Source of the DNA: a virus | IMG/VR virus record: IMGVR_UViG_3300022752_000385 | Coordinates: 1-24,244 of that record | Reading direction: 5' to 3' (one strand) | DNA length: 24,244 bases | In this document: positions 1-24,244 of the stretch, one piece after another | Position numbering within the stretch: position 1 is the stretch's first letter | Layout: each line of letters begins with the position of its first letter | Position numbers and translations under genes: made by a program | Notes under the pieces: generated by a model | What the model was told of the DNA's origin: nothing | The model's database searches: none | What the model saw: the letters and a program-made list of their open reading frames with translations, nothing else

Positions 1-209
1 TTACCGATTAGTTCAAACTCACTTTGAAATAGATTATAGTTGAACCACAAAGTTTTATCTTTTGTGAATTCAACCACCCATCTTTTGTCTTCGGTAAATA
101 TCAACCAAGTTGAGCCTTGTTTTGTTGTATACTTGTCTGCACCTTCAATCATTTGGTCAAACATTCTAAACACAAGTTTCTCTAATTTTTTTCCTGATGG
201 ATTTTTCAT
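1..209 (-). CDS. Unknown protein, C-terminus outside window
   Basis: The reading frame starts at the ATG at 209 (MKNPSGKKLEKLV) and stays open to the left edge, so at least 69 residues are visible and the C-terminus is missing. A Lys-rich start is followed by an alternating pattern of aromatic and charged residues (TWLIFTEDKRWVVEFT, then LWFNYN) that looks like a small beta-sheet domain. I do not recognise the family. It lies 9 bases downstream of the 59-residue gene on the same strand, so the two are probably co-transcribed. Confidence 0.75.
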   Translation of the reverse strand, partial: MKNPSGKKLEKLVFRMFDQMIEGADKYTTKQGSTWLIFTEDKRWVVEFTKDKTLWFNYNLFQSEFELIG

Positions 210-218
210 AATTTTTAC

Positions 219-398
219 TTATTGATATAAGACGTACAATTGTTCTGCAATTTTTTTCACTTGAAACTCAAGTTCTTTAATTTTGTTTTTTTGTTCTTCA
301 GTCAGTTCAAATCCATCGGCTTTAATGTCTGCGATTTCATTTGTTAGTTTTCGATGTTGTGACATTAAATGTCCATGTAAAATTTTTTTGTCTTCCAT
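219..398 (-). CDS. Small coiled-coil protein, 59 aa
   Basis: A 59-residue frame starts at 398 (MEDKKILHGHLMSQHRKL) and ends in TAA at 219-221. The C-terminal two thirds (ADIKADGFELTEEQKNKIK and onward) is charged, with heptad-like Leu/Ile spacing, so a helical hairpin or coiled coil is likely. Small Lys/Glu-rich proteins of this kind are common in large phages. The spacing to both neighbours (9 and 11 bases) supports an operon. No catalytic motif is visible and the function is unknown. Confidence 0.65.
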   Translation of the reverse strand: MEDKKILHGHLMSQHRKLTNEIADIKADGFELTEEQKNKIKELEFQVKKIAEQLYVLYQ

Positions 399-409
399 AA
401 TTTAATTTT

Positions 410-991
410 TTAATCCCACCAATAGGGTATCTTTTCCTCCAAAATTCGAAAAAGAAGTTTATTTGCTTTACTATGATTATAATAAGATACTTCTAAACAT
501 AAAGTTTTTTTATTCTCAATAACCCCATTTTTTTTAATAACAGCACGAACTGAAGATGGATATTTATTTAAATAATCATCAAATCTCTCGTCGGTTGTTT
601 TTATTTTAACAGATTTTGAATTTGGTTTTTCTAAAACATTTTCAAAATTTATAGTATCCTCCCAATAATCCAAACACTCTAACTGATAATATTCTTCTCT
701 TATTCTTTCAAGTAAGTTAAGTGCTAAAGTCATATCTCTATTATTTCTATTAATATCTGTATGTCTATTATTTTTTACAAGTTCTTTTCTTTGGAATTCT
801 ATTTTTTTCTGTAAGATTTTATAAATAAAATCCCCATCCCAATCTCTATCGTGATAGATAGTTGGCATCCACTTGAAAATGTTTTTTATACCTGTAAGAA
901 AGTATCTTAGTCTCCATGGTAATTTATAAAATAAAATATTTTTGTTCCAAACGGTATTTTTTGGTGTTGGTAATTCTTTATAGATTTTCAT
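410..991 (-). CDS. Conserved phage hypothetical protein, DRDWD motif
   Basis: This 193-residue protein has a basic, aromatic N-terminus (residues 1-40, with WRLRYFLTGIKNIFKW) followed by PTIYHDRDWDGDFIYKILQKK. I recall similar DRDWD-containing proteins as recurrent unknowns in uncultured tailed phages, but I could not verify this. Residues 55-105 are strongly charged and probably helical. The C-terminal part (YNHSKANKLLFRILEEKIPYWWD) resembles the compact end of a small helical protein. There is no signal peptide and no active-site motif. No late-type box is seen upstream. Confidence 0.75.
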   Translation of the reverse strand: MKIYKELPTPKNTVWNKNILFYKLPWRLRYFLTGIKNIFKWMPTIYHDRDWDGDFIYKILQKKIEFQRKELVKNNRHTDINRNNRDMTLALNLLERIREEYYQLECLDYWEDTINFENVLEKPNSKSVKIKTTDERFDDYLNKYPSSVRAVIKKNGVIENKKTLCLEVSYYNHSKANKLLFRILEEKIPYWWD

Positions 992-1028
992 AGAATAAAA
1001 ATAGAAAAATTAAATTAATAAAACAACT

Positions 1029-1664
1029 TCAATTGAATTTTTTTACTTTATTTTTTTCTCTCATTTTATTTGCATAATCCAACCAAGTCTTTTTAACTTT
1101 TGGCCATTGTTTTGTGGGGTTTTCAAAATTATTAATATTTTCTTCAAACCACTCTTGCATTGAATCATTAAATGATATTCTTTTAAATCTTGCTCTTTCT
1201 ATTAACCCTTTGACATATGCAGAAACTTCTTCAGGACTAGTCAAATATTCAATATAAGATTCGTATTTTTTAGGAATAATATACATGTCTTCAAAATTAT
1301 GTTGTCCAATATGTTCAATTTCATGAGTTATTGTTTCTTTAACTTCTGCAGTTAAATTAACCATATTTTTTGGAAAATCTTGAGGTCGATAAGTTATTTC
1401 AATTTCCATGTTATCAAATTCGGCGTTCGCAGAAATAGAAAATGGGTAATTAAATTCTTTGTCTCTGATAAATTTACATTTTAATTTAATATCAGCATAA
1501 TCGTTTGCCCTTTCAAAATAATAATTTTCAACAAAATTATTTTTTATTTTAAAATTTTTGATAATATCCCGATATATTTTATTAATTACGGAATCTAATT
1601 TACTTTCTTGGATTATGTTTTTTTTTATTTTATTAATAACATTTTCCAATATAAAATTTGTCAT
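1029..1664 (-). CDS. HExxH putative metalloprotease with head-targeting-like N-terminus
   Basis: The 211-residue protein carries ETITHEIEHIGQH near residue 112. This matches the HExxH zinc-protease signature, and a downstream acidic stretch (LTSPEEVSAYVKGLIERARF) could supply the third ligand. Residues 1-21 (MTNFILENVINKIKKNIIQE, then S) form an amphipathic helix ending in I-Q-E, which fits a gp21-type cleavage site. The ATG overlaps the stop of the upstream GAF-like gene by four bases, indicating translational coupling. Protease activity is inferred from one motif; a non-catalytic zinc protein is possible. Confidence 0.7.
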   Translation of the reverse strand: MTNFILENVINKIKKNIIQESKLDSVINKIYRDIIKNFKIKNNFVENYYFERANDYADIKLKCKFIRDKEFNYPFSISANAEFDNMEIEITYRPQDFPKNMVNLTAEVKETITHEIEHIGQHNFEDMYIIPKKYESYIEYLTSPEEVSAYVKGLIERARFKRISFNDSMQEWFEENINNFENPTKQWPKVKKTWLDYANKMREKNKVKKFN

Positions 1665-2272
1665 TGTTTTAAATACGTCATTAAAACCCCCCCAATTGCT
1701 GTGGCATGATTTTGTAAATGGTTAATTGAGTCAGCATCCAATTTTGTTTTTCTTTTTGTATAATCAACTGATAATACGCCAATAAATTTTTCTTCAATTG
1801 TTTTTATTGCAATTAAATAAGATGATTTGCAATTTGATTCATCCGCAATATATTTCAAACCAAAAGTTGCGATTTTTTCATCTTTGAAATCAGAAATTTC
1901 AATAACGTTATTATTATACAATTCATTTATTGATTTTGAAAAAAGATTTACTGGTATATTTTTAAAATTTGTTTGAACTGATGGAGCGTTTGGGCCAACT
2001 GTTTCATATACAATTGAAAACTTTGCCATAGATTTTCCTGTTGGGTAAAAATTTCCTCCATTATGAAATTGAGACACCCATACTCTATCTGCTCCTAATT
2101 CTTCTTTTATATGTTCTATTTTTTGGTTTACAAGTTCACTAACTCGTAATGTATCCATCACCATATCAGGTTTGCTCTTTTTTTTATCTAAAATATATTT
2201 GATATACAAAATAGCCAAAGGTCCGAAAACACCTGAAATAAATGCAATTATGATTTGATATATTCCGTCCAT
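1661..2272 (-). CDS. Membrane-anchored GAF-like domain protein
   Basis: Residues 1-30 (MDGIYQIIIAFISGVFGPLA and on) form one transmembrane segment followed by a basic stop-transfer stretch (KYILDKKKSK). The remainder (about residues 45-203) looks like a GAF/PAS-type sensor fold: RVWVSQFHNGGNFYPTGKSM, then a central strand-rich part, then KSSYLIAIKTIEEKFIGVL and a final helix with HLQNHATAIGGVL. In GAF domains such a fold binds small ligands or mediates dimers; the ligand here is unknown. It is coupled to the HExxH gene by an ATGA overlap, which suggests a shared membrane-associated role. Confidence 0.7.
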   Translation of the reverse strand: MDGIYQIIIAFISGVFGPLAILYIKYILDKKKSKPDMVMDTLRVSELVNQKIEHIKEELGADRVWVSQFHNGGNFYPTGKSMAKFSIVYETVGPNAPSVQTNFKNIPVNLFSKSINELYNNNVIEISDFKDEKIATFGLKYIADESNCKSSYLIAIKTIEEKFIGVLSVDYTKRKTKLDADSINHLQNHATAIGGVLMTYLKQ

Positions 2273-2301
2273 TTTTTTTTGATTTATAAAAAAAATTAAT
2301 A

Positions 2302-2469
2302 TTAATTTTTTTCAATTATGGACCAAATTGTACCAGTAAGAGTGATAACACCTCCAACAATTTCTGTGACAGTTGTTTCATCAATAAGACCTTTCATAAC
2401 TAAAATACCTCCGATAAAAGTAAGTCCGTGTCTTACAATACCTAAAATTTGTTCTTTTGTGAGTTTCAT
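2302..2469 (-). CDS. Holin-like small membrane protein, 55 aa
   Basis: A 55-residue frame starts at 2469 (MKLTKEQILGIVRHGLTFIG). It has two hydrophobic segments, at about residues 13-28 and 33-50, separated by a short polar turn (KGLIDETTVTE), and a charged C-terminus (SIIEKN). Length and layout match small class II-type phage holins or pinholins. The gene has its own ATATTTAT late-type box 30 bases upstream, which fits a lysis role. No endolysin is adjacent, so the holin call is an inference. Confidence 0.7.
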   Translation of the reverse strand: MKLTKEQILGIVRHGLTFIGGILVMKGLIDETTVTEIVGGVITLTGTIWSIIEKN

Positions 2470-2498
2470 TTTATAATTTTTATATTTTTATTATACTA

Positions 2499-2506
2499 AT
2501 AAATAT
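2499..2506 (-). promoter_or_regulatory. Late-type promoter box ATATTTAT for the holin-like gene
   Basis: On the minus strand the bases read ATATTTAT, about 30 bases before the ATG at 2469. The same octamer precedes about a dozen other genes in this window and is oriented with the gene each time. It resembles, but is not identical to, the T4 late box TATAAATA. Confidence 0.5.
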
Positions 2507-2523
2507 AATAAAGTTTATAAAAA

Positions 2524-2610
2524 TTAATCATTGTGTTCGAAGTATTTGTAAATTATAAAAATTACAAATAATAAAGGAATCGATAAACATATTATTTCTG
2601 AAGTTGTCAT
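2524..2610 (-). CDS. Single-pass small membrane protein, 28 aa
   Basis: An ATG at 2610 opens a 28-residue frame (MTTSEIICLSIPLLFVIFII, then YKYFEHND) ending in TAA at 2524. Residues 5-21 form one transmembrane helix and the tail is polar. It sits directly upstream of the holin-like gene on the same strand, so it could be a second lysis-cassette protein such as an anti-holin, but this is only positional. It is too short for confident homology and lacks a clear promoter or ribosome binding site. Confidence 0.45.
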   Translation of the reverse strand: MTTSEIICLSIPLLFVIFIIYKYFEHND

Positions 2611-2702
2611 AGTTTTTTTTTTAAAAATAAATGAATTGCAAAATAAAATCAAATTTATAAAAATTATATTAACTAACTTTTATTTATTTTAACAATTTTT
2701 TG

Positions 2703-2774
2703 CGGTTCATGCGAGAATCGAACTCGCGGCCCATCCGTGACAGGGATGAATGTTAGCCACTACACCAATGAACC
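2703..2774 (-). tRNA. tRNA-Asp (GUC)
   Basis: Read on the minus strand, this is a complete cloverleaf: acceptor GGTTCAT pairs with ATGAACC, U8 is present, the anticodon stem CATCC/GGATG holds loop CTGTCAC with anticodon GTC, and the T arm is GCGAG-TTCGATT-CTCGC. Discriminator G fits tRNA-Asp. Only CA, not the full CCA, follows. It lies 5 bases after the 89-residue gene and probably matures from that operon transcript. Confidence 0.93.
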
Positions 2775-2779
2775 CAATT

Positions 2780-3049
2780 TTATAGGTTCTGAACTTGTTC
2801 CATAATTTCTGATACTTCATGAGGTTCTAAATAACCAATCACATCGTTTGTCACAGAAGTTTCATAAGTTAGTTTTCCATCTTTATCTAAAACGGCAACT
2901 TCAAACAAACCATCTTTACCACCGTAAGAAAATGTGTGAGACACAACACTAACACCAAATCCATTATCAAACTGTAGTCTTGCTTGTTTTCCAACCATGT
3001 ATGGAGCATCATCAAGCATTTTAAATTCCAAATCTTCAAATTTTTTCAT
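2780..3049 (-). CDS. Unknown small protein, 89 aa
   Basis: The protein begins MKKFEDLEFKMLDDAPYMVG. The middle (ARLQFDNGFGVSVVSHTFSY, then GGKDGLFEVAVLDKDGKLTY) reads as a compact antiparallel beta domain with Gly turns, and the C-terminus (HEVSEIMEQVQNL) is a helix. I recall similar proteins as frequent phage unknowns. It overlaps the upstream zinc-finger gene by 14 bases and is followed by tRNA-Asp, so all three share the leaderless promoter at 3256-3287. Confidence 0.8.
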   Translation of the reverse strand: MKKFEDLEFKMLDDAPYMVGKQARLQFDNGFGVSVVSHTFSYGGKDGLFEVAVLDKDGKLTYETSVTNDVIGYLEPHEVSEIMEQVQNL

Positions 3050-3251
3050 AACTTTTATTTTTTTTTGTTTCTTTTAATACTGTTTTTGCACAAGCTTTGC
3101 CAAATGAAAATCCACCTTGACTTTCATGATTTGTAGGAAAACTATTCGAGTCATAATAATTTCCGTCAGTTAAAGATAACTCTAACCAAACGGCAGTTTT
3201 TGGATTTATCTTGTCTCCACATTTTTCACAATAAATTATTTTGTCATTCAT
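3036..3251 (-). CDS. Small CxxC zinc-ribbon-like protein, 71 aa
   Basis: The 71-residue protein starts MNDKIIYCEKCGDKINPKTA. C8 and C11 form a CxxC knuckle; a later Cys (GKACAKTVLKE) and His (NHESQGG) could complete a zinc site. This looks like a single zinc ribbon with a short basic tail, perhaps nucleic-acid binding. The TAnnTTTG box ends only 4 bases before the ATG at 3251, predicting a leaderless mRNA; a second in-frame Met does not exist nearby. Function unknown. Confidence 0.72.
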   Translation of the reverse strand: MNDKIIYCEKCGDKINPKTAVWLELSLTDGNYYDSNSFPTNHESQGGFSFGKACAKTVLKETKKNKSYEKI

Positions 3252-3255
3252 TAAA

Positions 3256-3287
3256 CAAAGATAAGTAGAACATTTTATACTATCAAA
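3256..3287 (-). promoter_or_regulatory. Bacteroidetes-type promoter, leaderless
   Basis: On the minus strand TTTG (3287-3284) is followed after 20 bases by TATCTTTG (3263-3256), matching the -33 TTTG and -7 TAnnTTTG consensus of the Bacteroidetes primary sigma factor. Only 4 bases separate the -7 box from the ATG at 3251, so the start of transcription should lie at or next to the start codon. Confidence 0.75.
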
Positions 3288-3331
3288 TTTTTTACAAAAA
3301 AAATTTACAATTTAAGGTTTGTATCCCGGAC

Positions 3332-3531
3332 GTTAGCGGTAATAAAATTTACTCACTAAATCGTTCCCAAATCCAACTTCGTAAAGTTTGGCTTCGTTGT
3401 GATAGTTGCTGAATAAATCGTTCAGCTTGTGGACGTGTTTCAAATTTAACAAATTGAAAAGCCAAACTTTGTGTGCTTTCAACATAAACATATACTGGTG
3501 TCATAATCCGTAAATTTTTCGTACCGCTAAC
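3332..3531. repeat. Inverted repeat GTTAGCGGTA flanking a 51-aa frame
   Basis: GTTAGCGGTA at 3332-3341 is exactly inverted at 3522-3531 (TACCGCTAAC). The match continues inward with small differences through an AAAATTTA stretch, giving about 20 bases per arm. The GTTAGC core resembles integron recombination cores. The enclosed segment holds one small frame and is richer in G+C than its surroundings, suggesting a transferred cassette. Confidence 0.7.
3349..3504 (-). CDS. Cassette-borne small protein, 51 aa
   Basis: Taking the ATG at 3504 gives 51 residues (MTPVYVYVESTQSLAFQFVK to WIWERFSE). A longer start at 3558 would run through the inverted repeat and is less likely. The protein is a beta-rich half followed by an Arg/Gln-rich helix (ETRPQAERFIQQLSQRSQTL). 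Its composition (more Gln, Arg, Trp, fewer Lys and Asn) differs from neighbouring genes, which supports recent acquisition. The flanking inverted repeat and adjacent attC-like palindrome suggest a mobile gene cassette. Function unknown. Confidence 0.5.
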   Translation of the reverse strand: MTPVYVYVESTQSLAFQFVKFETRPQAERFIQQLSQRSQTLRSWIWERFSE

Positions 3532-3652
3532 AAAATATAACCAAAAGTGGGGCGGCAATTCCCAAAATCAGCTATTGTGCTTATAATTTACTTTTGTAGG
3601 CAAGTCAGGGTTCAGCACTATAATCCCCACCTTCGGTTATACTCAACCGTTA
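3522..3652 (-). repeat. Integron attC-like palindromic element
   Basis: TATAACC-AAAAG-TGGGG at 3536-3552 is inverted with two mismatches at 3625-3641. Outside these lie TAAC/GTTA ends (GCTAAC at 3526-3531; GTTATG at 3650-3654) and inside lies a further pairing GTGCT (3577-3581) with AGCAC (3614-3618). Nested imperfect palindromes with GTTA-type ends and an unpaired centre are the plan of attC sites, and similar elements occur in Bacteroidetes genomes as I recall. No integrase is in the window, so attC is a hypothesis; a MITE-like repeat is the alternative. Confidence 0.5.
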
Positions 3653-3868
3653 TGAATAATAAAAATCTCTAATTTCAGTTTTTACAATAATTAGTCTATT
3701 ACCCAATTCAGGGTTAATTTTGATAATCTTCTCCCTTTCTTTGTTAAGAGTTTTTTCATTATTAGACCATCTTTCAAACTCATATAATCTTGTCCCATCA
3801 AGTAATACAAAATTATATATCCCTGTTTTTGACTTATTGAATTCGCCTACTACTGATATTTTTTTCAT
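3650..3868 (-). CDS. Unknown protein, 72 aa
   Basis: The start at 3868 (MKKISVVGEFNKSKTGIYNF) is chosen because a longer frame would run back through the tRNA at 3886-3994. The 72-residue product has a beta hairpin start, a DGTRLYEFERW segment, and a basic helix with KEREKIIKINPEL, ending in KTEIRDFYYS. No motif is recognised. Its stop codon lies inside the outer end of the attC-like element, the usual arrangement of a gene and its attC in an integron cassette. Confidence 0.7.
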   Translation of the reverse strand: MKKISVVGEFNKSKTGIYNFVLLDGTRLYEFERWSNNEKTLNKEREKIIKINPELGNRLIIVKTEIRDFYYS

Positions 3869-3885
3869 AACTTTTATTTTTTTAG

Positions 3886-3994
3886 TTGTCAGGACAGGAT
3901 TCGAACCTGTATGAAGCTTTTCACTTCTGTTTAATCGTGATTGCCACGATACCAAGTAGTCTACTTGTGCGTTAACCAATTCCGCCACCTGACT
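3886..3994 (-). tRNA. tRNA with long variable arm and about 20 extra bases, isotype uncertain
   Basis: On the minus strand the 3' half is clear: T arm ACAGG-TTCGAAT-CCTGT and acceptor CCTGACA pairing with AGTCAGG apart from the terminal pair. The D arm GCGGAATTGGTTAACGC resembles tRNA-Leu. A GAAG/CTTC variable arm marks a class II tRNA. Between D and variable arms sit two hairpins rather than one: CAAGTAGACTACTTG and ATCGTGGCAATCACGAT. Neither 7-base loop has U33. At 109 bases it is about 20 too long. The second hairpin shows CAA (Leu), but the isotype is unsafe. Confidence 0.6.
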
Positions 3995-4015
3995 TCTATC
4001 TATATTAATAAAGTG

Positions 4016-4089
4016 TCACCCGTATGGGATTCAAACCCATGTTCTTTTCCGTGAAAGGGAAACGACTTAAATCACTTGTCCAACGGGCG
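4016..4089 (-). tRNA. tRNA-Glu (UUC)
   Basis: The minus strand gives acceptor CGCCCGT/ACGGGTG, D stem GAC/GTC, anticodon arm TTTCC-CTTTCAC-GGAAA with anticodon TTC, and T arm ATGGG-TTTGAAT-CCCAT. Discriminator A; CCA is not encoded. All stems close, with one G-U pair in the acceptor. Confidence 0.92.
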
Positions 4090-4128
4090 AAATTAAGATG
4101 AGTCAATTAAAGTTTGTTAATCTTTTAG

Positions 4129-4197
4129 CCGGCATTACCCGTTTCCAACAATCACCACGTGGAGGTGGATTAACTACGATTGTTTTGCGGGAGCCGG
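4129..4197. other. Long interrupted hairpin between tRNA genes
   Basis: CCGGC (4129-4133) pairs with GCCGG (4193-4197), CCCG (4138-4141) with CGGG (4188-4191), and AACAATC (4147-4153) with GATTGTT (4178-4184); the apex holds a CACC/GGTG pairing. The right arm overlaps the 3' end of the tRNA-like gene at 4188-4271. It may be a processing signal or a folded spacer in the tRNA transcript. Confidence 0.5.
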
Positions 4198-4271
4198 ACT
4201 CGAACCAAATACCCACGGGCACATCTCGCTTATCAGGCAGACCCTATCGCCATCAAGGTTTATCTTCCGTA
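4188..4271 (-). tRNA. Degenerate tRNA-like element, Ile-like anticodon loop
   Basis: A T loop (TTTGG-TTCGAGT-CC) and a D-arm-like AACC/GGGT stem are visible on the minus strand. The anticodon region GCCTGATAAGC is identical to the usual heart of tRNA-Ile (GAU). The anticodon stem has only two firm pairs, and no 5' segment pairs with the 3' acceptor strand TCCCGCA. A CCC/GGG hairpin sits in the variable region. Boundaries are approximate. It may be a decayed gene or need an unusual fold. Confidence 0.4.
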
Positions 4272-4272
4272 G

Positions 4273-4349
4273 TCGGCACAGTAGGAATCGAACCTACATG
4301 GGACCTATTAACCTTTCAACCGCGTATCAGACGGAGGGTATATGTGCCG
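4273..4349 (-). tRNA. tRNA-like gene with anticodon-like hairpin in the D-arm position
   Basis: Minus strand: perfect acceptor CGGCACA/TGTGCCG and perfect T arm GTAGG-TTCGATT-CCTAC, total 77 bases. The interior does not form a normal D arm plus anticodon arm. A hairpin CCGT-CTGATAC-GCGG, with loop anticodon GAT (Ile), starts only 14 bases from the 5' end. It is followed by GCGGTTGAAAGG, which looks like the D loop of a class II tRNA. Either the order of elements is altered or the gene is decayed. Confidence 0.5.
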
Positions 4350-4364
4350 TATTGTATATTTTCG

Positions 4365-4445
4365 TACTGACGGTTGGATTCGAACCAACGTTTTCAAATT
4401 TCCACTACAGGTATAGATGATATAAGCATCCACTGTTACGCCAGC
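4365..4445 (-). tRNA. tRNA-like gene, Ile-type UAU loop enclosed by the D stem
   Basis: Acceptor GCTGGCG/CGTCAGT (two G-U pairs) and T arm GTTGG-TTCGAAT-CCAAC are sound. ACAG and CTGT, where a D stem would be, enclose the hairpin GGATG-CTTATAT-CATCT, whose 7-base loop has U33 and anticodon TAT (Ile AUA). The D-loop-like TAGTGGAAA follows afterwards. At 81 bases, the element shares this unusual order with its neighbour at 4273-4349. Confidence 0.55.
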
Positions 4446-4452
4446 TTATTTG

Positions 4453-4524
4453 TGGTATGGGAGTGGATTCGAACCACCGGCACAAGTTTTTCACACTTTG
4501 CTCTACCTACTGAGCTACCACACC
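4453..4524 (-). tRNA. tRNA-Phe (GAA), slightly irregular
   Basis: Minus strand: acceptor GGTGTGG/CCATACC, D arm GCTC-AGTAGGTA-GAGC, loop GTGAAAA with anticodon GAA, and T arm GGTGG-TTCGAAT-CCACT. The anticodon stem has only four pairs (AAGT/ACTT) and one extra C lies between T stem and acceptor. Discriminator A fits Phe. It is the first tRNA after the structured leader. Confidence 0.8.
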
Positions 4525-4697
4525 ATTTTTTTGTAATTAATAGTTGATACACACTCTCGTTTCACCATATTGTATCAACAGGTTAATGAACTTAACGAGT
4601 TTCCCTTTTCTTACAATCACAATATCTTAAATCAAAGAACTTTTTTCTCTTGTTGTGGGGGTGAGACCACCATCATATTTTCTCACCCCCGTTGTTT
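4525..4697 (-). ncRNA. Structured leader of the tRNA operon with a predicted pseudoknot
   Basis: From the promoter at 4704-4735 to tRNA-Phe there are about 170 transcribed bases with three strong helices: GGGGGTGAGA (4666-4657 in complement) with its 10-base mirror at 4681-4690; GTTAA/TTAAC at 4582-4596; and a perfect 9-bp stem 4543-4551 with 4571-4579. The last loop carries CTCGTT (4556-4561, plus-strand sense), complementary to 4594-4599, giving a 6-bp pseudoknot. A 14-codon frame starts inside the first hairpin loop. It may be a riboregulator or a stable small RNA released by tRNA processing. Confidence 0.55.
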
Positions 4698-4703
4698 GTT
4701 ATA

Positions 4704-4735
4704 CAAAGATATGTAATATATTTTGTTTTGCCAAA
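4704..4735 (-). promoter_or_regulatory. Bacteroidetes-type promoter of the tRNA operon
   Basis: Minus strand TTTG (4735-4732), 20 bases, TATCTTTG (4711-4704). The initial transcribed bases TATAACA resemble TAAAACA after the promoters at 13729-13760 and 13884-13915. The promoter with its upstream T-rich flank is duplicated at 5043-5074. Confidence 0.8.
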
Positions 4736-4779
4736 TCTTTTTTAAACTTTTTTTACCAATATGTCAAAGAACCTTTTTG

Positions 4780-4851
4780 AGCTCCGTACCAGATTCGAAC
4801 TGATTTCTCCTGATTACAAGTCAGGCGCATCGCCAACAATGCTTACAGAGC
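4780..4851 (-). tRNA. tRNA-Thr (UGU)
   Basis: Minus strand: acceptor GCTCTGT/ACGGAGC, D stem GCAT/ATGC, anticodon arm CCTGA-CTTGTAA-TCAGG with anticodon TGT, and T arm ATCAG-TTCGAAT-CTGGT. Position 8 is A rather than the near-universal U. Discriminator U fits Thr. The gene lies between the two copies of the repeated promoter. Confidence 0.92.
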
Positions 4852-4864
4852 CAATATAAAACAA

Positions 4865-4894
4865 AAGACCCAAGATTTTTTTGTCTTGGGTCTT
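4865..4894 (-). terminator. Strong hairpin, probable terminator
   Basis: AAGACCCAAGA (4865-4875) pairs perfectly with TCTTGGGTCTT (4884-4894). On the minus strand the stem is followed by TTTTGTTTT. It would end the 28-codon transcript started at 5043-5074, or act as a processing hairpin ahead of tRNA-Thr. Confidence 0.65.
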
Positions 4895-4923
4895 ATATTC
4901 CTTTTATTATTATGTTAATTTTT

Positions 4924-5010
4924 TTAACTAATGAATGAAAATGCCTCTAAACCTGTATAAATAGTTAAACAGCGGTTAAATAACTGCTCTGTGGTTGAAT
5001 TAGAAATCAT
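4924..5010 (-). CDS. Possible 28-aa peptide
   Basis: An ATG at 5010 opens 28 codons (MISNSTTEQLFNRCLTIYTG, then LEAFSFIS) ending in TAA. It is placed neatly between the promoter at 5043-5074 and the hairpin at 4865-4894, which is the reason to list it. There is no ribosome binding site, but few genes here have one. A non-coding transcript is an equally good reading. Confidence 0.35.
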   Translation of the reverse strand: MISNSTTEQLFNRCLTIYTGLEAFSFIS

Positions 5011-5042
5011 ATGTTTATTAGTTATTTTTATTTTTTGTTATA

Positions 5043-5074
5043 CAAAGATATGTAATCTATTTTGTTTTGCCAAA
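5043..5074 (-). promoter_or_regulatory. Bacteroidetes-type promoter, second copy
   Basis: TTTG (5074-5071), 20 bases, TATCTTTG (5050-5043) on the minus strand, identical to the copy at 4704-4735 except for one spacer base. It should drive the short transcript carrying the 28-codon frame and possibly tRNA-Thr. Confidence 0.75.
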
Positions 5075-5100
5075 TCTTTTTTAAACTTTTTTTAAAATAA

Positions 5101-5130
5101 AAAACCCACCTTTTTTTAAAGATGGGTTTT
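5101..5130 (-). terminator. Rho-independent terminator
   Basis: AAAACCCA-C-CTTT pairs with AAAG-A-TGGGTTTT with one mismatch, and A-rich sequence on the plus strand to the left gives a U-rich tail on the minus strand. It ends the transcript of the 107-residue gene at 5153-5476. Confidence 0.7.
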
Positions 5131-5152
5131 CAAAATATTTAAAATTAAAATA

Positions 5153-5476
5153 TTACATCCCAATTTTTCTTTCAAAATCTCTTAATCTATCTCGATTTTT
5201 ACTATATATTCCAAAACCTTTATCATCATCTTCATGTGCTCCATAACCTCTTTTTAATTTTTTATGAATTGCTTGAGCCAGTTTTTTTGCGTTATCTGAG
5301 TCCATTAAAAAATCTGCAAATTCAACCATTTCATCATTTCCAACTTCAGAAAACTCAAAACTAGAAATTATATCGTCAATAATTTTTCCAATATTTCTTT
5401 TTTCTCTTTCATTTTCTAATATTACTCGTCTAGTTATTCTTGACAAGTCTCTTTCGTTAAATCTTGTTACCCTCAT
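5153..5476 (-). CDS. Putative head-cargo protein, 107 aa
   Basis: Residues 1-22 (MRVTRFNERDLSRITRRVIL, then EN) follow the shared amphipathic pattern and end in I-L-E/N, a fit to the (I/L)-x-E cleavage rule. The rest is helical: KRNIGKIIDDIISSFEFSEV, an acidic middle, and SDNAKKLAQAIHKKLKRGYG, then a basic end (KNRDRLRDFERKIGM). A small, charged, helical product fits an internal head protein. It has a late-type box at 5492-5499 and a terminator at 5101-5130, so it is a single-gene transcript. The family is unknown. Confidence 0.75.
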   Translation of the reverse strand: MRVTRFNERDLSRITRRVILENEREKRNIGKIIDDIISSFEFSEVGNDEMVEFADFLMDSDNAKKLAQAIHKKLKRGYGAHEDDDKGFGIYSKNRDRLRDFERKIGM

Positions 5477-5491
5477 AATAATACTTTTAGT

Positions 5492-5499
5492 ATAAATAT
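5492..5499 (-). promoter_or_regulatory. Late-type box ATATTTAT
   Basis: Minus strand ATATTTAT with an extra AT upstream (ATATATTTAT), 15 bases before the ATG at 5476. Confidence 0.5.
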
Positions 5500-5520
5500 A
5501 TTGTTAGTTATTATTTTTGA

Positions 5521-6078
5521 TTATGCAAAATTGTTATTTATAGAATTGTTCATAACAAAATCAAAATTTCCACAAGGGAGTCTATTTTGTAGGTTTTCAG
5601 AAAGTTTTTTATTACTTAGAGTAAATTTGAAAAACCCATCAGAAAAGAAAGTTTCATCTCTAAGCCCTTTTGTTTCCAACCTTGTAGAAAATTTTTCTTC
5701 ATCACAAACATAGGTAATCCTTGATAATCCCTGAGACCATTCTAAGGCACCACCTTCTAAATTATTAATTATAATTTCAACACCTATATCACCAGTCAGT
5801 ACTCGAACACTTTTAATTTTACCTCTCAGGTTAAATTCTTCATTATAACTACTCCAAACAATCATGTCATCTTGTGAAAGTGGTTGAAGTTTAAAGGATT
5901 CTTCGGTATATTCGTTATATTCACTATTAACCCATTTTGTTTCTGATGGGATTGTAGTAAATTTTACGGTTTTTCCAATTAAATCATCGAAATTTACATT
6001 TTGTGGATTAGATTCTTTAATAATTCTTTTAACTATATTAGCTAAATCAGATTCTGTAAGTCTTATAATTTTTTTCAT
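5521..6078 (-). CDS. Putative head-cargo protein, 185 aa
   Basis: The start at 6078 (MKKIIRLTESDLANIVKRII, then KES) is chosen over a longer frame that runs into tRNA-Leu. Residues 1-22 are nearly the same as the start of the 83-residue protein at 11250-11501 although the bodies differ, and end in I-K-E/S. The body has a beta-rich central region (IGKTVKFTTIPSETKWVNSE; LRGKIKSVRVLTGDIGVEII) that could be an OB- or SH3-like barrel, and an Asn-rich tail. No enzyme motif is seen. A late-type box lies at 6095-6102. Confidence 0.78.
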   Translation of the reverse strand: MKKIIRLTESDLANIVKRIIKESNPQNVNFDDLIGKTVKFTTIPSETKWVNSEYNEYTEESFKLQPLSQDDMIVWSSYNEEFNLRGKIKSVRVLTGDIGVEIIINNLEGGALEWSQGLSRITYVCDEEKFSTRLETKGLRDETFFSDGFFKFTLSNKKLSENLQNRLPCGNFDFVMNNSINNNFA

Positions 6079-6094
6079 AATAATATTTTTATTT

Positions 6095-6102
6095 ATAAAT
6101 AT
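6095..6102 (-). promoter_or_regulatory. Late-type box ATATTTAT
   Basis: Minus strand ATATATTTATA, 16 bases before the ATG at 6078; this copy also contains TATAAATA, identical to the T4 late consensus. Confidence 0.5.
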
Positions 6103-6125
6103 ATTGTTAATTGAAAAAAGTTTTG

Positions 6126-6199
6126 TACCTCCAGCAGGACTCGAACCTGCAAAATTCATTTTCTAAGAATGACTCGTATACCAATTCCGACATGGAGGT
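6126..6199 (-). tRNA. tRNA with UAG (Leu) anticodon but short variable loop
   Basis: Minus strand: perfect acceptor ACCTCCA/TGGAGGT, D arm TCG/CGA with a GGAATTGGTA loop typical of tRNA-Leu, anticodon arm TCATT-CTTAGAA-AATGA, T arm GCAGG-TTCGAGT-CCTGC. Anticodon UAG reads CUA/CUG Leu codons. The variable region is only about five bases, so this is class I, whereas bacterial tRNA-Leu is class II. It is not an amber suppressor, which would need CUA. Confidence 0.85.
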
Positions 6200-6208
6200 A
6201 TTTTATTG

Positions 6209-6280
6209 AGGTCGGGGTGGGATTTGAACCCACATACTACGGTTTTGCAAACCGAGACTTTACCAATCAGACACCCGACC
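6209..6280 (-). tRNA. tRNA-Cys (GCA)
   Basis: Minus strand: acceptor GGTCGGG/CCCGACC, anticodon stem CGGT/ACCG with loop TTGCAAA (anticodon GCA), T arm GTGGG-TTCAAAT-CCCAC, discriminator U as expected for Cys. The D stem is weak, with almost no pairing visible. It begins 2 bases after the stop of the upstream gene. Confidence 0.85.
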
Positions 6281-6282
6281 AA

Positions 6283-6738
6283 TTAACGACAGTGATGGTC
6301 TGCCGCCCTTGTTGCAATTTGATTATCAGGTTTTATATTTGCTTTATAACCCAATGAATGAACCCAACCCACCGCAGGTCCAACAAGTCTTGAACTAAAA
6401 TGTTTTTCTTCTGAATTATAGTCCAAATCAATTTCAACTTTAACATTTATCTTACTTGTTAACCAATTTGCAACCTCGATAGAATATTCACATTCATTCC
6501 AAAGCCTTGTCCATTTATCTCTTATTTTTTTTATCTTTTGTTTGTTATAAATGTAATGAACACCTCTGTTTCCGTACCTATATGCAATTGCCGTTACATA
6601 TACAGTATTTCTTCTGTGATTTTGGGAATCAGTTCCTATATGAATTTCTATATAAGGACATTCATTTAAAATATCCAACGTGTGTTTTGGTATATCGATT
6701 ACAGTGTCACCGTCAACTTTTTTAAATACGCGGTTCAT
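6283..6738 (-). CDS. DUF458/YkuK-like RNase H-fold protein
   Basis: The 151-residue protein contains IEIHIGTDSQNHRRNTVYVT, the hallmark first strand and acidic residue of the DUF458 (YkuK) RNase H-like family. It is followed by AIAYRYGNRGVHYIYNKQKI, then EIDLDYNSEEKHFSSRLVG with a second acidic cluster, and GWVHSLGYKANIKPDNQIAT with a C-terminal RAADHHCR. This order of acidic residues fits an RNase H nuclease fold, with a nucleic-acid substrate inferred. The stop codon lies next to tRNA-Cys, so the mRNA and tRNAs are probably co-transcribed, and a role in tRNA or RNA processing is possible. Confidence 0.8.
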   Translation of the reverse strand: MNRVFKKVDGDTVIDIPKHTLDILNECPYIEIHIGTDSQNHRRNTVYVTAIAYRYGNRGVHYIYNKQKIKKIRDKWTRLWNECEYSIEVANWLTSKINVKVEIDLDYNSEEKHFSSRLVGPAVGWVHSLGYKANIKPDNQIATRAADHHCR

Positions 6739-6760
6739 AAATTGATTTGGGTAAGAAAAT

Positions 6761-7144
6761 TCAAAATTTCATAATTAAACCTGTTGTGTAAAATACTTGA
6801 CTATTGCTCACTCCTGTTATAAATATTCTTTGAAAAATTTTAATATTTGAAGATACATAAAATCTTAATCGTATATCGTAGGACCCGGCAAAAATTAAAT
6901 CATTAATTGTTAAATTTGAAAATGTTTCAACCAAATTTATGCTTTTAAGTTTTGTACTTATGGATAACTGAAACTTATTATATTTTAATCTATAAACAAA
7001 ATCACTTTTTTGTTTGAAAACTATTTTTTCAAAATTTGATTTAGCAATGGAATCGTAATTTATGTTGGTATAAGTTCTCATTAAAGGTTGAGAAAAAATT
7101 ACCTGATGGATTAGTAATCCAAATATTAAAATTAGGGGTTTCAT
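6761..7144 (-). CDS. Secreted unknown protein, 127 aa
   Basis: The start at 7144 (MKPLILIFGLLIHQVIFSQP) gives a textbook Bacteroidetes Sec signal peptide with likely cleavage before Q19; the longer frame from 7168 would add a non-signal segment. The mature part (LMRTYTNINYDSIAKSNFEK; YRLKYNKFQLSISTKLKSIN) is beta-rich, basic and ends in F (GLIMKF), a form seen in outer-membrane or periplasmic proteins. It follows the 165-residue gene by 10 bases. Phage genes with host-type signal peptides suggest action on the envelope. Confidence 0.7.
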   Translation of the reverse strand: MKPLILIFGLLIHQVIFSQPLMRTYTNINYDSIAKSNFEKIVFKQKSDFVYRLKYNKFQLSISTKLKSINLVETFSNLTINDLIFAGSYDIRLRFYVSSNIKIFQRIFITGVSNSQVFYTTGLIMKF

Positions 7145-7154
7145 AATATATAAT

Positions 7155-7652
7155 TTATTTAATTTCAAAAGCGCATCTCATAATTTTTTTGGTTTTAACC
7201 GCGTCATCGAAATTTCCAATAACAACACCATCTTTAATTGTAAATGCGTGGTGTCTAACTAAAACAAAAAATGTTCCTTTTGGATTTTGTTTAATAAAAG
7301 TTCCAACGGTCATTTGTCTTAATTTGGGTTCTCCTTTGATTGTGACGTTATAAGACAATGAATTAATCAATGTGGAACTTTTTCTAACACCAACAGGATA
7401 AACTTTTTTGTTGTTTACAGTAGTTCTATTGTCAGCCATTCTTACAAGCTTACTTACAGTTCCGTAAGTTCCTTTTTTTGGTTTTCTACCAAATTGTTCT
7501 GCAACATACTTATGTGCGTTGTCATATGGAATGTCAAATGAAGATGCAAATGCTCTAACAACACAATCGGCTTTTTCTGATTTTGCGATTATTGAGTCTG
7601 AATAACCTTGAATTGCTTTTGAAGTAATTTCGTATGGAAGTTTGTTTTTCAT
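7155..7652 (-). CDS. Papain-like fold protein, putative cysteine peptidase
   Basis: The ATG at 7652 (MKNKLPYEITSKAIQGYSDS) is preferred because the TAnnTTTG box overlaps the longer frame. Residues 33-38 (ADCVVRAFA) give a Cys at a helix start. Later, RHHAFTIKDGVVIGNFDD supplies His and Asn/Asp in the order Cys-His-Asn seen in papain-fold enzymes. About 165 residues is right for one such domain. The substrate is unknown, and an inactive or transglutaminase-like member is possible. The short gap to the secreted-protein gene suggests co-transcription. Confidence 0.65.
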   Translation of the reverse strand: MKNKLPYEITSKAIQGYSDSIIAKSEKADCVVRAFASSFDIPYDNAHKYVAEQFGRKPKKGTYGTVSKLVRMADNRTTVNNKKVYPVGVRKSSTLINSLSYNVTIKGEPKLRQMTVGTFIKQNPKGTFFVLVRHHAFTIKDGVVIGNFDDAVKTKKIMRCAFEIK

Positions 7653-7656
7653 AATA

Positions 7657-7684
7657 CAAATATACAAAAAATATTTAATTCAAA
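7657..7684 (-). promoter_or_regulatory. Putative leaderless promoter
   Basis: Minus strand TATATTTG (7664-7657) ends 4 bases before the ATG at 7652. The nearest TTTG (7684-7681) is only 16 bases upstream, shorter than the usual 19-20, so the -33 assignment is weaker than in the other copies. Confidence 0.5.
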
Positions 7685-7713
7685 AAAATCTGATAAAATT
7701 TTTTATAAAAATG

Positions 7714-7744
7714 TTTGGTAGTTTAAATAAAATAACTATCTTTG
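7714..7744 (+). promoter_or_regulatory. Bacteroidetes-type promoter for the secreted-protein gene
   Basis: TTTG (7714-7717), 19 bases, TATCTTTG (7737-7744): a perfect consensus match. The ATG follows 40 bases later, so this transcript has a leader. Confidence 0.85.
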
Positions 7745-7784
7745 TATTGTAATCAGTTATTAACCATTTAAAAAAATTAAAGTC

Positions 7785-8210
7785 ATGAAAAATTTGTTTG
7801 TAAGTGTCTTGTTGACCTTTGTTAGTCTTGTATCTTTTTGTCAAACCTATACATTTGATGTAAAAAATTATGATTTGTATGTTGTAGATGATTTTCCAGA
7901 AAAAGACTCAATACTAAAAAATAGTAATATATCTAAATCTATGGTTTGTGATAGAAAATACACAATAGATTTAGATAGTATGATATTGAAGTTTTATGAG
8001 AATGGTGAGTTTGTTGAAAATTTTAAAATTACAAATGTAGTTGATTTTGATAATGAAACTTTAATATTCGTTGATTCCTACACAACAAAAACAAACTATA
8101 TGACTACAATTTATATTTATTTTAAATTACATGATAATAAAATAAATGATGTTTGTTTTTTGTGGCCAGACTTTTTGAATAATAGAACCTTTCTTAAAGA
8201 CATTAAATAA
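7785..8210 (+). CDS. Secreted protein, paralogue of the gene at 9019
   Basis: The 141-residue protein starts with a Sec signal peptide (MKNLFVSVLLTFVSLVSFCQ), cleavage expected near residue 19. The mature part resembles the protein at 9019-9441: both have a (K/T)YxIDLD strand, then a (N/G)GEF segment and a similar C-terminal beta region. A small periplasmic or surface beta-protein is likely. It is one of the few rightward genes here and forms its own transcription unit with a consensus host promoter at 7714-7744 and a terminator at 8213-8240. This suits early or constitutive expression. Confidence 0.8.
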   Translation: MKNLFVSVLLTFVSLVSFCQTYTFDVKNYDLYVVDDFPEKDSILKNSNISKSMVCDRKYTIDLDSMILKFYENGEFVENFKITNVVDFDNETLIFVDSYTTKTNYMTTIYIYFKLHDNKINDVCFLWPDFLNNRTFLKDIK

Positions 8211-8212
8211 TA

Positions 8213-8240
8213 AAAAACCCCCATTTTTCGGGGGTTTTTT
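8213..8240. terminator. Bidirectional terminator
   Basis: AAAAAACCCCC (8212-8222) and GGGGGTTTTTT (8230-8240) form a G+C-rich stem with A and U tails on either side. It serves the rightward gene ending at 8210 and the leftward gene ending at 8263. Confidence 0.88.
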
Positions 8241-8262
8241 AATTTTAATATTTTAATATTAA

Positions 8263-8886
8263 TTAAAATCCTCTAGCAAGGTCAATAGCAGCTTCACAAG
8301 TAGTATTACCAACCACTAAACCTGCAGTGTCTAAAGGAACTCGCAGAGCTCCTCCGTTATATTCAATGTAAATTATATTATTACCAAATTTTGGTTCTGC
8401 TCTTGCGGCTTCCCATTCTTTTTTTAGAGTTGCTTTGGTTGTAGGGTTTCTTTCTGCTACCCATTTATCATAAGCATATTGTACCGTACTATTCCAAGAT
8501 GTTAAACTGGTTTTCGCTATTACCGTTACAGTGGCCGTTTTCCCTACAGGGACAATCGCTTGTTCCTCACCATTATCATGATTACTGTGTTTTGAAACTC
8601 CACCAATGGAAACTTTATGGTCTGTCAATTGGTCAGTACTTAATCCTTTTCCAAAAACTCCAATTCTAGTTATGTATGCAATTTCTGTTCCGGTATTCTT
8701 AACCGTGCAAGTAACTAAAAATTGGTCCATACCTGTACTACAAACGGTTCTATTAACTGCCGCAGGACCTGTAACAAGTGCTAATGTTGTATTACCTAAA
8801 CCTTCCATCAAATATTGTCTTGATGATGCATTTTGATGCATTTCCAAAATTCTTTGTTTTTCTTGTTCTGAAATTATAAACTTCAT
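8263..8886 (-). CDS. Putative head-cargo protein with RQYLMEG processing site, 207 aa
   Basis: The N-terminus (MKFIISEQEKQRILEMHQNA, then SSRQYLMEG) holds two (I/L)-x-E sites: I-L-E at 13-15 and L-M-E/G at 26-28. The same SRQYLMEG block begins the otherwise different protein at 9480-9983. The body looks like an extracellular-style beta domain: VNRTVCSTGMDQFLVTCTVK, NTGTEIAYITRIGVFGKGLS, then VPVGKTATVTVIAKTSL, which recalls Ig-like or late-embryogenesis-type folds. It has a lone Cys pair (C50, C60). Late-type box at 8921-8928; convergent terminator at its 3' end. Confidence 0.78.
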   Translation of the reverse strand: MKFIISEQEKQRILEMHQNASSRQYLMEGLGNTTLALVTGPAAVNRTVCSTGMDQFLVTCTVKNTGTEIAYITRIGVFGKGLSTDQLTDHKVSIGGVSKHSNHDNGEEQAIVPVGKTATVTVIAKTSLTSWNSTVQYAYDKWVAERNPTTKATLKKEWEAARAEPKFGNNIIYIEYNGGALRVPLDTAGLVVGNTTCEAAIDLARGF

Positions 8887-8920
8887 AATTTTTTGTTTTT
8901 TATGTTTTTTTATTTTAATT

Positions 8921-8928
8921 ATAAATAT
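8921..8928 (-). promoter_or_regulatory. Late-type box ATATTTAT
   Basis: Minus strand ATATATTTAT, 34 bases before the ATG at 8886. Confidence 0.45.
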
Positions 8929-9018
8929 ATCAATAGTTTAAAAAAACAAATTAATTTTTTATTTATTTGATTTTTATGTGTATATTTGTAGAAAATAATT
9001 ATTTAAAAAATAAACCTC

Positions 9019-9441
9019 ATGAAAACACTTCTTTTAACCTTCGGTCTTTTGTTATCCACATTTAGTTTTTCTCAAAAATTAGTAATTGAAATTTTTGAAA
9101 GACAAGAATTAATTTCTTATAGAAATACAACTTTAGACTCAGTACTTATGAGTCCTGATGAAGTTAGTGAGCTTGAGGTCACAAAAACAACATATGTCAT
9201 TGATTTAGATGAAAAGACATCTTCTTACTTTGTTGGTGGAGAATTTTTAAGTGTTTTACCTGTTGATGTAATTCGTGCTGGCGATGGACTTTTTGTAGTA
9301 AAAATATTGGAAGAAGGATTTGATTATGGTTTAATTGTTCATATTGGCTATGACGGTGATAATGTTTTGTGGTATTGGAATGGCTACCAAATGACCACCG
9401 TCAAAAAAATGACAAAGTTTAATATTGTCAAATCTTCATAA
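9019..9441 (+). CDS. Secreted protein, paralogue of the gene at 7785
   Basis: The 140-residue protein opens with a signal peptide (MKTLLLTFGLLLSTFSFSQK) cleaved probably after residue 18. It matches the 7785 product in length, in the TTYVIDLDEKT strand, in VGGEFLSVLPV, and in a beta-rich C-terminal half (DYGLIVHIGYDGDNVLWYWN). The pair looks like a duplicated family, interleaved with head-cargo genes. A TATATTTG box at 8981-8988 lies upstream but without a well-spaced TTTG. Role unknown; envelope action or superinfection exclusion is a guess. Confidence 0.8.
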   Translation: MKTLLLTFGLLLSTFSFSQKLVIEIFERQELISYRNTTLDSVLMSPDEVSELEVTKTTYVIDLDEKTSSYFVGGEFLSVLPVDVIRAGDGLFVVKILEEGFDYGLIVHIGYDGDNVLWYWNGYQMTTVKKMTKFNIVKSS

Positions 9442-9447
9442 AACAAG

Positions 9448-9476
9448 AAACCCCATCTTTTATAGGTGGGGTTTTT
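9448..9476. terminator. Bidirectional terminator
   Basis: AAACCCCA (9448-9455) pairs with TGGGGTTT (9467-9474), followed by further T residues. It lies between the convergent genes ending at 9441 and 9480. Confidence 0.85.
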
Positions 9477-9479
9477 AAT

Positions 9480-9983
9480 TTATTTTGGATTTTGAGTTGG
9501 TGGTATAATGTTTTTAACAAATTTGACCATACATCTTAATGGTTTTACCCCACCATTAATCGTATTCATACTTATAACGACTCCACTTTCTTCAGATAGG
9601 TTATATTGTTTACCCATATTTCCAATGAAATAGTTTTGTAAATTTTTATCACTAGTTATAAATCGATATTGATTTTTACCAACAGCCGTTCCTGTTGATA
9701 TTTGAGTTCCACCAAATTTTATACCCGCAATACTTTTAAATTCATCTAAATTCAAAACTATATTTGACATAAAATCTTCTATTTTAACTTTAACAAAAGA
9801 ACTACTATCAAAATATTCTTTATTGTTTGTATCCATTTTGATAGGAACGTTTACTATTATTGGTAATTGTCCATTTTCACTACCTTCCATTAAATATTGT
9901 CTTGATTTTTCTTGTAATCTTCTAATTTCTAACATCAAGTTTGATTGTTGGATGTGTCTAATTTTGCTATAACTTCTATTCAT
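9480..9983 (-). CDS. Putative head-cargo protein, 167 aa
   Basis: The N-terminal 33 residues (MNRSYSKIRHIQQSNLMLEI, RRLQEKSRQYLME) are basic and helical and end in L-M-E/G, matching the processing block of the 207-residue protein. An earlier L-Q-E is at 23-25. The rest is beta-rich with few charges (LPIIVNVPIKMDTNNKEYFD; LDEFKSIAGIKFGGTQISTG) and a final KPLRCMVKFVKNI. The family is unknown. A late-type box lies at 10001-10008. Confidence 0.75.
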   Translation of the reverse strand: MNRSYSKIRHIQQSNLMLEIRRLQEKSRQYLMEGSENGQLPIIVNVPIKMDTNNKEYFDSSSFVKVKIEDFMSNIVLNLDEFKSIAGIKFGGTQISTGTAVGKNQYRFITSDKNLQNYFIGNMGKQYNLSEESGVVISMNTINGGVKPLRCMVKFVKNIIPPTQNPK

Positions 9984-10000
9984 AATTTTGTAATTTAAAT

Positions 10001-10008
10001 ATAAATAT
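10001..10008 (-). promoter_or_regulatory. Late-type box ATATTTAT
   Basis: Minus strand ATATATTTAT, 17 bases before the ATG at 9983 and just after the terminator at 10019-10048. Confidence 0.5.
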
Positions 10009-10018
10009 ATTATAAAAC

Positions 10019-10048
10019 AAAAAAGGTGTTGTTTTCAACACCTTTTTT
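10019..10048. terminator. Bidirectional terminator after the tRNA
   Basis: GGTGTTG (10025-10031), loop TTTT, CAACACC (10036-10042), with six A to the left and six T to the right. On the minus strand it ends the tRNA transcript before the late box of the next gene. Confidence 0.88.
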
Positions 10049-10057
10049 AATTTTAAT

Positions 10058-10127
10058 AAGTCGCAACGGGATTCGAACCTGTGACACGTCCTGATTTGGA
10101 TTGCTCTACCAACTGAGCTATACGACT
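10058..10127 (-). tRNA. tRNA, Trp (CCA) suggested, anticodon stem incomplete
   Basis: Minus strand: acceptor AGTCGTA/TGCGACT, D arm GCTC-AGTTGGTA-GAGC, T arm ACAGG-TTCGAAT-CCCGT (one mismatch). The anticodon region ATCCAAATCAGG would be a normal Trp loop (ATCCAAA) followed by the 3' stem TCAGG. The expected 5' stem CCTGA is absent, leaving the gene 3-5 bases short. It may be decayed, or the isotype may be wrong. Confidence 0.7.
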
Positions 10128-10152
10128 TATTTAATATATTAACCTACCTCAA

Positions 10153-10278
10153 TTATAATTCATTAGAATCTAAATATAAAGCTTCTTTTTCTTCATATTC
10201 AAAAAATTCTTTCATGTATTGAAAATAATCTTCTGAGTTAATAAAATCATAATGTAATTGTTCAAAGATGTCTTCCAT
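10153..10278 (-). CDS. Small acidic protein, 41 aa
   Basis: Starting at the ATG at 10278 gives 41 residues (MEDIFEQLHYDFINSEDYFQ, YMKEFFEYEEKEALYLDSNE, L); a longer frame would read into tRNA-Arg. The product is very acidic and aromatic and probably a helix pair. It lies between two tRNA genes in the same orientation, so it likely shares their transcript. Small acidic phage proteins often inhibit host DNA-binding factors, but nothing in the sequence shows that here. Confidence 0.6.
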   Translation of the reverse strand: MEDIFEQLHYDFINSEDYFQYMKEFFEYEEKEALYLDSNEL

Positions 10279-10293
10279 AATTATTTTTTTTAG

Positions 10294-10365
10294 TAGTCCC
10301 ATCAGGATTCGAACCTGAAAGATTTCTTTAGAAGAGAAATATGTTTCCATTTACATCATGGGACC
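10294..10365 (-). tRNA. tRNA-Arg (UCU)
   Basis: Minus strand: acceptor GGTCCCA/TGGGACT, D stem ATG/CAT, anticodon arm TTTCT-CTTCTAA-AGAAA with anticodon TCT, T arm TCAGG-TTCGAAT-CCTGA, discriminator A. AGA is a favoured Arg codon in this AT-rich sequence. A TATATTTG box at 10393-10386 lies just upstream but lacks a spaced TTTG. Confidence 0.92.
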
Positions 10366-10410
10366 ATTTCAATTAGTTCTTATTACAAATATATTAAATT
10401 TTGTTTAAAT

Positions 10411-10439
10411 AAAAAACCCCCAATTTAAAAAAAGGGGGG
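10411..10439 (-). terminator. Rho-independent terminator
   Basis: CCCCC (10417-10421) and GGGGGG (10434-10439) flank an A-rich loop; on the minus strand the stem is followed by TTTTTT. It ends the three-gene cargo operon 11501-10461. Confidence 0.75.
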
Positions 10440-10460
10440 TTAATTATAAAAAAGATAATT

Positions 10461-10760
10461 TTACATTCCAATAATCAAATCATCAGGATTAAATCCTTTT
10501 GAACCTTTGATTTTATCTTCAACTTCATCGTACATAAATGTTTTAACTACCGCCAAAATTGATTGTTCTGATTGAGCAATTTTTGTTTCCATCCAATCTT
10601 CAAGTTGTTCACCTTCTTCCATCATTTCCCACATTTTATGTGCCAATGTTGCAATTGTAAAAAGTTGTTGTTTTGCCATGTAAGAACCTCTTTCTTCAGA
10701 TTCATGTAAAGAGTCTTTTATTTGTCTAAGTTGTTCTTCTGTTATAATGATTCTTCCCAT
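10461..10760 (-). CDS. Putative head-cargo protein, helical, 99 aa
   Basis: Residues 1-20 (MGRIIITEEQLRQIKDSLHE) are followed by S, giving an L-H-E/S site. The body (SYMAKQQLFTIATLAHKMWE, MMEEGEQLEDWMETKIAQSE) resembles a helical domain I recall from T4-like phages of aquatic bacteria, with the pattern of KxQL, then a W-x-x-x-KI helix and a final AVVKTFMYDE helix. Function there is unknown. It follows the 157-residue gene with one base between, so it is part of a cargo operon ended by the terminator at 10411-10439. Confidence 0.78.
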   Translation of the reverse strand: MGRIIITEEQLRQIKDSLHESEERGSYMAKQQLFTIATLAHKMWEMMEEGEQLEDWMETKIAQSEQSILAVVKTFMYDEVEDKIKGSKGFNPDDLIIGM

Positions 10761-10761
10761 T

Positions 10762-11235
10762 CTAAGCTCGTTTTACAGTTTTTATAAAACCTTCATTTAT
10801 TCCTTTTAATTGTGCAATTGCATCATAATAATTAGTTAATGCTTCCTCTAATTTATCATATCTTAATTCCAAATCTTCTCCTCTTGATGTTTTTTCTAAT
10901 TTTTTAATTCTATTTTCTATTTTGGTTTTTGTTGCTTGTTCATACAATTTATCTAAATCTACTTCTATTTCTTCTAATTCCTTTTGTAAATTTTTTGCTC
11001 TGTTTCTAACTCTTGCATAAGCAGCTTCCATATTTGAATTCAATAAACTTCCACCAGTAAAAAAAATGCCAATATTTTCTCCAAACGTAACAAATCTATT
11101 AAAAAGACCAACAGTATTTGCTTTTAATCTATCCCCCAAACCTTCATTTATCATAATTTTTTGTGAGCGTTCTATTATGTATCTTTTTTCTACTTGCTCA
11201 TTTAACTCTTTTATTTTTTTAATTTTTGTATTCAT
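10762..11235 (-). CDS. Putative head-cargo coiled-coil protein, 157 aa
   Basis: The N-terminus (MNTKIKKIKELNEQVEKRYI, IERSQKIMINEG) has three candidate sites: L-N-E (11-13), I-I-E (20-22) and I-N-E/G (29-31). Residues 33-70 include a hydrophobic FGENIGIFFTGGSLLNS stretch, and residues 70-150 form a long charged coiled coil (ARVRNRAKNLQKELEEIEVD; TKIENRIKKLEKTSR). A Lys/Glu-rich coiled coil would suit a scaffold-associated or internal head protein. It is the middle gene of a three-gene operon. Confidence 0.75.
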   Translation of the reverse strand: MNTKIKKIKELNEQVEKRYIIERSQKIMINEGLGDRLKANTVGLFNRFVTFGENIGIFFTGGSLLNSNMEAAYARVRNRAKNLQKELEEIEVDLDKLYEQATKTKIENRIKKLEKTSRGEDLELRYDKLEEALTNYYDAIAQLKGINEGFIKTVKRA

Positions 11236-11249
11236 ATCTAAATTTATTT

Positions 11250-11501
11250 CTATCTTAATTTTCTTTTTAATTCTTCGATGATGTTTTCTAACATTCTAAC
11301 TTGATGTTTGACCAAATCTTTGGCTTCCTCAATTTTTCTTCCATCTCCTTTTTTTGTTGCAGAATCTAAATCTTCTAAAGAATAAGATACTCTTTTACAT
11401 GTACCTCTGAAATCTTCAGCAACTTGATTTATGCTTTCATTAATTGTTCTTTTAACAATTTTATTTAAATCAAATTCAGTCAGTCTAACTATTTTTTTCA
11501 T
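11250..11501 (-). CDS. Putative head-cargo protein, 83 aa
   Basis: The first 23 residues (MKKIVRLTEFDLNKIVKRTI, NES) are nearly the same as those of the protein at 5521-6078, ending I-N-E/S. The remaining 60 residues are unrelated to that protein: VSYSLEDLDSATKKGDGRKI and ISKDLVKHQVRMLENII-like helices with a basic end (EELKRKLR). After cleavage only a small basic helical peptide would remain, similar in style to T4 internal proteins. It is the first gene of the operon, with no clear late box upstream. Confidence 0.75.
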   Translation of the reverse strand: MKKIVRLTEFDLNKIVKRTINESINQVAEDFRGTCKRVSYSLEDLDSATKKGDGRKIEEAKDLVKHQVRMLENIIEELKRKLR

Positions 11502-11523
11502 TTTTATTCGATTAATTTATTTA

Positions 11524-11892
11524 TTACCATGTTCTACAAGCCCAATATCTTGGTTTCCATCTTGGGCCAGGATTATCGCAATTGTGTCTTGCTCTAAATG
11601 AACGTCTCCTTTCAGGATTGTTCTTTTTAATTACCATTCTTTTTCCGTGTGCCGATTTTCCACCAAACCCAAAGTTCACTTTAACAACCTTACCTTTGTC
11701 GTTTTTAACGTATACCTTGAACTTTTTGATGTCTCCTTGCATAATCTTACCAAGTTGAACTTTTCTACCTTGATATTCAGCTTCTTGTAATAAGTTTATT
11801 TCTTCAACATTACCATAAATGTCTTCATAAATAAAATCCTGATGGAATGATTCTTCAATTAAAATCTTTCGTATGGTTGATAAAATATTCAT
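11524..11892 (-). CDS. Basic phage protein with RHNCDNPGP and RYWACRTW motifs
   Basis: The ATG at 11892 (MNILSTIRKILIEESFHQDF) gives 122 residues; a longer frame crosses a terminator. The start ends in L-I-E/E, a cargo-type site. The second half is very basic and highly patterned: KKFKVYVKNDKGKVVKVNFG, then NPERRRSFRARHNCDNPGPR and a RYWACRTW end. I recall this C-terminal module as widespread in uncultured large phages, with unknown role; two Cys and one His could bind zinc. A late-type box lies at 11897-11904, only 4 bases before the ATG. Confidence 0.82.
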   Translation of the reverse strand: MNILSTIRKILIEESFHQDFIYEDIYGNVEEINLLQEAEYQGRKVQLGKIMQGDIKKFKVYVKNDKGKVVKVNFGFGGKSAHGKRMVIKKNNPERRRSFRARHNCDNPGPRWKPRYWACRTW

Positions 11893-11896
11893 AACA

Positions 11897-11904
11897 ATAA
11901 ATAT
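11897..11904 (-). promoter_or_regulatory. Late-type box ATATTTAT, close to the start codon
   Basis: Minus strand ATATATTTAT followed by TGTT and the ATG at 11892. A T4-like start point 5-7 bases after the box would fall at the start codon, giving almost no leader. Confidence 0.5.
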
Positions 11905-11913
11905 ATCATTAAT

Positions 11914-12007
11914 AAAAAAAGGTGAAGTTTCCTTCACCTTAATTTTGGGTCGACACGGGTGTGTGTCAACATCTCTCCACCACTTTGTTTTTAACAGAAC
12001 AAAGAAA
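11914..12007 (-). ncRNA. Candidate small RNA from the 3' end of the 88-aa gene
   Basis: Downstream of the stop at 12008 lie three consecutive hairpins: CTTTGTT/AACAAAG (11983-11989 with 11998-12004), an 8-bp stem 11949-11956 with 11963-11970 that needs a G-U pair valid only on the minus strand, and the terminator GGTGAAG/CTTCACC (11921-11927 with 11932-11938) with seven U. The terminator itself is secure. Treating the whole as a stable 3' UTR-derived RNA is an inference. Confidence 0.5.
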
Positions 12008-12274
12008 CTACCCCTCCAATTTAGATTTTGCAACAACAACTTCAGCCATAGTTATGTCCTTGCTAGTACCCAAAACTAATGACTCTTTTAGCATATTAAA
12101 GGGAATATGTATTAAGAAATCCTTACCATTAAAAGTTGAAAAGTCTTCTTTAAGAGTCAATGATGAGTGAATCATGTTTAAGAATATTTTAAACTGAACC
12201 TCATCAACAAAAGTTTCATTTAACAGTTCCCCGTGCTTAGGGTGAACAAGTAGTATATTTTTTATTGTTGCCAT
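12008..12274 (-). CDS. Unknown protein, 88 aa
   Basis: The protein starts MATIKNILLVHPKHGELLNE and is a mixed alpha/beta small domain with VDEVQFKIFLNMIHSSLTLK, then FNGKDFLIHIPFNMLKESLV. No known motif is seen. The TAnnTTTG box ends 8 bases before the ATG, so the leader is absent or very short. The 3' region forms a strong set of hairpins (11914-12007). Early-type promoter and lack of a cargo signal set it apart from the head-cargo genes. Confidence 0.75.
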   Translation of the reverse strand: MATIKNILLVHPKHGELLNETFVDEVQFKIFLNMIHSSLTLKEDFSTFNGKDFLIHIPFNMLKESLVLGTSKDITMAEVVVAKSKLEG

Positions 12275-12282
12275 ATCTTTTA

Positions 12283-12314
12283 CAAATATAAAATTTTTAT
12301 TTTAATTTTACAAA
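12283..12314 (-). promoter_or_regulatory. Bacteroidetes-type promoter, near-leaderless
   Basis: Minus strand TTTG (12314-12311), 20 bases, TATATTTG (12290-12283), then 8 bases to the ATG at 12274. The TTTG lies inside the last codons of the 127-residue gene upstream. Confidence 0.75.
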
Positions 12315-12691
12315 TAATCCCAAGTAATTTTTTTAACTACTATTTCATCAATATCTGATATAGCAAAATATTTCAATTCTTCTTTAATTGTTGCATCGAT
12401 AAATCGTCTTATGTATTTATTTGCATTTCTAGCGTGATTTTTTTGATATTGAGTCGAGTAAGACCAATAATCACATTTCATATCAACAATTACATCGAAT
12501 TGATAAATGTATTTTTCGTGAGTACGATATTTGTTATGCCCGTCTGAATATTTTCTAATATTTGTTATTTTAATAACAGTGTTGTTATACTCATTCCATT
12601 TACATAAATTAACTAATTTGAAGATGTTTTTACGTAAGAATTTTTTGATTACCGCTATTTGATTGTCTTTAACTAATTGATTTTTTTCCAT
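12308..12691 (-). CDS. Unknown basic protein, 127 aa
   Basis: MEKNQLVKDNQIAVIKKFLR opens a Lys/Tyr-rich protein with a predicted helix, a beta section (NTVIKITNIRKYSDGHNKYR; YIYQFDVIVDMKCDYWSYST), a basic helix (NKYIRRFIDATIKEELKYF) and a final strand. No motif is recognised. It is the first gene after the large non-coding RNA and has its own promoter at 12696-12726, whose -7 box ends 4 bases before the ATG, so the mRNA should be leaderless. Confidence 0.75.
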   Translation of the reverse strand: MEKNQLVKDNQIAVIKKFLRKNIFKLVNLCKWNEYNNTVIKITNIRKYSDGHNKYRTHEKYIYQFDVIVDMKCDYWSYSTQYQKNHARNANKYIRRFIDATIKEELKYFAISDIDEIVVKKITWDYL

Positions 12692-12695
12692 ACCA

Positions 12696-12726
12696 CAAAG
12701 ATATATAAAAAAATTAATTGCACAAA
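12696..12726 (-). promoter_or_regulatory. Bacteroidetes-type promoter, leaderless
   Basis: Minus strand TTTG (12726-12723), 19 bases, TATCTTTG (12703-12696), then 4 bases to the ATG at 12691. Its -33 element is embedded in the U-tract of the terminator that ends the preceding RNA. Confidence 0.8.
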
Positions 12727-12756
12727 AAAAATGGATAATAATATTTTACTATCCAT
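12724..12756 (-). terminator. Terminator of the large non-coding RNA
   Basis: ATGGATA (12731-12737) pairs with TATCCAT (12750-12756); on the minus strand seven U follow. A possible earlier end lies at 12792-12799, where eight U follow an 8-bp stem. Confidence 0.75.
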
Positions 12757-13722
12757 CAATTTTTTGCCGGTTTCAGCTCCATCTATATTAGAAAAAAAAC
12801 GCTGAGATTACACGTCATGTTTGAGAACCTTTAGAGTCATTATTGTTTCTACTCTTATCCACCATCTTTTGGATGGTATTTCTCAGTGCTGGTTATTTAG
12901 GTGAACCACTCCTTGAGGTCTAAGCTACTCTCTTACTACTCAACTCTCTTCGAGGATGCCTCCCCAACTAATCCTTGCGGGACTAGAGGTCTTTTGTAAA
13001 ACTACACTTGGTCTTGGGAACCTAATGTGCCACGGACAGCCCGTGACTAAGTAAGCACCTTTCGATTAGACCTGACAGACACTTTTCCTTATTTATAATT
13101 AATTGTTTAATAATAATTAAGTTTTGTGTTGTGGATTATCGAAGTAGTGGTCTGCCAAAAGAGCCAACCCATCTTTTGAACGAGTCGATACTCAACTACT
13201 TCGTGAAATGTCCCCATTTCCATACTTCAAGAACTCTTCGAATTATTACCTTGGTGGGTAAATAATAAGGACGATGTCAGCACCACCTGTTACTCATCTT
13301 GTCTTTCGACGTTAAGATTCCTCTGATATTGGAACTCGCAATTTAAGTGTTGGAACACTTGGTTTTGCAAAAATTCCTACGAGTTATTCCTATTGGTGTC
13401 CCCACCTCAACTAGACGACCCACATCGCCCAATCATCTAACCACTTTCCCTACAGCGTCGCCCTCGGTACTAAAGGTCAAACGGTATCCCGCTTGTGTAC
13501 TCGACCTCAATTATCTGAAGACAATTAAGACGCAAACCATATAACACAGATGGTTCACTTTATCCCACTTTCGTGGTTTATTTTAATGGACCATACACGG
13601 CCCAATATCTTTATCAATCAAAGAAGAGAATTTCATCTCAATTACTTGCCAAATAATCTGACAAAACTTATCATGAACGGATAATCATTTTTTCAAAGAA
13701 CGTTATCGGACGTTTCCGATTT
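12724..13722 (-). ncRNA. Large structured non-coding RNA, about 1 kb
   Basis: This G+C-richer block has no convincing gene and many helices. The first transcribed hairpin is ATCGGA-AACG-TCCGAT (13720-13705). Others: CCAC-GAAA-GTGG (13576-13565), a GNRA loop only on the minus strand; 13140-13148 with 13195-13203 (9 bp) enclosing hairpins 13156-13162/13172-13178 and 13182-13185/13190-13193; 13031-13035/13041-13045; 12987-12992/13069-13074; 12861-12866/12872-12877. Several stems need G-U pairs valid only on the minus strand. A consensus promoter precedes it and a terminator ends it. Size, phage context and nearby tRNAs fit the GOLLD/ROOL class of giant phage RNAs; identity is unverified. Confidence 0.75.
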
Positions 13723-13728
13723 GTTTTA

Positions 13729-13760
13729 CAAAGTTAAGAAGAATTTTTTTATTTGTCAAA
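13729..13760 (-). promoter_or_regulatory. Promoter of the large non-coding RNA
   Basis: Minus strand TTTG (13760-13757), 20 bases, TAACTTTG (13736-13729). The bases that follow, TAAAACAA then a hairpin, are shared with the promoter at 14124-14155. Confidence 0.82.
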
Positions 13761-13769
13761 TTTTTCTTT

Positions 13770-13877
13770 TATTTTTTTTTCGGGTGGTTTCGGATTTTTA
13801 CCGAAGTCAAGGAAGTTTACGTTTCCTTTCACAACCTCACGTTAGGCTTGTGTTTCATACACTCTCACCCCCAAACT
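13770..13877 (-). ncRNA. Small RNA predicted to fold as a four-way junction
   Basis: Between two promoters, the minus strand forms GGGTG (13870-13866) with CACCC (13786-13782) closing a ring of three hairpins: CACAA-g-CCT with AGG-TTGTG (13852-13844, 13837-13830), AAGGAA-like 13828-13823 with 13814-13809, and TTCGG/CCGAA (13805-13801 with 13793-13789). No coding frame is convincing. The 5' GGGGGTGAGA also begins the tRNA leader. There is no U-tract at the end, so it may be processed or read on into the large RNA. Confidence 0.6.
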
Positions 13878-13883
13878 GTTTTA

Positions 13884-13915
13884 CAAAGTTATGTTTTTAT
13901 TTTTTAATAAACAAA
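13884..13915 (-). promoter_or_regulatory. Promoter of the four-way-junction RNA
   Basis: Minus strand TTTG (13915-13912), 20 bases, TAACTTTG (13891-13884), followed by TAAAACA. It is located just after the 3' end of the 47-residue gene. Confidence 0.8.
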
Positions 13916-13930
13916 TCTTTGTCAATTTTT

Positions 13931-14074
13931 TTAAACATTTTCTACAAAAACATCTTCTGTTCCGTAATATCTTGCTCTAACACTTGCAAAGACTTCATTT
14001 GAAGTATAAAGTTTTTTTCCTTTATCATCAAAATAATAAAAAATCTCTGAAATGTTAATTAAATCTTCACTCAT
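13931..14074 (-). CDS. Small protein, 47 aa
   Basis: ATG at 14074 opens 47 codons (MSEDLINISEIFYYFDDKGK, KLYTSNEVFASVRARYYGTE, DVFVENV) ended by TAA. The amino-acid composition and a YYFDDKGKKLYTS beta hairpin look like a real small domain. It has a consensus early promoter (14124-14155) with a leader of about 45 bases, and possibly late-type boxes further up. Function unknown. Confidence 0.65.
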   Translation of the reverse strand: MSEDLINISEIFYYFDDKGKKLYTSNEVFASVRARYYGTEDVFVENV

Positions 14075-14123
14075 ATTAATATTTCAATTTTTTTATACAA
14101 TGGGTCGTTTCCCGATTGTTTTA

Positions 14124-14155
14124 CAAATCTAAAACTATTATTTCAATTTGTCAAA
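14124..14155 (-). promoter_or_regulatory. Bacteroidetes-type promoter of the 47-aa gene
   Basis: Minus strand TTTG (14155-14152), 20 bases, TAGATTTG (14131-14124), followed by TAAAACAATCGGGAAACG, nearly the same start as the large non-coding RNA. Confidence 0.8.
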
Positions 14156-14162
14156 CATCACA

Positions 14163-14195
14163 ATAAATATTTTTTGATTTTTTTGTGATAAATAT
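14163..14195 (-). promoter_or_regulatory. Two late-type boxes upstream of the early promoter
   Basis: ATATTTAT occurs on the minus strand at 14170-14163 and 14195-14188, upstream of the early promoter at 14124-14155. The small gene and RNA block below could thus be read both early and late. Confidence 0.4.
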
Positions 14196-14213
14196 ATTTA
14201 AGTTTACAAAAAG

Positions 14214-14711
14214 TTACAGTTCAAGAAAATAAAAATCTTTTAAATTATCTGAATAGTGTAAATCGTATCCTAAATTTTTGTATAAGTTTTGTGCGACATC
14301 GTTTTCTCGATGAGTAATTAATGTACAATACTTAAATCCTTCTTGTTTAGAAACATCGTGAGCCAAATTCATAATTTGTTTTCCAAAACCATTTCCTCTA
14401 AAATTTTCATTTACATACACATCGTAAATGTATGTGGCGTTGTCGCTATTAAAAAAATTTTCATCACAATTTTTTCTACACCAACTTTTATCTTCATATA
14501 ATCTAGGTATGTCATAATCTAATGCCCACCCATTATCAAAAGATACTATATTCGCATAACCAATTAAATTTTCATCTAAACTCATAATTTTGATTTTTTT
14601 TCCAAAAGTATTTTTAGTTTCACCTTCAAATAAAATGTTAGTTGAAATATGATTACTTTCAAAAATATTCATCATAGATTTTATCCGAAATAATTGTTCG
14701 TGTAATTTCAT
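14214..14711 (-). CDS. GNAT acetyltransferase with head-targeting-like N-terminus
   Basis: Residues 1-29 (MKLHEQLFRIKSMMNIFESN, HISTNILFE) hold sites I-F-E/S (16-18) and L-F-E/G (27-29). After them comes a GNAT fold: IMSLDENLIGYANIVSFDNG, then motif A VNENFRGNGFGKQIMNLAHD (R-x-x-G-x-G, acetyl-CoA pyrophosphate binding), then YCTLITHRENDVAQNLYKNL with GYDL, the usual motif B region. The acceptor substrate is unknown. It lies 6 bases after the DHH gene. If packaged, it could modify host proteins or small molecules at injection, as T4 Alt does by ADP-ribosylation. Confidence 0.85.
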   Translation of the reverse strand: MKLHEQLFRIKSMMNIFESNHISTNILFEGETKNTFGKKIKIMSLDENLIGYANIVSFDNGWALDYDIPRLYEDKSWCRKNCDENFFNSDNATYIYDVYVNENFRGNGFGKQIMNLAHDVSKQEGFKYCTLITHRENDVAQNLYKNLGYDLHYSDNLKDFYFLEL

Positions 14712-14717
14712 TTTTAA

Positions 14718-16217
14718 TTAACTATTTTCAATTTTTTTATTTAGAATATCCACAAAGGTATTTTTCATATCTTTTACTAAATCCGAATAAGTTCTTTTTG
14801 GTATATCTTCAGTTTCATATTCAAAGTTTATACCTTCCCTTCTTATCTGATTAAGAGCCGCTTCAATTTGTTTTTCTGATAACTTTCTAAATCTTAAAAG
14901 TTTTTGTTTGATGTCTTTGACAAAATTATTATCTCCTTCGTAATTTGCAATTGGTAATGTTTCTTCAGGTAAATCTTTTGTGTATGGTTTATCATATCCG
15001 CTATATAAAAAGTTTATACCTGATATGTTTGTAATACATTTATGTCCTCCTGAATTTGCCTGTAAAAAGTCATAACCGTTAATTGTTTGTTTTTCAGAAT
15101 CAAATGAAGGCATTTTACCATATAACGCCATCATATCTTTTGATGTAAAACCAACTGACTCAGGTGTTGCCTCTCTTTCTGCAATTCTTTTAATAACTCT
15201 AAAACTTAAAATTTCTTTTTTTAATTCAGATTTAAACTTATTTAATACTTCGTCTTTAATTTCACCTAAGTTTATACCTTTAAGTGCTCTTTCTTCTTTA
15301 AATGGATTACAAGATGCTTGAACCATCCCAACTTGTCCACCAAGACCAGTCACTAAAAAGTCTGCATCAGGGTGTAATCTAAATGGAACGTATCTATCGT
15401 AAGAACCTTTTTTCATGCTACCTAACCCATATTGTGATATAACATTTCCTGTTTTTTCAATTACACCTTCTTTTTGTCTTGCTTGTAAAAACTTTTCTTG
15501 ATTTTGTGTCATGGTTTCAATAGACGCATAGTCTTGGTCTTTTGCCATTTTTTTAATGTTAGTAAGAATACTAATTAATGATGGTTTTGAGTTCATCACT
15601 AAACTTTCCATAAAATTATCATTATTTTTATAAGCTAAAAGTAGCTTATTAACCACCAATCCCATTAACATTTTATTTTGTTTTAGTGAACTATCTTTAT
15701 CAAATTTATATAAAAAGTTCATTACCATTTCTGGCGTTATTTTATTGACAGCAAAATTTGCAGAATCAACAGTTGATATTAACATTATATCATCTGATGG
15801 AAATATTTCTTTAGGGGATATTACTTGTGATATTGTTTCAACATTAGACCTCGCGTGTCTGAAACTTGTTGCGGTGTCGTCTTCAACACCAGCCTGACTA
15901 TCGTGATGGTCTGTATGAATAACAAACATTGGTTTACCGTGTGCAAAATCTACAAGTACTGGCATCACATCACCCTCACCTTCAGGTTTTTTAATTGCAA
16001 ATTCTTTTGTTCCGTATTGAATAACTTCACAATCAACCACAGTAATACCATTTTGCTCCAAATAGTTTTTCATGGCAATTGCTGTTGTGACGCCATCCAA
16101 GTCTTGGTGAAAGTAAATTTTAGCTTTTTTATATCTTTTAGCAATATTTTTAATATCTCTAATTCCTGATTCTTTAATCAACATTTTAAATTGACTTTCA
16201 GTTATAATAATTTTCAT
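14718..16217 (-). CDS. DHH-family phosphoesterase with head-targeting-like N-terminus
   Basis: Residues 1-16 (MKIIITESQFKMLIKE) followed by S give an I-K-E/S site. Residues 34-40 carry HQDLDGVTTAIA (motif I of the DHH superfamily: H-x-D-x-D-G), then VLVDFAHG, and the signature IHTDHHDSQ at about 117-125, with a later LISTVDSANFAV acidic motif. This order is that of RecJ/NrnA/c-di-AMP phosphodiesterase enzymes, which use two metal ions to cut phosphodiester bonds. A C-terminal ANSGGHKCITNISGINFLY recalls the DHHA1 GGGH-like element. Substrate could be DNA, short RNA or cyclic dinucleotide. ATGA overlap with the upstream gene. Confidence 0.88.
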   Translation of the reverse strand: MKIIITESQFKMLIKESGIRDIKNIAKRYKKAKIYFHQDLDGVTTAIAMKNYLEQNGITVVDCEVIQYGTKEFAIKKPEGEGDVMPVLVDFAHGKPMFVIHTDHHDSQAGVEDDTATSFRHARSNVETISQVISPKEIFPSDDIMLISTVDSANFAVNKITPEMVMNFLYKFDKDSSLKQNKMLMGLVVNKLLLAYKNNDNFMESLVMNSKPSLISILTNIKKMAKDQDYASIETMTQNQEKFLQARQKEGVIEKTGNVISQYGLGSMKKGSYDRYVPFRLHPDADFLVTGLGGQVGMVQASCNPFKEERALKGINLGEIKDEVLNKFKSELKKEILSFRVIKRIAEREATPESVGFTSKDMMALYGKMPSFDSEKQTINGYDFLQANSGGHKCITNISGINFLYSGYDKPYTKDLPEETLPIANYEGDNNFVKDIKQKLLRFRKLSEKQIEAALNQIRREGINFEYETEDIPKRTYSDLVKDMKNTFVDILNKKIENS

Positions 16218-17212
16218 AAATAAGTTTCTCCAATATTTGTTAATTCTTCAGAAGAATATTTATCTCCATTTTGTTTTTTCCCTCCATTTGTAACTTCCCA
16301 ACCAATCATTCTGTTAATAATACTTTGTTGTATCCATTTGTCAGTTAGAGGATTTCCAAGTCTGTAATTACTTTCTTCAGGATTATTATAAAAATAAAGT
16401 TGTTTACCAATATCCCAGTATGCCCAACTTTTACTCATACCGGCAGCACTTATTTCTTTATTTACTTTGGTTGTCATCAAATTTTTGAACCTGTCAACTA
16501 AATTATTTACCAACGATTCAATTTCTTTTGGGTTTTCTTTTGATAATGCTTCGGCGTATTTTTTCATACTTTCACTGGGTTCTGCAGTATTAAATCCAAC
16601 ATCACTGTAGTTTAATTTTGATATGTATTGGTCAGGACCGCTCGTTGGTTCGTTTTTTTTGACGTTTGGTTGATTAGTTTTAAAATTTGAGGTTATTTTA
16701 TTCGCACTAGCTATTCTTTTTAATCTATAAACCCTTTCTTTTAGTCCTGGTATTTGGTCAACAATTTTATTTACTTCGTCCCAATTTATTGAAAAACGGG
16801 TTGATAAACCAGAAACCCCAAAAGTATCACCACATTGATTGTTATCCCCCAAATTAAGAAGACATAACGCTTTGCACATTACCAAGTACCAGTCATTTCC
16901 AGTTAAAAAAAAATGTTTTTCTACATAACCTCGAAACTTCCAGTCTTTTATAAATAAATTTATTAATTCATCAATGGACTTGGCTTCTTCTATTTTTTCA
17001 TAAACAAAAATTCTTTCCCCAGCATCAATAGATTCTTGTCTTAATTCTAAATATTTTCCCCCATTATTCAATTGATTTACTGCATCCTCATGTGATGTAT
17101 TTTTAACATATTCAAACCAATCATCTATAATTTTTTTATCCTCTTCTTTAGTTTCACAAATTCCCATGATTTGTTTGATTCTTAAAATTTGTTCGTTGAG
17201 TATTGTATTCAT
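16214..17212 (-). CDS. Putative head-cargo protein, 332 aa, unknown body
   Basis: Start at 17212 (MNTILNEQILRIKQIMGICE, T) gives an I-C-E/T site; a longer frame crosses the terminator at 17241-17259. Residues 25-160 are mostly helical (DWFEYVKNTSHEDAVNQLNN; GNDWYLVMCKALCLLNLGDN), a linker follows (KTNQPNVKKNEPTSGPDQYI), and a C-terminal helical domain (SKENPKEIESLVNNLVDRFK; SWAYWDIGKQLYFYNNPEES) ends the protein. No known fold recognised. It is the first gene of a three-gene operon with DHH and GNAT, led by a late-type box at 17217-17224. Confidence 0.78.
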   Translation of the reverse strand: MNTILNEQILRIKQIMGICETKEEDKKIIDDWFEYVKNTSHEDAVNQLNNGGKYLELRQESIDAGERIFVYEKIEEAKSIDELINLFIKDWKFRGYVEKHFFLTGNDWYLVMCKALCLLNLGDNNQCGDTFGVSGLSTRFSINWDEVNKIVDQIPGLKERVYRLKRIASANKITSNFKTNQPNVKKNEPTSGPDQYISKLNYSDVGFNTAEPSESMKKYAEALSKENPKEIESLVNNLVDRFKNLMTTKVNKEISAAGMSKSWAYWDIGKQLYFYNNPEESNYRLGNPLTDKWIQQSIINRMIGWEVTNGGKKQNGDKYSSEELTNIGETYL

Positions 17213-17216
17213 AACA

Positions 17217-17224
17217 ATAAATAT
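17217..17224 (-). promoter_or_regulatory. Late-type box ATATTTAT, close to the start codon
   Basis: Minus strand GTATATTTAT then TGTT and the ATG at 17212, the same arrangement as at 11897-11904. It would drive the 332-residue, DHH and GNAT genes. Confidence 0.5.
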
Positions 17225-17240
17225 ACTATAAAACAAAAAT

Positions 17241-17259
17241 CCCCACTATGACGGTGGGG
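17241..17259 (-). terminator. Terminator overlapping the methyltransferase stop codon
   Basis: CCCCAC (17241-17246) pairs with GTGGGG (17254-17259). On the minus strand a U-rich stretch follows. The stem includes the last Pro codons of the methyltransferase. Confidence 0.8.
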
Positions 17260-18097
17260 GTTGTTGTAGAGTTTCTAACGTTTTGAAGTATTCAATTCTT
17301 GTTTTAGCAATTTGACAGTAGTTTTCACTTAATTCTATTCCCAACCATCTTCGGTTAAGTATTTGTGCAGCCACCAAACTAGTTCCGCTACCGGCGAATG
17401 GGTCCATAACTATATCGTTTTTGTAAGATAGTATTTTAATCGCTTTGGTTGGAATGTCCATTGAGAACGATGCCTTGGTTAGTGATTTAGTATCTGCAAA
17501 GTAATTCCACTGACCAAACACGAGCTCCATAAACTCTTTCTTATCGTTTTCTTTATATACATTTTTAGTTCTTACAATACCATCTTTATTTTCAACCTCA
17601 GTTGGTGTTCCCTTCCATTGTGGTTCTCCTTTAACTTTTTTGATGTGATATTTTTTGTATGCCAATATTAAACATTCTTTAGGGTTATAAATATATGGTC
17701 CAGAGCTTGACATATACGACCCCCAAGCGGTAGTCTTGCTTCTATGTGGAGATTCTTCAACTAAATCAACAAGACCGAACCATTTAAATCCTAAAGATTT
17801 CATCACATTCCAAATTTCAGAAACAATGAAAACTCTACCTCCTCTATCTTTCAAATTAATTTCAAAAGGAAGATTAAGACATATCCTACCATCATCCTTC
17901 AAAACCCTATAAGTCTCTTGTAACCATTTTTTGGAAAATTCAAGGTATTCTTCTAAATTTGTATTATCATCATAAACATCATAATCAATTCCAACACCGT
18001 AAGGACAACTAGTGACAACTAAATCAATACAACCTTCAGGTAAAGTTTTCATCACCTCAATACAATCTCCATTTATAATTTTATTTGTTTCTATCAT
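17246..18097 (-). CDS. Beta-class DNA methyltransferase with TSCPY motif IV
   Basis: The 283-residue protein begins with MIETNKIINGDCIEVMKTLP and motif IV DLVVTSCPYGVGIDYD. Motif I (DPFAGSGTSLVAAQILNRRW, then GIEL) is near the C-terminus, as in beta-class N4-cytosine or N6-adenine enzymes that transfer methyl from SAM to DNA. Families with this layout usually have TSPPY; here the first Pro is Cys. The target-recognition region is in the middle (about 100-190). No restriction gene is adjacent, so an orphan phage enzyme that masks DNA is likely. Last gene of the glutamine synthetase operon. Confidence 0.92.
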   Translation of the reverse strand: MIETNKIINGDCIEVMKTLPEGCIDLVVTSCPYGVGIDYDVYDDNTNLEEYLEFSKKWLQETYRVLKDDGRICLNLPFEINLKDRGGRVFIVSEIWNVMKSLGFKWFGLVDLVEESPHRSKTTAWGSYMSSSGPYIYNPKECLILAYKKYHIKKVKGEPQWKGTPTEVENKDGIVRTKNVYKENDKKEFMELVFGQWNYFADTKSLTKASFSMDIPTKAIKILSYKNDIVMDPFAGSGTSLVAAQILNRRWLGIELSENYCQIAKTRIEYFKTLETLQQPPPS

Positions 18098-18101
18098 TTT
18101 T

Positions 18102-18497
18102 TTATATAATTTGTGTAATCACTTGAGCTAACTTATATCCTGTAAAAGCGCCTGCGGCGGCTGAACCAGGCAATACTATAAATTTACCCAAAATTGTATC
18201 ATACTTTTTTCTATTAACAATGTAAGAAATTAGTATGTAATAGATAATATAGTTAATTAATACCATTAAATCCAATTCTTTTGCAACAAAAACAACAATA
18301 GAGTTTCCTAAAAAACCCCAAGCGAAGTTAATAAAAGTTTCCCTTAATAATTCTTTTGGTGTTGTAAGAGCATCTAAAACACTTATTTCTTTATGAATTC
18401 CGGTTTTTTTCTTCAATTGTTTTGATGTGGTGTTGAAGGTACCAGAGGGCCTTTCTGAGGTCTTCAAGTTCTTTATCTTTTCTTTTTTTTCCTGCAC
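18102..18497 (-). CDS. Small membrane protein, 131 aa
   Basis: From the ATG at 18497 the protein has a basic start (MQEKKEKIKNLKTSERPSGT), an amphipathic section, then two or three hydrophobic segments: FAWGFLGNSIVVFVAKEL, LMVLINYIIYYILISYIVN, and PGSAAAGAFTGYKLAQVI. The first 35 codons overlap the DUF3310 gene by 107 bases in another frame, which is unusual; translation might instead begin at a non-ATG codon past 18391. It precedes the methyltransferase by 4 bases. The function is unknown, though a small integral protein beside GS might be regulatory. Confidence 0.6.
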   Translation of the reverse strand: MQEKKEKIKNLKTSERPSGTFNTTSKQLKKKTGIHKEISVLDALTTPKELLRETFINFAWGFLGNSIVVFVAKELDLMVLINYIIYYILISYIVNRKKYDTILGKFIVLPGSAAAGAFTGYKLAQVITQII

Positions 18498-18633
18498 GTG
18501 ATATATATTTTATTGTATTTCCTAAACTAAATCCCAAATCCCAAGCATCAATAACTTTGATTGCTTCATATTCATTATTTTTACCAAATTGATAATGGTC
18601 AGGGTGATTTACTTGTTCTTTATTGTTTTCCAT
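18391..18633 (-). CDS. DUF3310 domain protein, 80 aa
   Basis: MENNKEQVNHPDHYQFGKNN is the typical DUF3310 opening (VNHPxHY), followed by YEAIKVIDAWDLGFSLGNTI, then KYISRAGKKRKDKELEDLRK and ALWYLQHHIKTIEE, all matching family order. In T7 the related gp1.7 is a nucleotide kinase; most DUF3310 proteins are uncharacterised but recur in phage nucleotide metabolism loci. It overlaps the GS stop by 14 bases and the next gene by 107 bases, so translation is coupled. Confidence 0.92.
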   Translation of the reverse strand: MENNKEQVNHPDHYQFGKNNEYEAIKVIDAWDLGFSLGNTIKYISRAGKKRKDKELEDLRKALWYLQHHIKTIEEKNRNS

Positions 18634-19819
18634 TTATATTAAATTTAATTTCCTCTGGTTCAACGTTAGACCCTTTCATGGTTTCTGAATCTACCAAATA
18701 ATCTTCATCATTTTGATATTCATTTAATAGTTCATTATTATCAATTGTTCCGTATTTACCAATAATCTTGTCTACATTTATTTTGGTATTCATTTTCATT
18801 TTAATTTCCATTAATGTTTCTGCACTTTCAAGTGATTTTATAACTTCAATCAAAACTTTATATGGGTCTGCATTTGATGCCGGTCTTCTGTCTTCTAAAT
18901 AACCTTTCCAACTTTTGGCAGTTTGTTTTGGGATTCTTATTGACGCCCCTCTATCTCCAATTCCATAACTATATTTTTCAATTGATTGTGTTTCGTGTTT
19001 TCCTGTAAGTCTCAAATTGTTTTCAAAACCATAATTTTTGATATGTTCATGATGTCTTGAGCCAAATGTATTTAAAATCGCTTGAAAATATTCGTATCCA
19101 CCCAATGTTCTCATTCTATCATTTGAAAAGTTGGTGTGCATACCTGAACCATTCCAATCACCTTTGAGTGGTTTTGGATGTAAAATTATTTCATAATTGT
19201 ACTTCTCTGAAAGTCTATGTAAAAAATATCTTGTCATCAATAAATCATCAGCGGCTTTTAAACTTCCTTTAGAAAAAACTTGATATTCCCATTGTCCTAA
19301 AGCAACTTCGGCGTTGATGCCAGTAATTTCCATACCATATAATAAACATAACCCCATATGCTCTTCTGCAAATCCTCTTCCAACAACATTTCCTCCGACA
19401 CCACAATAATATTTTCCTTGAGGTTCTACATGTGGAATTTCATGACCTAAAATAATATTATTTTTTAAATTTTTAATAAAATATTCTTGTTCAAAACCAA
19501 CCCATAAATCTTCTTGATTTTTAACTTTTGACCTAAGATTTGTTTTGTCGGGTGTGCCGTCTGAATTTAATACTTCACATAAAACATATACCCGGTTATT
19601 TTCTAATGGAAAAGTTTTTTGAGTATAATATCTAACTGGTTTTAATATTTTATCTGAGTTTTTTGTGTTAGCTTGTTTTGTCGATGAACCATCAAAGCTC
19701 CATTCCGGAAATTTGAATTCATTTACATTTGTATTTATTTCTTCAACTTTTACTTTGCTTCTAAGGTTTGGTTCTGACTCATATCCGTCTAACCACACAT
19801 ATTCTAAAGTTATTTTCAT
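18620..19819 (-). CDS. Type II glutamine synthetase
   Basis: The 399-residue protein shows the GSII (eukaryote-type) signature series: KFPEWSFDGSSTKQA (about 37-51), WVGFEQEYFI with the metal Glu pair, YYCGVGGNVVGR, ITGINAEVALGQWEYQV, GDWNGSGMHTNFS, RLTGKHET, YGIGDRGASIRIP and EDRRPASNADPY. These residues bind metals, glutamate and ATP, so the enzyme should make glutamine from glutamate and ammonia. The C-terminus has about 50 extra acidic residues beyond the usual end. ATGA overlap with the 43-residue gene and a 14-base overlap with DUF3310 place it in a late-type operon as a metabolic gene carried by the phage. Confidence 0.95.
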   Translation of the reverse strand: MKITLEYVWLDGYESEPNLRSKVKVEEINTNVNEFKFPEWSFDGSSTKQANTKNSDKILKPVRYYTQKTFPLENNRVYVLCEVLNSDGTPDKTNLRSKVKNQEDLWVGFEQEYFIKNLKNNIILGHEIPHVEPQGKYYCGVGGNVVGRGFAEEHMGLCLLYGMEITGINAEVALGQWEYQVFSKGSLKAADDLLMTRYFLHRLSEKYNYEIILHPKPLKGDWNGSGMHTNFSNDRMRTLGGYEYFQAILNTFGSRHHEHIKNYGFENNLRLTGKHETQSIEKYSYGIGDRGASIRIPKQTAKSWKGYLEDRRPASNADPYKVLIEVIKSLESAETLMEIKMKMNTKINVDKIIGKYGTIDNNELLNEYQNDEDYLVDSETMKGSNVEPEEIKFNINGKQ

Positions 19820-19947
19820 TTATCTTTTTTATTTTTTTTTATTTTGAAATTTATAAAAAAAGACCTAATATAATTTCCAAGGTCATTATCGTTCGGGTAT
19901 TTTTTTATCATATTTTTTATTTCTTCTATTATTTCTTTTTTTTTCAT
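19816..19947 (-). CDS. Small basic protein coupled to glutamine synthetase, 43 aa
   Basis: ATG at 19947 opens 43 codons (MKKKEIIEEIKNMIKKYPND, NDLGNYIRSFFINFKIKKNK, KDK). The stop codon overlaps the GS start codon (ATGA), strong support for a real, translationally coupled gene. A helix is followed by PNDNDLGNYIRSFF, a pattern I associate with small phage unknowns. A late-type box lies at 19953-19960, 5 bases before the ATG. Confidence 0.65.
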   Translation of the reverse strand: MKKKEIIEEIKNMIKKYPNDNDLGNYIRSFFINFKIKKNKKDK

Positions 19948-19952
19948 TGGTA

Positions 19953-19960
19953 ATAAATAT
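19953..19960 (-). promoter_or_regulatory. Late-type box ATATTTAT for the glutamine synthetase operon
   Basis: Minus strand ATATTTAT then TACCA and the ATG at 19947. It should serve the five-gene unit ending at the terminator 17241-17259. Confidence 0.5.
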
Positions 19961-19964
19961 GAAA

Positions 19965-20714
19965 TTAAATTGATTTTGTCAACTTAACATAATTCAAAAT
20001 TTTAGATTGAAGAATGTAATTTAGTATTTTCCTTTTGGTTATTGGTAACAATGTTTCACTATATGGAAAGTTATTGTTATGATTAACTTTGAAAAAAATA
20101 AGATTGTTATAAACATTTGGTTCTTTTAAATTTTTTATCAACGTTTTTTTGTTTTCAAACAAATCAGGTTTTAATTTAAAATCATCTATTTCACATATTT
20201 TTTTTACACAACATTTATTATCCATAACTTCTTTTTTAATTTGTTTGATAATAAACTCATACAGATATTTTTTTCCTTTTTCTTCAATAATAAAAAGTCC
20301 TTGTTTTTCTTCAAAGTTTTTTTCATTTTTTATAACACTTAAAGAAACACTGTCATTTACTAATTCCCAAATTGCTTTAGCATGGTCAAAGGAACTTTGT
20401 AATTTTTCAGATGAAAATTTACATATTTTATACAATTCTAAAATATTTTGTCCTGACAATAATGGTATTTCTTGACTAACTAAATCAGATATTAAAATTT
20501 CTTCATCTTTTTCTTTTAAATTTTTTGTTAGTGACAAATATTGACCTTTTTGTAATAACAAATTTATGTTGGCTAAATGAAGTGATAAAAATTGAAAATT
20601 AGGGTATAGTTTAAAACTATTTAATTCTTTTTCAATTTTTTGTAAATAGGCTAATAAAATATATTGTTTGTGTTCAAAATCTATTGGCTCTTGAAATACC
20701 CAATTTGTGTCCAT
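19965..20714 (-). CDS. Conserved phage hypothetical protein, 249 aa
   Basis: MDTNWVFQEPIDFEHKQYIL and LAYLQKIEKELNSFKLYPNF, then FLSLHLANINLLLQKGQYLS, form a helical N-terminal half. I recall proteins with the same NWVFQEPIDFEHKQY opening in uncultured T4-like phages. The middle has LQSSFDHAKAIWELVNDSVS and the C-terminal half is beta-rich and Lys/Asn-rich (GLFIIEEKGKKYLYEFIIKQ). It has no cargo-type N-terminus. A near-match late box GTAAATAT (plus sense) lies at 20745-20752. The role is unknown; its conservation suggests virion or replication work. Confidence 0.8.
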   Translation of the reverse strand: MDTNWVFQEPIDFEHKQYILLAYLQKIEKELNSFKLYPNFQFLSLHLANINLLLQKGQYLSLTKNLKEKDEEILISDLVSQEIPLLSGQNILELYKICKFSSEKLQSSFDHAKAIWELVNDSVSLSVIKNEKNFEEKQGLFIIEEKGKKYLYEFIIKQIKKEVMDNKCCVKKICEIDDFKLKPDLFENKKTLIKNLKEPNVYNNLIFFKVNHNNNFPYSETLLPITKRKILNYILQSKILNYVKLTKSI

Positions 20715-20753
20715 AGGTAAAAAATAAGAAAAATATGTTAATCAGTAAATATA

Positions 20754-21953
20754 TTAATTATATCTCATAATAATATATGTCTCCCCATTTACATTAATTT
20801 CATCGTGGTCTCCGTCATAACTGCCTAAAATATCCCCCCAACTATCACTATTAATTACATAATCTATTACAGCCTCCGTATCAACATGATACAAAATTTC
20901 ATTCTTATCAAATCCTTGGTCAGATAAAAATGAAACAAAGTCATCTTCATTATCGTCAACATAAGATTCAATTGCCGATTCTATTTCGTCTTGGTTGTAT
21001 TCACCCTCTGGATTTTCTTCAACGTCTTCAATGAGTTGTGTTATATCATCAATTTCGTCTTGGATGCTATTTTCGGTTTCTTCATCCAAATCTTCATTAT
21101 TTATTCTTTGTTCTAATTTTTCAATTTTTTGTTTGTATATATTTACAATTTTTTCTTGTTGTTGTGTCAAATCTTTTTTAATTCCCCAATTTTCAGGGTC
21201 ATCATAAATTGATTCTGATATATAATCACTTAAAAAACCTCTAACCGAATCACTATCCAAATGGTCTTCCCAAACCCAAGAAGAAAATGCTTCATATCCA
21301 AGTTCATCTATTCTTGCCTCAATTGAACGTCTAGCTGCACTTTCTATTTCATCTTCACTATATACCATCCATTCTGTGTCTCTATCATCCTCACCTAACC
21401 AAGTAAAAAAACCACCACCATAATGTGTGTAATTTTCAGGATAAATAAAATATTTGTCCTCAAGAACTTCTTCCTCACTAAAACCATCATCATAATAAGA
21501 CAATTTACCTTTATTTTTTAACTCTTCGTATAATGCTTCTGTTTGGTAGGATATTTTTTTTCCATTTTCAATATTCCAAGCGTCTTCTTTTCTAAGTTTA
21601 TCTAAATAATTGAGTTTTTCTTGAAGTATTTCTTGTTGTCTTATAGTATGTCTTTTACTATACCAATCTCTAACGTTTTTAGCTTTATTTTCATCAAAAA
21701 CATCAACGTTACTATAACTAATATCTAAATTGCCTTCAATTTTAGAAAGTGAATCAAGATTTTTAATTTCTTTGTCCCATTGTAAATCTAAATCACCGGT
21801 GATTATAATATCTTTATTTTTATAATATTTTTTTAGTAATGCAACATCACTATTGAAATATTTCAAATTTTCTTTGAAGTCTTCAGGTGAAATTTTTACA
21901 ACGTTTTCAATTTCTTCACAAATAACCTTTCTTATTAACTTTTTTAATGACAT
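20754..21953 (-). CDS. Large acidic putative head-cargo protein, 399 aa
   Basis: The N-terminus MSLKKLIRKVICE, followed by E, gives an I-C-E/E site after a very basic helix. Residues 45-90 show leucine-rich spacing (IITGDLDLQWDKEIKNLDSL; KIEGNLDISYSN), and the rest is strongly acidic: long Asp/Glu helices (YSEDEIESAARRSIEARIDE; DLDEETENSIQDEIDDITQL). Such a polyacidic protein could mimic DNA or pack against basic proteins. A late-type box lies at 21959-21966. Family unknown. Confidence 0.78.
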   Translation of the reverse strand: MSLKKLIRKVICEEIENVVKISPEDFKENLKYFNSDVALLKKYYKNKDIIITGDLDLQWDKEIKNLDSLSKIEGNLDISYSNVDVFDENKAKNVRDWYSKRHTIRQQEILQEKLNYLDKLRKEDAWNIENGKKISYQTEALYEELKNKGKLSYYDDGFSEEEVLEDKYFIYPENYTHYGGGFFTWLGEDDRDTEWMVYSEDEIESAARRSIEARIDELGYEAFSSWVWEDHLDSDSVRGFLSDYISESIYDDPENWGIKKDLTQQQEKIVNIYKQKIEKLEQRINNEDLDEETENSIQDEIDDITQLIEDVEENPEGEYNQDEIESAIESYVDDNEDDFVSFLSDQGFDKNEILYHVDTEAVIDYVINSDSWGDILGSYDGDHDEINVNGETYIIMRYN

Positions 21954-21958
21954 ATGTT

Positions 21959-21966
21959 ATAAATAT
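21959..21966 (-). promoter_or_regulatory. Late-type box ATATTTAT, leftward
   Basis: Minus strand AGATATTTATAACAT then ATG at 21953. Together with the rightward copy at 22020-22027 it forms a divergent late promoter region. Confidence 0.5.
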
Positions 21967-22019
21967 CTAAAAAAAGAATTGATTTATCTTTGAATGAATA
22001 TAAATTATGATATAAGAAA

Positions 22020-22027
22020 ATATTTAT
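22020..22027 (+). promoter_or_regulatory. Late-type box ATATTTAT, rightward
   Basis: Plus strand ATATTTATAT, 27 bases before the ATG at 22055. This is the only clear rightward copy and keeps the same orientation relative to its gene as all leftward copies. Confidence 0.5.
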
Positions 22028-22054
22028 ATTAAAATAAACCATTTAAAACTTAAA

Positions 22055-22192
22055 ATGATGAGCTGCGGATGTAAAAACAACCAAACACAAACTCAAACTC
22101 AAACACAGACTCAAACACAGAGTCAACAAAACACAAAGTCTGTTAAGAGTGCGGTTACAAAAATTGTTGAAAAGTATTACAACAAAAAATAA
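22055..22192 (+). CDS. Small Cys-rich protein with Gln-Thr repeats, 45 aa
   Basis: MMSCGCKNNQTQTQTQTQTQ starts a 45-residue protein. A CxC pair at residues 4 and 6 is followed by six to seven QT dipeptides and then SVKSAVTKIVEKYYNKK, a short basic amphipathic helix. CAAACT/CAAACA codons alternate, so the repeat could expand or contract by slippage. I recall small MSCGC-type proteins from Bacteroidetes phages. CxC could bind metal or be lipidated or redox-active. Function unknown. Confidence 0.75.
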   Translation: MMSCGCKNNQTQTQTQTQTQTQSQQNTKSVKSAVTKIVEKYYNKK

Positions 22193-22256
22193 TTACTATT
22201 TAACTAAATTTTTTTTTTACATAAGATTGTAAAAAATAAAAAGTTAAATATTAATA

Positions 22257-23108
22257 ATGTCACAAATTGAAATTAATAATCTTTTAGATGGGAAAAGATT
22301 ATGCAACACACTAGCAAATATTCTTGTAAACAAATTCGAAAAAGTAACTCCTGGATGTAAGACTGAATTAACGGTTTTTAATCACAGGAGTTTTTTTATT
22401 GTTAATGGTTTTACCACAGCTAAACAAACTGTTAATATTCTTGAAAGTTTTAGAAACTATTTAAGTGAATTTAAAGATAGTAGATATGAAACGGTTAAAG
22501 TAATTGACATTATTAATTTTGTTGATGTATTAAAAACAAACCCTATTAATTTAAATTTTAATTTCGATAAATTATCAAATAAAACGGAAAAAAGTCTTTT
22601 GGGGTTTGTTGATAATTTTTTTGACAGTGGTATAAAAATTAATTTAAAACTTGACTACGATAATAAAATTATTCTTTTTAATTCTGATTCTGATAATAAT
22701 GTTTTAAGTAATGTTTTAAGGTTAAATTATCCAAATTATAAATTAATTGAATTTAATTTTGAAAATTTAGAATATCATTCTGAAAGAAAATACGGTTTAT
22801 CTAATGGTATTGAAAAATACTATAGTTTTTTAGGTGATTATATTTCTAATCATATTTTTGCAAAATCATTATCAAACAATTTAAGTTTTTCAATTTACAG
22901 TGATGAATTATATAGCAACATTAATTCAGAAAATGTAATTTTTAAAATTAACAATGATAATCATGTGGTTAAAACTGAATGGATGGAATCAATGATTTTA
23001 GATGTATTCCCATTCGATGAAAAATCTTTATCCGATACTTTTGGAAATAAAAATATTGAAGAAAAAATAGAAGAGTTAGATTTACTAAACGAAATTATTT
23101 TATTCTGA
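22257..23108 (+). CDS. Unknown protein, 283 aa
   Basis: The protein begins MSQIEINNLLDGKRLCNTLA with an apparent helix and strand pattern (VFNHRSFFIVNGFTTAKQTV; NILESFRNYLSEFKDSRYET). The middle is extremely Asn/Lys/Ile-rich (FDKLSNKTEKSLLGFVDNFF; DYDNKIILFNSDSDNNVLSN). The end is acidic (NKNIEEKIEELDLLNEIILF). The N-terminal third weakly recalls the first domain of SAM synthetases by layout, but no catalytic motif is present, so I do not assign it. It overlaps the convergent glutaredoxin-like gene by nine bases. Confidence 0.75.
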   Translation: MSQIEINNLLDGKRLCNTLANILVNKFEKVTPGCKTELTVFNHRSFFIVNGFTTAKQTVNILESFRNYLSEFKDSRYETVKVIDIINFVDVLKTNPINLNFNFDKLSNKTEKSLLGFVDNFFDSGIKINLKLDYDNKIILFNSDSDNNVLSNVLRLNYPNYKLIEFNFENLEYHSERKYGLSNGIEKYYSFLGDYISNHIFAKSLSNNLSFSIYSDELYSNINSENVIFKINNDNHVVKTEWMESMILDVFPFDEKSLSDTFGNKNIEEKIEELDLLNEIILF

Positions 23109-23390
23109 TAAATAACTATTTGCTAAATTGAAAGCTTCTGTAATGTTTTCGTAATCATCATCAGGAGCCAACAATTTAACGTCACTATAGTTTTCGCCAA
23201 ATTCATCCAATGTCATAAAAATCATAGCAGGAACAAATTCATTTTTTTTTGCAATAACAAATTTTTCATATTCATCAGAGTATTCAAAAATATCTCTATC
23301 TATAAAACCTACATTATTTTCATCAAATAATTTTTTTAATTCTACACAATGAGGGCATCCCTTCATTGAAAACAAAATAACAACTTTCAT
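23100..23390 (-). CDS. Glutaredoxin/thioredoxin-like protein, 96 aa
   Basis: MKVVILFSMKGCPHCVELKK gives the first strand and CPHC redox motif of a thioredoxin fold, followed by LFDENNVGFIDRDIFEYSDE and a VPAMIFMTLDEFGE segment where the conserved cis-Pro (V-P) is found. At 96 residues it is glutaredoxin-sized. CPHC is closer to DsbA-like or small phage thioredoxins than to CPYC glutaredoxins. A likely role is thiol reduction, for example for ribonucleotide reductase. ATGA overlap with the 113-residue gene upstream. Confidence 0.88.
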   Translation of the reverse strand: MKVVILFSMKGCPHCVELKKLFDENNVGFIDRDIFEYSDEYEKFVIAKKNEFVPAMIFMTLDEFGENYSDVKLLAPDDDYENITEAFNLANSYLSE

Positions 23391-23728
23391 ATATTATCGA
23401 TTGTAAAAAATTTATTTAAACCAATCAAAAGAATGTCTATTTTTGATATGTCATCAGTCAGAATGGTTATTTTGTATGTTGATTCAACTTCAAATTTTTG
23501 AAAATGAATTAGTATTTGGTTTTTACTCCATCTAATAACTCCCTCAATATAATAATGTTTTTGGTCAAATATAGTGTCGGACCATATCACAGTACCTTTT
23601 TTAATTAAGGTTGTTAGTCCTTCATAAGTTATATTTCTAGTTTTTACAGAGTTTGGTCTTATATTACTATCAAATAAAGTATTGAAAGTATCATAAACAT
23701 ATGAAGGTACAAACTCAATTTTATCCAT
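23387..23728 (-). CDS. Unknown protein, 113 aa
   Basis: MDKIEFVPSYVYDTFNTLFD opens a mostly beta-rich protein: KTRNITYEGLTTLIKKGTVI, then WSDTIFDQKHYYIEGVIRWS and LIHFQKFEVESTYKITILTD. The pattern of five or six strands suggests a small barrel or PH-like fold. No motif is recognised and there is no cargo-type N-terminus. A late-type box lies at 23739-23746, and translation is coupled to the glutaredoxin-like gene by a four-base overlap. Confidence 0.75.
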   Translation of the reverse strand: MDKIEFVPSYVYDTFNTLFDSNIRPNSVKTRNITYEGLTTLIKKGTVIWSDTIFDQKHYYIEGVIRWSKNQILIHFQKFEVESTYKITILTDDISKIDILLIGLNKFFTIDNI

Positions 23729-23738
23729 AGTAAATAAA

Positions 23739-23746
23739 ATAAATAT
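23739..23746 (-). promoter_or_regulatory. Late-type box ATATTTAT
   Basis: Minus strand ATATATTTAT, 10 bases before the ATG at 23728, for the 113-residue and glutaredoxin-like genes. Confidence 0.45.
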
Positions 23747-23750
23747 ATTA

Positions 23751-24244
23751 TTATGGAAGTAAATCTTCTACAAAATCCAAATGTTGATAATTTTGATGAT
23801 ATAAAATATCATTTTGCCAGTTTTGTAATTCAGGAGTTGAAACATCCCATCGTGGAGTCATTGCAATTACTTTAGTCCCATTATGTTCCAAACTTTTGAA
23901 GGTTGATTCTTGCACTATAGTTCTACCATTACGATATTTTTTTGTCATCTTTGGTAACTTCAAAGTTCCAACTTTATACATAAGATTTATATTTGCTAGT
24001 TGTATTTGAGCAACTTGTGAAAACTTTAAAGATGGTGTTTCATTAAATCTGGCCCTTTCTTGAACATTTAACATTTCATCTTTTTGGTATCTATATTCAA
24101 CAGTAATTCTATCATCTCCATCACGAGAGTCTTTACGAATTGAAAATATTAAACAATCTGGTCTTTCTGAATAACCTCGAACACAGTTTCTTTGATGTTG
24201 TGATTCTTTTTCATAGTCCATAGTCTTTCTTAAAAGAACAGGAT
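23751..24244 (-). CDS. PcfJ-like domain protein, N-terminus outside window
   Basis: The frame is open to the right edge, so the Met at 24221 is probably internal and the visible part is the C-terminal 160 or so residues. KESQHQRNCVRGYSERPDCL and IFSIRKDSRDGDDRITVEYR match the PcfJ core as I know it (HCV-x-x-Y, then LIFSIR), which is widespread in plasmids and phages but of unknown activity. The rest (LNVQERARFNETPSLKFSQV; TPRWDVSTPELQNWQNDILY) is less conserved. The call rests on the single HCV-like motif, here NCV. Confidence 0.6.
   Translation of the reverse strand, partial: PVLLRKTMDYEKESQHQRNCVRGYSERPDCLIFSIRKDSRDGDDRITVEYRYQKDEMLNVQERARFNETPSLKFSQVAQIQLANINLMYKVGTLKLPKMTKKYRNGRTIVQESTFKSLEHNGTKVIAMTPRWDVSTPELQNWQNDILYHQNYQHLDFVEDLLP

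Follow-up and report, generated by a model that had tools for sequence, protein, structure and literature searches.

Thirteen proteins encoded in the window (the whole 24,244-nucleotide stretch of viral DNA analyzed here) begin with short segments that very probably direct them into the phage head, where a viral protease would remove these tags for delivery of the proteins with the DNA. We estimate a probability of about 0.86 that these 13 segments serve as interchangeable propeptides for capsid targeting in an expanded T4-type system, with cleavage, packaging and injection as its predicted steps. The original prediction, which envisaged a packaged arsenal built on such a signal, is supported as an interpretation; cleavage, presence in virions and injection are its predicted components.

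Results

Tagged proteins of the window

The window represents part of the genome of an uncultured giant phage of the T4-like type and is largely collinear with a 292-kb record (G001). Named phages gave no match to the whole window, to the proteins at 10461 and 20754, or to a 30-residue tag, the last in a search run without a positive control in which low-complexity filtering may mask matches. A literature search with four strings of tag letters, which covered no preprints and few subscription papers, was also negative, and shared tags of this kind are not mentioned in the accessible parts of PMC9723584, PMC7824862 and PMC12363816.

All 13 proteins are complete ORFs with a start of 13–33 residues closing in (I/L)-x-E, as originally described. 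The residue after the Glu is S, N, G, E or T, within the range proposed, and R occurs at an alternative site of the 10762 protein. Three starts differ from those of the initial ORFs: 5521 now begins at 6078, 11524 at 11892 and 16214 at 17212. The longer 5521 ORF runs into a tRNA-Leu, and its start was placed accordingly; the query forms of 11524 and 16214 omit the initiator Met (ends 11889 and 17209). The tags are listed below, with an arrow after the Glu.

1605..1664, minus strand: 20-residue tag, IQE↓S, of the 1029–1664 protein; HExxH body, probable metallopeptidase
5414..5476, minus strand: type A-like 21-residue tag, ILE↓N, of the 5153–5476 protein; type A tags on relatives
6013..6078, minus strand: type A 22-residue tag, IKE↓S, of the 5521–6078 protein
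8803..8886, minus strand: type B 28-residue tag, LME↓G, of the 8263–8886 protein
9885..9983, minus strand: type C 33-residue tag, LME↓G, of the 9480–9983 protein
10701..10760, minus strand: type Q 20-residue tag, LHE↓S, of the 10461–10760 protein
11143..11235, minus strand: type C-like 31-residue tag, INE↓G, of the 10762–11235 protein; inner site IIE↓R at residue 22
11436..11501, minus strand: type A 22-residue tag, INE↓S, of the 11250–11501 protein
11854..11892, minus strand: type D 13-residue tag, LIE↓E, of the 11524–11892 protein
14658..14711, minus strand: type E 18-residue tag, IFE↓S, of the 14214–14711 GNAT acetyltransferase (PF00583, E 3.8e-14)
16170..16217, minus strand: type Q 16-residue tag, IKE↓S, of the 14718–16217 DHH phosphoesterase-like protein; E16 invariant in 28 sequences
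17153..17212, minus strand: type E 20-residue tag, ICE↓T, of the 16214–17212 protein; GIFE↓S in the L038 homolog
21915..21953, minus strand: type D 13-residue tag, ICE↓E, of the 20754–21953 protein

BLAST among the 13 bodies gave no match at E 0.1, in agreement with the view that they are unrelated. The 1029–1664 protein matches no Pfam family above the cut-off; it contains HEIEH, and five relatives listed have HEL(E/R)H, a body which we take to be of the metallopeptidase class. The 14718–16217 protein has a DHH/RecJ-like fold, with pLDDT below 50 in the tag. Relatives displayed for the 10461–10760 protein have I/L/M-x-E at the same or an adjoining point, and the 11524–11892 protein has a second site, LQE↓A, after residue 37 and directly before its conserved basic body.

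Modularity and boundary of the tags

The starts in the relatives are modular tags. Homologs of the 8263–8886 body (type B) and the 9480–9983 body (type C) carry a type A tag in L082 (51% identity) and a type B tag in L001 (38%), respectively, and the body cluster of the latter spans types A, B, and C. A type A tag also occurs, in L092, in the body cluster of the type D 20754–21953 protein, and the type A 5521–6078 body has a weak relative in L058 (28%, E 3e-7) with a type B tag. Among relatives of the DHH protein, MKIIITESQ..LIKE↓S, MKRLIKE↓S and MRDLIIQVITEESKKLLKE↓S stand in for one another. Of 216 body clusters, nine bear tags of two or more classes, and in all examples displayed the motif comes after the tag core. 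Short N-terminal segments are shared by proteins with unrelated bodies, as the original prediction held.

Among type A proteins, I/L/V/M-x-E lies in the searched stretch of 214 of 216, at the same distance in 187, and its first residue is I or L in 191 of the 214. Across 150 type A body groups lacking mutual BLAST matches, the tag columns hold 1.1–4.4 bits and those after the Glu 1.1, 0.32, 0.19 and then ≤0.22 bits; conservation thus declines beyond the Glu, which marks a conserved boundary. By the rule applied, a site is missing from 16 of 416 tagged proteins. The residue that follows the Glu varies (Q/E/N/S/D in type A, A/S in the capsid protein).

Tags against chance

Counting (I/L)xE was rejected as proof of tags, being too weak alone given its background: with a loose regular expression, 14 of the 39 genes called in the window matched, while the rate was 15% in shuffles and 15/72 (21%) inside proteins. 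Four of 16 other window genes also have (I/L)xE within residues 10–35. The tags themselves lie far outside chance expectation. Strict tag classes, which were defined after inspection of the same loci, matched 9–27 gene starts in each of seven records (the window and six relatives); shuffles gave 0–0.05 and internal stretches none.

To look for further copies, as originally suggested, we built a profile from which the six test contigs and all tags matching a test start exactly were withheld; its training loci are still relatives of the test genomes. It gave 7–37 high-scoring genes per relative against 0.7–1.9 expected. At a cut-off of 10, observed and expected counts were 37 and 1.8 (G001), 24 and 1.9 (G002), 14 and 0.9 (G009), 16 and 1.0 (G012), 7 and 0.7 (G011), 13 and 0.8 (G010), and 5 and 0.2 (window); an earlier profile that included a few loci from test contigs gave nearly identical results. 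The profile is dominated by type A, and its five window genes comprise 10153 and four of the 13 proteins (4/13 recovered).

The segments are amphipathic, as had been noted: the mean hydrophobic moment of the last 14 residues is 0.57, against 0.31 when shuffled, and 162 of 190 tags exceed their own shuffle mean. The tag pattern was found in at least 119 stretches of viral records (28 for a neutral start pattern), and in two stretches, both from one MAG, when one genome per bacterial or archaeal species was searched. In Flavobacterium phage immuto, which has an S77 protease, tags are scarce (2/214 strict; profile 4, 1.2 expected).

S77 prohead protease

The gp21-like protease anticipated by the original prediction is present in the window's relatives: S77 was found in all 14 tag-bearing records above 200 kb, eight from a first set and six from a later one. 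In the first set, of 13 large tag-bearing records, 12 have S77 (E 5e-23 to 3e-27; G011 is the exception) and none has an S78 protease; S78 was therefore rejected and the class assigned as S77. The protease matches PHROG 207, and its closest PDB chain is 5jbl, a "Prohead core protein protease" (E 2e-17) that is presumably T4 gp21.

The 24-kb window record itself gave no protease match; G001, with which it is collinear, and G002 both have S77. No S77 was found in 19 fragments (26–112 kb) around relatives of the window's DHH gene, and the DHH-to-S77 distance, ∼135 kb in G001 and ∼73 kb in G012, is probably beyond the reach of most such fragments. Among 38 tag-bearing records of 38–133 kb, taken from those above 35 kb among 80 loci listed, 12 have S77. 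A later set, made up of six loci left out of the 38 (L081, L089, L092, L093, L096 and L160) and 39 further loci from the same scan (45 loci, 44 records without L196), has S77 in 18 records, four of which are already among the large records. Half of the tag-bearing records of 100–200 kb (8/16) have S77. None of 11 control contigs, which are unmatched in size and phage type, has it.

Capsid, scaffold, and head genes

The precursor segment of the capsid protein closes in LI[NY]E↓[AS] at all 23 loci, where cutting is predicted from the presence of the motif, and LV[KR]E↓S is present in 21 of the 25 rows of a scaffold-like protein. T4 gp23 has FLTE↓A at residue 65, matching the 65-residue propeptide given in the accessible text of PMC5694885. 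The head protein encoded next to the capsid gene combines a common body with many alternative starts. In five of five head clusters there is a reverse-orientation gene of 61–64 amino acids, a putative bS21, as in bS21 Bacteroidetes phages, where terminase, portal, prohead protease and capsid genes flank a reverse-strand bS21 gene and bS21 is suggested as a possibly packaged protein (PMC9723584).

HVA1-like and DHH cargos in other phages

In an HVA1-like cargo, presence of the site follows that of the protease. All 20 distinct window-clade relatives have [LI]xE↓A before the body, corresponding to the second site of the 11524–11892 protein. Among named phages, L-x-E followed by A or G stands before the body in three of three examined with S77, and no such site occurs at that place in eight of eight without S77. 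These are 11 of 18 records, and they are not all independent, the Aegir and Kolga copies being identical; left out were two more immuto strains, duplicates of immuto and HTVC008M, CRP-901, CRP-2, and CRP-235. CRP-6, one of those without S77, has LEE within its own short start, and its HVA1-like copy is fused to an XkdF-type (S78_2) domain; a search for other proteases covered this copy alone of the eight.

The DHH family has four matching records among named phages. Starts were read in two, both huge phages, whose homologs begin with T4-like tags; LR756501 and LR756503, in which the matching part amounts to one third of the protein, were left out. The T4-like tag pattern (MKTYQEFIAE) found two T4 genes as a positive control and nothing when read backwards, and is absent from G001 and G002. 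Regions of LR756508 and Microcystis phage Mel-JY01 were inspected and left out of the evidence.

Cargo repertoire

The tagged set used for annotation (one protein per body cluster, the 110 longest of 124) matched only 16 Pfam and 33 PHROG families; the 25 PHROG families listed include wall hydrolases, acetyltransferases, and one tail protein, and none for replication. The 110 untagged proteins, drawn at random from 746 genes, matched 116 PHROG families, with helicases, baseplate, tail, and others among the 25 listed. PADLOC returned single matches over the 110 tagged proteins (E 1e-4 to 1e-3), which were set aside.

Discussion

In T4, internal proteins IPI–III and Alt carry capsid-targeting sequences (CTS) that gp21 removes (accessible portions of PMC9026906, PMC3012670, PMC5694885, and PMC12373910). 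The window group shares with them a short N-terminal segment that closes in L/I-x-E on otherwise dissimilar proteins, and a gp21-family protease; the capsid precursor, which gp21 cuts in T4, has the same motif in the window group, as known from sequence. Unlike in T4, the tag sequences are different and fall into several classes per genome, enzymes (the DHH phosphoesterase and GNAT) are among the cargos, and relatives have 7–37 high-scoring genes, compared with three IPs plus Alt in T4. The available text of PMC12373910 reports at least ten IPs across the relatives of T4. A prohead protease also strips propeptides from the DNA-co-packaged proteins gp47, gp50, gp53, and gp54 of the phiKZ-like phage SPN3US, as described in the accessible part of PMC5694885. 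However, several of these propeptides exceed 100 residues, and their motifs are A-x-E or S-x-E; this type was rejected for the window, whose tags have 13–33 residues and I/L-x-E.

The starts could instead be docking peptides for the scaffold or another phage structure that stay uncut, with the Glu belonging to the docking helix. The tag helix shows conservation far ahead of the Glu, and the residues behind it vary; cleavage is therefore unnecessary to explain the conservation. However, different tag classes all close in the motif, which the capsid and scaffold proteins share, and the HVA1-like L-x-E site sits where most leaderless homologs, from phages without S77, begin. Docking without cleavage appears unlikely.

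Two further explanations seem very improbable, and about equally so. Recombination may have spread a repeated 5′ gene segment, either as gene capture or for an influence on expression, with no role as a protein signal. The likeness of type A starts fits this, as does the closeness of several tagged genes (G009, 128–149 kb), but type A matches differ in their codons, and tag classes of unlike sequence close in one motif and substitute for each other on a given body. Targeting to some other site in the cell, such as a membrane or replication compartment, with a coincidental prohead-protease motif, would suit the amphipathic tags and the K- and R-rich composition of types A and D; against it, the tags co-occur with S77 and the motif is found in the capsid protein as well.

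If the tags are capsid-targeting propeptides, each would dock a cargo within the prohead's scaffold core during head assembly. The S77 (gp21-type) protease would then cut after (I/L/V)-x-E, freeing the mature cargo inside the head, and the cargo would be injected together with the DNA. Weighing against this reading are the negative S77 searches of the window record, the 19 DHH fragments and G011, the varied residue after the Glu, the 16 tagged proteins with no site, the scarcity of tags in immuto and the LEE of CRP-6. The DHH phosphoesterase, acetyltransferase, probable metallopeptidase, and basic protein may act on the host as infection starts, and the wall hydrolases of relatives may likewise be early host-acting cargos.

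The comparison suggests that the T4 system of internal proteins represents a single dialect within a broader scheme. The chances seem about even that in giant T4-like phages of (probably) Bacteroidetes, capsid targeting serves as a general address code, with several tag dialects per head that are freely swapped between cargos. One virion would then deliver dozens of different proteins, some of them enzymes with the potential to degrade nucleotide signals of immunity (the DHH phosphoesterase) or to alter host proteins, and the injected set could be read from sequence alone. The set of proteins carried in a head is normally learned from virions; a sequence-readable tag would give a testable list of candidate injected proteins, most of which belong to no known family, for many uncultured giant phages, and would open the function of each cargo to simple tests.

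N-Terminal Tags of the Window Proteins

The original prediction that thirteen window proteins open with a 13-33 residue segment closing in (I/L)-x-E, ahead of unrelated bodies, was borne out: the motif closes the start in 13/13 proteins, and BLAST at E 0.1 finds no similarity between any of the bodies. The bare motif alone is weak proof, because (I/L)xE also falls within residues 10-35 of 4/16 remaining window genes; the real signal is the tags, the N-terminal segments ending at this Glu, which were sorted by eye into six classes.

Tag classes
Class A: MKKIIRLTESDLxxIVKRVIxE
Class Q: MKxIITExQ...
Class B: MKxFIISExEKxRILxMH...
Class C: MNxSYSKIRHIQ...
Class D: MxxxxIIKKVLxE
Class E: MNLxEQIxRIKxxM...

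Further features of the window
219-398: short protein with a tag-profile score >10
10153-10350 (-): short protein with a tag-profile score >10 (..LLKKIIME↓D; ↓, predicted cut point)
6761-7168 (-), 7785-8210 (+) and 9019-9441 (+): small proteins amid tagged genes, with signal-peptide-like starts (by eye)
2702-10365: seven tRNA genes, scattered between tagged genes
18620-19819 (-): glutamine synthetase-like protein (PF00120, PF03951) without a tag, unexpected for a phage

Judged by their starts, 10153 may be an additional tagged gene, and the three small proteins are probably exported, not packaged.

A type A regular expression retrieved 216 distinct proteins from the fetched loci of virus records, with I/L/V/M-x-E within the searched stretch in 214 and at a constant distance in 187 of these. 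In a Glu-anchored alignment of 150 representatives, from body groups lacking a mutual BLAST match (E 1e-3), tag columns carry 1.1-4.4 bits of information (Glu 3.6, fixed by construction), falling after the Glu to 1.1 bits one position on, to 0.32 and 0.19 at the following two, and to 0.03-0.22 bits beyond. Thus aligned, the tags are modules with a sharp end at the Glu. All classes together comprise 416 distinct tagged proteins, and bodies of sufficient length form 216 clusters, 149 of them single. More than one tag class occurs within nine of the 216, and every example listed from these nine has a hydrophobic-x-E after the tag core (the site being defined as the first one downstream of it).

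The plainest modular case is the family of the DHH protein (window 14718-16217), in which dissimilar starts, 7-19 residues long, precede bodies that are alike from SGIRDI or TGIRDI on. Among the rows listed, (I/L)xE precedes Ser or Thr, and Glu16 is invariant across 28 aligned sequences. In the predicted structure, a modest model (mean pLDDT 73), residues 1-19 have pLDDT <50; Foldseek returned 14 matches (E up to 0.001, TM-scores 0.17-0.42), and the modelled fold is DHH/RecJ-like. A fusion of a DHH protein to a SET domain (PF00856, E 8e-9) is present at L054:10001-12247.

Relatives, Protease, and Head Proteins

None of 50,697 phage records comes close to the virus record, which is 24,244 bases long. 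Homologues of 23/31 window proteins tested occur in the 292 kb record G001, 21 of them collinear at 2.7-28.5 kb, and matches to 14/31 and 21/31 in record G002 and fragment G011, respectively. The head cluster of G001 and its kin is T4-like, with terminase, portal, S77 protease, scaffold-like protein, and gp23-like capsid protein (gene order was read across relatives, and family assignment tested on the copies of record G009). The G009 capsid protein has its closest counterparts in a huge uncultured phage, in Microcystis phage Mel-JY01, and in Flavobacterium phage immuto. The portal of record G012 (39737-42505; locus L253/L254) is 922 aa long with an insertion that looks intein-like by eye; four relatives have 597-615 aa. 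All 5/5 head clusters contain a reverse-oriented gene of 61-64 residues that resembles, in position alone, the bS21 gene that lake phages of Bacteroidetes carry (PMC9723584). The host of the window phage is therefore likely a Bacteroidetes.

The T4 gp21-type prohead protease S77 (PF03420) was found in 12/13 large records picked for the type A pattern or a tagged DHH gene, all 12 above the curated cut-off, and the other class, S78, in 0/13. Including the remaining type A scan, S77 is present in 14/14 tag-bearing records >200 kb; it occurs in 8/16 of 100-200 kb. In a separate comparison it was found in 12/38 tag-bearing records of 38-133 kb and in 0/11 controls selected by a neutral start pattern, a contrast that is supportive only, the controls being unmatched for phage type. 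Against the link with the tags, it was found in 0/19 fragments (26-112 kb) surrounding the DHH gene; the DHH-protease distance, ~135 kb in G001 and ~73 kb in G012, lies beyond the reach of most of them. S77 in the window's own genome is unproven. Two S77 genes (E 2e-30 and 2e-24) occur in G112, the 269 kb record of locus L190.

The motif recurs in head proteins. A capsid gene was sought in 25 loci from 24 S77-bearing records, and the precursor segment closes with LI[NY]E↓[AS] in 23/23 loci where one was found, after residue 60 in the G009 protein. T4 gp23 has FLTE↓A and, according to PMC5694885, a 65-residue propeptide. LV[KR]E↓S lies near the start of the scaffold-like protein in 21/25 rows; it is missing from two divergent scaffold-like proteins (L320, L325), and two more rows are another protein part. 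The protein of the capsid-adjacent gene shows at least eight different starts ahead of a common body (17 loci, two with the later part only).

Related Starts in Other Phages

The body of window protein 11524-11892 was found in 18 named phage records, some labelling it HVA1 family, and 11 were examined. Three have S77 (C48C1, HTVC008M, and immuto), with extensions ending LTE↓AEYQG, LEE↓AEFQG, and LDE↓GEYRG, respectively. The other eight, mutually non-independent, gave no S77 match; seven start straight at the body (e.g., MAKYQGR), and the eighth, CRP-6, has its own short start, with LEE inside yet not immediately ahead of the body. At that point 20/20 distinct window-clade relatives have [LI]xE↓AEY[QK]G; the predicted cut would thus leave AEYQGR as the mature N-terminus, similar to the way the leaderless proteins start. 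In Roseobacter phage CRP-6 (L369:333-1022) the HVA1-like body is joined to an XkdF-type (S78_2) prohead protease domain (E 7e-18), a fusion hinting that the basic protein also belongs to the head in other phages.

Two huge phages, with genomes of 635 and 642 kb, have DHH homologues (42% and 38% identity) that begin MISKYNQFINE↓E and MLRKYGQFINE↓E. Two patterns built for such starts recovered, as positive control, two T4 genes (MKTYQEFIAE↓A), presumably ipII and ipIII; reversed patterns, the negative control, gave zero matches. The forward patterns gave no match in G001 and G002, and 4 and 5 in the huge phages. One, L348, sits within a longer frame and may be a chance match; apart from it, six matches form three homologous pairs across the two phages. 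Both phages match S77 weakly, under the cut-off (E 1e-4 and 2e-5).

Comparison with T4 and Predicted Cargo

According to PMC9026906, packaging of T4 IPIII required only its first 10 residues, cutting was governed by residues 8 and 10, and the gp21 cleavage site follows L/I-x-E; its authors propose the capsid targeting sequence (CTS) as a possible route by which T4-like phages package various proteins. As far as sequence can tell, the window-clade system operates like that of T4; however, its tags differ in sequence from the CTS, outnumber those of T4, and form several classes. No description was found in the literature searched, which covered no bioRxiv preprint collection and few subscription papers, and the system would therefore be a novel form of a known one.

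Functions of all tagged cargos are predicted ones. The tagged set took a single protein from each body cluster and kept the 110 longest complete ones out of 124. Pfam named few of these, in 16 families including LysM, peptidoglycan-binding, lysozyme, acetyltransferase, SET, DHH, and hydrolase. PHROGs gave 33 families for this set, with endolysins, a transglycosylase, and acetyltransferases among the 25 of 33 listed, and 116 for 110 untagged proteins from six genomes, replication, baseplate, and tail leading the 25 of 116 listed; the two sets differ in sampling. The cargo profile fits accessory proteins for delivery to the host, resembling the T4 internal proteins, which are accessory and host-delivered (PMC12373910), and the wall hydrolases among the cargos would fit a role in entry.

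What the first reader, a model, noticed from the sequence alone, without database searches (positions are those of the whole stretch)
12724..13722. About 1 kb structured non-coding RNA in a phage, GOLLD/ROOL-like
A G+C-richer block with no gene, a consensus promoter, a 5' hairpin, GNRA-capped and wobble-containing stems valid on the minus strand only, and a terminator. Giant phage RNAs GOLLD and ROOL share this size and setting (near tRNAs) and have been reported to form multimeric RNA cages. This could be a member or a new class.
Basis: partly seen in the sequence, partly recalled or inferred. Interest (0 to 1): 0.85.

Follow-up and report, generated by a model that had tools for sequence, protein, structure and literature searches.

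The report
Phage GOLLD cage RNA, rRNA-style leader
This phage DNA encodes a complete member of GOLLD, a known giant RNA class that folds into hollow cages, and its front end copies the start signal of bacterial ribosomal RNA genes, which suggests that the phage borrows the host's rRNA transcription machinery to make it.

Summary
The minus strand of 13725-12722 encodes a complete GOLLD RNA: Rfam RF02032, 311.6 bits against a cut-off of 150, for its 3' half. The 5' half lies outside the Rfam model, but is conserved and covaries in 98 non-redundant phage relatives. Across both halves, 37 helices and 198 pairs are about 96% paired, against 38-47% for slid controls, and 152 pairs show compensatory changes. 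Two contacts that hold the published 14-mer cage together are kept: the L20-J13/15 bridge (C-G 49, G-C 47, other 2) and the L21a GC/CG switch. So it is GOLLD, not ROOL and not a new class.

What looks new is the leader. Promoter, hairpin and GUUCUUUGAAA follow in the order of Bacteroidota rRNA leaders; the motif is their boxA, the NusB/S10 antitermination site. It precedes 103 of 115 relatives at 10/11 or better, against 1 of 115 in a control. It also heads phage tmRNA and some tRNA genes. I propose that these phages use host rRNA-type antitermination to transcribe long untranslated RNAs. Antitermination is inferred from sequence, and the function of the cage is unknown.

The parts
13729..13760 (-). 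promoter, Bacteroidota type (TTTG-N20-TAACTTTG); start of transcription expected near 13725
   Evidence: TAnnTTTG lies within 90 nt upstream of boxA in 83 of 96 relatives, median gap 28 nt, against 6.8% of random positions
13705..13720 (-). leader hairpin AUCGGAAACGUCCGAU (position of boxB in rRNA leaders)
   Evidence: -6.8 kcal/mol; the segment between promoter and boxA folds at median z -5.4 in relatives; its stem varies by paired changes among relatives (listing)
13691..13701 (-). boxA motif GUUCUUUGAAA
   Evidence: 10/11 or better in 103 of 115 relatives against 1 of 115 in control; same motif in Bacteroidota rRNA leaders
13204..13690 (-). GOLLD 5' (cap) domain, not covered by the Rfam model
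   Evidence: 18 covarying helices, 88 pairs, 64 with compensatory changes, 96% paired against 38-43% slid; always accompanied by the 3' domain where the contig has room, one weak hit excepted
12799..13203 (-). GOLLD 3' domain (RF02032)
   Evidence: 311.6 bits, E 1e-88, model 1-416; 19 covarying helices including pseudoknots
13150..13156 (-). 5' strand of a pseudoknot helix, pairs with 13080-13074
   Evidence: S 67; 99% paired, 6 of 7 pairs with compensatory changes
13092..13139 (-). A/U-rich variable linker (38-62 nt in relatives, no tRNA inside); corresponds to the linker inside the published cage
   Evidence: linker lengths; homology to env-38 linker by the Rfam alignment and PMC12286853
13014..13018 (-). 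loop L20 (CCCAA), covaries with 13087 just after the linker (inter-subunit bridge B7 in the solved cage)
   Evidence: C-G 49, G-C 47, other 2
12973..12980 (-). loop L21a (CCGCAAGG), self-complementary GC; a minority of relatives have NGUCGAAN (CG) (symmetric bridge B8)
12722..12757 (-). intrinsic terminator (11-12 bp stem, U8)
4452..4740 (-). second leader of the same design in the window: promoter, hairpin (4690-4657), boxA GTTCTTTGATT (4640-4630), tRNA-Phe (4524-4452)

Best explanation
A phage of Bacteroidota, probably a very large one, encodes a complete GOLLD RNA of about 1 kb on the minus strand. The RNA starts near 13725 from a host-type promoter and ends at an intrinsic terminator near 12722. 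It folds into a 5' cap domain and a 3' ring domain joined by a flexible linker, and it keeps the contacts that join 14 copies into a hollow cage. Its leader (promoter, hairpin, boxA) imitates the host rRNA leader: the nascent boxA would be bound by host NusB/S10, which with the other Nus factors protects the polymerase from Rho on this long untranslated RNA and may help it fold. Shown here: GOLLD membership, full-length covariation, conserved inter-subunit contacts, and the shared leader motif in rRNA, GOLLD, tmRNA and some tRNA operons. Inferred: cage formation by this RNA, NusB/S10 binding, protection from Rho, and the Bacteroidota host. The biological job of the cage is not known.
For: RF02032 hit at 311.6 bits. 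98 non-redundant full-length relatives; 198 pairs about 96% paired against 38-47% slid, 152 pairs with compensatory changes. Pseudoknots and tertiary pairings of the solved structure appear as covariation (compared with PMC12286853). Bridges B7 and B8 kept. The boxA 11-mer occurs 169 times in 4.41 Mb of viral sequence, 156 of them ahead of GOLLD. boxA at 10/11 or better upstream of 103 of 115 relatives against 1 of 115 reversed and 0 of 115 inside the RNA. Same motif in 62 of 112 Bacteroidota rRNA leaders at 10/11 or better, against 1 of 112 in each control. Phage tmRNA: 6 of 6 at 9/11 or better. tRNA/tmRNA cluster heads 25 of 195 against 2 of 195. The gamma-proteobacterial boxA consensus is GYTCTTTAANA (PMC5725501).
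Against: No transcript, NusB binding or particle was measured. boxA is not seen at the 5' end of GOLLD in Acinetobacter phages, a Mycobacterium phage, L002 or megaphage LR756502, so it is a clade feature, not part of the GOLLD definition. Over three whole megaphage genomes the 11-mer is no commoner than its reversed control (13 against 9). No GOLLD was found in 61 Bacteroidota genomes, so the host rests on promoter type and rRNA-leader likeness.
Confidence: 0.72

Rival explanations
1. The RNA is an ordinary GOLLD, and GUUCUUUGAAA is a structural or processing element of stable RNAs (for example a nuclease site or a pairing partner inside the cage), not an antitermination signal.
For: The motif is nearly invariant, so its pairing cannot be tested by covariation. 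It also precedes tmRNA and tRNA, which are all processed RNAs.
Against: The same motif precedes RNAs of unrelated structure and sits just downstream of promoters. It equals the host rRNA boxA in sequence and position. GOLLD clades without it keep the same RNA structure.
Confidence: 0.17
2. The GOLLD leader is a decoy: an abundant phage RNA bearing boxA soaks up NusB/S10 and slows host rRNA synthesis, with the cage presenting up to 14 boxA copies.
For: Each RNA carries one boxA at its 5' end. Related GOLLD RNAs rise during lysis and GOLLD was pulled down with ribosomes according to PMC12286853.
Against: boxA also heads tmRNA and tRNA genes, where a decoy makes little sense. Nothing shows that boxA is free in the folded RNA.
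Confidence: 0.07
3. It is a ROOL RNA or a new giant RNA class.
For: Similar size and phage setting.
Against: Rfam finds GOLLD at 311.6 bits and no ROOL. GOLLD-specific contacts are conserved.
Confidence: 0.01

Closest known systems
GOLLD RNA (Rfam RF02032; env-38 14-mer cage, Kretsch et al. 2025, PMC12286853)
   Same: 3' domain over the full model at twice the cut-off score; linker, pseudoknots, L20-J13/15 bridge and L21a switch; about 1 kb; phage, tRNAs nearby
   Different: Bacteroidota-type promoter and rRNA-type boxA leader; 5' domain conserved within this clade and outside the Rfam model; here an own terminator, while 17 of 98 relatives have a tRNA 8-24 nt downstream instead
Bacteroidota rRNA operon leader (boxA antitermination)
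   Same: Order promoter TAnnTTTG, hairpin, GTTCTTTGAAA; often followed by TATTGA
   Different: Shorter spacing (median 28 against 41.5 nt); the product is a phage RNA, not rRNA; antitermination untested
boxA ahead of CRISPR arrays (Stringer et al. 2020, cited in PMC7862264)
   Same: boxA proposed to keep polymerase going through a long untranslated RNA
   Different: There the RNA is a crRNA precursor of bacteria; here a phage giant RNA, tmRNA and tRNA
ROOL RNA
   Same: Large phage RNA that forms a cage (8-mer)
   Different: No ROOL match
ICP1 ~800-nt noncoding transcript (PMC7567579)
   Same: Abundant, long, phage, ORF-less
   Different: Family unknown; no tRNAs in ICP1; not compared by sequence here

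Membership tests
GOLLD | RF02032 covariance model at or above the gathering score | tested here: met
   311.6 bits against 150, model 1-416
GOLLD | Two domains, variable 5' part and conserved 3' part, joined by a variable linker | tested here: met
GOLLD | Pseudoknots and tertiary pairings of the 3' domain | tested here: met
   13156-13150:13080-13074, 13059-13054:12890-12885, 12913-12911:12901-12899, 12860-12857:12808-12805 covary; assignment to the published L22 and L27 contacts is by description in PMC12286853, not by superposition
GOLLD | L20-J13/15 inter-subunit kissing contact (bridge B7) | tested here: met
   13017 x 13087: C-G 49, G-C 47, other 2; the naming of these positions as L20 and J13/15 is mine, from the order of helices
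GOLLD | L21a self-complementary loop switching GC/CG (bridge B8) | tested here: met
   CCGCAAGG and NGUCGAAN types
GOLLD | Phage-encoded, often near tRNAs, over 800 nt | tested here: met
   virus record, tRNAs, about 1 kb
GOLLD | Assembles into a 14-mer cage | not testable with these tools
   needs cryo-EM or mass photometry
GOLLD | Expression rises during lytic infection | not testable with these tools
   no transcript data
ROOL | Match to the Rfam ROOL model | tested here: not met
   no hit at gathering score or with E up to 5
rRNA-type boxA antitermination leader | boxA of the host's own rRNA type just downstream of a promoter | tested here: met
rRNA-type boxA antitermination leader | NusB/S10 binding and resistance to Rho | not testable with these tools
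   biochemistry needed

The most novel reading that the evidence does not exclude
A large lineage of Bacteroidota phages, including a 635-kb megaphage, places the host's rRNA boxA leader in front of its untranslated RNAs (GOLLD, tmRNA, some tRNA operons), so that cage RNA is made, and perhaps folded, by the same Nus-factor machinery that makes rRNA.
Probability: 0.6. Interest if true: 0.72.

Novelty: new variant of a known kind. Interest (0 to 1): 0.6.

Why it matters
GOLLD cages are among the largest RNA-only structures known and have no known function. The leader gives a concrete, testable handle: GOLLD synthesis should need NusB and boxA, as rRNA does. It links phage giant RNAs to the host's ribosome-making transcription machinery, which may bear on the reported pull-down of GOLLD with ribosomes. 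The full-length alignments (98 non-redundant members) give a covariation-supported model of the 5' cap domain for this clade, which the Rfam model lacks.

Tried and rejected
ROOL or a new class: rejected. Coding gene: no ORF on the minus strand. Sigma-70 promoter reading: the consensus scan gave little above chance (10 against 6.5 expected); the Bacteroidota element fits better. A first pattern scan returned nothing because its spacing was off by one; corrected. tRNA in the linker: none, linkers are 38-62 nt. boxA as a universal GOLLD feature: rejected, absent in Acinetobacter phages, a Mycobacterium phage, L002 and LR756502. boxA enrichment over whole megaphage genomes: not seen. The first boxA count of 98 of 98 was biased, because the set had been chosen with a profile that includes the leader; it was redone without that profile (103 of 115). 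GOLLD in Bacteroidota genomes: none in 61; larger searches failed on the server. The two key GOLLD and CRISPR-boxA papers (PMC4140389, PMC7665894) are not held, so earlier mention of boxA in GOLLD there cannot be excluded; no held paper joins GOLLD RNA with boxA (the four hits are plant papers).

Full report
What is there. The window is a 24,244-base virus record. On its minus strand, between two protein genes, lies a gene-free, G+C-richer block. Rfam's GOLLD model matches 13203-12799 over its full length at 311.6 bits (cut-off 150, E about 1e-88); ROOL does not match. The Rfam model covers only the 3' half of GOLLD. The 5' half, 13690-13204, is not in Rfam but belongs to the same RNA.

Full length and covariation. 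A motif scan of IMG/VR gave 60 loci, most of them aligning with the window over about 1 kb at 70-95% identity. Where a contig had room, every 5'-domain hit but one weak match (L170) also had the 3' domain. In 98 non-redundant sequences, a mutual-information test found helices along the whole RNA. In total 37 helices and 198 pairs are about 96% paired, against 38-47% when the partner is slid; 64 of 88 pairs in the 5' domain and 88 of 110 in the 3' domain show changes on both sides. The helices were chosen on this same alignment, which favours the unslid register, but compensatory cells exceed the slid controls at least five-fold in both domains. The Acinetobacter phage RNAs share the 5' domain weakly (E 2e-7 and 3e-4) and two megaphages strongly.

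Cage contacts. Kretsch et al. 2025 (PMC12286853) solved GOLLD env-38 as a 14-mer cage and named its bridges. The contact between L20 and J13/15 (bridge B7) appears here as 13017 against 13087: C-G 49, G-C 47, other 2. L21a, a symmetric kissing loop (B8), switches between an internal GC and an internal CG, as reported for other GOLLDs. The names L20, J13/15 and L21a were assigned from the order of helices, not by superposing structures. That this RNA assembles into a cage is inferred.

The leader. From the 5' end the minus strand reads: promoter TTTG-N20-TAACTTTG (13760-13729), hairpin (13720-13705), GUUCUUUGAAA (13701-13691), then the 5' domain. That 11-mer is the boxA of Bacteroidota rRNA leaders. 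In 112 such leaders fetched by the 16S start, 62 have it at 10/11 or better within 400 nt, against 1 of 112 for either control; 50 of 77 with a clear boxA have TAnnTTTG within 90 nt upstream and usually a hairpin between. In phage relatives picked without using the leader, 103 of 115 have it at 10/11 or better, against 1 of 115 in the reversed control and 0 of 115 inside the RNA. The exact 11-mer occurs 169 times in 4.41 Mb (both strands), 156 of them before GOLLD, with about 3 expected from base composition (the expectation is my estimate). Most of the rest head tmRNA or tRNA genes: six tmRNAs found by Rfam all have boxA at 9-11 of 11, 14-30 nt upstream, and 25 of 195 other tRNA/tmRNA cluster heads have it against 2 of 195. 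The window itself has a second such leader before tRNA-Phe: promoter, hairpin, boxA at 4640.

How it most likely works. In bacteria boxA in nascent RNA recruits NusB and S10 and protects transcription of rRNA from Rho (PMC4807359 abstract; PMC5725501); boxA has been reported ahead of CRISPR arrays as well (PMC7862264). GOLLD, tmRNA and tRNA operons are untranslated and so exposed to Rho. The economical reading is that these phages borrow the host's rRNA-type antitermination for their own stable RNAs. This is inference from sequence. The 3' end is made in two ways in the family: a terminator in the window, or a tRNA (15 Met, 2 Leu) starting 8-24 nt downstream in 17 of 98 relatives with none between 30 and 280 nt, which suggests RNase P cutting; that too is inference.

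Limits. boxA is absent at the GOLLD 5' end in Acinetobacter phages (where GOLLD sits inside a tRNA array), a Mycobacterium phage, L002 and megaphage LR756502, and present in LR745206. Over three whole megaphages the 11-mer is not enriched. The host is inferred. What the cage does is unknown to me and to the held literature.

Setting. Glutamine synthetase and the acetyltransferase region of the window have their best phage relatives in 634-735 kb megaphages, two of which carry GOLLD, so the window is probably a piece of a very large phage genome.

Verdict. Observation confirmed, interpretation supported: a GOLLD member. The rRNA-type leader is, as far as I could check, undescribed, and makes it a new variant. 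Interest 0.6.

Noticed in passing
window 13885-13780 (minus strand): A separate structured element of about 105 nt behind its own Bacteroidota-type promoter (13915): a closing stem with four hairpins, z -2.06; 95-97% identical in L006 and L010 and 88% over 74 nt in the much more distant L038; no Rfam match.
   Followed up: partly
window 14155-14124, 13915-13884, 13760-13729 (minus strand): Three similar promoters TTTG-N20-TAnnTTTG-TAAAACA in tandem upstream of GOLLD; relatives also show repeated promoter units there.
   Followed up: partly
window ORFs on the minus strand starting at 5476, 8886, 9983, 10760, 11501, 16217, 17212, 21953 and others: Many otherwise unrelated phage proteins begin with a short basic tag ending in [IL]xE (for example MKKIVRLTEFDLNKIVKRTINES); it resembles a T4-type capsid-targeting sequence with a prohead-protease site. 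Not tested.
   Followed up: no
window 19819-18620 (minus strand): Phage-encoded glutamine synthetase (PF00120, PF03951); best relatives in 634-735 kb megaphages.
   Followed up: partly
L081, L091, L157, L172, L195, L211 and others: Relatives of this phage carry their own tmRNA gene, with boxA directly after the promoter.
   Followed up: partly
L204 (minus strand, boxA near 8234 and 6552), L195 (minus strand, near 13704): boxA followed by several hundred bases before the next tRNA; possibly further untranslated RNAs.
   Followed up: no
17 of 98 GOLLD relatives (for example L014, L050, L096): A tRNA-Met or tRNA-Leu begins 8-24 nt after the GOLLD 3' end in place of a terminator.
   Followed up: yes

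What the first reader, a model, noticed from the sequence alone, without database searches (positions are those of the whole stretch)
14214..17212. Operon of predicted packaged enzymes: DHH phosphoesterase and GNAT acetyltransferase
Both enzymes and the 332-residue first gene carry the cargo-type start. A DHH enzyme could degrade cyclic dinucleotides (anti-CBASS-like), nanoRNA or DNA ends, and an acetyltransferase could modify host targets at the moment of injection. Delivery in the virion would let them act before any phage gene is expressed.
Basis: partly seen in the sequence, partly recalled or inferred. Interest (0 to 1): 0.8.

Follow-up and report, generated by a model that had tools for sequence, protein, structure and literature searches.

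The report
Enzymes tagged for phage-head delivery

Summary
The three genes are real: a tight minus-strand operon of a 332-aa protein, a 499-aa DHH/DHHA1 phosphoesterase and a 165-aa GNAT. Each starts with a 16-20 residue leader ending in [LI]xE, the cleavage motif of the T4 prohead protease gp21.

In 79 of 79 readable DHH homologues the leader ends in this motif directly before the enzyme core, although leaders differ in length and sequence (35 distinct). Relatives encode gp21-type protease and gp23-type capsid protein; one relative's gp23 carries INE|A near the T4 site. A 292-kb relative has about 59 proteins sharing such leaders over unrelated bodies. Megaphage DHH orthologues carry Y-x-x-F-I-x-E, the pattern of the proven T4 IPIII capsid-targeting sequence.

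New here: in relatives the DHH enzyme is fused to a GNAT, a SET domain or unknown domains, and 20 of 27 distinct junctions hold another [LI]xE site. This suggests packaged cargo polyproteins cut apart inside the head.

Best reading: head-packaged, gp21-type-processed, injected enzymes. Packaging is inferred, not shown; no virion proteomics was found. The DHH substrate is unknown (fold between PggH/pAp phosphatase and RecJ), and more distant neighbouring GNATs lack the tag.

The parts
16214..17212 (-). 332-aa helical protein of unknown fold, first gene of the operon
   Evidence: ORF; 6 aligned members, 43-89% identity to the window protein; no family match over a cut-off; AF2 pLDDT 74.1, pTM 0.48 and no PDB match at E<=0.001
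17153..17212 (-). leader of the 332-aa protein, residues 1-20 (MNTILNEQILRIKQIMGICE|T)
   Evidence: [LI]xE at residue 20; relatives differ but keep it: MGIFE|S, MGLLE|N, MGIIE|S
14718..16217 (-). DHH/DHHA1 phosphoesterase, 499 aa
   Evidence: PF01368 E 0.0011, below cut-off; fold matches PggH Z 15.2, pAp phosphatase Z 14.2, RecJ family Z 12-13; catalytic residues invariant in 30 homologues
16170..16217 (-). leader of DHH, residues 1-16 (MKIIITESQFKMLIKE|S)
   Evidence: 79 of 79 readable homologues have [LIV]xE directly before the core; over 35 distinct leaders [LI] at -2 and E at 0 are 35 of 35
16092..16109 (-). DHH motif I, H37-Q-D39-L-D41-G42
   Evidence: H37, D39, L40, D41, G42 invariant in 30 homologues, Q38 in at least 90%
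15903..15911 (-). DHH motif, D103-H104-H105
   Evidence: invariant in 30 homologues
15765..15767 (-). fourth metal-site aspartate, D151 (motif assignment recalled)
   Evidence: invariant in 30 homologues
15042..15050 (-). DHHA1 GGH motif, G390-G391-H392
   Evidence: S389-K393 and TNI (396-398) invariant in 30 homologues
14214..14711 (-). GNAT acetyltransferase, 165 aa
   Evidence: PF00583 3.8e-14 over cut-off; found fused to DHH in L044 and L074
14658..14711 (-). leader of GNAT, residues 1-18 (MKLHEQLFRIKSMMNIFE|S); a second site LFE at 29
   Evidence: kept in close orthologues, absent in distant neighbouring GNATs
14382..14399 (-). GNAT acetyl-CoA loop R105-G-N-G-F-G110 (R-x-x-G-x-G; motif recalled)
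   Evidence: read from the ORF

Best explanation
The operon encodes three proteins that are loaded into the prohead core by short N-terminal leaders, trimmed after [LI]xE by the phage's gp21-type (S77) prohead protease, and injected with the DNA. Shown from sequence: the ORFs, the two enzyme families, the leader with its conserved [LI]xE end, leader exchange among DHH orthologues, the same leaders on dozens of unrelated proteins in one relative, and S77 protease and gp23 in relatives. Inferred: late expression, packaging, cleavage after E16, E18 and E20, and ejection. The DHH enzyme most likely hydrolyses short oligonucleotides or dinucleotide-type signals rather than DNA, because it would share the head with the genome (about 0.5; this step is inference). 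The GNAT most likely acetylates a host protein (inference).
For: DHH leaders: 79 of 79 readable homologues end in [LIV]xE directly before the core; 35 distinct leaders, main lengths 7, 16 and 19, all with [LI] at -2 and E at 0. Relatives G001 and G002 carry Peptidase_S77 (5.5e-26, 8.2e-24) and Gp23 (3.6e-64, 1.5e-64); G001 gp23 has HLINE|AAS at residue 60, T4 gp23 FLTE|A at 65 (T4 cut site recalled). N-terminal 28-mers in G001: 158 pairs >=40 versus 11, 8 and 5 in internal windows, n=249; 197 of 204 such pairs have no body similarity, n=319. Megaphage DHH leaders MISKYNQFINE|E and MLRKYGQFINE|E match T4 IPIII MKTYQEFIAE|A at its Y, F, I and E, the positions reported as needed for targeting and processing (PMC9026906, section 2.6). 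gp21 cuts after L/I-X-E and T4 leaders are 10-19 residues (same paper). The listed PDB matches mostly begin at model residue 14-31, so the leader is outside the enzyme fold.
Against: No virion proteomics or cleavage data for this phage or a relative were found. The window is a 24-kb fragment and no S77 or gp23 gene was seen in it; 9 of 11 related contigs also showed none (all fragments). MAFFT does not place the T4 and G001 gp23 sites in one column. GNATs beside DHH in L026, L027, L029, L030, L034 and L035 lack a leader. [LI]xE is not depleted in the bodies of the 59 leader-bearing proteins (170 seen, 158.6 expected) and only mildly in the DHH core (62 versus 83.8, z -2.5). Some leader-bearing proteins have lysozyme, LysM or peptidoglycan-binding domains and could be tail or lysis proteins. 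Sequence does not fix the DHH substrate.
Confidence: 0.75

Rival explanations
1. The leader is a prohead-core binding and cleavage tag, but the proteins serve head assembly or genome condensation and are degraded or lost before ejection, like scaffold fragments, rather than acting in the host.
For: T4 gp22 and gp67 are core proteins cut into fragments by gp21 (PMC9026906, passages). The 332-aa protein is an all-helical protein without any fold match.
Against: DHH catalytic residues are invariant in 30 homologues and GNAT keeps its acetyl-CoA loop; enzymes with kept active sites are odd scaffolds.
Confidence: 0.12
2. The shared N-terminus serves something else: a translation-start or regulatory element, a membrane or assembly-site anchor, or a signal for another phage protease, and the enzymes are ordinary intracellular infection proteins (for example a RecJ-like nuclease in replication or repair).
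For: RecJ models are the best family-level sequence hits (TIGR00644 E 0.0022). An untagged DNA methyltransferase gene lies close by in the window and directly beside DHH in G001. Some GNAT relatives have no leader.
Against: Conservation is at amino-acid level and centred on [LI]xE, recurs at internal DHH|domain junctions, and matches the T4 IPIII leader in megaphage orthologues.
Confidence: 0.1
3. DHH is packaged but its substrate is host DNA or RNA ends (RecJ or nanoRNase type), for nucleotide scavenging or host-chromosome attack, not a defence signal.
For: RecJ-like sequence hits from residue 19-21 on; RecJ structures align 253-311 residues at Z 10-13.
Against: PggH (pGpG phosphodiesterase) and pAp phosphatase score higher (Z 15.2, 14.2). 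A DNA exonuclease packed beside the genome is risky (inference).
Confidence: 0.35
4. DHH is packaged and destroys a host immune nucleotide (CBASS cyclic di- or trinucleotide, cOA, or SAM-AMP), so it is a pre-loaded counter-defence.
For: NrN, which degrades SAM-AMP, is a DHH enzyme whose predicted nearest folds include PggH (PMC10600005, passages), and PggH is also our top match; NrN entries themselves appear at Z 10.4-10.7. T4 internal proteins are described as a diverse set of defence proteins against host attack enzymes (PMC3012670, passages).
Against: No sequence match to any PADLOC model; shared fold shows no substrate; NrN ranks below RecJ.
Confidence: 0.3

Closest known systems
T4 internal proteins IPI-III and Alt with capsid-targeting sequence, gp21 prohead protease
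   Same: Short N-terminal leader ending in [LI]xE on unrelated proteins; S77 protease and gp23 capsid in relatives; megaphage DHH orthologues show the IPIII pattern Y-x-x-F-I-x-E.
   Different: Leaders of the window belong to other sequence classes; about 59 leader-bearing proteins in one relative rather than the four T4 internal cargo proteins named; cargo includes DHH, GNAT and, by fusion, SET enzymes, some as polyproteins with internal [LI]xE sites. No packaging experiment.
Polyvalent proteins of phages and conjugative elements (PMC5512222)
   Same: Several enzyme domains, GNAT among them, in one polypeptide predicted to be injected (abstract and passages); DHH-GNAT and DHH-SET fusions in relatives.
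   Different: In the window the enzymes are separate genes with separate leaders. The passages seen suggest release by a built-in metallopeptidase domain; here the junctions carry the [LI]xE site of the head protease. 'DHH' and 'SET domain' occur 0 times in that text.
SPN3US and phiKZ head proteins cut by their gp21-like protease
   Same: Cleavage after E of a short motif, serine favoured at P1' in SPN3US, N-terminal propeptides of packaged proteins (PMC10052503, passages).
   Different: 8 SPN3US substrates with N-terminal propeptides, most of them 111-254 residues, against dozens of short leaders here; different protease lineage and motif.
DHH phosphoesterases: PggH, pAp phosphatase, RecJ, NrN
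   Same: Fold and catalytic motifs.
   Different: Adds a leader; SGGHK-ITNIS replaces the usual DHHA1 signature (recalled); no relative found in 84,980 species genomes by two exact peptide patterns.

Membership tests
T4-type capsid-targeted, gp21-processed cargo | Short N-terminal propeptide (10-19 residues in T4) | tested here: met
   Predicted 16, 18 and 20 residues; T4 range from PMC9026906 section 2.6
T4-type capsid-targeted, gp21-processed cargo | Leader ends in L/I-X-E | tested here: met
   IKE, IFE, ICE in the window; 35 of 35 distinct DHH leaders
T4-type capsid-targeted, gp21-processed cargo | Phage encodes S77 protease and gp23-type capsid protein | tested here: met
   In relatives G001 and G002, 2 of 11 contigs; not seen in the window, which is a fragment; weak S77 below cut-off in 3 of 3 megaphages
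T4-type capsid-targeted, gp21-processed cargo | IPIII targeting residues (aromatic at 4 and 7) | tested here: inconclusive
   Matched in megaphage orthologues (Y5, F8); the window leader has F10 and L13 at the same spacing before I14-x-E16
T4-type capsid-targeted, gp21-processed cargo | Trimmed protein in the mature virion and ejected | not testable with these tools
   Needs proteomics; none found
DHH/DHHA1 phosphoesterase | DHH catalytic motifs | tested here: met
   H37, D39, D41, D90, D103, H104, H105, D151 invariant in 30 homologues
DHH/DHHA1 phosphoesterase | Pfam DHH gathering score | tested here: inconclusive
   19.7 bits against 28.1; homologues up to 25.1; fold supports membership
RecJ exonuclease | NCBIfam recJ curated cut-off | tested here: not met
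   TIGR00644 16.3 bits against 396.9; NF053576 13.4 against 360
NrN or PggH signalling phosphodiesterase | Activity on SAM-AMP or pGpG | not testable with these tools
   Only fold similarity
GNAT acetyltransferase | Family score and acetyl-CoA loop | tested here: met
   PF00583 53.4 bits against 20.7; R105-x-x-G-x-G in the ORF
Polyvalent protein | Several disparate domains in one polypeptide | tested here: not met
   Separate genes in the window; met only in relatives L044, L074 and the SET fusions
Known anti-phage defence system protein | PADLOC model match | tested here: not met
   0 families for all three proteins at E<=1

The most novel reading that the evidence does not exclude
A widespread group of large phages packs enzymes as cargo polyproteins: one exchangeable capsid-targeting leader carries a DHH phosphoesterase plus a second enzyme (GNAT, SET-domain or unknown), and the prohead protease cuts off the leader and separates the enzymes inside the head at a second [LI]xE site. 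Dozens of other leader-bearing proteins make the head a general delivery vehicle, and the DHH-GNAT pair of this window is the unfused form of one such unit.
Probability: 0.55. Interest if true: 0.85.

Novelty: new variant of a known kind. Interest (0 to 1): 0.74.

Why it matters
If true, large uncultivated phages deliver far more enzymes with their DNA than the few known in T4, and the leader gives a sequence rule to list that arsenal from genomes alone. The internal junction sites would show that a head-maturation protease also serves as a polyprotein processor. Both claims can be tested on a cultured cousin such as the Flavobacterium phage immuto, whose genes carry similar leaders.

Tried and rejected
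Cellular origin of DHH: the genome-contig scan with A1 gave 13 pattern matches and none confirmed; only two exact peptide patterns were used, so distant cellular relatives are not excluded. Search of solved structures by sequence gave nothing relevant. The 332-aa protein: no family over a cut-off, no match in the phages collection, no fold match; I have no mechanism for it. Virion proteomics of immuto: searched by name and topic; none found. Depletion of [LI]xE in cargo bodies as support for promiscuous cleavage: not seen overall. Fold matches of DHH not listed by the structure search are not taken as absent. Papers: PMC9026906 section 2.6 read whole plus passages; PMC3012670, PMC10052503, PMC10600005, PMC5512222 passages only; others search listings only. 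No paper describing such leaders in Bacteroidota or huge phages, or a prohead-protease-cut cargo polyprotein, came up in the listings of searches; these cover open-licence PMC only, and of 102 papers in one search only 15 were listed.

Rows dropped: one search used 79 of 81 loci (L035 has an in-frame stop; L001 is the window itself). The 59 leader-bearing G001 proteins were picked by hand from the clusters, leaving out signal-peptide-like and other small clusters and members judged not to carry the leader. Junction test used homologues of 540 aa or more, 27 distinct segments; two (L045, L048) have no site at that place, L070 has ANE, and L043, L049, L051, L052 have V or M instead of L/I.
Full report
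What is there. The window is the whole of a 24,244-bp viral contig of a phage with 7 tRNA genes. On the minus strand lie, in order of transcription, a 332-aa gene (16214-17212), a 499-aa gene (14718-16217) and a 165-aa gene (14214-14711). The first two overlap by 4 nt and the third follows after 6 nt. The 165-aa protein is a GNAT (PF00583 3.8e-14). The 499-aa protein matches DHH only weakly by sequence (PF01368 0.0011, below cut-off), but an AlphaFold2 model (pLDDT 76.4) matches DHH phosphoesterases: PggH Z 15.2, pAp phosphatase Z 14.2, RecJ family Z 12-13. Its metal-site residues H37, D39, D41, D90, D103, H104, H105 and D151 are invariant in 30 homologues (assignment of the motifs recalled). 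The 332-aa protein has no family match over a cut-off and no fold match.

The leader. All three proteins begin with 16-20 residues ending in [LI]xE: DHH MKIIITESQFKMLIKE|S, GNAT MKLHEQLFRIKSMMNIFE|S, 332-aa MNTILNEQILRIKQIMGICE|T. The T4 prohead protease gp21 cuts after L/I-X-E, and the T4 internal proteins enter the head by 10-19 residue leaders (PMC9026906). In 79 of 79 readable ones the residues directly before the conserved core G[IL]R[DN]I end in [LIV]xE plus S or G. The leaders themselves are exchanged: 35 distinct sequences, mostly 7, 16 or 19 residues long, with [LI] at -2, a hydrophobic residue at -3 and E at 0 in 35 of 35. The listed PDB matches mostly start at model residue 14-31, and the archaeal RecJ profile begins at residue 21, so the leader lies outside the enzyme.

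The machinery. Two of 11 related contigs, the large G001 (291,867 bp) and G002 (140,128 bp), carry S77 protease and gp23 genes; the other nine are fragments without a hit. In G001 they stand in a T4-like head module, with an acidic gp22-like gene between them (assignment by eye). Its gp23 has HLINE|AAS at residue 60; T4 gp23 has FLTE|A at 65 (T4 cut site recalled), but MAFFT does not align the two places in one column. Neither gene was seen in the window.

How many proteins. Comparing the first 28 residues of 249 G001 ORFs gave 158 pairs at score >=40 against 11, 8 and 5 for internal windows. Over 319 ORFs, 197 of 204 such pairs have no body similarity. I picked 59 leader-bearing proteins by hand from these clusters. 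A Pfam census of the 59 found single cases of pterin-4a-carbinolamine dehydratase, GNAT, PAP2, lysozyme, LysM and peptidoglycan-binding domains, among others; the last ones could be tail or lysis proteins. The cultured Flavobacterium phage immuto shows a weaker excess (18 pairs >=40 against 2 and 1, n=167), and its genes between tail and terminase carry similar leaders.

Bridge to T4. In two megaphages of 635 and 642 kb the DHH orthologue starts MISKYNQFINE|E and MLRKYGQFINE|E. T4 IPIII starts MKTYQEFIAE|A. Y, F, I and E fall at the same spacing, and in IPIII residues 4 and 7 matter for targeting and 8 and 10 for processing. A third, distant homologue starts LIKEFHNFALNE|E from a TTG codon. 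All three megaphages have a weak S77 match, below the cut-off. The same enzyme thus carries the T4-type leader in one lineage and other leaders elsewhere, always with the same end.

Fusions. Among the relatives, DHH is extended at the C-terminus by a GNAT (L044, L074), a SET domain (L017, L025, L036 and others by alignment), a part with a peptidoglycan-binding domain (L070) or unknown domains. The fused GNATs are 43-45% identical to the separate GNAT of the window. Just after the last DHH helix, 20 of 27 distinct junctions hold [LI]xE and 25 of 27 [LIVMA]xE, against 4.0% (484 of 12,227) of 8-residue windows in the core and 10.0% (426 of 4,252) in the fused parts. The middle letter varies (T, N, R, Q, K, D) while the flanks stay, as expected for a cleavage site. 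The sequences are related, so the 27 are not independent. I read this as cargo polyproteins separated by the head protease; no experiment shows it.

Limits. GNAT lies downstream of DHH in 14 and is fused in 2 of 79 loci; 47 have none within 1.5 kb and 16 contigs end too early. The more distant GNATs beside DHH in L026, L027, L029, L030, L034 and L035 lack a leader. [LI]xE is mildly depleted in the DHH core (62 versus 83.8 expected, z -2.5) but not in the 59 bodies overall (170 versus 158.6). The DHH substrate stays open: fold ranks PggH and pAp phosphatase first, sequence RecJ, and NrN, a SAM-AMP phosphodiesterase (PMC10600005), at Z 10.4-10.7. I favour a small-nucleotide or oligonucleotide substrate because the enzyme would share the head with the genome; that is inference. 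The host is unknown; the nearest annotated gp23 relatives, at about 40%, are a Microcystis and a Flavobacterium phage.

Verdict. The system is a large, modular variant of T4 internal-protein delivery, with likely cargo polyproteins as the new element.

Noticed in passing
window 1029-1664, 5153-5476, 5521-6078, 8263-8886, 9480-9983, 10461-10760, 10762-11235, 11250-11501, 11524-11892, 20754-21953 (all -): Further ORFs with leader-like starts and [LIVM]xE within 36 residues, e.g. MKKIIRLTESDLANIVKRIIKE|S and MSLKKLIRKVICE|E. Eight of these ten were scanned against Pfam (seven, 20754-21953); none passed a cut-off.
   Followed up: partly
L017:7815-9980, L025:3662-5605, L036:9992-12205: DHH fused to a SET domain (PF00856 5.5e-13, 4.4e-11, 1.1e-7): a possible packaged protein methyltransferase in a phage.
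   Followed up: partly
L026, L027, L029, L030, L034, L035, just downstream of DHH: GNAT-like genes without any leader beside a leader-bearing DHH; in L026, L027, L029, L030 and L034 that DHH is itself C-terminally extended.
   Followed up: no
L130 (LR745206.1 85000-134999): A 635-kb phage has many short starts of the type MIKKYLDFIKE|S, MKKFTEYIKE|S, MRHLKRFNE|S, resembling the T4 IPIII leader.
   Followed up: partly
L125:1971-3962: Megaphage DHH carries a winged-helix-like insert (PF14947 3.2e-5, just below cut-off).
   Followed up: no
window 18620-19819 (-): Glutamine synthetase-like gene (PF00120 3.5e-16) near a DUF3310 gene and a DNA methyltransferase, without a leader; genes with similar N-termini lie in the same order in G001.
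   Followed up: no
G001, one of the 59 leader-bearing ORFs: A pterin-4a-carbinolamine dehydratase (PF01329 5.5e-24) with a head-delivery-type leader.
   Followed up: no
L035 near 7332-7421: DHH homologue with an in-frame stop inside motif I; sequencing error or real disruption not decided.
   Followed up: no
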